Below, piece by piece: positions 1 to 64,000 of a DNA stretch of 64,000 nucleotides; within the stretch, counting starts at the first letter, position 1, and the number at the start of each line of letters is the position of its first letter. Under the pieces are notes generated by a model. It did not search any database. It saw only the letters and a list, made by a program, of their open reading frames with translations, and was not told the origin of the DNA. Source of the stretch: Saururus chinensis (Eukaryota; Streptophyta; Magnoliopsida; Piperales; Saururaceae); NCBI GenBank assembly GCA_035235625.1, contig CP141150.1, forward strand, positions 9,982,001 to 10,046,000. The letters are read 5' to 3'. A program made the translations under genes and the position numbers.

Positions 1-1630
1 TTTCTCCTCTCTCCCCCCTCCCTCCCTCTCTCTCTCCTCCCCCTCTCTCCTCTCTATCTCCTGCCTCTCTCCTCTCTCCCCCTCCCTCCATCTCTCTCTC
101 CCCCCTCTCCTCTCTCCTCTAATTTCAATTTTTTATAATTTTTTATTTAAAAAAATTAATTTTTAAAAAAAAAGTAAAATAAATTAAATACTAATAGCAA
201 CGTATAGAAATCTATGTCGCTATTGTTTGAGGTATTAGAGACGTTTAATTCTATACGTCACTAATACATGTACTAATAGCGACGTATATTCCTATACGTC
301 GCTATTAATATTTTATTTTAATTATTTTTTTATTTTAAAATAAATAATAAAATTTTTTAAAAAATCAAAATAAAATCCTCTCACCTTCCCTCTCTTCCCT
401 CCCCTATCCCCTCTCCTCTCTCTCCCCTCTCTCCTCTCTCTCTTCCCTCTCCTCTCTCTCTCCTCCGCCTCCTCTCTCTCTCCTCCCTCCCTCTCCCCCT
501 CTCTTCTCTCTCTCTCCTCCCTCCCTCTCTCTCTCCCCGCTCTCCTCTCTCCTCTAATTTCAATTTTTTATAATTTTTTATTTTTAAAAATTAATTTTGA
601 AAATAAAAAAAATAAAAAAAGTAAATACTAATAGCGACGTATATATCTATACGTCGCTATTAGTATTTTATTTTAATTTTTTTTATTTTAAAACATAAAA
701 AAGATATTAATAAAAATTTTTAAAAAATTAAAATAAAATTCCTCTCACCCTCCCTCTCCTCTCTCTCTCCTCTCTCTCTCTCCTCTCTCTATCTCTCTCC
801 TCCCTCTCCTCTCTCTCTCTTCCTCTCCTCTCTCTCCCTCTCCTCTCTCTCTCCCTCTCCTCTCTCTCCTCTCTCTCTCCTCCCTCTCCTCTTTCTCTCC
901 TCCCTCCCCTCTCTCTCTCCTCTTTCACCCTCTCTCTCCGCCCCTCTCCCTCTCTCTCCTCTCTCTCCTCCCTTCTCTCTCTCTCCCCCTCACTCCCTCT
1001 CGCTCTCCTCTCTCTCCTCCCCTTCTCTCACTCTCTCTCTCCCCCTCACTCCCTCTCTCTCTCCTCTCTCTCCTCCCTTCTCTCTCTCTCTCCTCCCTCT
1101 CCTCTCTCCTCCCTCTCCTCTCTCTCCCTCTCCTCTCTCTCCCTCTCCTCTCCTTCCCTCTCTCTCTCCCTCTCCTCTCTTTCCCCCTCCTCTCTCTCCC
1201 TCTCCTCTCTTTCCCTCCTTCTCTCTCTCTCCCCTCTCCCTCCTCTAATTTCATTTTTTTATAATTTTTTAAAAATTAATTTTAAAAATAAAAAAGTGAA
1301 TACTAATAGCGACGTATATTTGTATACATCGCTATTAGTATACGTATTAGCGACGTATGTAGTTATATGTTGCTAATACGTATACTAATAGTGACGTATA
1401 CAAATATACGTCGTAATTAGTATTTTATTTTAAATTAATTTTTTATATAAAAATTAAAAAAACAACAAAATAAAATCCATCTCTCTCTTCCCTCCCCCCT
1501 CTCTCTCCCTCTTCCCTATCCTCTCCTCTCCCCCCTCTCCCTCTCTCTTCCCTATCCTCTCCTCTCCTCTCTCTCTCTCTCTCTCTCTCTTTCCTATCCT
1601 CTCCTCACTCTCCCTCTCTCTTTCCTATCT

Positions 1631-1667
<37 letters not shown>

Positions 1668-2809
1668 CTCCTCTCTCTTTCTTCCCTCCCCCTTCTCTCT
1701 TTCCCCTAATACGTGTACTAATAGCGACGTATATAATCCTATACGTCGCTATTAGTATTTTATTTTAAATTAATTTTTTTATATAAAAAATAAAAAAATT
1801 CAATTTTTTTTAAAAAAATATAATAAAATCCCTCTATCTCTTCCCTCCCCCCTCTCCCTCTCTCTTCCCTATCCTCTCCTCTCCCCCTCTCCCTCTCTCT
1901 TCCCTATCCTCTCCTCTCCTCTGTCTCTCTCTCTCTCTTCCTATCCTCTCCTCTCTCTCCCTCTCTCTTTCCTATCTTCTCCTCTCCTCTCTCTCTCTCT
2001 CTTCCCTCCCCTCTCTCTCTTCACTTTCTTCTCTCTCTTCCCTATCCTCTCTCTCCACCCTTTCTCTCTCCTCTCTCTCCACCCTCTCCCTCTCTCTCTC
2101 TTCCCTCTCCTCTCTCTCCCCTTTCTCTCTTCCCTCTCCTATCTACCTACACACTATCTTTCGTCTAATTTTAAATTTTTAATATTTTTTATTTTTTAAA
2201 ATTAATTTTAAAAATAAAAAATAATTAAATAAAAATACTAATAGCGACGTATAGCTATATACGTCGCTAATTGGTATTTTATTTTAAATAATTTTTTATT
2301 TTTAAAAATAAAAAAATAATAAAATTTTTAAAAAATTAAAATAAAAATTTAATAAAAATAGGTAGTAGCGACGCATATGACTATGCGTCGCTACTACTAT
2401 GAGGTAGTAGCAACGTATAGCCTATACGTCGCTATTAGTTCCTATTTTTTATTTTTTTAAAAAAAATTGAGAATTATTAGCGACGCTCATATTTAAATGT
2501 CACTACTGTTGAAATTATTAGCGACGTTTGTAAGTACACGTCGTTAATAGTGTTGAAATTTATTTTAAAAAAAATTAAATATATATCTGTTAGTGACACT
2601 TATAAAAGCGTCACTAATAACGTGAGTATTAGCGACAGATAAATTCAAGCGTCGCTAATAGACTATTATTAGCGACGCTTAATATTATGCGTCGCTAATA
2701 TTTGTCTTTTTTGCGACAGTTTGTTATATGTCGTTATTAGCATATATTAGCGACGCATGGTATTACGACGCTTATATAAGCGTCGCTATTACCCAATTTT
2801 GTTGTAGTG
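1..2809 (-). mobile_element. CACTA (En/Spm-like) transposon, terminal part, non-autonomous
   Basis: The segment ends at 2801-2809 with GTTGTAGTG, the inverse of the CACTAC-type terminus of plant CACTA elements, and then switches abruptly to LRR kinase exon sequence. Inside are repeated short palindromes of the form TAGCGACGTATA...TATACGTCGCTA (for example near 275-310, 635-665, 1300-1420, 1715-1760, 2235-2270), denser towards the end (2360-2790). These are the subterminal repeats typical of this superfamily. Long CT tracts lie between them (about 370-560, 740-1245, 1480-1710, 1830-2155). No transposase frame is visible. CT tracts on the plus strand here correspond to GA tracts in the left halves of the two other CACTA elements, so this copy lies in the opposite orientation. 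Its other end is outside the window. Confidence 0.8.
370..2155. repeat. CT-rich tract modules inside CACTA end
   Basis: Four to five modules each consist of a 30-50 bp TAGCGACG palindrome, an AT-rich spacer containing AAAATAAAATC, and a CT tract of 150-500 bp. The repeating order suggests that the whole module was amplified. The translated Arg/Glu/Gly-only frames on the minus strand are low-complexity artefacts and not genes. Confidence 0.75.
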
Positions 2810-3083
2810 ATCGCCAAACTGAGGTGACACTATCCCTTTTAAACCAAGATTGGGCAGTTCCAAGTGCATGACTCGCCCAAGCCGGCGACTGCAAGTGATC
2901 CCAGGCCAAAAGCAAAAGCGGGCGGAATGGTTCCAAGAAGTGAAGATTTGGTGAGGGTCACCAGTGATCTCCTTTTTGAAAGTCAGCAATGCAAGCCTAT
3001 CTGTCTCGTTGCCCACATGGACAGCCTTGATACTCATCAATAACAAGATGAAGCAGATGAAGAGTAAGTACTTGCACCTCTAT
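2810..3083 (-). pseudogene. LRR-XII receptor kinase, 5' exon fragment (copy 0)
   Basis: Read on the minus strand this is the N-terminus of an LRR receptor kinase. It shows a hydrophobic signal peptide, then NETDRLALLTFKKEITGDP and the LRRNT-type W-N-H...C-F-W-P-G-I-T-C motif, then the first leucine-rich segment. It matches copy 2 (56579 downwards) almost base for base. It stops after about 80 codons, where the CACTA element begins at 2809/2810. The initiator codon present in copy 2 is changed to ATA near 3081-3083. Two bases present in copy 2 are missing near 3066, which breaks the signal-peptide frame. The rest of the gene is not in the window. The intact family encodes plasma-membrane pattern receptors; this copy cannot. 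Confidence 0.85.
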
Positions 3084-3777
3084 GTTGGAAAGCCCAGGCA
3101 ATTAAATGGCGGAGAAACTGAGTTCCGTCAAGCACGCTCTTGTTTCTTCAATTTGTTTCTTCAATTTAATCCTTCAAATCCACACTGTTTCTCTCCCATT
3201 TGTTTGTGCCGTTCTTGAGAAGGCAAGATATTTGGATGGTCAGTGCGAGAGATGACGACAGCCAACCCATATTCTATGAAACACTGTTCAGCAAGTTGCA
3301 AAGACTTGCTAAGAATTGACTCGAAGTCGTCGGGTACCCAATTGACGTGCTTTAAGGTGCAGTTGGACTGCATAAACAACGATCCAAATTTCTTTGTTAA
3401 GGGGGGTTTTGTCGTTATGGATTTTACTTCCACACGTTTAGTGGAAAAAATTTCCCAATCTTGTTTATTTTTCTAAGATTGCTGTAATTTTTTATAAAAA
3501 TAAAAAAAATTGTGCGAAAAAAATATCTTACAAAACAAGTGACTTTTTTTTAGTGTTAGTCATGTGTTTTTTTTTCCAAATACACATGAAAATCTGTAGT
3601 TCTCTTAAAACCCAGATCATAGTTCATCTCCAAAGACTCAGTCTATAGAAAAGAAGTTTCTGAACCCAACTCGACGAGGCTCATTCCACACGACAAATAG
3701 GAAGAATTAAATACCCCCCCCCCCCCTCCCCAAAAAAAAAGAAAATTGATGTGCCCATCCATTCCACAGCTTCTGCA
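3084..3777. other. Head-to-head intergenic region, unit A
   Basis: This is the spacer between the LRR kinase start (minus) and lectin kinase 1 (plus). It matches the far sides of the longer spacers in the other units (about 22983-25841 and 56580-59060). The middle part of those spacers (about 24225-25660) is absent here, with the junction near 3573-3588, so the two reading frames lie only about 0.7 kb apart. A run of C residues lies at about 3714-3726. I see no convincing TATA box. Confidence 0.6.
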
Positions 3778-5898
3778 ATGGCTCTCTGCAATCCAAGAGC
3801 TGATCACCCCCACCACTCCATTACCATCCTCGTCTTCCTTCTGCTCCCGATGGTGGAGTCAATCTCATTCAATCTCACAAGATTCGAATATGGAGATGCA
3901 AATAGCATCATCACCTATGTTCTTGATGCTACCCCTGCGGGGGATCGCATTGAACTGACCACGAACAGAGTGAACTCGAATCTCACTTCAAGCGTTGGCC
4001 GAGCTTTCTATAAGCAGCCAGTGCAGCTTTGGAACCGGGTTACGCAGGAGCTCACCGACTTCGCCACCCACTTCTCCTTCAAAATTACTGAGAATGTTAG
4101 TCAATACGCCGGGGATGGCCTTGCTTTCTTCCTTGCAGCGAATGGTTCTCAACTTCCCGATCATTCTAAAGGAGGCAGTCTGGGGATTTTCAACCTCAGC
4201 TTCTCCCCAAATTCGACTTACGGGATTCCATTGGTTGCAGTGGAGTTTGACACCTTTCCCAACAGCGATTTTGACCCTAGTGACGACCATATAGGCATCG
4301 ACATCAATTCCTTTGTCTCTGTGGCAACTGTGACATGGGATACCAGCATGAAGGATGGTCGAGTGGCTAATGCGTGGGTAAGATACAACGCCAGCACAAT
4401 GAATCTGACTGTCTTTCTTTCTTATGATGAAAATGCTACCTTTAATGGCCGTTCGAGCCTTCATCACATTGTTGATTTGAGAAACGTTCTTCCCGAGTTG
4501 GTTTATGTGGGCTTCTCAGCTGCAACTGGGGCCAATGTAGAGATTCACAACATTCTGTCATGGGACTTCAGTTCAACTTTGCCGGTCCAAGAAGATGTAA
4601 ATACAGCTACTCCACCAACCCCTGGAAATGGAACAGAACATTCTGTAGATAAAAGTAGCAGTGATGGTAAGGCTAAACTAGTAGTTGGTGTGGTCGTTGG
4701 AGTGGTTGCTTTTATTGTAATAGCGAGTTTATTATGTTGGTTGTTTATGTGGAGAAAGAGTTCGTCTAGAGGGTACGAAGAAGATGAAAATGTGGACTTG
4801 ACCATGGATGATGAATTTGAGAAGGGAACTGCGCCTAAGAGGTTCACTTACAAAGAGCTGGCTACTGCAACCAATGATTTCTCAGAGGATGGGAAACTGG
4901 GGGAGGGAGGCTTTGGGGGCTTATACAGGGGGTTCTTGAGAGATTCGAGCCAGGATGTAGCGATTAAGAGGGTCTCAAGGAGCTCAAGACAGGGAAAGGA
5001 GTACGTCTCAGAGGTGAGGATCATCAGCAGACTGAGGCACCGGAATCTAGTTCAACTTCTTGGCTGGTGCCACGAGCGCGGTGAGTTACTTCTTGTTTAC
5101 GAGTTTATGCCTAATGGGAGTCTTGATTCTCATCTCTTTGGTGGGAAAAACCTTGTTCCATGGGAAACAAGGTCCAAAATTGCTCTGGGCTTGGCATCAG
5201 CATTGCTGTATCTTCATGAAGAGTGGGAGCAATGTGTGGTTCACAGGGACATCAAGTCCAGCAATGTGATGCTGGATTCTGGGTTCAATGCGAAACTTGG
5301 CGATTTTGGCTTGGCTCGCCTGGTGGACCATGAGCTAGGTTCACAGACAACTGTCTTGGCTGGGACCATGGGGTACTTGGCTCCTGAATGTGTCATTACT
5401 GGGAAGGCCAGCAGGGAGTCTGATGTTTACAGTTTCGGAATTGTTGCATTAGAAATTGCTTGTGGAAGGAGGCCAGTGAAGCCAACGGAGGAGCCTAGCA
5501 AGGTCATGATGGTTGAGTGGGTATGGGACCTCTATGGCAAAGGCACGCTTCTGGAAGCTGTTGATGAGAGACTAGGCAGTGATTATGAGGAGGAACAGAT
5601 AGAGAGGTTGATGATCATAGGGCTATGGTGTGCCCACCCTGATTTCCATTTTAGGCCTCATATGAGACAAGTTATTAGTGTCATGAAATTTGAGGCGCCA
5701 TTGCCTAATTTGCCAGCCCAGATGCCGGTGCCAATGTATTTTCCGCCTCCTATCCAATCTTACTCCTCTACTTATTCTTCTACCTCAAGTGGTGTGACAA
5801 ACTCGGAGAGAAGCCAGACGCAAACCTCTTCCAGTACCAGTACCAGCGAAGTGAATCCTTCACCCTCAAGTTATCTGTTGCGATCACCACTACACTAG
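3778..5898 (+). CDS. L-type lectin receptor-like kinase, LecRK-IX type (lectin kinase 1)
   Basis: Intronless frame of 706 residues. The open frame extends upstream to a GTG at 3751, but the first ATG is at 3778 (MALCNPRADHP), and that start is chosen. Order: signal peptide about 14-29 (ITILVFLLLPMVES), legume-lectin domain about 30-264 with the metal-site signatures GDGLAFF and AVEFDT..N...DP...HIGID, a Ser-rich stalk, one membrane helix about 300-324, then a Ser/Thr kinase. Kinase motifs are the Gly loop GEGGFG (375-380), VAIK Lys 397, HRD 489-491, DFG 509-511 and APE 535-537. A Ser/Thr-rich tail follows. The kinase resembles Arabidopsis LecRK-IX.1/IX.2, which act at the plasma membrane in defence and cell death. 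Oddities: the usual Val after the Gly loop is Leu, and one Lys codon present in the sister copies is missing (GKEYVSEV versus GKKEYVSEV). It looks functional. The ligand is unknown. Confidence 0.9.
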   Translation: MALCNPRADHPHHSITILVFLLLPMVESISFNLTRFEYGDANSIITYVLDATPAGDRIELTTNRVNSNLTSSVGRAFYKQPVQLWNRVTQELTDFATHFSFKITENVSQYAGDGLAFFLAANGSQLPDHSKGGSLGIFNLSFSPNSTYGIPLVAVEFDTFPNSDFDPSDDHIGIDINSFVSVATVTWDTSMKDGRVANAWVRYNASTMNLTVFLSYDENATFNGRSSLHHIVDLRNVLPELVYVGFSAATGANVEIHNILSWDFSSTLPVQEDVNTATPPTPGNGTEHSVDKSSSDGKAKLVVGVVVGVVAFIVIASLLCWLFMWRKSSSRGYEEDENVDLTMDDEFEKGTAPKRFTYKELATATNDFSEDGKLGEGGFGGLYRGFLRDSSQDVAIKRVSRSSRQGKEYVSEVRIISRLRHRNLVQLLGWCHERGELLLVYEFMPNGSLDSHLFGGKNLVPWETRSKIALGLASALLYLHEEWEQCVVHRDIKSSNVMLDSGFNAKLGDFGLARLVDHELGSQTTVLAGTMGYLAPECVITGKASRESDVYSFGIVALEIACGRRPVKPTEEPSKVMMVEWVWDLYGKGTLLEAVDERLGSDYEEEQIERLMIIGLWCAHPDFHFRPHMRQVISVMKFEAPLPNLPAQMPVPMYFPPPIQSYSSTYSSTSSGVTNSERSQTQTSSSTSTSEVNPSPSSYLLRSPLH

Positions 5899-6120
5899 TT
5901 TTTGTTTTGCTTTCCTATGTTATAATTTACATTCTCTTGAGAGTTTTAATTTTCAAATATGACGTACAGCTTTTGTATGAATATAAGCGAGGCCCGTTCG
6001 TTCTTATACCTTACCCGGCATAAGTGAAATATTCTTATACCCAGCTCAATTGAAACCCAACTGGTGACCATGTTGTTATGTTTGTGTTCACAAAAGCCCT
6101 CCGCACAATGCAATTTATAA
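5899..6120 (+). other. 3' flank of lectin kinase 1
   Basis: Non-coding sequence after the stop codon, closely matched after the other two lectin kinases (27960-28195 and 61179-61425). It probably includes the 3' UTR. No canonical AATAAA is certain; an A/T-rich GAATATAA lies near 5979. Confidence 0.5.
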
Positions 6121-6930
6121 GTTGTTAGAAGTGAGCATTATAATTAATGGGTTAAACTCATATTATTAAGGTGAGTATGATATTTATGTGGGTTTAGTTT
6201 ATATTACTTATGTGGGAAAAAAGCCTAAGCTCACTTTGAATTGAATGAGAATTACATATGAATTGGTTGAAGGAATAAATAGTCTTACATCACCTAAAAG
6301 AAGGTGATGGTGTTAGTATATAAGACATTAGTTTGGCCTTTCAAGTTAGGCCTTTAGGCCAACCCACTTTTGTAAGGGGAGAGAGATGTTGAACCCATGC
6401 ACCTAGGTGGGCTAACCCACACATGCGCCCGCACCACCGCCATCCGGTTGGCTGAGTTAAGTTGGGTCAACAAAAAAAAATTTTAGGATAAATTCATTTA
6501 GTTTGGTATTTTATTTATTTAGTTTGATTTTCTATAAACAAAATAGGTTCGGTTTGTTTTCACTTAAGAATGTGTCTGTTAAAGGATAGACACATCCGTT
6601 TGAATGGGAAAAAGTGTCTTCAACGGGATTTCATATAAAATAATTAAAAACGATTTCTGTACTAATTTGAATTTGGATTTATGTCTAATTCCTTTTTGTA
6701 AGAACATATATACTGTGATTCATTGCATGTATTTTGTTGGAGGTGCTCTTACAATACGTAGTTAATCGTCTTATCATGGGAAGTAGATACCAAGAGCCCT
6801 AAGCACCATTAAGAAGGGTAAATTTTGTCTTAAAGACAAAGCTACTTGCTTGATTCGATCATAAGAATTCTAGTAAGACTTCTCATCACAAACTTTGCAA
6901 AGGTATGAAAATACTAATCTTAAGACATAA
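6121..6930 (+). mobile_element. LTR-like segment upstream of Copia relic 1
   Basis: The segment begins with TGTTAGAAGTGAGCATTATA and holds a promoter-like stretch (TATATAAGACATTAG near 6317-6331). It recurs at the same place in units B and C (about 28200-29030 and 61430-62210). It looks like a retroelement LTR plus leader. No primer binding site was found, and it does not match the LTR-like end downstream of this relic (9662-11067), so boundaries and membership are uncertain. Confidence 0.45.
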
Positions 6931-6939
6931 TTTCTTTAC

Positions 6940-7740
6940 ATATTTTTGTACTTTACTAATTTGCATGTAGAATAGTAAATTTATAGGTTATATTATGTGA
7001 ATTTCAAAATTTTACTATTCATCTAAAAAAATTTCAAATTTTTTACTTTTCTATGTAAAATTTTTGAATTTTTACACTTTTGTTCGTAAATTTTTTAAAT
7101 TTGATAGTACTATGTATAAATTTTGGAATTTTACTATTTTGTGCTTAAATTCCTAAAATTTTACTATTCTACGTATAAAATTTCGAAATTAGACTATCTT
7201 GTGAGTAATATTTTCAATTTTTTTCATTCTATGTGAAAAAATTGAATTTTATACTATTTTGTGTTAAAATTTTCGAAATTCAACAGTTATGTGCATCAAA
7301 AGTTTCAAATTTTACTATTTAGTACGTCAAAATTTTCAACCTTATAGTTCTGTGCGTAAATCTCTAAATTTTTACTCTTTTGGGCTTAAATTTACATAAA
7401 TTTACTATTCTGAGCGTAAATTTTGAAAGATTATTATTATATATGTAAATTTCCTACAAGTTACTGTTTTGTGTAATTTTTTTTCAAAATTTACTATTCT
7501 GTGTGATATTTTCGCAATATTACTATTCTGTTTGAAAATTTTCAAACAATTACTATGCTATATGTAATTTTCGAAGTTCTCTGTGTCATGTAATTTTTGA
7601 AATTCTACTGTGTAATTTTTTAAACTTTATAGTACTGTATGTAATTTCTGGTACTTGCCTAGGTGTAAATTTTCAAACTTTACTGAGTTATATGTAATTT
7701 CTCAAATTTTATTAGGTTGCATGAAATTTAAAAAAATTAA
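6940..7740 (+). repeat. AT-rich degenerate periodic repeat, unit A
   Basis: About 800 bp made of many diverged short units around the theme AAATTTT(C/T)GAAATTTTACTATTCTGTGTG, with a period of roughly 30-45 bp. It lies just ahead of the Copia gag start. The same block precedes gag in units B and C. It has no coding capacity. Confidence 0.7.
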
Positions 7741-7802
7741 AAATTAAAAAAATTTATATAATTATTTTTTATTGAGATAATTTTCTGTTCATTGGAATAG
7801 AA

Positions 7803-9661
7803 ATGACTACTGATGGTACCAACTTGACTTCGGTGGTACTTATTCCTACTCCAGTGAATGCTCCTCTTCAAATTAAAGGAGAAAAACTAGAAAAGTTTAG
7901 CGGTGTGGATTTCAAACGATGGCAATAGAAAATGTTATTCTATCTTACCACATTGAACCTAGCCCGATTCCTTCAAGTGGAAGTACTCGTTCTCACTGTG
8001 GAGAAATAGGAAGACAAGATGGCTGTTGCGACAGTAGATGCATGGAAACATGTGAATTTCATATGTCGTAATTACATCCTTAATAGGTTGGACAACACAT
8101 TATATAATATGCATAGTTCAATGAAAAGTGCTAAGGCACTATAGGAGTCATTAGACAAGAAATATAAGACTGAAGATACTGAAACGAAGAAATTCGTGGT
8201 TGGCAAATTTCTAAACTTTAAAATGGTGTACTGTAAAACTGTGATTAGTCAAGTTCAAGAACTCAAAGATATCCTGCATGATATTCATATAGAAGGCATG
8301 ACTTTAAGTGAGTCTTTTCAGGTGGCAACTATAATAGAAAAATTACCACGTTCCTGGAAGGATTTTGAGAACTACTTAAAGTTAAGAGAAATGAGATGAA
8401 CAAGGAAGATTTGATTGTGAGGGTAAAGATTAAAGAGTACAACCATGCTTATGAAAAGAAAACTGGGGGTCATGGTATGGAAGTCAAAGTTAATGTTGTG
8501 GAACAGGGGCATAAAAATAATATATTCAATAACAAGAAGAGGAAGCATCCTGCTTAACAACCGAACAATGACTCCAACAAAGCCAAGTTCAAGGGCAAGT
8601 GCTATGTGTGTGACAAGATGGGTCACAAGGCTAATGATTGTAGCAAATGGACAAAATAAGATGATTCCAAGAAGAAGAATGCACAAGCTCACATGACTGA
8701 AGTGGAAAATCTCTTCACCAATGTGAATGACATCAACTTTTCTGCTGTAATTTCGGAAGTGAACATGGTCACGAATACTAGAGAATGATGGGTGGACATT
8801 GGGGCTACTCGTCATGTTTGCTCTAATAGGAAGATGTTCTCCACTTATCAACCCGTGGAGAATGGTGAATAGTTATTTATGGGCAATTGTTCTACTGCAA
8901 AGGTTGAAGCAATTAGAAAGGTTGTGCTCAAGATGACCTTAGGCAAAGAGCTCACTCTCAACAATGTGTTGCATGTGCCAAAAATTTGAAAGAATTTAGT
9001 GTCTGGATCATTGTTGAGCAAGAATGGGTTCAAGTTGGTTTTTGAGTCAGATAAATTTGTCTTGAACAAGGGTGGGATGTATGTAGGCAAAAGGTACCTA
9101 AATGAGGGGCTTTTTAAGCTCAATGTACTCACTATTGTACCTATTTCTGTTATTAAGAATGCAAATGGTTCTTCATTGTATATGATTGAGTTATGTGATT
9201 TGTGGCATAGTAAATTAGGACATGTTAATTATGACGCTTTGCGAAGATTGATTAATATGGAATATCTGCCTAAGTTTAATATTGCCTCTAATCATAAATG
9301 CAAAACTTGTGTAGAATCAAATTTAACAAGGAAATCTTTCCAAAGTATTGAAAGATGAACTGAACCTCTTGAGTTAATTCACAGCGATGTCTGTGACTTA
9401 AAACTTGTTCAAAAAAGAGGAGGTAAAAAGTATTTTATTATATTTATCGACAATTGTACTCATTATTGTTATGTTTACTTGTTGAGAAGTAAAGATGATG
9501 CTATTGACATGTTTATATTATATAAAATAGAGGTTGAGAATCAACTTGGCAAGAAAATAAAAGTTCTAGATTCCCAATGTGAAGAGGACCCAAATGGTTG
9601 GGCAAATACTTGACTGGATGAAAATAATCTAGTCTAAGTTCGAATGTTTGGGGGAGTTAGT
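7803..9661 (+). mobile_element. Ty1/Copia retrotransposon relic 1 (fossil)
   Basis: Parts visible in order: a gag region beginning at an ATG at 7803, with Copia gag signatures (ISQVQEL, MTLSESFQV, EKLP.SWKDFENYLK near 8230-8380); a CX2CX4HX4C zinc knuckle near 8600-8650; an aspartic-protease-like stretch near 8790; and the start of an integrase near 9190-9580. No reverse transcriptase or RNase H is seen before a purine-rich stretch near 9646-9655. The element is broken, with several breaks. It is shared at the same position by all three units, so it is older than the unit duplication. Confidence 0.8.
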
Positions 9662-11067
9662 TGTTGTGCACGATCACCAAGACTACTTACTTTTTGTTAT
9701 TGCATTATATTATGCTACTTTCTTTTAGATTTCCCTCGTATTTGCTTATGTAATAGGAGAAATAACTGTATTGGGCCAGCTAGTGGCCCGCAAGATAGCC
9801 AAACCCACTAGTTGGCACGATTCCCAAGGTGAGTGGGTCGGCTCCCCATATGGGTCACCCCCTTCTCTCTTTGTTGGTTATGCAATTAGATATTCAAAAT
9901 TCTCTCCCCTTTCTTCCTTCTTCCTTCCTTTTCCCTTCATGAAACTCCGAGGTATTGCTTGTGCCACTTTAGGCACAACATTAGTGGTCATAAAGACCTG
10001 GGGCTTCTATGGATACATTAGTAATGTCTTAGAAGATATTTTCTCCCTGAGTTGGGATGGTAGAATTGTGATACGCTTTCTTCACTGCAACAATTGTTTG
10101 GGTATTGGCTAGAGAGGTCTTTACTGCGGATCATCCGCATGTCTTTCCAAGACCATATAGTGCGTATAAAAAGCGGAGTTGTATGAGCATCATGAAAGTC
10201 TTGTCCTTCTCGCTAATTTGTGTCCATGAGCATAGTTAGGTTTTTCTTCTCTAGATTCGTAGTAGGCTATTGAGAGACATAGTGATTTGGGTCAAACTGC
10301 TATTAAGCAGTCTACTCCAATGTTGGAGTTATTTATCTAGAGATTTCTTCGAGAGTTGAGTTATAGTATTAATTATTGAACAAGGGTTGTGAGATAATTA
10401 ATAACATTGTTTGATTTTGCTTGTTTAAATAGACAAGTGGAACGATTAAAGGACTTATATAAAATGTAGGTTGATTGAAAATACTTAAGCATTGCATGTG
10501 TGATGCTATGCTTCTTAGGATAATTTAGTTTTAGCCAGAACTACGTCTGGATTCTATCTTATTGGAAACATTAAAGATGTTGTCTAATGAGTACGTAGGC
10601 AACTAATATCGGGTGATGTTGGTCCATTTTAAAAAATATTAATAAAAACTTTTGTCCCTTTGGAAACTCTTCTCCTGAGGGTGGAGAGGTTCCATTATTA
10701 TTGTTGTTTGGTTTGGTTGGTTGCAGGTTTTCCTGGCGACGACTAGTGAGACCATGATTAACGAGCACATGATGAATTTCCTTGTTTTTGCAATTCCGGT
10801 ACGTAAGAATAGCTTTGGCGTGAGCGTCAACTTAGTTATTTTATTTTCAGATAGATGATAGACTTGTACTTAGATGGATAAGTTGATCTTTATGAATTTT
10901 TCAGAAGTGTAATAATATCATATAATTTAATATTCGTATTTGTGAACCCCAATTATCATGATCTGGATATTTAATCAAATGGTTTGTTTCGTATTTAAGA
11001 AAGAAAGAAAAATTGTGACTTACTGTCATACTATTTAAAAAGGCTTTTAAAAATCCAGGTCGTGACA
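9662..11067 (+). mobile_element. Putative 3' LTR-like end of Copia relic 1 (fossil)
   Basis: The segment starts TGTTGTGCACGATCACC directly after a purine-rich tract (TTTGGGGGAG) and ends in GGTCGTGACA, so it has TG...CA ends and a plausible LTR length of 1.4 kb. The same segment follows relic 2 (31733-33129). No matching copy was seen upstream of gag. Assignment as the 3' LTR is an inference. Confidence 0.5.
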
Positions 11068-11970
11068 CAAATAACAACTTTTATTTAATTTTTTGAAAAA
11101 ATTATTAGTGCTCTTTAGCAACAAAATTTGTCTTCACAAAATACTTTTTGGGACATTCATTTGCGAGTCATTGCAAAAGATCATCTACAACAACTTGTGC
11201 TTTTGCTACGATGTGATTCGTCCCAAATTTGTTGCATGCAATTTTTCCAACACTAACAAAATGTAGTATTAGCGACACAACCAAACATCGCTAAAAAAAA
11301 CTACCTACAACGCGTACAAAAGCGTCGCAAAAAAATAAACTATTAGCGTCACATTTTCTTATGTGTTGCTGATAGTCATATATTGGTGATGCTTAGTTTA
11401 AAGCGTCACCAATACTAATCATATTAGTTCTTCTATTTGCAACGTTTACACAAACGTCACTAATAGTTTTATAATAAGTGTCGCTAATAGTTCTTCTATT
11501 TGTGACGTTTTACACAAATGTCACTGAAAGATATATATTTTAAAAAAAAATCATAACGATTAGCAACACTTTTTTTAAGCGTCGCTAATGGCTTTAACAA
11601 TAGTGACGCTTAAGAAAGTGTCACTAATAGTTATGGATTAAAATAAAAAAATAAAAAAATTGAATTATGAGCTGTATTTTTAAACTAGCATCGCAAATAG
11701 CATTGGAAATAGTGACACTTGTTTACAAGTGTCGCTAATACCATTATTAATTAATTTTATTTAATAAATAAAAAATAAATATTAAAAATTTAAAATAAAT
11801 TTCCTAACTATAATATATTTTATTCAATATTTACTATTTGTATATGTAATAAATAAGTATTAAATTTTTAATAAAAAGTAATGTTAATAATAGATTAAAC
11901 TTTTAATATTTATATATGATATATTTTATTTTTTTACTTTTATTATTAATTTTAAAATATAATTTATAAT

Positions 11971-13610
11971 AAAAGAGAGAGTGAAGAGCGAGTGCATGGA
12001 GAGAGAGAGCGAGGAGAGAATGAGGAGAGAGAGAGGGAGGACAGAGAGGTAGGACAGAGAGAGGAGAGGGTAGAGAGAGAGGTGAGGAGAGAGGGAGAGA
12101 GAAGAAATTTTTTTATTTTTTTTATTTTATATTTATAAATTAATTAAAAAATAAATTAATAAAAATATATTGGTGACATATGGAAATATACGTCGCTAAT
12201 ACCTCAGAGTATTAGTGACATATAGGGATATACGTTGCTAATACCTTAGAGTATTAGCGACATATAGTCCTATGCGTCGCTGATATATTTTTATTTATTT
12301 ATTTTTAAAAAATATAAAATAGAGAGGATATAGAGAGAGGGGGAGAGATGGAGGGAGAGAGAAGAGGAGAGAGAGGGAGGAGAGAGAGGGAGGAGAGAGT
12401 GGAGAGAGGGAGGAGAGAGAGAGAGAGAGAGTGGAGAGAGGGAGGAGAGAGAGAGAGATAGGGTATAGAGAGAGGAAAGAGAGGAGAGAGAGAAGAGGGT
12501 GGCGAGAGGGAGGAGAGAGAGAGAGGAGAGGGGAGAGAGAGAGGAAAAATTTTTATTTTATATTTTTATTTAAAAATTAATTAAAAATAAATAAAAATAT
12601 ATTAGCAACTTATATGAATATACATCGCGAATACCTTAGAGTATTAGCAACGTATAGGCATATATGTCGTGAATACCCTTAGTATTAGCGACGTATAGCC
12701 CTATGCGTCGCTAATACATTTTTATTTATTTATTTTTGAATTAATTTTTAAATAAAAAATATAAAATAGAGAGGATATAGAGAGGGGGGAGAGAGGGAGG
12801 AGAGAGAGAGGAGAGGGTGAGAAGGTAGAGAGAGAGAGGAAGAGAGAGACATGAGAGAGATGAGAGAGAGAATTTTTTTAATTTAAAAAATAAATAAATA
12901 AAAATGTATTAACGATGTATAGAAATATACGTCACTAATACCTAAGAGTATTAGAGACGCGTAGGGATATACTCGCTAATGAGTTAGAGTATTAGCAACA
13001 TATAGGCATATACGTCACTAATACCATTAGTATTAGCGCCGTATAGTCCTACGCTTCGCTAATACATATTTATTTATTTATTAATTTTTAAGTAAAAAAT
13101 ATAAAATAGAGAGGATATAGAGAGAAGGGGGAGAGAAGAGAGAGAGGGAGGAGAGAGAGGAGAGAGGGGAGAGAGGAGAGAGAGAAGAGGGTGGAGAAAG
13201 AAAGAGATAGGGAGGAGAGAGAGAGGAGAGGTAGAGAGGGTAAGGAGAGAGGGAGAGAGAAGAGAGAAGGGAGGGAGGAGAAAGAGAGAGGAGAGAGAGG
13301 GGGAGGGAGGAAAGAGAGAGAGCGGAGGAGAGAGGGAAGAGGGAGAGAGGGAGGAGAGAGAGAGGGAGAGAAAGAGGAGAGGGGGAGTGAGAGGATAGAG
13401 AGGAAAGGGAGACATAGAGGATAGAGGAGAGAAAGGGAGATAGAGGAGAGGGAGGAGAGAGAGGAGAGAGAAGAGGGAGAGAGAAAGGATAGAGAGGAGA
13501 GGGAGAGAGAGAGGAGAGGGAGGAGAAAGAGTGGGGGAGAGAGAGGAGAGAGGGAGTGAGAGGATAGAGAGGAAAGGGCGAGAGAGAGAGAGAGAGGAGA
13601 GGGAGAGAGG
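11971..13610. repeat. GA-rich tracts with interspersed TAGCGACG palindromes, CACTA 1
   Basis: Four purine-rich tracts of about 100-500 bp (GAGAGAGG variants) alternate with AT-rich spacers that carry TTAGCGACGTATA / TATACGTCGCTAATA palindromes (near 12170-12290, 12600-12720, 12905-13065). The tracts are strongly strand-asymmetric. Frames read through them are low-complexity artefacts. Confidence 0.75.
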
Positions 13611-16600
13611 TGTAATGTCCTTGAATTTTTTTGCTATTTTTCTGGTTATTTTCAATAGGAAAATATGATGCTTCGGCATATTCGTATTTATACTTTTACC
13701 CCATATTTATACCCATAGAGTCGGGTGTAGGGCTTAGTTGCGGGCTGTTGGCCTCGCCACGTACTTACGGCACAAATTTCGGAGGTACAATACGTAACCG
13801 GAAGATTAATGCGTCTTGCAGATGTAGATGGAAAAATTAAAAAGAATTTACATGAATCCATCAACCGAATTCAGAAGAAATTTTTTTACGTCCAGTAAGA
13901 TGAGAAAACCCGAGCCCATTTCTGGTCGCTCCTTTCTCCCTTCTCCGTCATTGGATTCCTCCTGTTCTTGTCAGGATCCTCTTTGCCTTACCGCCACTAG
14001 TCCGTAGGTATTGGCTATGACTGCCACCATGACCTCTTCGCTCCTCCACAAGGTAACAGACTTTTCTTTGGTTTTTCTCTCCTTCATATCTCATTTTTGA
14101 GCCGTGGGGGTGCGATTTTGACGTCGTTTGCGGCCACCTTCAACTAGACTTATGTTTGTTTAGCCGCTAGGAACCCATAGGTGCTGGCTAGAGCCGCCGC
14201 CATGCTTTCTTCGCTCTGCTGTGAACTACCGGTACTTTGGTCGGGTTTTGTTCTTGCTTTCATTTTACTATCTGTGACATTATTTTGAGACGTCGGTGTT
14301 TTCGGTCGTTGTTCGGCCACAGGTTAGACTCCGTCCAGCCTACCTTGACCCGGTGTTAGTTGGGGGTTACCGTTTCTCAGGTTGTTGCCATTGGTGAGCC
14401 GTGGGTCATTTGGCCATTGTGGGCTCTACCCTGGCTTGACGACAGTGAGGGTCAGCCCCACTTGGCCAATTACACCTCTGCTCGGAATAGGCCGCTTGCC
14501 TTCGTCCTATATCGTACGAGATGCACAGCTGCCCGCACTAGATGTGTTGGTTGTGGGTGGTGATCGACGATGTTATCATTTTGATCAGCCACCATGTCCT
14601 GGCCATAGTTCAGTTGCCCTTTCGTGGGCCTTGGGCTGCCACCATTCGAGCCATCTCCCCTTCGAGTAGCCCTTTTTGGCTGAGTGTGCATGTGGCCGCG
14701 CATGTGATTTAGGGTTTAGGCGCCGCATTCGCGCCGCTTGACCATTGACTGGCTTTGCCATCGAGTGGAGTTGACACATAGCCCTCCTCCAACTCTCCTT
14801 TGTCCTTGAGTGTTGCCCCATGCCCTCCACCCTTATGTGGGCCCTTGTTGACACGAAATCATTGCCGTTGGGTGCTGTCCACGGCCGATTTCAACGTCTT
14901 GTGGCCGATCGAGTACTTCTCAGCTGCAAACCGACCTTCAGTGAGTACACCCTCAACTTTTGGTTGTACCACGACTTATGTTGACATGACCCTTCTCTCG
15001 TCCCCCCTAGTGTGCCGCTGTGGATTGCAGATTTTAACGCATTGACTACTGACACTCCGTTTGGGCGTCATTGTTTTCGGCACTTCCTAAAATCTTGGGA
15101 CAGCAGCTCTCTCAACTTGGCAATGCTTGTGGCCGCTAACTCCGCCGCCGACATAACCACCATCATGTGCTCACCATCAAACGTCATGATTATGAGGTAG
15201 GGGAGCTTTGAACTCGTAATTTCATGATAACATACTTTGAATGAGTAGTAGCATGCTAGGATTGTATGATTCAATGCTTCGGATGCTAAATCATGATCCG
15301 TTTGCATGATGTAAGAGGATATATTATGCCATGTTAAAATGCATATGACATGCATGTGGGTTGTATGTATGTTTATGTGGATTGAGTATGTGCTAGTGAT
15401 GGCTAGCGTGTTTGTTAGTAAGCTTCGTATGTGGAATGTGTATGTGCTAGTGATGGCTAGCGTGTGTGTTTGTAAGCTACGTATGTGGAATATGTATGTG
15501 GTAGTGATTGATAGCATGTATGTTTGTAAGCTACGTATGTAGAATCTGTATGTACTAGTGATGGCTATCGTGTATGTTGTAAGCTAGTGTATAGATGTGT
15601 ATGTATGTGCTAGAAATGGCTAGCGAGTATGATAATAAGCTATGTATGGAATAGTATGTGCATGTTATATGTATGTGCGATAGACATCCACATGTATGAT
15701 GGCTATTTGCCTTTGGTATGGATACGTGTAAGTGTATGTGGGCATAAGTATGGTCGATGGACAGAGGTGACAAAGGTTTCATCTAGATTTGGATATGGAT
15801 GTGGATGCGTAAGCGTATGACGGAAGACATAGGATGTAAGTTTAATGGGCGAGGATTGGAGTGGTTTGTTTGGTTTGGATTAGAACGTATGTTGGGGGAT
15901 TGTCAGATAGTAAGAGTGTGCATAATTGTACAAGCATAATGTGCAAATTAAGAAGTGAAAAGTATGCTCAATAAATGAGGTATAAGTAAGAGGGTGATAA
16001 TTGGGGTTAGCTGTGAGGAGCTTCATTTGATGATGTCAGTGTAAGATGATTTGGCCATGAGGTAGATGGCGGAGTATGTAAGACTGTAAGATTTTGTTGT
16101 ACGATGAGTTTTGTTGTGATATGGACAGGTTAGGGAAGTTTACTACCTTGATGAACTAGGGTTTTGGATTGGGCTCAGCTTCAATTTGATTAGTGGAGCA
16201 TGGTATGTTGAGTGCTTGTGTGGCATAATTTACTTAATTCAAACTTGAATTATAAGTAAAGCTAATGATAGCATTGTAAGTTTGAGACCTTAGGGTTCGA
16301 CGGATTAAGTTCCGTCTTTGAGTTACCTGATAATGAGTCATCTGAGCATTTCTCATGTCTTGCCATAGTGTTTATCCTGCGGGATGTTGTCTGTGTGCTG
16401 TATACATCACCAGACGTTTGATGCTTTGTTGAGAGCGATGTATATTTTTTATTTAGTTTATGTGCTGAATTAAGCCTAGACGTTTGATACTCTATTGAGA
16501 GCGTTGTATGATTCTGTCTAAGAGTGGCACTGTATAATTCTGCCCAAGAGTGGCACTGTATGATTTCTACCCAAGAGTGGCATTGGCACTATAAGACCCA

Positions 16601-17842
16601 ATATGGTGGGCAATTCTATGGTACTATAAGACCCATTATGGTGGGTAACTGTATGGCACCTAAAGTGTGGGTGTTTGTGTTTATATTTGCGCGCTTAGGT
16701 AAATAGTATTATGGACCTGCTCTTACCTGTTTGATCTTATGTCCCATGAGTATTAGTGTGCCTTACCTTTGGAAAAGTCCATGACGTCTAGTAACTCCCC
16801 GGAGGTTAAGGCAATGCCTCAGTGATCGATAGTATGTGTACGACTATATGAGATGAGCATGACTGTAAGAGTAAGAGTATGAGCATGACTGTAAGAGTGA
16901 GAGTATGATTATGAGCATGACTGTAAGAGTATGAGTATGAGCACGACTATAAGTGTATGATTCTGAGCAAGACTGTAAGTGTAAGTTTCTGAGTAAGACT
17001 GTAAGTGTAAGTTTCTGAGTAAAACTGAAAGTGTAAGATTGTACGAGTAAGGTTATACAAGTATGTGTAAGTTGTATGAGTAAGTGTATGATGGTACGAG
17101 TAAGTTTGTAAGACCCTGAATAAGGGTGCTTGTGTAAGATTAGTTTGTTGATACGTTTTTGGCACGATGGTACATTTGGTATGATTTTATGTGTATGAGC
17201 ATAATAATGATATGCCTATTTGCTTCATGTTTGAGTTGCATGAACGCATGTATGTATGGACTTGCTGAGTTCACTGTTTAGAACTCCCCTACTGGGTATT
17301 TTTCTACTAAGTATAAAAATACTCATTACCCTATTTTTTAGCCCCGTTGTTCGGGAGGCTTTTGCAAGTTATGACAAAGAGCTCTTGGAGATAGATGCTC
17401 GTTTCCACGGTGGATTGATTCCCGTTGACTCAGGTATATACTTGACTTACTATGAGTATTAATTGTGTCATGATCTAATGTATTGGGTGAGATGAGGATA
17501 AGGTATTTATGTATTCTGTTGATTTGGATTAGAGTGTGGACTGTTATGGGACTTGCACTTAGGGATGCCTGAGAGAGTTTTGTATTTTAAAGTCTATGAT
17601 CATAGCAATTTGTTCGTACATTGGTTTTCGAGTAGCGCCTGAGGATATTTGGTTTGGCCATACAAAATTGATCGAATGAGTAAAAATTTGGATGAGAAAA
17701 ATTGATGTGTTATGTTTTAAATTATAAAACTATTTTCACAGGTTTCGTATTTGTCATTTTTCCCGATTTATAGAAGTTATATTGCAAAAAAAAATTTTCG
17801 TGAATTTTGAGGAAAATGTGATGAAAAATCTTGGGCATTACA
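13611..17842 (+). mobile_element. Solo LTR 1 of a giant-LTR Gypsy-like family (fossil)
   Basis: The segment begins TGTAATGTCC and ends GGGCATTACA. It is flanked on both sides by the 5-bp direct repeat AGAGG (13606-13610 and 17843-17847), which is the target duplication. It is related along most of its length to the LTRs of the element at 42259-53626: same opening, same order of internal tandem arrays, same end. There is no internal region, so only one LTR is left. It sits inside a GA tract of CACTA 1. The corresponding solo LTR with the same flanks lies in CACTA 2. Confidence 0.88.
15340..17110 (+). repeat. Short tandem arrays inside solo LTR 1
   Basis: Three arrays are visible: GTGCTAGTGATGGCTAGCGT units of about 55-60 bp (15340-15640); AAGAGTGGCACTGTATGAT and CACTATAAGACCCATTATGG units (16520-16660); and GTATGAGCATGACTGTAAGA units of about 25 bp (16850-17110). 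Minus-strand frames rich in Tyr/Thr/His/Ser over these arrays are translation artefacts. Confidence 0.7.
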
Positions 17843-18164
17843 AGAGGAAAGACAGAAAGGGAAGGGAGAGATAGGAGAGGGAGAGGAGAGAGAAGAAGAG
17901 AAAGAAGAGAGAGGAAAGTAGAGAAAGTAAGAGTATTTGCGACACTTGTGTATAAGCATCACAAATATAATGATGTTAGCGACATTTATGTATAATTGTT
18001 GTAAATAAATATTATTTGTAACTTTTAACAAAACGTCGCTAATATATAATATTTGCAATGGTTTCATTATTAGTCGGCAAAAAATAATTGTTTGTGGCAC
18101 TTAGACAAAGCGTTGCAAATACATTTATTTTCAACGCTTTCTAAGCGTTGTAAAAACAAAGCGT

Positions 18165-18650
18165 GCTGCCAAAAAAAGCCCTTGTGGGTATTTTTTTCCC
18201 ACACGGAATTTTCGTCTCTATTCCGCTTCTCGCCTCCCCCCACCGCCGTGTGCCGATTGCCGCTGTCGCAATCTGCTTTGCTGCACCCCAACCGCCATCT
18301 TTACCCGCGTCCCATCCGCTTGACTGCACCATAGCCTCCCGTCCACCCCGCTACACCCTAGCCTCCCGTTGGCCCTATTGCACCCCAGCCCACCTCCACC
18401 CCTGCTAAGCCACGTGTCCGCCCTGGTGTCCTAGCCACCTTTCTACCCTGCTGCACCACATCTTCCCTCTATCGTCCCGCATTTGCCCCCGGCCACCCCG
18501 CTTTGCTCCGCCCCCCTTCCACTCCCCGGTTCCCCCCCTTCTCACCCCTGGCTCCCCCCTTCCCCCCTCCTTTCCCTTTGATTTTCGGTGGAGGGGAAGG
18601 AGGTCCCCGCCGGATTCCGATCTCCCGTCGGCAGCCTCTTGCCATCAGCA
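18165..18650. repeat. C-rich block in CACTA 1
   Basis: The block is rich in CCCGCTGCACCCCAGCC-like units of roughly 30 bp and in CCCCTTCC runs. It ends near GGAGGGGAAGGAGGTCCCCG and matches 40090-40610 in CACTA 2. It has no recognisable protein domain. It may be captured host sequence, but I do not recognise the source. Confidence 0.5.
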
Positions 18651-19171
18651 GGTTTTTTTTATTAATTTATTAAGCCATTAGCGATGCTTATAAAAGCGTC
18701 TCTAATGACTTTCTATTTTTTATTTATTTATTTTTTAAGTTTTTTTTAAAAAATTATTATTAGTGACGCATATTTATGCATCGCTAATACGTTATTATTA
18801 ACGACACTTAGAAAAATAAAAAAAATTATTTCATTTTTTGGCAAACTATTTTTTATTACTTTATTTAATATTTAATTTTTTTAAAAAAATTATTATTAGC
18901 GACGCATACATAAGCGTCGCTAATACATAACTATTAGCGACGCTTAATAATAAGCGTCACTAATAGTAACATATTAGCAATGTATAATTATACGTCACTA
19001 ATAGTAATGTATTTAGTGACGTTTATTGATGTGTCGTTAATGTTATACTATTAGCGACTCTTATCATTAAGCGTCGCTAATAAGCAGTAGTGACTGTAGT
19101 TTTATCAACGCATTTAGCAATGCTTTTTTATACGCTTACATGCATCGCTAATACTGTAATTTGTTGTAGTG

Positions 19172-19893
19172 ACACACATTGAGTGCGGTCCACATGATTG
19201 AAACGGTGCCCCATCTAAGTTGTGTTCAACATGAACCATGTATACAACTTGTTGCCACGTCAAATAACAGCGTTTACTCATCCAAATGATTGACAAAAAT
19301 CATACCTAATTATTTTTGCATTTTTTGTAAATTAGTCGGCGTAGCACGAGGCTGCTTTTAGCCACTATTTTGTATCTCCCCAAAAAGATACATATATTTT
19401 TATATATTTCTTTGATTAGAGAAAAATAACATAACATTGCTATTTTAGGTATTATATGGAAGCATCCCACTAGATGAACTTTCTTTTGATAAGTAAATAT
19501 ACATTGTATGTTAGTTGTTATTCCATAACTAACTCAAGTAATTAACTTGCAAACCTTTCCTCTTGTCTTACTTTGCACCTATACTTTAGTGTAGTAAGGA
19601 ATGACTTTATGGTCTTCATAATGAAGTAGAGGCATATAGTAAACAACATCAAGTTCTTTGCAAATTGAAAACTTTGTGATCACATTCAAATATTAGTACA
19701 TAACTTCATATAAATGACCACAATTTTCACATACCCCCTTAGTTTTTTAGATAGAATTAATAATTGACAATGACTAACTATCCAATATGGACATGATATG
19801 TTTTTGATACATTTAATAAGATAATTCAAAGTACAAAATCATCATCAAATACAAACTCATTATCATAAGATGATTTTCTCCGTAGCCTTGTCT
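19172..19893. other. 3' flank of LRR kinase copy 1
   Basis: AT-rich non-coding sequence between the CACTA 1 end and the LRR kinase stop codon, matching 41183-41899 in unit B. It is probably the old 3' UTR and downstream spacer. Nothing else was recognised. Confidence 0.5.
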
Positions 19894-22800
19894 TCAATTA
19901 TTAGTGATTCTTATTGTTTTAGTATCATGAAATACTTGCCTCACTTTCATCAATTCTATGTAGATGTCTCTCATATCCATTCTCTCTTTTGGGTACTCGG
20001 CCAAGCAGACAACTCCAATTTTGGCCATATAGACCAAGCAATTTATCAATCTCTTATTATCTCTTGGATCTTCACGTAAGAGGAGCAAAGGGTCTACAAT
20101 TTCCATCACTCTTTCTAGAATAGCCATCTTCACATATTTTGGTAGATTTAGATTCTCACTAAACATTTCATTAGTTAGCTTCTTCCCTGTAGTCATCTCC
20201 ATCAAAATAATTGTGTAGCTATACACATCCTCACAAGTAGTCACAATGCTTCTGACACCATATTTTGGCAATATGATTTACAAACAATAATATAATAAGA
20301 TAAAGAAGCACATTTTAAAAAAATGTGAGATATTTGTAGTTAGAAGCATGCTTGTATAAAAATAAAGAAGAATAACTATATATATTATCTAGCAAAAAGT
20401 AAATAACTATTAAAGTTTAAGATCATACAAAATATAAGATCGATTTGGCTATGAATAAGGCAATGCCATTTTCATGTATGATACCTTAGACTAGAAAGGG
20501 GCCAATACAGACCAAGTTTGATATGAAAATATTTACTCAATTAGAGAGGTCATGTCACCACTTTTAAAATTTGTTGAAGGACATGTCTTTCTTATCTTTA
20601 CATATGATCCATACACTATGTAACATTCAAATGGTAAAAGGTAGAGAAATATTTACCTGAGGCAATGTAGCCAATAGAACCTTTCTAAAATGAGGAACTT
20701 GTTTCATGGGAGGATGAATGATCTCTTGATGTTACAAGGCTCTTGGCCAAGCCAAAGTCTCCCAAATGTGCCACCATATCATCATCAAGAAGAATATTGC
20801 TTAGTTTTAGATCACATTGAACAATTGGAGGTCTACATAGATTATGAAGATAATCTAAGGCATTAGCCACATCAATAGCCACATCTAATCTTTTACTAAT
20901 GCCCAAATATTTAGGTGAGTCATTGCCAATTAATTGTTGGTGCAATCACTGCTCAATACTTCCATTTGACATAAGCTCAAATAGTAAAGCTTTAAAATTT
21001 CTTCATTTTAAATTTAAACTTGAGCACGAAGTTAAAATCTTAATAAGATTCCGGTGACGAATATTTCGTAAAGCTCCACATTCATCCATAAAAGTTTTCA
21101 AGCACGGTCTTGATCGAGATTAAGTACCTTAATAGCAACCATGGCTTGAAAGTTTTGCAAAAATCCTTTATATACAGTGCCAAAGCTCCCTGTGCCAATT
21201 AAATTTGAGGAAGAAAAACCATTTGTTGCTTTGATGAACTCTACGTAAGAGGCTTTAAAATGTAAATCGATTGAGAAAGAAGAGGAAGAATGGTGCTTCC
21301 TATTTTTTGTTCTTTTGCATAGTATGAGTATGCAAGATATTACCAAAGCGCAAAAAATAGAAGCAACAATTGATAATTTGACTTTCATTGAAAGAGATTG
21401 TCTGCCTTGGCTGATAAATTTTGGTGACAAGGAGCCAAGTGCAACTGTGGTATACCACCACATAACTTGGGACTTCCATCTAGAAAAATGACACTTGCAT
21501 TGCTAAAGATTCCTGTTGTTGGTACTTCTTCCTCAAAATTATTAAATGAGAGATTCAAATAATTCGTACCATTGAGCTTAGAGAGAAATTTTGGAATATT
21601 CCCTCACAAATTGTTGTGTGAAAGATCTAGCTGCTCTATACCTTTCACATATGTTAAGGAAGGAGGAATACTTCAACTGATGGAGTTGTTCTGCATAAAT
21701 AGTTGTTGCAACGTAGAGCAACCACCGATGTCTATGGGGATCTCGCCTGACAAACGGTTGTTATAGATATTGAAAGTAGTGAGTAATATCTAAGTTACCC
21801 ACTTCTGATGGATCCGGCCCAGTTAACAAATTGTTATCCATTTTCAGTCCAACCAAAGAAGTGAGATTGAACGAGGTCATTGGTATCTTACCGCTAAGCA
21901 TTTGTTGGAAAGGCCAAGATATACAACACCTTTATAATTCCCAGATGGGATGTGCCCTTCGAGTTGGTTAACTTATATCAAGGACCTGAGTTATGGAATT
22001 TCATCAGACAACTTGTTTGTACCAAGATCAAGCTCTACAAGCCGTAGAAGCTTTCCAATTGTTGCAGGAATTTCTCTAGTAAGATGGTTCTACTCCAAAG
22101 TTAATGACTGCAACTGTACAAGGTTTTCAATTCCTGAATGGGTGGCTCCATGGATTTGATTCCTTCTAAGCATTAAGTGTTCAAGATGATTGGAGAGGTC
22201 TGATGTGGATTTGGGGAGATAACCGATAAGACTATTTTGATCAGCTGAAAGCCAGACAAGGAAGCACAGTTGGTCAAAGCTGCAATAAAGTGCAGGTCAT
22301 TGTTTCCGACACCTCCAAGCCGGTTGCCCATAATGTTAAATCGATTTAAATTCTTCACATTTCCAAGATCGACAGGTACAGACCCAGTGAAAAAATTAGC
22401 CCCAAAGTCGAGCACAGTGAGATGAGAAGCATTGGCTAGAGTGGTTGGAAGAGGACCAATGAATTTGTTTCCACCAACAAAAAGAGCTTCAAGGTTTGAC
22501 ATTGTAAGGCCAATGTTTGAGGAAAGTCTTCCCTGAAATTGGTAATTAGTTGCAAGAGAGGTGGGGACATTTCCTACCAGTCCATTTCCACCCAATTGAA
22601 GATAAAAGAGGTGGGAGAAGTTGGAGAGACTGCCTGGAATTTGTCCTTGTAGCGAGTTGTTAGCCATATTAAGAAATTCGAGGCGACGCAAACGAGCCAA
22701 CTCAAATGGTATGCTGCCATGAAAGCCATTCTCATGGTTGTCTAAGCTTTTGAGGAAGGAACTATTGCCTAGCTGAGGTGACACTATCCCTTTTAAACCA

Positions 22801-22982
22801 AGATTGGACAGCTCCAAGTGCGTGACTCGCCCATGCCGGCGACTGAAGTGTGATCCCAGGCCAAAAGCAAAAGTGGGCGGAATGGTTCCAAGAAGTGAAG
22901 TTTTGGTGAGGGTCATAGTGATGCAAGCCTATCCGTCTCGTCGCCCACATGGAAAGCCTTGATACTCATCAATAACAAGATG
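19894..22982 (-). pseudogene. LRR-XII receptor kinase pseudogene (copy 1)
   Basis: Minus strand, two exons. Exon 1 (about 22982-20657) shows LRRs (22916-22173, with LELSNLGLKGIVSPQLG and repeated LxxLxLxxN.. G.IP), a membrane helix (IVASIFCALVISCILIL near 21390-21335), a Gly loop GTGSFGTVYKG, VAIK, the catalytic loop and DFG. Exon 2 (20264-19894) is the end of the kinase. The 392-bp intron (20656-20265) sits just before the E-Y-G codons, where LRR-XII genes keep their single intron. Damage: most of the signal peptide is missing, several LRRs present in copy 2 are absent, and there are frameshifts among the LRRs and in the kinase. The catalytic HCD is QCD, and the splice acceptor reads AA instead of the AG of copy 2. 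The family is non-RD and senses microbial patterns at the plasma membrane. This copy is dead. Confidence 0.88.
20265..20656 (-). other. LRR-XII intron, copy 1 (empty target site of the LTR element)
   Basis: The donor is CAG/GTAAAT on the minus strand at 20657/20656. The acceptor position is 20265, mutated to AA. The intron contains AAAGAAGAATAACT at 20364-20377, with AAGAA at 20368-20372 exactly where unit B carries the giant-LTR element between two AAGAA copies. This is therefore the uninterrupted form of that site. Confidence 0.85.
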
Positions 22983-23127
22983 AAGGCAAGACATTTGGAT
23001 GGCCAGTGTGAGTCTGTAAGAGACGACGACAGCCAGCCCATATTCTATGCCAGACTGTTCAGCAAGTTGTAAAGACTCGCTAGAATTGACTCGAAGTCGT
23101 CGGGTACCCAATTAACATAAACCTAAA

Positions 23128-23925
23128 GAACGCGGCTATTTAGACCCCTCTTTTTTCCCTCTTCTCTATTTTATCTATTATTTTTATTAAAATCTTTTAC
23201 ATCCCTCATTTTTATTTTAGTTTTATTCTTTTTTTTCTCCAGCATCAGCATCAACGTCAGTGTCTTTTTTTCGCTGCCACAGCTGCTCGCAAGCAGCGGT
23301 TGTACGCTGCTCATAGCCACCGCGGCCACGTGCTAATCGCAGCTACCATAGCCACGTGCTAGTCGCGGCCACTGTGGCCATGTGCTAATCACGACCACCA
23401 TGGTCCACCAGATCTAGCTGGCTGCGACGACTCTCGACCTACGTTGGCCGTGGCTACGCACAGGCTGCGACTGTGTATAGGCTGCGGCAGCCGTGGCTGC
23501 GTATAGGCCGCGGCCACGCACTAGTCGTGGCTGCGTATAGGCTGCGACCTTGCACTGGTCGTAGCTACCACGGCTGACCAGATCTGGCCAATTGCAACTC
23601 GTGCTAGTTATGGCCTCCGCATCCGGCCAAATCTGGCCAGTCATGACTAGTGGTTGAACGCTGGTCATGGCTACAGCGGCTGGCCAGATTTGGGTGATTG
23701 CAACTAGCGGTTGCCGTAGTAGCCACAACAAATCTAGCCATCAGCCGCCGGAGTTAGTACCGATAGCCATTGATACTGGAGGAGAAGAGAAAGAGGGTGA
23801 GGTTTATGTTTGTGAGAAGTATGGGTAAAAAGGATAGGAGAGATAGGGGGAAAGAAGTAAAAAAAAAATAAAATTTTTTGTTTGGGGGATATAGGGAAAA
23901 AAATAGGGTCTAAATAGCCACGTTC
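23128..23925. mobile_element. Small DNA transposon with about 20-bp TIRs (MITE-like)
   Basis: Left end GAACGCGGCTATTTAGACCC (from 23128) and right end GGGTCTAAATAGCCACGTTC (to 23925) are inverse complements with a single mismatch. TAAA flanks both sides (23124-23127 and 23926-23929), which could be a 3-5 bp target duplication. The core (about 23270-23730) is GC-rich and contains repeats around GGCTGCGTATAGGCTGCG and GGCCAGATCTGGCCA. No transposase was found. The family is not identified; a PIF/Harbinger-like TAA target is possible. Confidence 0.7.
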
Positions 23926-24442
23926 TAAACTTAATTGTTTGAAGACTTGGCTAAAATTGATTAGGAGTCGTCGGATACCCAATTAACGTGCTTTAAGGTG
24001 CAGTTGGATTGCATAAACAACAATCCAAATTTCTTTGTTAAAGGGGGTTTAGTTGAGAGGATTTTACTTCCGCGCATTTTGTGGAAAAAAATTACCAATC
24101 TTGTGTATTTTTTAAAGATTGCTGTAATTTTTTATAAAAACTAAAACAAATTTGTGCTAAAAAAATATCTTACAAACGAGAGTGACTTTTTTTAGTGTTA
24201 GTCATGTGTCATTTTTTTTCTATTTACATTGCCCTAAATTAAGTGTATAATTGAGTTTTTTCCACATTTCTAGTTTAATATAAGGCAACACTTACCCAAC
24301 CTAATCCAAATAGAACCTACTTGAGCTCAACTCGGGTAAGTATGGTTTCGGTCCAATTTTGGGTCAGGTCCAAGAGAAAATATTAAGGTAATTCTCAGGT
24401 TAGGTTTGGTTTAGCATTAAAAACCCAATAATTTAACTGACC

Positions 24443-24602
24443 CAACCCAAGTTATTATAAATTTTTATAAATTAATTTAATATAATATTAATTCTATTTG
24501 AATTATTAAAACCAACCCGAGTTTTATGATATTTTATAAATTTTTATAAATAAAATTAATTTAATATAATATTAATTTTATTTGAATTATTGAAACCAAC
24601 CC
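24443..24602. repeat. Imperfect tandem duplication of about 80 bp
   Basis: The motif from CAACCCAAGTT through ATTTAATATAATATTAATT to GAATTATTAAAACCAACCC is present twice in a row with small differences. AT-rich and non-coding. Confidence 0.55.
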
Positions 24603-25841
24603 AACTAGAATCATAAATTGGATTGTTGGCTGGAATTTGTTGCATGTTTAAAGCTACGCGCCTCCCGCAGTCCTACAGTTTTTTACCCAGGTTCTTGGCA
24701 TATTATAACCTACATATATTCATTTACACCCACTCCGCACGTCGTCTTCTAGATTGACTCATGTGACAGTTACCCCTTCACTTATTTTCGTAAGAGATCT
24801 TCAAAGAAACTACACTTATCACGCTTAACCACTTTTACTCGGTAAATTTGTTTCATCTCTGTACCAGACTTCATCTGCTTCGGTTTGATATTCTTTATCT
24901 TCTTTGATTTCCAAACAAGGCAAACCATTTTCTTTTTATGTCAAAGATATGTGCACTTAAGAAAATACACTGATCTATAGATAATTGGTTGTGGAGGGCA
25001 TTTTTCTCTCTTTTAATTACTTGATTTACTAATTTATTTTTTGGCTAAGATTTAGGCCCACCCTTACCCATCAGGGCTGAGCCCGCTTGTAGCTTGGCAA
25101 ACGTGTTTGAATCACTTGCTTGACCCCTCCATTAAGTACGTGTTATTGGATGCTTAAGAACTTAATCTAATGGTCTATGATGCCTTGATTCAAGTTAACT
25201 CACTTGAACCCGGGCCTATGTTAATTTTTTCATTACATGTTAATTTTTTTAAAAAATAATTAGTTTTTTTATATGCATGAGTCCCCTCGCCAAAAAGAAA
25301 AGTATTCCTTCTATCTTATTTTAAAAGTTATATTTAAAAAAAATATATTAAATAGTAAAAAAACACTCTTTTTAAGTACTCAATTAATTAAATTAAAATA
25401 AATAAAGTCATTAATATAGAGTAAACTTTTTTTTGTCAAATGTAAAGTTTAATTTAGGACTGAGCGACGTCTTAGGTTCGTTGAATAGATTTATCTGTTG
25501 AATTGATTCATGTATATCACAATCCAATAATAAATTAAGGGGGGTCTACAACAGACTATTATTCATGTGATCGGGTATTCGAAGACCAAGACTTACCAGT
25601 CTCCAAAGTTGCAAAGTCAGATTCCTAACAGTCAGATCCGCCTCCAGCCACAAAATTCAGTGAGCTGAAAATCTGTAGTTCTCTTAAAACCCAGATCATA
25701 GTTCATCTCCAAAGACTCTGTCTGTAGAAAAGGAGTTTCTGAACCAAGCTCGACGTGGCTCATTCCACACGCCAAAATAGGAAGAATCAAATGCCACCCA
25801 AAAATTTTTTTGATGTGTCCATCCATTCCACAGTTTCTGTA

Positions 25842-27959
25842 ATGGCTCTCTGCAATCCAAGAGCTGATCATCCCCACCACTCCATTACCATCCTCGTCTT
25901 CCTTCTGCTCCCGATGGTGGAGTCAATCTCATTCAATCTCACAAGATTCGAATATGGAGATGCAAATAGCATCACCTATGTTCTTGATGCTGCCCCTGCG
26001 GGGGATCGCATTGAGCTGACCACGAACAGAAGGAACTCGGAGATCACTGAAAGCGTTGGCCGAGCTTTCTATAAGCAGCCAGTGCAGCTTTGGGACCGGG
26101 TTACGAAGGAGCTCACCAACTTCGCCACCCACTTCTCCTTCAAAATTGAGAATGTTAGTCAAACCGCCGGGGATGGCCTTGCTTTCTTCCTTGCAGCGAA
26201 TGGTTCTCAACTTCCCCATAATTCTAAAGGAGGCAATCTAGGGCTTTTCAACCGCAGCTTCTCCCCAAATTCGACTTACGGGATTCCAGTGGTTGCAGTG
26301 GAGTTTGACACCTTGCGCAACAAAAAGTTTGACCCTAGTGACAACCATATTGGCATCGACATCAATTCCCTTGTCTCTGTGGCAAATGTGACATGGAATA
26401 CCAGCTTGAAGGATGGTCGAGTGGCTAATGCGTGGGTAAGATACAACGCCAGCACAATGAATCTGACTGTCTTTCTTTCTTATGATGAAAATGCTACCTT
26501 TAATGGCCATTCGAGCCTTCATCACATTGTTGATTTGAGAGACGTTCTTCCCGAGTTGGTCTATGTGGGCTTCTCAGCTGCAACTGGGGCCGGTGCAGAG
26601 ATTCACAACATTCTGTCATGGGAATTTAGTTCAACTTTGCAGGTCCAAGAAGATGTAAATACAGCTACTCCACCAAACCCTGGAGATGGAACAGAACATT
26701 CTGTAGATAAAAGTAGCAGTGATGGTAAGGCTAAACTAGTAGTTGGTGTGGTCGTTGGAGTGGTTGCTTTTATTGTAACAGCGAGTTTATTATGTTGGTT
26801 GTTTATGTGGAGAAAGAGTTCGTCTAGAGGGTACGAAGAAGATGAAAATGTGGACTTGACCATGGATGATGAATTTGAGAAGGGAACTGGGCCTAAGAGG
26901 TTCACTTACAAAGAGCTGGCTACTGCAACCAATGATTTCTCAGAGGATGGGAAACTGGGGGAGGGAGGCTTTGGGGGCGTATACAGGGGTTTCTTGAGAG
27001 ATTCGAGCCTGGATGTAGCGGTTAACAGGGTCTCGAGGAGCTCAAGACAGGGAAAGAAGGAGTACGTCTCAGAGGTGAGGATCATCAGCAGACTGAGGCA
27101 CCGGAATCTAGTTCAACTTCTTGGCTGGTGCCACGAGCGTGGTGAGTTACTTCTTGTTTAGGAGTTTATGCCTAATGGGAGTCTTGATTCTCATCTCTTT
27201 GGTGGGAAAAACCTTGTTCCATGGGAAACAAGGTCCAAAATTGCTCTGGGCTTGGCATCAGCATTGCTGTATCTTCATGAAGAGTGGGAGAAATGTGTGG
27301 TTCACAGGGACATCAAGTCCAGCAATGTGATGCTGGATTCTGGGTTCAATGCGAAACTTGGCGATTTTGGCTTGGCTCGCCTGGTGGACCATGAGCTAGG
27401 TTCACAGACAACTGTCTTGGCTGGGACCATGGGGTACTTGGCTCCTGAATGTGTCACTACTGGGAAGGCCAGCAGGGAGTCTGATGTTTACAGTTTCGGA
27501 ATTGTTGCATTAGAAATTGCTTGTGGAAGGAGGCCAGTGAAGCCAACGGAGGAGCCTAGCAAGGTCATGATGGTTGAGTGGGTATGGGACCTCTATGGCA
27601 AAGGCACGCTTCTGGAAGCTGTTGATGAGAGACTAGGCAGTGATTATGAGGAGGAACAGATAGAGAGGTTGATGATCATAGGGCTATGGTGTGCCCACCC
27701 TGATTTCCATTTCAGGCCTCATATGAGACAAGTTATTAGTGTCATGAAATTTGAGACGCCATTGCCTAATTTGCCAGCCCAGATGCCGGTGCCAATGTAT
27801 TTTCCGCCTCCTATCCAATCTAACTCCTCTACTTATTCTTCTACCTCAAGTGGTGTGACAAACTCGGAGAGAAGCCAGACGCAAACCTCTTCCAGTACCA
27901 GTACCAGCGAAGTGAATCCTTCACCCTCAAGTTATCTGTTGCGATCACCACTGCACTAG
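25842..27959 (+). pseudogene. L-type lectin receptor-like kinase 2, interrupted in the kinase
   Basis: Tandem paralogue of lectin kinase 1. The ATG at 25842 (MALCNPRADHP) matches the sister starts. The frame is open for 439 codons covering signal peptide, complete lectin domain (GDGLAFF and AVEFDT..N...DP...HIGID present), membrane helix and the first part of the kinase. A TAG at 27159-27161 replaces the Tyr codon (TAC) of the sisters. Downstream the frame is open again to 27959, with HRD, DFG and APE intact. The invariant VAIK lysine is also replaced by Asn (AAC at 27024-27026, residue 395), so even a read-through product would lack normal kinase chemistry. A truncated, kinase-dead lectin receptor could still reach the membrane. 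That is inference; pseudogene is the plain reading. Confidence 0.88.
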
Positions 27960-28199
27960 TTTTTGTTTTGCTTTCCTATATTATAATTTAGATTTTCTTG
28001 AGAGTTTTAATTTTGAAATATGATGTACAGCTTTTGTATGAATATAAGTGAGACCTGGCCTGCAATATGTGAGGCCTGCTCGTTCTTATACCCTACCCAG
28101 CCTAAGTGAAATATTCTTATACCCAGCCCAATTGAAACCCCACTGGTGACCATGTTGTTATGTTTGTGTTCACAAAAGCCCTCTACACAATGTAATTTA
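27960..28199 (+). other. 3' flank of lectin kinase 2
   Basis: Non-coding sequence that matches the 3' flanks of lectin kinases 1 and 3. Compared with unit A it carries an additional short stretch around GTGAGACCTGGCCTGCAATA. Confidence 0.45.
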
Positions 28200-29030
28200 T
28201 AAGTTATTAAAAGTGGGTATTATAATTAATGGGTTAAACTCATATCATTAAGGTAGGTATGATATTTATGTGAGTTAAGCTCATATTACTTATGTGGGTC
28301 AAGTCCATGTAATAGAAAAAGCCCAAGCCCACTTTGAATTGAATGATAATTATATGTAAATTGGTTGAATGAGTGAATAGTCTCGCATCGCCTAGAAGAA
28401 GAAGATGATGTTGGTATATAAGACATTTGTTTGGGTTTTCAAGTTAGGCCATTCGGCCAACCCACTTTTGTAGGGGTAGAGAGATGTTGAACTCATGCAC
28501 CTAGGTAGGCTAACCCACACGTTCGCCTGCGCCACTGCCGTTCGACCGGCATAGTCAGATTGGGTCAAAAAGATAATACTTTTAGGACAAATTTATTTGG
28601 TTTAGTTTTCTATCTATTTAGTTTGGTTTTTCATTAACCAAAATGAGTTCAATTTGTTTTCATTAAAGAATGTGTCCGTTAACGGATGGACGCATATATT
28701 TGAATGGGAAATGGTGTCTTCAACGGGATTTCCTATAAAATATTTGAAAATAATTTCTATACTAATCCGATTTTGGATTTCCGTCTATTTCCTTTTTGTG
28801 AGAGAATACATATTGTGGTTCGTTGCATGTACTGTGTTGGAGGTGCTCCTGCAGTACGTGGTTAATCGTTTATCTTGAGAGGCAGACGCCTAAAAGTCCT
28901 AAGCACCGTTAAGGAGGGCAAATTTTGTCCTAAGGACATAGCGATTTGCTTGATTCGATCATAATCATTCAAGTAAAACTTCTCATTACAAACTTTAAAA
29001 ATGTACGAAAATAATAATCTTAAGACAGAA
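28200..29030 (+). mobile_element. LTR-like segment upstream of Copia relic 2
   Basis: Counterpart of 6121-6930, opening with AAAAGTGGGTATTATAATTA and carrying GGTATATAAGACATTTG near 28413-28429. The end is not defined and no primer binding site was recognised. Confidence 0.45.
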
Positions 29031-29039
29031 TTTCTTTAC

Positions 29040-29820
29040 ATATTTTTGTACTTCACTATTTTCCATGTAGAATAGTAAATTTTTAGGTTATATTATGTGA
29101 ATTTCGAAAATTTACTGTTCATCTCAAAAAATTTCGAATTTTTTACTTTTCTGTGTAAAATTTTCGAATTTTAACACTTCTATACATAAATTTTTGAAAT
29201 TTGATAGTACTATGCATAAATTTCGGAATTTTACTGTTTTGTGCTTAAATTCGTGAAATTTGACTATGCTACGTATAAATTTTTGAAATTAGACTATCCT
29301 GTGAGTAATATTTTCGAATTTTTTCATTCTGTGTGAAAAATTCAAATTTTTTACTATTTTGTGTTAAAATTTTCGAAATTCAACAGTTATGTGTGTCAAA
29401 AGTTTGAAATTTTACTATTTAGTAAGTTAAAATTTTCAACCTTATAGTTCTGTGCGTAAATTTCTAAATTTTTACTCTTCTGGGCTTAAATTTACTATTC
29501 GGAGCATAAATTTTGAAAGATTATTATTATATATGTAAATTTCCTACAAGTTACTGTTTTGTGTAATTTGTTTTCAAAATTTACTGTTCTATGTGAAATT
29601 TTCCCAATATTATTGTTCTGTTTGAAAATTTTCAAACAATTACAATGCTATATGTAATTTTCGAAGATCACTATGTTATGTAATTTTTGAAATTTTACCG
29701 TGTAATTTTTTGAACTTTATAGTACTATATGTAATTTCTGGCACTCGCCTAGGTGTAAATTTTTGAACTTTACTGAGTTATTTGTAATTTATCAAACTTT
29801 ATAGGGTTACGTGAAATTTT
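29040..29820 (+). repeat. AT-rich degenerate periodic repeat, unit B
   Basis: Counterpart of 6940-7740. The same AAATTT(C/T)GAAATTTTACTATTCTGTG theme is repeated with a 30-45 bp period ahead of gag. Confidence 0.7.
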
Positions 29821-29877
29821 AAAATATATATATATAATTTTTTTTACTGAGATAATTTTTTGTTCATTAGAATAGAA

Positions 29878-31732
29878 ATGATTGTTGATGTTACCAACTT
29901 GACTTTGTTACTTATTTCCACTCCGGTGAATGCTCATCTTCAAATTAAAAGAGGAAAATCAGAAAAGTTCAAGGGTGCGAATTTCAAACGATGGCAAAAG
30001 AAAATGTTGTTCTATCTTACTACATTGAACCTGACCCGATTCCTTCAAGAGAAAGTACCCGTTCTCATTGAGGAGAAACGGGAAGACAAGACGGTTGTTG
30101 CGGCAGTAGATGCATGAAAACAAGCAGATTTCTTATGCCGTAATTACATTCTTAATGGGTTGGACAACACATTATATCATGTATACAGTTCAATGAAAAG
30201 TGCTAAAGCACTGTGGGAGTCATTAGACAAGAAGTACAAGATTGAAGACGCTGGAACGAAGAAATTCGTGTTGGCAAATTTTTGGACTTTAAAATGGTGG
30301 ACTCTAAAACTGTGATCAGTCAAGTTCAAGAACTTCAAGTTATCTTTTATGATATTCATATACAAGGCATGACTTTAAGTGAGTCTTTCCAGGTGGCAGC
30401 TATAATAGAAAAATTACCACCTTTCTGGAAGGATTTTGAGAACTACTTAAAACATAAGAGAAATGAGATGAACAAGGAAGATTTGATTGTGAGGGTAAGG
30501 ATTAAAGAGGACAATCGTGCTTATGAAAAGAAAACCAGGGGTCATGGCATAAAAGCCAAAGTTAATGTTGTGGAACAAGGGCATAAAAGTAATAGCTTCA
30601 ATAACAAGAAGATGAAGCATCCTGCTTGACAGTCGAACAATGACTACAACAAAGCCAAGTTCAAGGGCAAGTGCTATGTGTGTGACAAGATGAGTTACAA
30701 GGTTATGGATTGTAGCAAACAGAAGAAACAAGATGATTCCAAGAAGAAGAATGTACAAGCTCACATGACTGAAGTGGAAAATCTCTTCACCAATGTGAAT
30801 GACATCATCATTTCTGCTGTAATTTTGGAAGTGAACATGGTCACGAATGCTAGAGAATGGTGGGTGGACACTAGGGCTACTCATCATGTTTGCTCTAATG
30901 GGAAGATGTTCTCCACTTATCAACCAGTGGAGAATGGTGAACAGTTATTTATGGGCAACTCTTCTACTGTAAAGGTTGAAGGAATTGGAAAGGTTGTCTC
31001 AAGATGACTTCAGGCAAAGAGCTCACTCTCAACAATGTGCTGCATGTGCTAGAAATTCGAAAGGATTTAGTGTTCGGATCATTGTTGGGCAAGAATGGGT
31101 TCAAGTTGGTTTTTGAGTCAGATAAATTTGTCTTGAACAAGGGTGGGATGTATGTGGGCAAAGAGTACCTAAATGAAGGGCTTTTCAAGCTCAATGTACT
31201 CACTATTGTACCTATTTATGTTATTAAGAATGCGAATGCTTCTTCATTGTATATGATTGAGTCATGTGATGTGTGGCATGGTAAATTAGGACATATTAAT
31301 TATGATGCTTTGTGAAGATTGATTAATATGAAATATCTGCCTAAGTTTAATATTGACTCTAATCATAAATGTAAAACTTGTGTAGAATCAAAATTAACAA
31401 GGAAATCTTTCTAAAGTATTGAAAGATATATTGAACGTCTTGAGTTAATTCACAGTGATGTTTGTGACTTAAAACTTGTTCAAAAAAGAGGAGGTAAAAG
31501 TACTTTATTACATTTATAGACGATTGCACTCATTATTGTTATGTTTACTTGCTGAGAAGTAAAGATGAGGCTATTGACATGTTTATATTATATAAAATAG
31601 AGGTTGGGAATCAACTTGGCAAGAAAATAAAAGTTCTAGATTCACAATGTGAAGAGGACCCAAATGGTTGGGCAAATATTTTACTGGATGAAAATAATCT
31701 AGTCTAAGTTTCAAATGTTTGGGGGAGTTAAT
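29878..31732 (+). mobile_element. Ty1/Copia retrotransposon relic 2 (fossil)
   Basis: Same parts and order as relic 1: gag from 29878, zinc knuckle near 30670-30720, protease-like WWVDT..THHVCSN near 30860-30900, and the start of an integrase near 31260-31650. It then passes directly to the purine tract and LTR-like end. Broken, with several breaks. The position relative to lectin kinase 2 is the same as in unit A (gag spacing 22,075 bp). Confidence 0.8.
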
Positions 31733-33129
31733 TGTTATGCACGATCACCCGAACTACTTACTTTTTTTATTGCATTATATTAGGCTACTTTCTTTTAGAT
31801 TTTCTTCGTATTTGCTTATGTAATAGGAGAAATAACTGTATTGGGCTAGCTAGTGGCTCGCGGAATAGCCGGACCCACTAGCTGGTATGATTCCCTAGGT
31901 GAGTGGGTCGGCGCCCTATATGGGTTGCCCCCTTCCCTCTTTGTTGGTTATGTAATTGAATATTCAGAATTCTCTTCCCTGTCTTCCTTCTTCCTTCCCT
32001 CTCCCTGCGTAAAACTCCGAGGTACTGCTTGTGCCACTTCGGGCACAACATTAGTGGTCATAAAGACCTGAGGTTTCTATGGATACATTAGTAATATCTT
32101 AAAAGACATTTTCTCCCTGAGTTGGGATGGTGGAATTGCGATACGCTTTCTTTACTACCACGATAATTTGGGTATTGGCTAGAGAGGTCTCTATCACGTG
32201 TTTCCCGCATGTCTTCCCAAGACCATATAGTGTGTACAAAAAGCGGAGTTGTATGAGCATTATGGAAGGCTTGTGCTTCTCACCAATCTATGTCCATGAG
32301 CACAGTTGGGATCCTCTTCTTTAGATTCGTGGCAGGCTATTGAGAGCCTTGGTAATTTGGGTTAAGCTGCTATTAAGCAGTTTACTCCAATGTTGGAGTT
32401 ATCTATCTAGAGATTTCTTCGAGAGTTGAGTTATAGTATTAATTATTGAACAAGGGTTGTGAGATAATTAATAACATTGTTTGATATTGCTTGTTTAATT
32501 AGACAAGTGGAATGATTAAAAGACTTGCATAAAATGTAGGTTGATTGAAAATATTTAAGCATTGCATGTGTGATGCTATACTTCTTATGATATTATAGTT
32601 TTAGTAAGAACTACATCTGGATCCGATCTTATTGGAAATATTGTTTGATGAGTACGTAGACAACTAATATCGGGTGATGTTGGCCCAATCCGAAAAACAT
32701 TAATAAAACGTTTTATCCCTTTGGAAACTCATCTCCTGAGGGCGGAGAGGTTCCGTTATTGTTGTTGTTTAGTTTGGTTGGTTGTAAGTTTTCTCGGTGA
32801 CGACAAGTGAGACCACGATTGATGAGCACATGATGAAGTTCCTCATTTCTGGAATTCCGCTACGTATGTATAGCTTTGGCGTGAGCGTCAACTTAGTTGT
32901 TTTATTTTCAAACGGATGACAGACTTGTACTTAGATGGATAGGTTATTTTTTATCAATTTTTCAAACATAAAATAATATCATATGATTTGATATTCGTAT
33001 TTGTGAACCCCAATTATCATGAACTAGATATTTAATTAAATGGTTTGTTTCGTATTTAAGAAAGAAAAAAACATTTGTGACTTACCGTCATGCTATTTAA
33101 AAACGCTTTTAAAAATCCGGGTCATGACA
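31733..33129 (+). mobile_element. Putative 3' LTR-like end of Copia relic 2 (fossil)
   Basis: Starts TGTTATGCACGATCACC after TTTGGGGGAG and ends GGGTCATGACA. Length is 1.4 kb, like its counterpart at 9662-11067. Short frames inside are not conserved between the two copies. Confidence 0.5.
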
Positions 33130-34024
33130 CAAATAACAACTTTTATTTATTTTTTTGAAAAAATTATTAGTACTCTTTAGCAAAAATATTTGTCTTCACA
33201 AAATAATTTTTGGGACATTCATTTGTGAGTCATTACAAAAGGTCATCTTCAACAACTTTTGTGCTTTTGCTGCGAGGTGATTCGTCCCAAATTTGTTGCA
33301 TGCAATTTTTCTAACACTACAACAAAATGTAGTATTAGTGACGCATTTATTAGTGACTTAAAACCAAGCGTCGCTAAAAAAAACTACTTACGACGTGTAC
33401 AAAAGCGTTGTAAAAAAATGAACTATTAGCGACGCATTTTCTTATGCGTCACTAATAGTCATATATTAGCGATGCTTAGTTTAAAGCGTCACCAATACTA
33501 ATCCTATTAGCGACATTTTGTAATAAGCATTGCTAATAGTTCTTCTATTTGCGACGCTTTACACAAACGTTGCTAAAAGATATATATTTTAAATAAAAAA
33601 AATCATAATTATTAGCAACACTTGTTTTAAGCGTCGCTAATGGCTTTAACAATAGTGACACTTAAAAAAGTGTTACTAATAGTTATGGATTTAAAATTAA
33701 AAATTAAAAAATTTGAATTATTAGCGGCGCTTTTAAACAAGCGTCGCAAATAGCATTGGTAATATTGACTCTTGTTTACAAGTTTCGCTAATAGCATTAT
33801 TAATTAATTTTATTTAATAAATAATAAATAAATATTAAAAAATTTAAAATAAACTTTCTAACTATAATATATTTTATTCAATATTTACTATTTGTTTGTG
33901 TAATAAATAAATATTAAATTTTTAATAAAAAGTAATGTTAATGATAGATTAAACTTTCAATATTTATATATGATATATTTTATTTTCTTCAATTTTCTTA
34001 TTAATTTTAAAATATAATTTATAA

Positions 34025-35216
34025 TAAAAGAGAGAGTGAAGAGAGAGTGCACGGAGAGAGAGAGAGAGCGAGGAGAGAATGAGGAGAGAGAGAGAGGAGA
34101 GAGAGGGAGGAGAGAAAGAGGAGAGGGTAGAGAGAGGGGTGAGGAGAGAGGGAGAGAGAGGAAAATTTTTTATTTTATTTATTTTATATTTTTTATTTAT
34201 TAGAGACGTATAGGGATATATGTCTCTAATACCTTAGAGTATTAGTGATGTATAGTCCTATGCGTCACTAATATATTTTTATTTATTTATTTATTAAATA
34301 AAAAAAATTAAAATAGAGAGGATATAGAGAGACGGGGAGAGAGGGAGGGAGAGAGAAGAGGAGAGAGGGAGAGAGAGGAAGGAGAGAGAGAGGGAGGAGA
34401 GGGAGAGAGGGTATAGAGAGAAGAGAGAGAGAAGAGGGTGAAGAGAGGGAGGAGAGAGAGATAGAGAGGAGAGGGTGAGAGGGTAGAGTGAGAGGAAAAA
34501 ATTATTTTATTTATTATTTAAAAATTAATTAAAAAATAAATAAAAATATATTTGCGACGTATATGAATATACGTCGCGAATAGCTCAGAGTATTAGTGAT
34601 GTATAGGCATATACGTCTCTAATACCTTAGAGTATTAGCAATGTCTAGGCATATATGTCGCAAATACCCTTAGTATTAGCGACGTATAGCCCTATGCATC
34701 GTTAATACATTTTTATTTATTTATTTTAATTAATTTTTAAATAAAAATATAAAATAGAGAAGATATAGAGAGAGGGGGAGAGAGGGAGGGGGAGAGAGAA
34801 GAGGAGAGAGAGAGGAGAGAGGGAAGAGAGAGGTAGAGAGAGGAGAGGGTAGAGAGAGAGAGGAGGGAGGAGAGAGATGAGAGAGGGAGGAGAGAGAAAG
34901 AGATAGGGAGGAGAGAGAGGAGAGGTAGAGAGGGTAAGGAGAGAGGGAGAGAGAAGAGAGGGGAGAGGGGAGAGGGGAGGGAGGAGAAAGATAGAGGAGA
35001 GAGAGGGGGAGGGAGGAGAGAGAGAGGGGAGGAGAGAGGGAGAGGGAGAGAGGGAAGAGGGAGGGAGAGGGAGAGAGGGAGGAGAGAGAGAGGGAGAAAA
35101 AGAGGAGAGGGGGAGTGAGAGGATAGAGAGGAAAGGGAGACAGAGAGGAGATAAGAGAGGAGAGAGAGGGAGATAGAGGAGAGGGAGAGAGGAGAGGGAG
35201 AGAGAGAGGAGAGACG

Positions 35217-35255
<39 letters not shown>

Positions 35256-35349
35256 GGAGGAGAGAGAGAGGAGAGAGGAGAGAGGAGAGGGAGAGGGAGA
35301 GTGAGAGGATAGAGAGGAAAGGGAGAGAGAGAGAGGAGAGGGAGAGAGG
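34025..35349. repeat. GA-rich tracts with interspersed palindromes, CACTA 2
   Basis: Purine-only stretches, including a pure GA run near 35224-35249, alternate with AT spacers and TAGCGACGTATA palindromes (near 34195-34270 and 34550-34710). Counterpart of 11971-13610, with different tract lengths. Confidence 0.75.
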
Positions 35350-38300
35350 TGTAATATCCTTGAATGTTTTACGATTTTTTGTGATATTTTGCTATTTTTC
35401 TGGTCATTTTCGGCAAGAAAATGTGACGCTTCGGTGTATTCATTTTTATTCTTTTATCCCTATTTATACCTATAGAGTTGGGTGTGGGGCTTAGTTGTGG
35501 GTTGTAAGCCTCATCGCGCACTTACGATGCAAATTTTGGAGGTACAATGCATAACTGGAAGGTTAACGCGTGTTGGGGATGTAAATGGAAAAATTAAAAA
35601 GAAGTTACGTAAATATGAATCCATCAATCGGATTCCAAGAGCGACTTCGAGAAGAAATTTTTTTACGTCCAGTAAGATGAGAAAACCCAAGCCCATTTCT
35701 GGTCGCTCCTTTCTCCCTTCTCCGTCATTGGATTCCGCCTGTTCTTGTCAGGATCCTTTTTGCCTTACCGCCACGAGTCTGTAGGTATTGGTTATGACCG
35801 CCGCCATGACCTCTTCACTTCTCCACGAGGTACCAGACTTTTCATCGGTTTTTCTCTCCTTCAAATCTTGTTTTGAGCCGTGGGGGTGCGATTTTGACGT
35901 CGTTTGTAGCCACCTTCAACTAGACTTATGTTTGTTTGGCCACTAGGAACCCATAGGTGCTTGCTAGAGCCACCGCCATGCTTTCTTCGCTTGGTCGGGT
36001 TTTGTTCATACTTTCATTTCACTATTCGTGACATTATTTTGAGACGCTGGTGTTTTCGGTTGTCTTTTGGCCACCGGTCGGACTCCGTCTAGCCTACCTT
36101 GACTCAGTGTCGTTGGGGGTTACCGTTTCCAACCCGCTTCACCCCTATTGTTTTGCTCCGCCCGATTAGACGCTTTGGGTGCATCTCAGGTTGTTTTCAT
36201 TGGCGAGCCGTGGGCCATTCGGCGATCGTGGTCTCCAACCCAGCTCGGCGACAGTGAGGGTCAGCTCCACTTGGCAAATTACACCTCCGCTCGGAATGGG
36301 CTGCTTGCCTTCGCCCCTATATCGTGTGAGATGCACAGCTGCCCGCACCAAATGTGTTGGTTGTGGGTGGCGATCGGCGATGTTTCCATTTCGGTCGGCC
36401 ACCATGTCCTAGCTATAGCTTAGTTTCCCTTTTGTGGGCCTTGGGCTTCCACCGTCCGAGCCATCTTCCCTTCGAGAAGCCCTTTTTGGCTGCGTGTGCA
36501 TGTGGCTGCGCGTGTGATTTAGGGTTTAGGCGCCGCATTTGCGCTGCCTAACCATCGGCTGGCTTTGCCACCGAGTGGAGTTGACACATAGACCTCCTCC
36601 ACCTCTCCTATGTACTTGAGCGTCGCCTCATGCCCTCCACCCTTATGTGGGCCCTTGTTGACACGAAATCGCCGGCATTGGGTGTTGTCAACGGCTGATT
36701 TCAATGTCTTGTGGCCGGCAGAGTACTTCTCAGCCGCCGGCCGACCTTCAGTGAGTATACCTTCTACTTTTGGTCGCACCGCCACTTATGTTGGCACGAC
36801 CTTTCTCCAGGCCACCCTAGTGTGCCGCCGTGGATTGCGGATTTTACCGCATTAACTTCTTACACTCCGTTTGGTCGTCATTGTTTCTGGCACTTCCTAA
36901 AACCTTGGGACAACAACTCTCTCAACTTGGCAATGCTTGTAGCCGCCAACTCCGCCACTGACGCCACAACCATCATGTGCTCACCATCAAACATCATGAT
37001 TACGAGGGAGGGGAGCTTTGAAGTCGTAATTTCATGATAGCATGCTTTGAATGAATAGCAGCATGCTAGGATTGTATGATTCAATGCTTTGGATGCTAAG
37101 TCATGATCCGTTTGCATGATGTAAGAGGATATATTATGCCATGTTGAAATGAATATGACATGCATGTGGGCTGTATGTATGTTTGAAGTAGGTGGCTTGA
37201 TTATGTGCAAGTGATGGCTAGCGTGTTTGTTGGTAAGCTTCGTATGTTGATTGAGTATGTGCTAGTGATGACTAGTGTGTTTGTTGGTAAGCTTCGTATG
37301 TACTTTGAGTATGTGCTAGTGATGGCTAGCGTGTTTGTTGGTAAGCTTCGTATGTTGAATGCATATGTGTTAGTGATGGCTAGCGTGTATGTTTGTAAGC
37401 AGCGTATGTGGAATATGTATATGCTAGTGATGGCTAGCGTGTATATTTGTAAGCTACGTATGTGGAATTTGTATGTGCTAATGATGGCTAGCGTGTATGT
37501 TGTAAGCTACGTGTATGGATGTGTATGTATGTGCTAGCGATGGCTAGCGAGTATGATAATAAGCTATGTATGGAATAGTATGTGTATGTTATACGTATGT
37601 GTGATAGACATACGTATGTATGATGGCTATTTGCCTATGCTATGGATATGTGTAAGTGTATGTGGGAAGAAGTATGAGCGATGGATAGTAAGAGGTGACG
37701 GATGTTTCGTCTAGATTTGGATATGGATGTGGATGCGCAAGCGTATGACGCAAGACATAGGATGTAAGTTTGATGGGCGAGGATTGGAGCTGTTTGTTTG
37801 GTTTGGATCAGAACGTATGTTGGGGGATTATCAGACAATAAGAGTGTGCATAATTGTACAAGTATAACATACAAATTATGAAGTGAAAAGTAAGCTCAAT
37901 AAGTGAGGTTTAAGTAAGAGGGTGATAACTGGGGTTGGCTATGAGGCGCTTTGTTTGATGATGTCAGTGTAAGATGATTTAGCCATAAGGTGGATGGCGG
38001 GGTATGTAAGACTATAAGATTTTGTTGTACGGTGAGTTTTGTTGTGATATGGACGGGTTAAGGAAGTTTGCTACCTTGACGAACTAGGGTTTCAGATTGG
38101 GCCCAGCTTCAATTTGATCAGCGGAGTACGATATGTTGAGTGCTTGTGTGGCATAATTGTACCACATAATTTACTTAATTCAAACTTGAATTATAAGTAA
38201 AGCTAGTGATAGCGTTGTGAGTTTGAAGCTGGAGGGTTCGATGGATTAAGTTTAGTATTTGAGCTAGTCGATAATGAGTCGACTGAGCATTTATCATGTC

Positions 38301-39783
38301 TTGCCATGGTGGTTATCCTACGGGATGTTGTCTGTGTGCTGTATAGAGCACTAGACATCTGATGCTCTGTTGAGAGAGATGTATGTTTTCGATTTGGTCT
38401 GAGTGTTGAATTAAGCCCAGACGTTTGATGCTCTATTGAGAGTGTTGTATGATTCTGCCCAAGAGTGGCACTGTATGATTCCGCTTAAGAGTGACACTGT
38501 ATAATTTATGCCCAAGAGTGGCATTGGCACTATAGGACCCATTATGGTGGGCAACTGTATGGCCCCTAAAGTGTGGGCGTTTGTGTTTATGTTTGCGCAC
38601 TTTGGTAAGTAATATCATGGACCTGTTCTTACCTATTTGATCCTATGCCCCATGAGCATTGGTGTGCCTTACATTTGGAAAAGTCCATGGCGTCTAGTCA
38701 CTCCCCGGAGGTTAAGGCGATGCCCCAGTGACATTCTTTTCTGTTTCGACGCTGGAGCTTATTAGTTGTAATGAGCTTCAGTGGTCGATAGTATGTGTAC
38801 GACTGTATGAGTATGAGCATGGCTGTAAGAGTATATGAGCATGACTATAAGAGTAAGAGTATAAGTATGAGCATGACTGTAAGAGTATGAGTATGAGCAT
38901 GACTGTAAGTGTATGATTCTGAACAAGTCTGTATGTGTAAGTTTCTGAGTAAGACTGTGAGTGTAAGATTGTACGAGTAAGGTCGTACAAGTATGTGTAA
39001 GTTGTATGAGTAAGCGCATGATGGTACGAGTAAGTTGTATGTGTAAGTTGTATGAATAAGGGTGTTTGTGTAAGATTAGTTTGATGGTATGTTTTTGGCA
39101 TGATGGTGCATTTGGTATGATTTTATGTGTATGAGCACGATTATGATATGCCTGTTTGCTTCATGTTTGAGTTGGATGAACGCATCTATGTATGGATTTG
39201 CTGAATTCACTATTTAGAATTTCCCTACTGGGTATTTTACTACTAAGTATGAAAATACTCATTACCCTATTTTTTAGCCCTGTTGTTCGGGAGGCTTTTG
39301 CAGGTTTGTGAGGAAGAGCTCCTAGAGATATATGCTCGTTTCCACGATGGATTGATTCCCGTTGACTTAGGTATATACTTAACTTATTATGAGTATTAAT
39401 TGTTTCATGATTTAATATATTGGGTGAGATGAGAATAAGGTGTTTATGTATTTTAGACTTTTGATTTGGATTAGAGTGTGGACTGTTATGTAACTTACAC
39501 TCAGGGATGCCTGAGAGAGATTTGTATTTTAAAGGCTATGATCATAGCAATTTGTCCGTACATTGGTTTTCGAGTAGCGCTTGAGGATATTTGGTTTGGC
39601 CATACGATATTAATCGAATGAGTAAAATTTTCGATGAGAAAAACTGATGTGTTATGTTTTAAATTATAAAACTATTTTCACAGGTTTCGTAATCGTCATT
39701 TTTCCTGATTTATAGCAATTATATTGCAAAAAATATTTCTGTGAATTTTGAGGAAAATGTGATGAAAAATCACGGGCGTTACA
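35350..39783 (+). mobile_element. Solo LTR 2 of the giant-LTR family (fossil)
   Basis: Starts TGTAATATCC and ends GGGCGTTACA. AGAGG flanks both sides (35345-35349 and 39784-39788), as for solo LTR 1. It is collinear with solo LTR 1, with scattered differences throughout, so both descend from one insertion into a CACTA ancestor that predates the unit duplication. Confidence 0.88.
37200..39080 (+). repeat. Short tandem arrays inside solo LTR 2
   Basis: GTGATGGCTAGCGTGTTTGT units with a period of roughly 60 bp lie at 37200-37530. GAGTGGCACTGTATGATT units lie near 38460-38550. GTATGAGCATGACTGTAAGA units of 25-30 bp lie at 38800-39070. Confidence 0.7.
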
Positions 39784-40089
39784 AGAGGAAAGACAAAAAG
39801 GGGAGAGAGAGATAGGAGAGGGAGAGGAGAGAAAAGGAGAGAGGAAGGTAGAGAAAGTAAGAGTATTTGCAATGCTTGTGTATAAGAATCAGAAATGATA
39901 CGATGTTAGCGACATTTATGTATAATTTTCATAAATAAATATTATTTGCGACATTTAACAAATGTGGCTAATATATAATATTTTCGATGGTTTCATTATT
40001 AGTCGGCAAAAAATAAATTTTTGTGACGCTTAGAGAAAGCATCGCAAATACGTTTATTTTTTACGCTGTCTAAGTGTTATAAAAAAGGT

Positions 40090-40610
40090 GTGCTGCCGAA
40101 AAATGCCCGCGTGGGTATTTTTAGCCCACGTGGGATTTTTGTCTCTATTCCGCTTCTTGCCTCCCCCCCCCGGCTGTGTCCTGACTGCCACCGTTGTAGT
40201 CCGCTCTACTGCACCCCAACCGCCATCTTTTCCTGCGTCCCATCCGCCCGGCTGCACCCTAGCCTCCCATCCACCCTGCTACACCCCAGCCTCCCATTGG
40301 TCCTACTGCACCCCAGCCGCCCTCTGTCGCCACCTGTCTGCCTTGTTGCACCCCAGCCACGTGTCCGCTCCAGCATTCTAGCCGCCTTTCCGCTCCCGAA
40401 TCCAGCCGCCTTTCTACCCCGCTACACCACAGCCGCCCTCCACCGTCCCACGTTTGCCCCCGGCCACCCCGCTCTGCTCTGCCCACCTTCCCCTCCCCGG
40501 TTCCCCCCTTCTCACCCTCGACTCCCTCCTTCCCCTTTGATTTTTGGTGGAGGGGAAGGAGGTCCCCGCTGGATTCCGATCTCCCGTCGGCGGCCTCTTG
40601 CCACCGACGA
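40090..40610. repeat. C-rich block in CACTA 2
   Basis: Counterpart of 18165-18650, with CTGCACCCCAGCC units of about 30 bp. One plus-strand frame stays open for 180 codons here but is not conserved in CACTA 1, so it is not called a gene. Confidence 0.5.
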
Positions 40611-41182
40611 GTTTTTTTTATTAATTTATTAAGTCAATAGTGACGCTTATACAAGCATCTCTAATGACTTTCTATTTTTTAGTTATTTTTTAATTTTATT
40701 TATTATTTTTTTAAAAAAAATTATTATTAGCGATGCATATTTATGCATTGCTAATATGTTATTATTAGTGACACTTAGAAAAATAAAAAAAATTATTTCA
40801 TTTTTTGGCAAACTAGTTTTTTATTACTTTATTTAATATTTAATTTTTTTTAAAAAAATTATTATTAGCGACACATATATAAGCGTTGCTAATACATAAC
40901 TATTAGCGACGCTTAATGATAAGTGTTGCTAATAGTAACGTATTAGCGACGCATAATTATACATCGCTAATAGTAATGTATTTAGTGACATTTATTGATG
41001 CATCGTTAATTTTATACTATTAGCGACTCTTATTGTTAAGCGTCACTAATAAGCAGTAGTGACTGTAGTTTAATTAACACATTTATCGGCGCTTTTTATG
41101 TGTTGCTAATACTCATTAGCGATACTTATGGTACTATTAGCGACGCTTACATGCGTTGCTAATACTGCAATTTGTTGTAGTG

Positions 41183-41899
41183 ACAGTGCAGTCCACAAGA
41201 TTGAAAGGGTGCCCCATCTAAGTTGTGTTCAACATGAACCATGTATACAACTTTTTGCCACGTCAAATAACAGCGTTTGCACATCCAAATGATTGACAAA
41301 AATCATACCTAATTATTTCTGCATTTTTTGTAAATTAGTTGGCATAACACGAGGCTGCTTTTAGCCACTATTTTGTACCTCCCCAAAAAGGTACATATAT
41401 TTTTATATATTTATTTGATTAGAGAAAAATGACATAACATTGCTATTCTAGGTATTATATGGAAGCATTGCACTAAATGAACTTTCTTTTGATAAGTAAA
41501 TATAGATTGTGTGTTAGTTGTTATTCCATTACTAACTCAAGTAATTAACTTACAAACCTTTCCTCTTGTCTTACTTTGCACCTGTACTTTAGTATAGTAA
41601 TGAATGACTTTTATGGTCTTCATAATGAAGTAGAGGCATACAGTAAACAACTCCATCAAGTTCTTTGCAAAATGAAAACTTTGTGATCACATTCAAATAT
41701 TAGTACATAACTTCATATAAATGACCACAATTTTTTCATACCCCCTTAGTTTTTTAGCTAGAATTAATAATTGACCATGACTAACTGTCCAAAATGGACA
41801 CGATATGTTTTTGATACATTTAATAAGATAATTTAAAGTACAAAATCATCAAGAAATATAACTCATTATCATAAGATGTTTTTCTCCGTAGCCTTGTCT
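41183..41899. other. 3' flank of LRR kinase copy 2
   Basis: AT-rich non-coding sequence matching 19172-19893. Nothing else was recognised. Confidence 0.5.
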
Positions 41900-42579
41900 T
41901 CAATTATTAGTGATTCTTATTGTTTTAGTATCATGAAATACTTGCCTCACTTTCATCAATTCTATGAGGAGCAAAGGGTCTACAATTTCCATCACTCTTT
42001 CTGCAATAGCCATGTTCACATATTTTGGTAGATTTAGATTCTCACTAAACATTTTATTAGTTAGTTTCTTGCCTGTAATCATCTCCAACAAAATAATTGC
42101 GTAGCTATACACTTCCCCACAAGTAGTCACAATGCTTCCGACACCATATTCTGGCATTATGATTTACAAACAATAATATAATAAGATAAAGAAGCACATT
42201 TTAAAAAAATGTGAGATATTTGTAGTTAGAAGCTTGCTTGTATAAAGATAATGAAGAATGTAAGGTCCCTGATTTTTCTACGATTTTCTGGGATTTTTCT
42301 GCCATTTTTCTGGTCATTTTCAGCAGGAAAATGTGACGTTTCAGCGTATGGGTATTTGTGTCTTTTCCCCATATTTATACCCGTAGAGTCGGGTGTGGGG
42401 CTTAGTTGCGGGCCACGGGCCTCGCTGCGCGCTTACGGCGCGAATTTTGGAAGTTCGACGCGTAACCAGTGGGTTAACGCGCGTTGCGCGTACATTTGGA
42501 AAAAGAAAAAGAAAAAAAAATAAAAAGAAAATTTGGATCGGGATCGGGATCGCCCGATCCAGATCCCAGAAATGGTGAA

Positions 42580-43440
42580 CAGTGCGCCCCCCATTTCCGC
42601 CTGTTCACTGTGCCCGGCCGCCGCCGGCCGCCGGTGGGCCAGTGGACCGCCGCACCGGCTCCGCCCTGGCCGTGCGACGGTAGGGGAGCCGCCGTCCCAG
42701 CCCCCACGGCCGCGCCGCCTCCTCCCCTGGTGAGCCCCTTTTTGTCTGTGATTTGCGATTCCGCCGTCGCCGTGGGCCGGCGAGGGCCGGCCGGCCGCCC
42801 ACGGCTCCGCCATGGGCCGGCGACGGCGGGAGGCCACTCCCCCCGGCCCCGGACGGCCCCAGCTCCACCGTCCCGCTCCCTCTCTCTGTTGCCCTGTTTT
42901 CCGCCCCCACTTTGGATCGCCGTTCCGCCGCCGCCACGGGCGGGCACGGCCCGACCGGCTGACCACGGCTCCACCCCGGGCCGGCGACGGTGAGGAGCCA
43001 CTCCTCCCGGCCCAGTGGGCCTCCGTTCCGCCGCCCGTCCTCATCCCCCTCTCTGCCCTGTTTTTCCACCGGACGACTGTTTCGGTCGATTTGGGGCCGC
43101 CGGCGGCGAGCTGCGGCCGATCGGACCTCCGTCCGGCACCGCCTTGCTCCGGCGACGGCGAGGAGCCCCTCCTCCCGGCCCGGTGGGCCTCGGCACCGCC
43201 GCCCCACCCTCTTTCCCCCTCTGTTCATTGTTCCGCCGACGGACTGTTTGGGCAAACAGTGGCCGCCGGCGGTGATCTGCGGCCGATTCGGCCTTCCCCC
43301 AGCCGCGCCCTGCTCCGGCGAAGGCAGTGGACTATACCTCCGTGCCCAATTCAGCCGTCGCCCCCATGGCCGCTCCGCCCTTACGGGTTTTCTCCGGTCG
43401 TCCCCTTATTTTTGGCCTGCGTCCGTTTTGGACGTGGTGA
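42580..43440 (+). repeat. GC-rich diverged array in 5' LTR (about 170-bp period)
   Basis: CCTCCCGGCCCAGTGGGCCTC near 43000 recurs as CCTCCCGGCCCGGTGGGCCTC about 169 bp later, together with GGCGACGG(C/T)GAGGAGCC. A more diverged copy lies near 42820. The same block is in the 3' LTR (about 49500-50350). It is much richer in G+C than any neighbouring sequence and absent in this form from the solo LTRs. All six frames are open over parts of it; none resembles a known protein. Confidence 0.6.
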
Positions 43441-44639
43441 CTGACGTTATCAGTCGGACGCCGGATTTATTTTGGTGGACCTTAGTTCGGCTCCGCCCCA
43501 GCCCGGTGATGCCAATGGGCCACCCCTCTGGGTCTTGTTCAGCCTTGCGGCCCATAGCCGCAGCTAGTTCCGCCTTACCGGCATATGTGCCGTTGACCCT
43601 TCTTGCCCATTTTACGCCGTTGGTACCGAACGGCCTCGGGCAAGAGTTTATATGTCTTACCATGATGAAGGTGAACGAGTTCACCTGCTCAGGCATTGGC
43701 CAGTGACAGCCTCATAGCCTTTACTCGACCCTGAACCCTCCCCCTGCTCTCTGTCGTGCGAGATGCACAGCTGCCCGCACCATTAGTTTTGGTTGTGGGT
43801 GGCGATCGGCGATGTCGCCACTTAGATTGGCCACCGCTAGGGCCTTAGCCGGGTTGTCTTTTGTGGGCCATGAGTCGCCTCATTTCAGCCATTTCCCCGC
43901 CCTTTGGGCCGCGTGCGCATGTAGCCACGCGTGTACTTCTGGGTTTAGGCGCCGCATTCGTGCCGCCTAACCATCGGTTGGCCTTACCACCGAGTGGAGT
44001 TGACCACTAGAGCTGTCCTCCACCTCTCCTTTAGTTCTCGAGCGTTGCCCCACGCTCTCCGCCCTTATGTGGGCCTTTGTTTACCGGAATCGTTGCCGTT
44101 GGGTGCTGTCCACGGCCGATTTCGATGTCTTTGTGGCCGGCTGAGCACGTTTTAGCCACCGGCCGATCTTCAGTGTACACCATCGACTTCGGGTCGCGCC
44201 GCCACTTAGGTTGGCACGATATTTCTCCCGGCCGCCCCAGTGTGCCGCCGTGGATCGCGGGTTTTGCCGCATTGATATCTGACACTCTGTTTGGCCGTGA
44301 TAGTTCCGGCGCATCTTGAAACCCTCGGGACAGCAGCTCTCTCAGCCAGGCAACGGTTTTGACCGCCAACTCCGCCGCCGACGCTGCCACCGTCGTGTGC
44401 TCGCCATCGAACGTCATGATTACGAGGTAGGGGAGCTTTGAACTCGTAAATTCATGAAGCATGCTTTGAATGAGTAGTAGCATGCTAGGATTGTATGATT
44501 CCATGCTTGGATGTTAAGTAACGATCCGATTGCATGATGTGCGTGTAAGCATGATTGTATGGTATGATTGGTATGCATGAGATGTATGCATGTTTTATGG
44601 ATGTGGATTATGTATGCGCTGGCGATGGCTAGCAAATAT

Positions 44640-44890
44640 GTCAGTATGCTATGTATGGGTTATGCACGTGCTAGTGATGGCTAGCGTGCATGTTTGAAGT
44701 ATGTATGAATGTGTGTGTGCACGTGCTAGAGATGACTAGCGTGTACGTTTGATGTATGCATGTGCTAGTGATGGCTAGCGTGCATGTTTGACATGTGGAT
44801 GCATGTGCTAGTGATGGCTAGCGTGCATGTTTGACGTGTGGATGCATGTGCTAGTGATGGCTAGCGTGCATGTTTGTAAGTTATGTATGT
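44640..44890 (+). repeat. 43-bp tandem array in 5' LTR
   Basis: GTGCTAGTGATGGCTAGCGT followed by GCATGTTTGAC(A/G)TGTGGATGCAT. Exact 43-bp spacing is seen between units starting at 44761, 44804 and 44847, with looser copies upstream. Matched at about 51545-51800 in the 3' LTR. Confidence 0.8.
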
Positions 44891-45599
44891 ATGACCATAT
44901 GTATATGTTATACGTATGTGTGAGACATACGTATGTATGATGGCTTTTGCCTATGATATGGTTATGTGTAAGAGTATGTGGGCAGATGTATGGGCGATGG
45001 ACAGTAAGAGGTGACAGAAGCTCTGTCTGAATTTGGATGCGGTTGTGTAAGCGTATGACAGAGGATTTGAGTACGACGGGCAAGGATTAGAATGGATCAG
45101 TTTGGGGTGGATTATATGTTGGGCATTTGTCAGACAGTAAGAGGGTTCATAATTGTACAAGCATAACGTACAGATTATGAAGTGAAAAATAAGTATAATA
45201 AGTGAGATATAAGTAAGAGGGCGACAACTGGGTTGGCTTTGAGGATCGTTATTTGAGGATGTCAGTGTAAGAGGTTTTGGCCATAAGATGGATGGCGAAG
45301 TACGTAAGACTGTAAGGGTTTGTTGTACGATGAGTTTTGTCCATGATGTGGACGGGTAAGTGAAGTCTGTTGCCCTGACGAACTTGGGTTTAAGATCGGG
45401 CTCAACTTCAGTTTGATCAGTCGAGGACTGTGAGTTGTGTAGCATAATTGTACTGCATAATGTACTTAATTCAAACTTGAATTATAAGCACAGCTAATGA
45501 TAGCGTTCTGAGTTTGAGACCTGAGGGTTCGACGGATGAGTTGGCCGAGCGTTTATCATGTCTTGCCATAGTGTTTATCCTGCGGGATGTTGTCTGTGT

Positions 45600-45850
45600 G
45601 CTATGTAGAGCACCGGACGTCTGATGCTCTGCTGTGAGCGACGTTGTTTCTGTTTTGGTCTGCGTGCTATATAAGCCCAGACGTTTGATGCTCTGTTGAG
45701 AGCGATGTACGTTTCTAACTTTGTCTGCGTGCTGTATGAAGCCCAGACGTCTGATGCTCTGTTGAGAGCGACGTATGTTTCTGATTTGGTCTGTGTGCTG
45801 TGTAAGCCCAGACGTTTGATGCTCTGTTGAGAGCGTTGTATGTTTCCGCC
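45600..45850 (+). repeat. 65-bp tandem array in 5' LTR
   Basis: Units carry CAGACGT(T/C)TGATGCTCTGTT and a TTTGGTCTG(C/T)GTGCTGT stretch. CAGACG starts at 45678, 45744 and 45809, a period of 65-66 bp, with one more diverged unit before them. Confidence 0.8.
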
Positions 45851-45940
45851 CAAGAGTGGCACTGTATGTTTCTGCCCAAGAGTGGCACTGTATGTTTCTG
45901 CCCAAGTGGCACTGTATGTTTTCTGCCCAAGAGTGGCAAT

Positions 45941-46080
45941 GGCACTAAAAGACCCATTATGGTGGGCAATTCTCTGGCACTATAAGACCCATTATGGTGG
46001 GCAATTCTCTGGCACTATAAGACCCATTATGGTGGGCGATTCTATGGCACTATAAGACCCATTATGGTGGGCAACTGTAT
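45941..46080 (+). repeat. 35-bp tandem array in 5' LTR (four units)
   Basis: GGCACTATAAGACCCATTAT followed by GGTGGGCAATTCTCT starts at 45941, 45976, 46011 and 46046, exactly 35 bp apart. Matched at 52049-52188 in the 3' LTR. Confidence 0.88.
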
Positions 46081-46309
46081 GACCCCTTATGTGTGGGTGT
46101 TTATGTTTGCGCGCTCAGGTAAGTAGTATCATGGATCTACTCTTACCTGTTTGATCCAGTGCCCCATGAGCATTGGTGTGCCTTACCTTCGAAAAAGTCC
46201 TTGGCGTCTAGTCACTCCCCGGAGGTTAAGGTGTTGCCCCAGTGGCATTCTTTTCCTTTTCGACGCTGGAGCTTATTAGTTGTAATGAGCTTCAGTGGTC
46301 GTTGATATG

Positions 46310-46890
46310 TGTACGATTATGAGTACGACTGTATGAGTGTGAGTACGACTGTATGTGTATGAGCGGAATTTGTAAGTGTATAAGTATGAGCAGGACTGTA
46401 AGTGTATGAGTATGAGTAAGACTGTAAGCGTATGAGTATGAGCAAGACTGTAAGTGTAGAGTATGAGTAAGACTGTAAGCGTATGAGTATGAGCACGATT
46501 GTAAGAATATGAGTACGATTGTGAGAATATGGTTCTGAGTAAGACAGTAAGTATGATTTTGTGCAGACTGTACGAGTGAGGTCGTACGAGTCTGATTGTA
46601 TGAGTAAGGTTGTACATGTATGGGTAAGCTGTATGAGCGAGCATATGATTGTACGAGTAAGGTCGTACAAGTATGCATATGTTGTATGAGTATGCGTACG
46701 GTGGTACGAGTAAATTGTATGACCCTGGATAAGGGTGTTTGTGTAAGTTGTTTGGATAGTATGATTTTGGCACGATGGTGCCTTTGGTATGATTCTGGCA
46801 CGATGGTGCCTTCGGTATGATTTTGGCACGATGATGCCTTGATATGATTTTGGCACGGTGGTGCATTTGGTATGTCTTTGGCACGATAGT
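46310..46890 (+). repeat. Two further arrays in 5' LTR (about 26 and 27 bp)
   Basis: GTATGAGTATGAGCAAGACTG units of roughly 26 bp run from 46310 to 46720. TTTTGGCACGATGGTGCCTT units of roughly 27 bp run from 46760 to 46890. Minus-strand frames of 180-205 codons rich in Tyr, Ser, Thr and His come from this periodicity. Confidence 0.75.
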
Positions 46891-47518
46891 GCATTTAGTA
46901 TGATCGTATGCGTATGTGCACGATATGATTATTATGCTTCTGCTTCATGTTGAGTTGCATGACGCATGCATTTCTAAACTTATGGAGTTCACCGTTTGGG
47001 ATTTCCCCTACTGGGTATTTTCCTACTGAGTATGAAAATACTCACCCTACTATTTTTTAGCCCCGTTGTATGGGAGGTTTTGCAGGTTGTGCGAAGAGCT
47101 CCTGGTGATGGATGCTCGTTTCAGCGGTGGATTGATTCTCGTTGACTCAGGTATCAGCTTGACTCTCTGTGAGTTTATTTGTGCCACGATCTCCTGTATT
47201 GGGTTAGATGAGACATCATGATGTTCATTCTGGACTTTTGTTTGGATCAGTCTGTGGACTGTTATGGGACTTGTACTCAGGGATGCCCGGGAGTGATTTG
47301 TATTTAAAAGTCTATGATCATAGCAGAAAAATTTATTCGTACGTGTGTTTTCGGGTAGCGCCTGAGGATATTTGATTTGACAGTACGATGTTTAACAGTA
47401 TGATGTTTTAAATTATAAACAGGTTTTGATTTTATCGTTTTGACTCCGATTTATGGAAAGAAAAAAAATTTTCTATGAGTTTTGAGAAAAAGGGATGAAA
47501 AATCTCGGGCGTTACAGT

Positions 47519-47530
47519 TGGTATCGGAGC
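47519..47530 (+). other. Primer binding site (initiator Met tRNA type)
   Basis: TGGTATCGGAGC lies two bases after the 5' LTR end. It differs by one base from TGGTATCAGAGC, the sequence complementary to the 3' end of plant initiator Met tRNA used by most plant LTR elements. Confidence 0.9.
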
Positions 47531-49163
47531 CCAGGCAATCTGACTAAAGTCCATAACAGTCGCAAGTCCAGAGTCGTGGCATGTAAGAGTAAGCTGAGAT
47601 TTGGTTTTGGAATGGATCAAGGTGATTGTTTTTCCCTTGATTCCATTTGTTTCTGCCGTTGGGCAGAGTTGAGCCAAAGTGCCTCCGCCGCCGAGAGATT
47701 TGGTCGGTTGGATCGCACGTTTAGTGGCTAAGGAGAGCCATTGGCTGCTTTTGTTTGTGTTGAAATTCTGAAAGGTTTGCTAGCACCTTAATAGCTGTTT
47801 AGAGAGCCAGAAGCTGCTAGTGTTTGATTTGAGAGTATGAAGCACCTCGTTGAGGTTTTGTAAGCTCCAAATGACCGGAGAGTGGTTATGGCCACTTACG
47901 TTCTGACTAGTGAAAATCTGTCAGACGTATTTTCTTCCTAATTGGTCAGCTTGTGACCTTTAAGGAGTGTGTTTTTGGTGACCTTCGTTGTCGGAAGGTT
48001 TTGAAATCCCTTTTGCTAGAGGCAAGGGAGTTTGTATGCGGTGGAAATTTGAGACTCTCTCCACCTCCTTCCGGAGATTTGTGGTTAAGAGCGATTTAAT
48101 GGTTGAGATTTTGAGCCTCCAAGATTGTGGATGGCCTTTGAGGTAACTACTTCGACACTGGTGAGTGTGGTGGTTATGATTTTGAGGAAGGAGGGTGTGA
48201 GTTTGGTATGGTTTTGATGATTGGTTGACCGCTCAGAGAGTAGTAGTAACCGTCATAAGAAACGTGTGATGTTTGTGTGCCCTAAAGGTTCGAATGTTGT
48301 ATCCAGGGTGTTTGTAACGGTCAGCCCTATGCTTTGGGTGAACTGTTAAGGCCAGGCGATGCGTGACTAAAAGTCTGCAGAGCCTTTTGGTGAGTTGTTT
48401 GAGAAGTGGTCTCAGGGATTTGTCTAAAAGAGCTAGACATTGTCTGTGTTTTTCGGACATGTTCCCTGATGACTTACCGTGTTTTTCCGCCGAAGAGAAT
48501 GGTGGAGTTTGTTGAGTTAGTGCTTCGTGCACAGTACCTCTAGGGCATCATGCGGGATGACCTGCTAGAGTGGAATGAACTCAAGGATGAGTGTGCAGAA
48601 CTTGTGGTTAAGATGATTGTTTGACCAAGAGTATGGTCTTGGTGTACGTTGGATTTGTGTCGGTGATGAAGTAGGTTGTATTCCTACGTTTATGCATCGA
48701 CGTTGTATTGAACTGAGCGACTTTGAGGATAAGTCTCTTGCTCAGGTTGGATGACCCTTGGGAGGTCATGTATGAAAAGACACTTTGATTCGTCGGCATG
48801 TTGGGCCGATGTAAGTGAGCTGTAGATGCTCAAATATGAATTGTCTGGCTTTGTGCAGACATGTTGAAGTTAGCCAAGCAATGGCTTCAGACAGCTCAAA
48901 GCTGATAAGTGACGGTTATGCTAATTGGAGGCGAAGTGATCTCCAGTTTGAGTTGCGATCACTTCTGTCAGATCCTTTGATGGATAAGGTAAGTTGAGGA
49001 TGACAAAGGTCATTCGTGTGGCGAAGTTTTTGTGGCAAGTATTAGACTCCCGAGATGGTGACTTGGGATGTTCAGGCGGACATGAGAGAGATACCCCGAG
49101 GTATTTGCTGTTTCAGTTGTACGTTGTAAGTTGATCGTGAAATTTCGGGGACGAAATTTTTCC
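47531..49163 (+). mobile_element. Internal region of the giant-LTR element
   Basis: About 1.6 kb between the primer site and the polypurine tract. I find no gag, protease, reverse transcriptase or integrase motif in any frame, and the longest frames are short and unconvincing. It ends with AATTTCGGGGACGAAATTTT, known from Gypsy chromoviruses of the Tekay/Del kind. Confidence 0.75.
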
Positions 49164-49176
49164 AAGGAGGGAAGAA
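49164..49176 (+). other. Polypurine tract
   Basis: AAGGAGGGAAGAA abuts the 3' LTR start at 49177, the expected place for plus-strand priming. Confidence 0.85.
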
Positions 49177-52100
49177 TGTAAGGTCCCTGATTTTTCTACG
49201 ATTTTTTGGGATTTTTCTGCCATTTTTCTGGTCATTTTCGGTAGGAAAATGTGACGTTTCAGCGTATGGGTATTTGTGTCTTTTCCCCGTATTTATACCC
49301 GTAGAGTCGGGTGTGGGGCTTAGTCGCGGGCCACGGGCCTCGCTGCGCGCTTACGGCGCGAATTTTGGAAGTTCGACGCGTAACCAGTGGGTTAACGCGC
49401 GTTGAGCGTACATTTGGAAAAAGAAAAAGAAAAAAAAAATAAAAAGAAAATTTGGATCGGGATCGGGATCGCCCGATCCAGATCCCAGAAATGGTGAACA
49501 GTGCGCCCCCCATTTCTGCCTGTTCACTGTGCCCGGCCGCCGGTGGGCCAGTGGACAGCCGCACCGGCTCCGCCCTGGCCGTGCGACGGCAGGGGAGCCG
49601 CCGTCCCAGCCCCCACGGCCGCACCGCCTCCTCCCCCGGTGAGCCCCTTTTTGTCTGTGATTTGTGATTCCGCCGCCGCCGTGGGCCGGCGAGGGCAGGC
49701 CGGCCGCCCACGGCTCCGCCATGGGCCGGCGACGGCGGGAGGCCACTCCCCCCGGCCCCGGACGGCCCCAGCTCCGCCGTCCCACTCCCTCTCTCTGCTG
49801 CCCTGTTTTCCGCCCCCACTTTGGATCGCCGTTCCGCCGCCGCCACGGGCCGGCACGGCCCGACCGGCCGGCCACGGCTCCACCCCGTGCCGGCGACGGT
49901 GAGGAGCCACTCCTCCCGGCCCGGTGGGCCTCCGTTCCGCCGCCCGTCCTCATCCCCCTCTTTGCCCTGTTTTTCCGCCGGACGACTGTTTTGGTCGATT
50001 TCGGGCCGCCGGCGGTGAGCTGCGGCCGATCGGACCTCTGTCCGGCACCGCCTTGCTCCAGCGACAGCGAGGAGCCCCTCCTCCCGGCCCGGTGGGCCTC
50101 GGCACCGCCGCCCCACCCTCTTTCCCCCTCGTTCCTTCATTCCGCCGACGGACTGTTTGGACAAACAGTGGCCGCCGGCGGTGATCTGCGGCCGATTCGG
50201 CCTTCCCCCAGCCCCGCCTTGCTCCGTCGAAGGCAGTGGACTATACCTCCATGCCCGATTCAGCCGCCGCCCCCATGGCCGCTCCGCCCTTACTGGTTTT
50301 CTCCGGTCGTCCCCTTATTTTTGGCCTGCGTCCGTTTTGGACGTGGTGATTGACGTTATCAGTCGGACGCCGGATTTATTTTGGTGGACCTTAGTTCGGC
50401 TCCGCCCCAGCCCGGTGATGCCAATGGGCCACCCCTCTGGGTCTTGTTCAGCCTTGCGGCCCGTAGCCGCAGCTAGTTCCGCCTTATCGGCATATGTGCC
50501 GTTGACCCTTCTTGCCCATTTTACGCCGTTGGTACCGAACGGCCTCGAGCAAGAGTTTATATGTCTTACCATGACGAAGGTGAACGAGTTCACCTGCTCA
50601 GGCATTGGCCAGTGACGGCCTCATAGCCTTTACTCGACCCTGAACCCTCCCCCTGCTCTCTGTCGTGCGAGATGCACAGCTGCCCGCACCATTAGTTTTG
50701 GTTGTGGGTGGCGATCGGCGATGTCCCCACTTAGATTGGCCACCGCTAGGGCCTTAGCCCGGTTGGCTTTTGTGGGCCATGAGTCGCCTCATTTCAGCCA
50801 TTTCCCCGCCCTTTGGGCCGCTTGCGCATGTAGCCACGCGTGTACTTCTAGGTTTAGGTGCTGCATTCGTGCCGCCTAACCATCGGTTGGCCTTGCCACC
50901 GAGTGGAGTTGACCACTAGAGCTGTCCTCCACCTCTCCTTTGGTTCTCGAGCGTTGCCCCACGCTCTCCGCCCTTATGTGGGCCTTTGTTTACCGGAATC
51001 GTTGCCGTTGGGTGCTGTCCACGGCCGATTTCGATGTCTTTGTGGCCGGCTGAGCACGTTTTAGCCACCGGCCGATCTTCAGTGTACACCATCGACTTCG
51101 GGTCGCGCCGCCACTTAGGTTGGCACGATATTTCTCCCGGCCGCCCCAGTGTGCCGCCGTGGATCGCGGGTTTTGCCGCATTGATATCTGACACTCTGTT
51201 TGGCCGTGATAGTTCCGGCGCATCTTGAAACCCTCAGGACAGCAGCTCTCTCAGCCAGGCAACGGTTTTGACCGCCAACTCCGCCGCTGACGCTGCCACC
51301 GTCGTGTGCTCGCCATCGAACGTCATGATTACGAGGTAGGGGAGCTTTGAACTCGTAAATTCATGAAGCATGCTTTGAATGAGTAGTAGCATGCTAGGAT
51401 TGTATGATTCCATGCTTGGATGTTAAGTAACGATCCGATTGCATGATGTGCGTGTAAGCATGATTGTATGGTATGATTGGTATGCATGAGATGTATGCAT
51501 GTTTTATGGATGTGGATTATGTATGCGCTGGCGATGGCTAGCAAATATGTCAGTATGCTATGTATGGGTTATGCACGTGCTAGTGATGGCTAGCGTGCAT
51601 GTTTGAAGTATGTATGAATGTGTGTGTGCACGTGCTAGAGATGACTAGCGTGTACGTTTGATGTATGCATGTGCTAGTGATGGCTAGCGTGCATGTTTGA
51701 CATGTGGATGCATGTGCTAGTGATGGCTAGCGTGCATGTTTGACGTGTGGATGCATGTGCTAGTGATGGCTAGCGTGCATGTTTGTAAGTTATGTATGTA
51801 TGACCATATGTATATGTTATACGTATGTGTGAGACATACGTATGTATGATGGCTTTTGCCTATGATATGGTTATGTGTAAGAGTATGTTTCTGATTTGGT
51901 CTGTGTGCTGTGTAAGCCCAGACGTTTGATGCTCTGTTGAGAGCGTTGTATGTTTCCGCCCAAGAGTGGCACTGTATGTTTCCGCCCAAGAGTGGCACTG
52001 TATGTTTCTGCCCAAGTGGCACTGTATGTTTTCTGCCCAAGAGTGGCAATGGCACTATAAGACCCATTATGGTGGGCAATTCTCTGGCACTATAAGACCC

Positions 52101-53626
52101 ATTATGGTGGGCAATTCTCTAGCACTATAAGACCCATTATGGTGGGCGATTCTATGGCACTATAAGACCCATTATGGTGGGCAACTGTATGACCCCTTAT
52201 GTGTGGGTGTTTATGTTTGCGCGCTCAAGTAAGTAGTATCATGGATCTACTCTTACCTGTTTGATCCAGTGCCCCATGAGCATTGGTGTGCCTTACCTTC
52301 GAAAAAGTCCATGGCGTCTAGTCACTCCCCGGAGGTTAAGGTGTTGCCCCAGTGGCATTCTTTTCCTTTTCGACGCTGGAGCTTATTAGTTGTAATGAGC
52401 TTCAGTGGTCGTTGATATGTGTACGATTATGAGTACGACTGTATGAGTGTGAGTACGACTGTATGTGTATGAGCAGGACTGTAAGTGTATAAGTATGAGC
52501 AGGACTGTAAGTGTATGAGTATGAGTAAGACTGTAAATGTATGAGTATGAGCAAGACTGTAAGTGTAGAGTATGAGTAAGACTGTAAGCGTATGAGTATG
52601 AGCACGATTGTAAGAATATGAGTACGATTGTGAGAATATGGTTCTGAGTAAGACAGTAAGTATGATTTTGTGCAGACTGTACGAGTGAGGTCGTACGAGT
52701 CTGATTGTACGAGTAAGGTTGTACATGTATGGGTAAGCTGTATGAGCGAGCATATGATTGTACGAGTAAGGTCGTACAAGTATGCATATGTTGTATGAGT
52801 ATGCGTACGGTGGTACGAGTAAATTGTATGACCCTGGATAAGGGTGTTTGTGTAAGTTGTTTGGATAGTATGATTTTGGCACGATGGTGCCTTTGGTATG
52901 ATTCTGGCACGATGGTGCCTTCGGTATGATTTTGGCACGATGATGCCTTGATATGATTTTGGCACGGTGGTGCATTTGGTATGTCTTTGGCACGATAGTG
53001 CATTTAGTATGATCGTATGCGTATGTGCACGATATGATTATTATGCTTCTGCTTCATGTTGAGTTGCATGACGCATGCATTTCTGAACTTATGGAGTTCA
53101 CCGTTTGGGATTTCCCCTACTGGGTATTTTCTTACTGAGTATGAAAATACTCACCCTACTATTTTTTAGCCCCATTGTACGGGAGGTTTTGCAGGTTGTG
53201 CGAAGAGCTCCTGGTGATGGACGCTCGTTTCAGCGGTGGATTGATTCCCGTTGACTCAGGTATCAGCTTGACTCTCTGTGAGTTTATTTGTGCCACGATC
53301 TCCTGTATTGGGTGAGATGAGACATCATGATGTTCATTCTGGACTTTTGTTTGGATCAGTCTGTGGACTGTTATGGGACTTGTACTCAGGGATGCCCGGG
53401 AGTGATTTGTATTTAAAAGTCTATGATCATAGCAGAAAAATTTATTCGTACGTGTGTTTTTGGGTAGCGCCTGAGGATATTTGATTTGACAGTACGATGT
53501 TTAACCGTATGATTTTTTAAATTATAAACAGGTTTTGATTTTATCGTTTTGACTCCTATTTATGGAAAGAAAAAAAAAATTTCTATGAGTTTTGAGAAAA
53601 AGGGATGAAAAATCTCGGGCGTTACA
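49177..53626 (+). repeat. 3' LTR of the giant-LTR element
   Basis: 4450 bp with the same start and end as the 5' LTR and the same order of parts. Differences in the shared parts are sparse single bases. It is followed at once by AAGAA and the remainder of the LRR kinase intron. Confidence 0.92.
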
Positions 53627-56579
53627 AAGAATAACTAAATATATTATCTAGCAAAAAGTAAATAACTATTAAGTTTAAGATCATACAAAATATAAGATCG
53701 ATTTGGCTATGAATAAGGCAATGCCATTTTCATGCATGATACCTTAGACTAGAACGGGACCAATAAAGACCAAGTTTGATATGAAAATATTTACTCAATT
53801 AGAGAGGTCATGTCACCACTTTTAAAATTTGTTGAAGTACATGTCTTTCTTATCTTTACATATGATCTGTACACTATGTAGCATTCAAATGGTAAAAGGT
53901 AGAGAAATATTTACCTGAGGCAATGTAGCCAATAGAACCTTCCAAAATGAGGAACTTGTTTGATGGGAGGATGAATTATCTCTTGTTGTTCCAAGGCTCT
54001 TGATCAAGCCAAAGTCTCCCAAATGTGCCACCATGTCATCATCAAGAAGAATATTGCTTGGTTTTATATCACAGTGAACAATTGGAGGTCCACATTGATT
54101 ATGAAGATAATCTAAAGCATTAGCTACATCAATGGCCACATCTAATCTTTTACTAAAGACCAAATATTTAGGTGAGTCATTGCCAATTATTTATTGGTGC
54201 AATCACTGCTCAATACTTCCATTCGACATAAGCTCAAATGCTAAAGGTTTAAAATCTCTTCATTTTAAATTTGAACTTGAGCATGAAGTTAAAATCTTAA
54301 CAAGATTCCTCTGACAAATATTTCGTAAAGCTCCACATTCATCCATAAAAGTTTTCACGACATAGTCTTGATTAAGATTAAGTACCTTAATAGCAACCAT
54401 GGTTTGATAGTTCTGCAAAAATCCTTTATATACAGTGCCAAAGCTCCTTGTGCCAATTAAATTTGAGGAAGAAAAACCATTTGTTGCTTTGAGGAGCTCT
54501 ACGTAAGAGACTTTAAAATGTAAATCGATTGAGAAAGAAGAGGAGGAATGGTGCTTCCTAATTTTTGTTCTTTTGTATAATATGAGTATGCAAGATATTA
54601 CCAAACCAAAAATAGAAGCAACAATTAATAATTTAACTTTCATTGAAAGAGATTTTCTACCTTGGCTGATAAATTTTGGTTGGCAAGGAGCCAAGTGCAA
54701 CTGTGATATACCACCACATAACTTGGGATTTCCATCCAGAAAAATGACACTTGCATTGCTAAAGATTCCTGTTGTTGGTACTCCCTCAAAATTGTTAAAA
54801 GAGAGATTCAAATAATTTGTACTGTTGAGCTTAGAGAGAAATTTTGGAATATTCCCTGACAAATTGTTGTGTGAAAGATTTAGCTACTCTATACCTTTCA
54901 CATATACTAAGGAAGGATGAATACTTCCACTGATAGAGTTGTTCTAAATAAATAGTTGTTGTAACACAGAGCAACCACCAATGTCTATGGGGATCTCGCC
55001 TGACAAATGATTGTTATAGACATTGAAAGTAGTGAGTAATATCAATTTACCCACTTCTGATGGTACCGGCCTAGTTCACAAATTGTTATCCATTTTCAAT
55101 TCAACAATAGAAATGAGATTGAACAAGGTCATTGGTATCTTACCGCTAAGCGTGTTGTTGGAAAGGCCAAGATATACAACACCTTTATAATTCCCAATGT
55201 TCGATGGGATGTGCCCTTCGAGTTGATTACCACTTATATCAAGGACAACCAACTGAGTTTAAGTTGCCAATGTTATATGGAATTTCACCAGACAACTTGT
55301 TTGTACCAAGGTCAAGCTCTACAAGCCGTAGAAGCTTTCCAATTGTTGCAGGAATTTCGCTAGTCAGATGGTTATACTCCAAAGTTAATGACTGCAACTG
55401 TACAAGGTTTTCAATTCCTGAAGGGATGGCTCCGTGGATTTGATTCCTTCCATGCATTAAGTGTTCGAGATGATCGGAGAGGTTTGTTGTGGATTTGGGG
55501 AGAGAACCGGTAAGACTATTTTGATCAGCTGAAAGCCAGACCAAGGAAGTACAGTTGGTCAAAGATGCAATAAACTGCAGGTCATTGTTTCCGACACCTC
55601 CAAGCCGGTTGCCCATAATGTTAAATCGATCTAAACTCTTCAAATTTCCATGATCGATAGGTATAGACCCAGTGAAAAAATTAGCCCCAAAGTCGAGCAC
55701 TGTGAGGCGAGAAGCATTGGATAGAGTGGTTGGAAGAGGACTAATGAATTTGTTTCCACCAACAAAAAGAGCTTCAAGGTTTGACATTGTAAGGCCAATG
55801 TTTGAGGAAAGTCTTCCCTGAAATTGGTTAGTTGCAAGAGACAACGCAATCAGGGATGAGAGGTTGCAAAGAGAAGGAGGTAACGTACCAAATAGCTTGT
55901 TGTGAGTACAATAAAATATTCTCAAGCTGAAAAGCTGGCCAAGTTCACTTGGGAGGCGCCCATCAAATATATTAAATGCCAGGGACATACGCTCCAGAGC
56001 AGAAAGGTTCCCAAACGAAGGCGGAATCGTTCCAGTGAGTTTGTTTTGAATGAATTCAAGGTGACGCAGCTGAGACAATGAACCAAGCTCGGCCGGGACA
56101 TTTCCTACCAGTCCATTTCCACCCAATTGAAGATAAAAGAGGTGGGAGCAGTTGGAGAGACGGCCTGGAATTTCTCCTTGTAGCGAGTTGTTAGCCATAT
56201 TAAGAAATTCGAGGCGACGCAAACGAGCCAACTCAAATGGTATGCTGCTATGAAAGCCATTCTCATGGATGTCTAAGCTGTCCAAGCTTTTGAGGAAGGA
56301 AAGATCGCCAAGCTGAGGTGACACTATCCCTTTTAAACCAAGATTGGGCAGTTCCAAGTGCGTGACTCGCCCAAGCCGGCGACTGCAAGTGATCCCAGGC
56401 CAAAAGCAAAAGTGGGCGGAATGGTTCCAAGAAGTGAAGATTTGGTGAGGGTCAGCAGTGATCTCCTTTTTGAAGGTCAGCAATGCAAGCCTATCCGTCT
56501 CGTTGCCCACATGGAAAGCCTGGATACTCATCAATAACAAGATGAAGCAGATGAAGAGTGCAAGTACTTGCACCTCCAT

Positions 56580-59060
56580 GTTGGAAAGCCTGGGCAATTA
56601 AATGGCGGAGAAACTGAGTTCCGTCAAACATGCTCTGGTTTCTTCAATCTAATCCTTCATATCTACACTCTGTTTCTCTCCCATTTGTTTGTGCCGTTCT
56701 TGAGAAGGTAAGACATTTGGATGGTCAGTGTGAGAGACGACGACAGCCAGCCCAGGTGCAGTTGGACTGCATAAACAACTATCCAAATTTCTTTGTTAAG
56801 GGGGGTTTTGTCGTTATGGATTTTACTTCCACGCGTTTAGTGGAAAAAATTTCCTAGTCTTGTGTATTAGTGGAAAAAATTTCCCAATCTTGTTTATTTT
56901 TCAAAGATTGTTGTAATTTTGTATAAAAAATAAAATTTTTTTGTGCGAAAAAAATATCTTACAAAACAAGAGTGACTCTTTTTAGTGTTAGTCATGTGTC
57001 ATTTTTTCCCACATACAAAATAAATTTATATTGCCCTAGGTTCGTCAAGTGTATTATGGAGTTTTTTCCATATATTAATTTAATGAAAGATTAACAAGGA
57101 AGAATACTGAGAGAAAGCAAGCTTTCAATCTCATTCACAGCAGATGAACAAAGTCATTGATTGTGGACATGGAAGAAAGTTTCTTTTATATGGGGCAAAA
57201 CAATGTTTTAAAAACTGACCCGACCTAGCTGGTCGAACCCGACCTAACCTGATAAATTTTCTGAGTTGGTCATTTATTGGTTTAATCCAGTCTTTTGCCT
57301 TAACTACTCGTGCTTCGAGTATGGGATGGACGTCATTGGGTCTCTCTAGAGACATTGATCCATATGAGTGTCATTATATGAGTTTGTTTCAACTATAGAC
57401 AAAGAAAAAATGGATCTTTCCATGAATTAAAGCCAATGTAAGGGGAGTTAAAAAAATATATGTAAAAGAGGATCGGGATGGTAACAATTGACAATCAAAA
57501 CGCTACGTGAAAATAGGACAAAGGTGAAAGAATTATACTCTTCATGGTTCCTACTTGTGGCTATTCAGCACAAGCAAGTTATAAGGTTTCCCCAAAGTCA
57601 TGCTTAAAACTTTGTAGCCTCTTTAAAAAAATACCATCAGAAAGCCACATAAGAAAAAAAAAGTTAACTATTATCATCATCATTCACGTAAATAAGCAAT
57701 GGGTCTTGCTGCTAATGAGAGGGTGACGGACGGCTGATGAGAAGAAGGTCCCATAGGATAAAGTTTTTCCAAGATGAATAGGAAAATAAAGATACGAGAT
57801 GATAGGGAAGAATTTTTCATGCTCCCTTGACAAAGAGCCCAACGTAAGAAATGTATATGAGCCCTTTGATATTTGAGATATATGGCGTATACATTAGTTC
57901 ATGTTAGCACTAATATGTACTATTGTGTGTGGTATCATCTTATATATAAAAAACTCTCATAAGTTCCTTAAGTTAGGTTTATTGTCAACGTGGAGCATCA
58001 AAAACGCTTCCAAAATGATGATACTCTCATTCCTAACCTCTGGTTAGCTTCCTCCCATTTTTCTTCCCACCTGAAGCTATTTTAATCTTCTTTAGGGTGG
58101 GGTTAGCGGTCATCCCATGCCATTAGCCAAGACCCGTTTGATTCGTATGGAGTATGATTCTCCTACTTGTGTGTTTGACATTTGCACCGATAAATGTATT
58201 ACGACATGAAGACTTCAATCTTATTGGGCACCTGACCCCGTCTAAATTTAGGGCAAGCATTGCAAATTTATTTTTCGGCCAAGATTTGAGCCCACCCCTA
58301 GCCCATCAGGGCTGAACCCGCTTGTAGCTCAGCAAACGTGTTTGAATCACTTACTTGACCCCTCCATTAGTATGTGTCATTGGATGCTGCCGTAGCTCAA
58401 TCTAATAGATGGTCTATGATGCCTTGATTTATGTAAACTTGCTTGAACCCGGGCCAATGTTAACTTTTTTCTTTTAAAATTAGTTTTTTATCTGTCTCCG
58501 CCTCGTCGCCAAAAAAAATATTATTTTCATCTTATATTAATAGTTATATTTAAAAAAATAATATAATTTTTATTACACAGTAGAAACTTATGATACTCTT
58601 TTTAAGTACTCAATCAATTAAATTAAAATAAATAAAATTATTAATATATAGTAAATTTTTTGTCAAATTTAGCTATTAAGTTTAATTTCGGACTCAGCGA
58701 GAGTATCTACGCTTCCGCATCTAGGTTTGTCGAATAGATTTATTATCTGTTGAATTGATTCATGTATATCAAAATCCAATAATAAATTAGGGGGGTCTAC
58801 AACAGACTATTATTCATGTGATCGGGTATTCGAAGAACAAGACTTAGCAGTCTCCAAAGTTGAAAAAGTCACAAAATTCAGTGAGCTGAAAATCTATAGT
58901 TCTCTTAGAACCCATATCATAGTTCATCTCCAAAGACTCAGTCTGTAGAAAAGTAGTTTCTGAACCAAACTCGACGTGGCTCATTCCGCTCGCCAAATAG
59001 GAAGAATCGAATACCCCCCCAAAAAAAATTGATGTGCCCATCCATTCCACAGTTTCTGCA
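56580..59060. other. Intergenic region between LRR copy 2 and lectin kinase 3
   Basis: 56580-57075 matches the upstream region of the other LRR copies. About 57080-58270 has no counterpart in units A or B, and I recognise no gene or element in it. 58275-59060 matches 25043-25841. The spacer is non-coding as far as I can see. Confidence 0.5.
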
Positions 59061-61178
59061 ATGGCTCTCTGCAATCCAAGAGCTGATCATCCCCACCACT
59101 CCATTACCATCCTCGTCTTCCTTCTGCACCCGATGGTGGAGTCAATCTCATTCAATCTCACAAGATTCGAAAATGGGGATTCAAATATCACCTATGTTTC
59201 TAATGCTACGGCTGCCGGCGATCGCATTGAGCTGACCACGAACAGAAGGAACTCGAAGATCACTGAAAGCGTTGGCCGAGCTTTCTATAAGCAGCCAGTT
59301 CAGCTTTGGAACCGGGTTACGCAGGACCTCACCGACTTCGCCACCCACTTCTCCTTCAAAATTGAGAATGTTAATCAAACCGCCGGGGATGGCCTTGCTT
59401 TCTTCCTTGCAGCGAATGGTTCTCAACTTCCCGATAATTCTAATGGAGGCAGTCTGGGGCTTTTCAACCTCAGCTTCTCCGCAAATTCGACTTACGGGAT
59501 TCCAGCGGTTGCAGTGGAGTTTGACACCTTTCTCAACAGCGATTTTGACCCTAGTGACAACCATATAGGCATCGACATCAATTCCTTTGTCTCTGTGGCA
59601 AATGTGACATGGGATACCAGCATGAAGGATGGTCGAGTGGCTAATGCGTGGGTAAGATACAACGCCAGCACATTGAATCTGAGTGTTTTTCTTTCTTATG
59701 ATGAAGATGCCACCTTTAATGGCCGTTCGAGCCTTCATTACATTGTTGATTTGAGAGACGTTCTTCCCGAGTTGGTCTATGTAGGCTTCTCAGCTGCAAC
59801 TGGCCTGTCCGGTGTAGAGATTCACAACATTCTGTCATGGGACTTCAGTTCAACTTTGCAGGATCAAGAAGATGTAAATACAGCTACTCCACCAAACCCT
59901 GGAAATGGAACAGAAGATTCTGTAGATAAAAGTAGCAGTGATGGTAAGGCCAAACTAGTAGTTGGTGTTGTCGTTGGAGTGGTTGCTTTGATTGTAATAA
60001 CGAGTTTATTAGGTTGGTTGTTTATGTGGAGAAAGAGTTCGTCTAGAGGGTACGAAGAAGATGAAAATGTGGACTTGACCATGGATGATGAATTTGAGAA
60101 GGGAACTGGGCCTAAGAGGTTCACTTACAAAGAGCTGTCTACTGCAACCAATGATTTCTCAGAGGATGGGAAACTGGGGGAGGTAGGCTTTGGGGGCGTA
60201 TACAGGGGCTTCTTGAGAGATTCGAGCCTGGATGTAGCGGTTAAGAGGGTCTCGAGGAGCTCAAGACAGGGAAAGAAGGAGTACGTCTCAGAGGTGAGGA
60301 TCATCAGCAGACTGAGGCACCGAAATCTAGTTCAACTTCTTGGCTGGTGCCATGAGCGCGGTGAGTTACTTCTTGTTTACGAGTTTATGCCTAATGGGAG
60401 TCTTGATTCTCATCTCTTTGGTGGGAAAAACCTTGTTCCATGGGAAACAAGGTCCAAAATTGCTCTGGGCTTGGCATCAGCATTGCTGTATCTTCATGAA
60501 GAGTGGGAGAAATGTGTGGTTCACAGGGACATCAAGTCCAGCAATGTGATGCTGGATTCTGGGTTCAATGCGAAACTTGGCGATTTTGGCTTGGCTCGCC
60601 TGGTGGACCATGAGCTAGGTTCACAGACAACTGTCTTGGCTGGGACCATGGGGTACTTGGCTCCTGAATGTGTCACTACTGGGAAGGCCAGCAGGGAGTC
60701 TGATGTTTACAGTTTCGGCTTTGTTGCATTAGAAATTGCTTGTGGAAGGAGGCCAGTGAAGCCAACGGAGAAGCCTAGCAAGGTCATGATGGTTGAGTGG
60801 GTATGGGACCTCTATGGCAAAGGCACGCTTCTGGAAGCTGTTGATGAGAGACTAGGCAGGGATTATGAGGAGGAACAGATAGAGAGGTTGATGATCATAG
60901 GGCTATGGTGTGCCCACCCTGATTTCCACTTCAGGCCTCATATGAGACAAGTTATTAGTGTCATGAAATTTGAGGCGCCATTGCCTAATTTGCCAGCCCA
61001 TATGCCGGTGCCAATGTATTTTCCGCCTCCTTTCCAATCTTACACCTCTACTTATTCTTCTACCTCAACTGGAGTGACAAACTCGGAGAGAAACCAGACG
61101 CAAACCTCTTCCAGTACCAGCACCAGCGAAGTGAATCCTTCACGCTTAAGTTATCTGTTGCGATCACCACTACACTAG
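59061..61178 (+). CDS. L-type lectin receptor-like kinase, LecRK-IX type (lectin kinase 3)
   Basis: Intronless frame of 705 residues from the ATG at 59061. The open frame extends to a GTG at 59034, but MALCNPRADHP is the shared start. Layout as lectin kinase 1: signal peptide, legume-lectin domain with GDGLAFF and AVEFDT..N...DP...HIGID, one membrane helix (LVVGVVVGVVALIVITSLL), kinase with VAVK, HRD, DFG and APE, and a Ser/Thr-rich tail. By hand alignment it differs from lectin kinase 1 at roughly 14% of lectin residues but only about 5% of kinase residues. Oddity: the second glycine of the Gly-rich loop is Val (GEVGFG, GTA at 60183-60185, residue 375), a position almost invariant in active kinases, so ATP binding may be impaired. 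The frame is otherwise whole. It may be an active, weak or pseudokinase receptor. Confidence 0.87.
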   Translation: MALCNPRADHPHHSITILVFLLHPMVESISFNLTRFENGDSNITYVSNATAAGDRIELTTNRRNSKITESVGRAFYKQPVQLWNRVTQDLTDFATHFSFKIENVNQTAGDGLAFFLAANGSQLPDNSNGGSLGLFNLSFSANSTYGIPAVAVEFDTFLNSDFDPSDNHIGIDINSFVSVANVTWDTSMKDGRVANAWVRYNASTLNLSVFLSYDEDATFNGRSSLHYIVDLRDVLPELVYVGFSAATGLSGVEIHNILSWDFSSTLQDQEDVNTATPPNPGNGTEDSVDKSSSDGKAKLVVGVVVGVVALIVITSLLGWLFMWRKSSSRGYEEDENVDLTMDDEFEKGTGPKRFTYKELSTATNDFSEDGKLGEVGFGGVYRGFLRDSSLDVAVKRVSRSSRQGKKEYVSEVRIISRLRHRNLVQLLGWCHERGELLLVYEFMPNGSLDSHLFGGKNLVPWETRSKIALGLASALLYLHEEWEKCVVHRDIKSSNVMLDSGFNAKLGDFGLARLVDHELGSQTTVLAGTMGYLAPECVTTGKASRESDVYSFGFVALEIACGRRPVKPTEKPSKVMMVEWVWDLYGKGTLLEAVDERLGRDYEEEQIERLMIIGLWCAHPDFHFRPHMRQVISVMKFEAPLPNLPAHMPVPMYFPPPFQSYTSTYSSTSTGVTNSERNQTQTSSSTSTSEVNPSRLSYLLRSPLH

Positions 61179-61425
61179 TTTTTGTTTTGCTTTCCTATGT
61201 TATAATTTAGATTCTCTTGAGAGTTTTAATTTTCAAAAATGATGTACAGCTTTTGTAAGAATATAAGTGAGGCCTGGCCCGCAATAAGTGAGGCCCGCTC
61301 GTTCTTATACCCTACTCAGTCTAAGTGAAATATTCTTATACCCAGCCCAATTGAAACCCAACTGGTGACCATGTTGTTATTGTGTTCACAAAAGCCCTCC
61401 GCACAATGTAATTTATAAGTTGTTA
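61179..61425 (+). other. 3' flank of lectin kinase 3
   Basis: Non-coding counterpart of 5899-6120 and 27960-28199. Confidence 0.45.
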
Positions 61426-61429
61426 AAAG

Positions 61430-62210
61430 TGGGCATTATAATTAATGGGTTAAACTCATATCATTAAGGTGGATATGATATTTATGTAGGTCAAGCCTAT
61501 ATTACTTATGTAGGTCAAGCCCATATGGTAGAAAGAGCCCAAGCCTATTTTGAATTGACTGAGAATCACATGTAAATTGGTTAAATGAGTGAATAGTCCC
61601 ACATCGCCTAAAAGAAGGTGATGATGTTAATATATTAGATATTAATTTAGCCTTTCAAGTTAGGCCTTTGGGCCAACCCACTTTTGTGGGGGTAGAGAGG
61701 TGGGCTAACCCACATGTGCGCCCGTGCCACCGTCGTCCGGCCGGCATAGTCAGGTTAGGTCAACAAGATAATATTTTTGGGGTAAATTTATTTTGTTTGG
61801 TTTTCTATTTATGTAGTTTGGTTTTCTATTAACCAAAATGGGTTCGGTTTGTTTTTACTAAAGAATGTGTCTGTTAACGGATGGACGCATCCATTTGAAC
61901 GGGAAAGAGTGTCTTCAACAGGATTTCCTATAAAATAATTGAAAACGATTTATGTACTAATCCGATTTTAGATTTCCACCTATTTCCTTTCTATGTGAGC
62001 ATACATATTGTAGTTCGCTGCATGTATTGTGTTGGAGGTGCTCATAAAGTATGTGGTTGATCGTCTTATCCAGGGAGGTAGATGCCCAAAAGTCCTAAGC
62101 ATCGTTAAGGAGGGCAAATTTTGTCTTAAGGATAGAGCGACTTGCTTCTTTCGATCATAATCATTCCAGTAAGACTTCTCGTCACAAACTTTGCAAGTGT
62201 ACGAAACTAA
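61430..62210 (+). mobile_element. LTR-like segment upstream of Copia relic 3
   Basis: Opens with TGTTAAAAGTGGGCATTATA. Same features as 6121-6930 and 28200-29030. Limits not certain. Confidence 0.45.
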
Positions 62211-62219
62211 TAATCTTAA

Positions 62220-63000
62220 GACAGGATTTCTTTACATATTTTTGCACTTTACTATTTTTCATGTAGAATAGTAAATTTATAGGTTATATTATGTGAATTT
62301 CGAAAATTTACTGTTCATCTCAAAAAATTTCGAATTTTTTACTTTTCTGTGTAAAATTTTCAAATTTTAACACTTTTGTACTTAAATTTTTTAAATTTGA
62401 TAGTACTGTGCATAAATTTCAGAACTTTACTCTTTTGTGCTTAAATTCCTAAAATTTGACTGTTCTACGTATAAATTTTTGAAATTAGACCATCATGTGA
62501 GTATTATTTTCAAAATTTTTTATTCTGTGTGAATAATTCGGATTTTTTACTATTTTGTGTTAAAATTTTTGAAATTCAACAATTATGTGCATCAAAAGTT
62601 TGAAATTTTACTATGTAGTACATCAAACTTTTCAACCTTATAGTTCTGTGTGTAAATTTCTAAATTTTTACTCTTCTGGGCTTAAATTTACTTTTCTGAG
62701 CATAAATTTTGAAAGACTATTATTATATATGTAAATTTCCTACAAGTTAAATTTACTGTTCTTTGTGAAATTTTCGCAATATTAATGTTTTGTTTGAAAA
62801 TTTTCAAATAATTACTATGCTATATGTAATTTTCGAAGTTCCCTGTGTTATGTAATTTTCAAAATTCTACCGTGTGTAATTTTTTGAACTTTACAATACT
62901 ATATGTAATTTTTAGCACTCGCCGAGGTGTAAATTTTTGAAATTTACTGAGTTATCTGTAATTTCTTGAACTTTATTGGATTTCATGAAAATTTAAAAAA
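62220..63000 (+). repeat. AT-rich degenerate periodic repeat, unit C
   Basis: Third copy of the block before gag, with the same 30-45 bp theme and its own substitutions and length changes. Confidence 0.7.
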
Positions 63001-63060
63001 AATTTAAAAAAATTTATTTAATTTGTTTACTGAGATAATTTTATGTTCATTGGAATAGAA

Positions 63061-64000
63061 ATGACTGCTAATGGTACCAACTCGACTTCGGTACTTATTC
63101 CCACTCCGGTGAATGCTCTTCTTCAAATTAAATGAGAAAAACCAGAAAAGTTCAGTGGTGCAGATTTCAAATGATGGCAACAGAAAATGTTATTCTATCT
63201 TACCACATTGAACCTAGCCTGATTCCTTCAAGAGGAAGTACCCGTTCTCACTGAGGAGAAACGGGAAGACAAGACTGTTGTTGCGACAATAGATGCATGG
63301 AAATATGCGGATTTCTTATGCCGTAATTACATCCTTAATGTGTTGGACAATACATTATATAATATGTACAGTTCAATGAAAAGTACTAAGGCACTGTGGG
63401 AGTCATTAGACAAGAAGTACAATACTTAAGATGCTGGAACGAAGAAATTCGTGGTTGGCAAATTTTTGGACTTCAAAATAGTGGACTCTAAAACTGTGAT
63501 CAGTCAAGTTCAAAAATTCCAAGTTATCCTGCATGATATTCATGTAGAAGGCCTGACTTTAAGTGAGTCTTTCCAGGTGGCAGCTATAATAGAAAAATTA
63601 CCACCTTCCTGGAAGGATTTTGAGAACTACTTAAAGCATAAGAGAAATGAGATGAACAAGGAAGATTTGATTGTGAAGGTAAGGATTAGAGAGGATAATC
63701 ATACTTATGAAAAGAAAATCGGGGGTCATGGTATGGAAGCCAAAGTTAATGTTGTAGAACAAGGGGCATAAAAGTAATAGCTTCAATAACAAGAAGAGGA
63801 AACATCCTACTTGACAATCGAACAATGACTCCAACATAGCCAAGTTCAAGGGCAAGTGCTATGTGTGTGACAAGATGGGTTACAAGGCTAAGGATTGTAG
63901 CAAACGGAAAAAACAAGATGATTCCAAGAAAAAGAATGCACAAGCTCACATGACTGAAGTGGAATATCTCTTCACCAATGTGAATGACATCATCTGTTCC
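63061..64000 (+). mobile_element. Ty1/Copia retrotransposon relic 3 (fossil, runs off the window)
   Basis: Gag start at 63061, gag core near 63450-63770 (ISQVQKF, LTLSESFQV), and zinc knuckle near 63855-63900. The window ends before the protease. Broken, with a few breaks in the visible part. Same position behind the lectin kinase as relics 1 and 2. Confidence 0.8.

Follow-up and report, generated by a model that had tools for sequence, protein, structure and literature searches.

A tandem array of mixed receptor-kinase and transposon units in Saururus chinensis with a three-unit register

The window analysed here, a stretch of 64,000 nucleotides, is the middle part of an array of ∼181 kb in which a unit of receptor-kinase genes and transposable elements (TEs) is repeated. 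Counting units beyond the window brought the total to eight lectin-kinase copies (U1 to U8), and the 264 kb examined around the array contains no N. Most likely, a composite locus was multiplied by misaligned recombination, later in threes, and a ∼38-kb tract was then exchanged between trimers.

The repeated unit and its contents

A sequence-only reading of the window had proposed that two receptor-kinase families and their transposon load were copied as one block of ∼22 kb. The off-diagonals near 22 and 33 kb that this predicts were present when the window was compared with itself by BLAST, all on the same strand: 3587–12871 with 25666–34861 (88% identity, offset 22.08 kb), 14375–19960 with 36184–41966 (84%, 21.8 kb), 20368–22559 with 53627–55841 (92%, 33.26 kb) and 25031–30809 with 58265–63994 (89%, 33.23 kb). 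We take kilobase-long matches at 84–92% in the same order and orientation to exclude chance. The proposed landmarks could also be located. An ATG opening MALCN... was found at each lectin-kinase start (3778, 25842 and 59061), and the claimed spacing holds, with 22,064 bp between the first two starts and 33,219 bp between the next two, or 21,846 bp once a later LTR element and one target-site duplication (TSD) are subtracted. The Copia gag starts placed at 7803, 29878 and 63061 fall within 10 bp of the starts of an alignment block (7811, 29881 and 63071), which are block edges and not gag start codons. Both left ends of CACTA element #1 (11251 and 33315) were present, the former with a small deletion and the latter reading CACTACAACAAA; a third lies at 66527, beyond the window.

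The full unit consists, in order, of a lectin kinase (+), a Copia relic, a CACTA element harbouring a solo LTR, and an LRR kinase (−), and the long repeats between units all lie on one strand. Pfam bore out this composition (Lectin_legB and Pkinase; LRR and Pkinase; Copia gag and pre-integrase pieces). The window opens with the right part of CACTA element #2 (1–2809), recognized by its terminal inverted repeats and flanks, with TSD ATC; the element begins 2419 bp left of the window. Unit U4 (type A, second copy, A2) follows, with an L-type lectin receptor kinase reading frame (3778–5898, +), a spacer and broken Copia relic with a gag_pre-integrs piece (5983–11250, +), CACTA #1 (11251–19171) with its solo LTR (13611–17842, AGAGG on both sides), and K4, an LRR receptor kinase pseudogene with a broken frame (20077–22928, −). 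In U5 (B2), the lectin kinase (25842–27959, +) is followed by a spacer and Copia relic with Retrotran_gag_2, Pol_BBD and gag_pre-integrs pieces (28046–33314, +; dispersed repeat from ∼28205 onward) and by CACTA #1 (33315–41182; solo LTR 35350–39783, AGAGG on both sides). The later LTR element (42259–53626; TSD AAGAA at 42254–42258 and 53627–53631) severs the 3′ part of the LRR kinase pseudogene K5 (41963–42258, −) from the remainder (53627–56597, −), which retains an LRR N-terminal ORF (55242–56597) and a kinase piece (54263–54883). An empty site for CACTA #2 lies at 56295–56315, with a single TSD copy and one mismatch to the joined flanks. U6 (C2) has an open lectin kinase (59061–61178, +) and the start of a spacer and Copia relic (61265–64000, +) that continues past the window edge.

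Lectin_legB and Pkinase domains share one ORF in U4 and U6, as expected of L-type lectin receptor kinases, and these two are the only lectin kinases of the eight that are open from end to end (Pfam and ORF reading). The glycine loop of U6 reads GEVGFG, compared with GEGGFG in the five other full copies. An in-frame stop (27159–27161 in U5) is common to U2 and U5, and an N-terminal break is common to U1 and U7. None of the seven LRR kinases is intact, every copy being broken or truncated, and frame breaks are held in common by K2 and K5 and by K3 and K6. Most copies are dead, and the lesions common to U2/U5 and to U1/U7 indicate that some were already dead when copied. Both receptor families were copied, as first proposed, but with every LRR kinase damaged each unit has at most one live family. 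The subfamily labels LecRK-IX and LRR-XII given in the first reading are tentative. The PDB match of the lectin kinase (6cth_A) is the kinase domain of a lectin kinase and does not fix the clade. LRR-kinase domains are present in pieces, with LRRNT_2 and LRRs in K5 and LRRs and Pkinase in an 823-aa frame of K0. Members of LRR-XII would be expected to come closest to FLS2, EFR or XA21; FLS2 leads GSO1 by 0.5 bit as PDB match to K0 (449.9 vs 449.4 bits), whereas GSO1 ranks first and FLS2 third for K5. All NCBIfam kinase matches were under the family cut-offs and were disregarded. Relatives of the LRR kinase are scattered along contig C11.

TE junctions common to units indicate that the elements concerned predate the amplification. 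The left junction of CACTA #1 is at the identical place in all six unit bodies, and its 12-bp flank is identical in four units, with one difference in U4 and three in U7. The right junction is kept in five of the six bodies (with a 9-bp deletion in U5; lost in U6), and there is no matching 3-bp TSD, the flanking triplets being TAA (CAA in U4 and U7) vs ACA. The solo LTR is flanked on the left by AGAGG in 5/6 bodies (GAGAG in U7) and on the right by AGAGG at all five right ends present. CACTA #2, with CACTA...TAGTG inverted ends and a 3-bp TSD (ATC at either end in K0 and K3, ATC/ATT in K6), is confined to these three A-type units, and its empty site is readable in K2 and K5. The later LTR element (11,368 bp, TG...CA ends, 5-bp TSD) is not present in the sister copy, U2–U3; its LTRs of 5258 and 4450 bp differ by a K2P of 0.019, and its 4 scanned ORFs gave no Pfam match at E 0.01. 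It may be LARD-like, a label for large LTR elements with long LTRs and no coding capacity.

The common junctions and the tandem same-strand order support the claim that kinases and TEs were copied jointly and not by transposition of each part, and divergence at transversions gives further backing. Measured as total divergence, the TE parts stand 2–4 times higher than the kinase genes; however, transversions per site in old pairs (counted without U8 and K7) are of like size in the lectin kinase (0.024), the LRR kinase (0.018) and TE and spacer sequence (0.022–0.038). The excess in TEs consists of transitions, and only for this reason is it compatible with joint copying. Transitions at CG/CHG sites reach 0.24–0.28 per site in TE and spacer vs 0.048 (lectin kinase) and 0.14 (LRR kinase), and those at other sites 0.035–0.059 vs 0.012 and 0.019 (counted without U8, K7 and, for the lectin kinase only, U3). 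This pattern led us to reject gene conversion restricted to the kinases as the main cause of their lower divergence. TE decay by transitions makes the genes seem younger than their own unit.

The three-unit register and a proposed recent exchange

Although the copying of a mixed block was upheld, the idea that a uniform 22-kb unit was the piece exchanged was not, because the units recur in threes (66.7 kb) and the most recent large exchange covered ∼38 kb. The unit types run A B C A B C A B, and trees of non-coding sequence pair U2 with U5, U3 with U6 and U4 with U7. U2+U5 and U4+U7 had bootstrap support of 100 in all three non-coding alignments, and U3+U6 had 100 in the sole non-coding alignment containing both; support for K4+K7 in the LRR-kinase tree was 69. 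In TE and spacer segments, K2P was 0.017–0.025 for U2–U5 (0.048 in the Copia 3′ part) and 0.019–0.028 for U3–U6, compared with 0.084–0.144 for the remaining unit pairs. The LRR kinases gave 0.018 for K2–K5 and 0.004 for K3–K6. The relation of U4 to U7 is thus old (K2P 0.08–0.12), whereas those of U2 to U5 and U3 to U6 are recent (mostly ∼0.02), and accounting for both requires two or more large exchanges. Given how old the U4 and U7 bodies are, we rejected the idea that a 66.7-kb trimer was duplicated just once, recently.

The recent low-divergence tract extends over ∼38 kb (∼1.75 units), spanning the right part of B, C and the left part of A. It is uneven: most 500-bp windows have 0–4.6% divergence, and two near −9.7 to −9.0 kb, within internal tandem repeats, have 9.4% and 5.4%. 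One edge falls inside the lectin-kinase ORF, which implies that one of U2 and U5 is a recombinant gene. At the switch point in U5 (26406–26685, +), the 5′ side groups with U8 and the 3′ side with U2, each with a bootstrap of 100, and the change point between U2 and U5 lies at −40390 (U2 coordinates; 2dlnL 102). Divergence also falls from −40.4 to −39.7 kb in all 13 other full-length pairs, and a rate change common to the gene accounts for part of the U2–U5 step. A longest-run permutation test, with 2000 shuffles for each of 10 unit pairs and 3 LRR pairs, did not pick out the proposed exchanges, and we build no conclusion on it. In this test, 6 of the 10 unit pairs were matched by at most 13 shuffles; in four of these six the run was 20–30 bp near −35.86 kb and looks like an effect of the local alignment, and the remaining two were U4–U7 (7 shuffles, at −40.96 to −40.81) and U6–U7 (2, at −40.49 to −40.39). 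K3–K4 gave 14 and the recent pair U2–U5 gave 52.

A more tentative and rather doubtful idea is that the array shuffles lectin ectodomains, recent exchanges breaking repeatedly in the first half of the lectin domain. The best change points of U2–U5, U1–U7 (−40484) and U3–U6 (−40536), all in U2 coordinates, have support intervals that jointly span 241 bp, and pN exceeds pS in the first 149 codons (0.088 vs 0.050, pooled over 13 non-independent pairs), which would fit such shuffling. However, U1–U7 and U3–U6 step in the direction opposite to U2–U5, and the steps in the 13 other pairs, with the partial rate change, weaken the idea further. If it is true, recombination would combine new lectin halves with one shared kinase half, with TE filler providing long homology for pairing.

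Weighing routes to the array

The array has the marks of unequal homologous exchange, namely units that keep their order and strand, tract edges lying within homologous sequence and a recombinant gene, and we consider block copying by unequal recombination most likely. Stepwise tandem duplication of one 22-kb unit would account for the offsets near 22 kb within the window and for units alike in order and strand, but should leave neighbours as closest relatives. Instead, neighbours differ by 0.09–0.14 in TE and spacer segments where U2–U5 and U3–U6 differ by ∼0.02, trees join units three apart with support of 100, and CACTA #2 is in K0, K3 and K6, while K2 and K5 show its empty site. Stepwise duplication is therefore contradicted for the recent copies and improbable overall, although the oldest layer may fit it. 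It is likewise unlikely that the second B–C block (∼26.4–79 kb) is the other haplotype, misplaced in tandem during assembly. Divergence of ∼2% and large indels between the blocks (the 11.4-kb element, ∼5.9 kb absent in U3 and 2.3 kb absent before K6) would suit two haplotypes of an outcrossing plant. However, the absence of N means that there is no marked gap, both edges of the low-divergence tract are in homologous sequence, one of them within an ORF, and U8, located after U7, groups with U5 at 100. In addition, U4 and U7, also three apart, differ by ∼0.1 in TE parts, which is excessive for alleles.

Capture of the kinases as cargo of CACTA or LTR elements is highly improbable. TEs are in every unit body and LRR-kinase relatives are spread on the contig, but in the array neither kinase gene is enclosed by CACTA or LTR ends, the long inter-unit repeats are exclusively on one strand, and each of CACTA #2, the solo LTR and the large LTR element has a TSD of its own and junctions that stay fixed. 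A single long tract of gene conversion, or of replication-based copying, between the trimers in place of two crossovers, with copy number unaltered, is a possible if somewhat doubtful form of the recent change: both edges are in homologous sequence and flanking units retain their old relations, but ∼38 kb is long for a tract of ordinary conversion.

Under block copying by unequal recombination, the composite (lectin kinase, Copia relic, CACTA with solo LTR, and LRR kinase in opposite orientation) would have formed first at one chromosomal place, because its junctions are common to the units. Non-allelic homologous recombination between misaligned copies would have produced first the single units A, B and C and then amplification in the three-unit register of ∼66.7 kb. 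Much later, a ∼38-kb tract would have been exchanged anew between the two trimers; the simplest crossover path would be expansion by three units followed by contraction by three, and a single long conversion tract would yield the same picture. The tract edge in the ORF would have created the recombinant kinase, smaller and even younger exchanges would have come afterwards, and the LTR element would have inserted into the second copy. The copying would have taken TEs and dead genes along as passive passengers.

Relation to known clusters

Song et al. in 1997 reportedly described the rice Xa21 family cluster as containing transposon-like elements, with rearrangement thought to drive diversity. 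The cluster has seven receptor-kinase members in 230 kb, as cited in the available part of PMC2330051. So far as described there, it resembles our array in its linked receptor kinases and interspersed transposon-like elements. In contrast, of the amplified genes in our array it is the lectin kinase that stays open, all seven LRR kinases being broken or truncated, and the TEs belong to a repeat unit with common junctions and a three-unit register. The same part of PMC2330051 describes soybean Rps1-k, where R-gene copies likewise occur with Copia-type retroelements, and mentions a tandem duplication produced by unequal crossing-over; the genes at Rps1-k are CC-NB-LRR genes and not receptor kinases, and we found no three-unit register there. 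Maize tandem duplicates are similarly tied by their authors to TEs and unequal crossing over (PMC6118310), but that study is a genome-wide gene survey, in the available part of which we found no single locus like this array. L-type LecRKs also expand by tandem duplication, for example in Brassicaceae (PMC5322546).

A mixed unit of LecRK, LRR kinase and TEs was not found among the LecRK-expansion literature matches listed, nor was a three-unit receptor-kinase and TE array among the matches listed for the array architecture. We conclude that the array is an unusually readable, well-preserved case of a known mode of receptor-cluster growth, its three-unit repeat being unexpected. In receptor clusters, past exchanges are often difficult to read; in this array the order of events is visible because of TE insertions, empty sites, common lesions and the in-gene breakpoint. 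Dead genes and transposons multiply alongside receptors, and exchange occurs in a three-unit register. Should lectin-domain breakpoints recur, the locus would offer a natural setting for asking whether such arrays generate new receptor ectodomains. In satellite higher-order repeats, units are most similar to the unit n positions away, and the units of this array are likewise closest to the unit three positions off; unlike satellites, it has a unit of ∼22 kb with genes and TEs, in eight copies only.

Extent and surroundings of the array

The sequence-only reading had claimed that lectin kinases, Copia gag parts and CACTA ends recur at constant offsets, and self-comparison of the window bore these offsets out. 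We fetched 100 kb on each side and compared the resulting 264 kb with itself, which placed the window in the middle of an array extending from about −77.7 to +103.2 kb (coordinates are in the window frame, with negative values and those above 64000 in the flanks on C11; genome position = 9982000 + coordinate). A genome-wide search for Lectin_legB gave 79 matches, 10 of which were in the array and represented 8 genes (two genes match twice), at −67.9 (U1), −40.9 (U2), −18.95 (U3, cut short), 3.8 (U4), 25.9 (U5), 59.1 (U6), 85.7 (U7) and 102.9 kb (U8, cut short). The unit order is lectin kinase (+), spacer and Copia relic, a CACTA element with an internal solo LTR (CACTA #1), and LRR kinase (−; K0 and K2–K7, left to right); U1 is without the TE body and U3 and U8 are cut short. 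Between lectin kinase and Copia gag part, each unit has ∼30-bp AT-rich tandem repeats (7000–7600, 29.1–29.5 kb, 62.3–62.7 kb).

The U6 gene as a DNA query gave 21 matches, 8 from the array (88–100%), and the next best was a C9 gene (86%). No LRR-kinase match was found in 40 kb fetched around the C9 gene and, apart from the lectin kinase, this stretch matched the 264 kb in repeat pieces only, with a Copia-type piece (72–75%) 13 kb from the gene and solo-LTR-family pieces (76–84%) ∼8 kb from it on the opposite side. An LRR-kinase query gave at least 47 matches (40 of 131 candidates scored), 7 being the array copies. Among the matches listed, many relatives at ∼82–88% (mostly 85–87%) lie on C11 at 11.0–11.5, 14.5–15.5 and 21.5 Mb; C5 has two at 84%, and C1, C8 and C10 have others at 69–79%, with short pieces falling outside these ranges. 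This dispersed C11 family is a possible source of the unit's LRR kinase. Right of the array, two long neighbouring ORFs (517 and 334 aa; 149013–151568) appeared retroelement-like by eye.

Shared insertions and a three-unit register

The left junction of CACTA #1 occupies a common position in all six unit bodies; its 12-bp flank shows no differences among U2, U3, U5 and U6, one in U4 and three in U7. The right junction is common to five of the six (U5 has a 9-bp deletion) and lost in U6. A 3-bp TSD was looked for at the element ends and none was seen. AGAGG borders the solo LTR on its left side in 5 of 6 units (GAGAG in U7) and on its right side at all five right ends present; because the left site falls within an AG-rich repeat, this TSD carries less weight than the shared junction. 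From the shared TE junctions, we therefore conclude that the insertions occurred once, before amplification, and were then copied along with the genes. The spacer-Copia part belongs to a dispersed repeat, for which a 1836-bp query found at least 50 matches (40 of 1649 candidates scored); those listed were five array copies at 85–100% and a remainder at 68–88%, almost all of which align beyond about base 160. The CACTA elements contain long AG/CT-rich repeat tracts (742–1246, 13108–13609, 34756–35348), which yield many long, seemingly spurious frames.

K0, K3 and K6 each carry a second element, CACTA #2, at the 5′ end (left ends −74626, −2419 and 79291, respectively). In K0 and K3 it is flanked by the TSD ATC on either side, in K6 by ATC/ATT. 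Its empty site is found in K2 (−21763) and K5 (56295) with one mismatch each, the sole two such sites in 264 kb at ≤4 mismatches; K4 and K7 give no reading because they are incomplete at that position. Divergence was measured as K2P: U2-U5 values were 0.023 (spacer), 0.017 (Copia 5′), 0.048 (Copia 3′), 0.025 (CACTA middle) and 0.024 (CACTA right), U3-U6 values 0.019 (Copia 3′), 0.028 (CACTA middle) and 0.027 (lectin-kinase piece), and LRR-kinase values 0.018 (K2-K5) and 0.004 (K3-K6). For TE and spacer segments U4-U7 gave 0.084–0.118, and the remaining pairs 0.086–0.144. A ∼450-bp flank upstream of the lectin kinase has a separate pattern (U1-U4 and U3-U6, 0.005; other pairs, 0.030–0.075). Trees with 100 bootstraps were built from three alignments of non-coding sequence, which held 5, 6 and 5 units; each tree supported U2+U5 and U4+U7 at 100, and the sole alignment with both U3 and U6 paired these at 100. 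In the LRR-kinase tree, support was 100 for K2+K5 and for K3+K6, and 69 for K4+K7. We conclude that the array reads A1 B1 C1 A2 B2 C2 A3 B3 by unit type, and that this register predates the recent exchange between U2-U3 and U5-U6.

Recent exchange and its possible mechanism

Between −41200 and −38850, U2 and U5 differ at 8% of sites (65/807) left of −40390 and 0.5% (7/1541) right of it. U5 groups with U8 on the 5′ side of this switch (bootstrap 100; 7 copies, without U4, which is missing most of the stretch) and with U2 on the 3′ side (bootstrap 100; 6 copies, without U3 and U8, which are cut short; 200 bootstraps each). The U5 switch lies between 26406 and 26685, within the lectin-kinase ORF. 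Similarity extends to about −2.5/79.2 kb, broken by a later LTR element, a ∼5.9-kb gap in U3 and a 2.3-kb gap before K6. Most 500-bp windows are 0–4.6% different; two exceptions near −9.7 to −9.0 kb (9.4 and 5.4%) lie in internal tandem repeats. K3-K6 divergence past the right edge is 2–15% per 300 bp. The LTR element (42259–53626; 11,368 bp, TSD AAGAA, LTR-LTR K2P 0.019) is in the second copy only. Both its LTRs contain GC-rich 164–166-bp tandem repeats (42759–43325, 49668–50225).

Younger tracts join U3-U6 (2 differences in ∼2.5 kb, −21.4 to −18.9), K0/K3/K6 (866 bp in common at 0.1–0.35%) and U1-U7 (0/681 sites different, lectin-kinase 5′ end). In three recent lectin-kinase pairs, the change points fall inside 241 bp of the lectin domain (combined support intervals; U2 coordinates −40607 to −40366, U5 ∼26.2–26.4 kb), possibly a recombination hot spot.

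Genes and TEs were copied jointly, in a three-unit register, with a switch inside a gene and with shared lesions. Non-allelic homologous recombination would be the driver of the array, and the recent exchange could have arisen if the array grew and then shrank by one trimer, or through a long conversion tract. Clusters of tandem receptor and resistance genes that contain TEs and show unequal exchange are already described in earlier reports (PMC2330051, PMC6118310). We place the array among clusters of this type; its unusual feature is the TE-marked three-unit register.

Gene condition and sequence decay

Two lectin kinases, U4 and U6, keep an open frame (715 and 714 aa counted from GTG; 706 and 705 codons from ATG). 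U2 and U5 have one in-frame kinase stop in common, and U1 and U7 an N-terminal break. At what we take to be the glycine loop, U6 reads GEVGFG and the five other full copies GEGGFG. Each of the seven LRR kinases is either broken or truncated; K0 retains an 823-aa frame but is cut off at CACTA #2. Lectin-kinase dN/dS was 0.69–1.45 in all 15 pairs, and pN/pS, pooled over 13 older, non-independent pairs, was 1.76 for codons 0–148, 0.69 for 149–639 and 0.77 thereafter.

Total distance makes the genes seem younger than the TEs by a factor of two to four. Transversions do not: in older pairs they were 0.024 per site in the lectin kinase, 0.018 in the LRR kinase and 0.022–0.038 in spacer, Copia and CACTA. 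Transitions at CG or CHG sites were 0.24–0.28 in TEs and spacer, 0.14 in the LRR kinase and 0.048 in the lectin kinase, an excess in TEs that is likely due to methylation-type decay. At other sites transitions were 0.035–0.059, 0.019 and 0.012, respectively, a difference that may stem either from CHH methylation or from the genes being under constraint.
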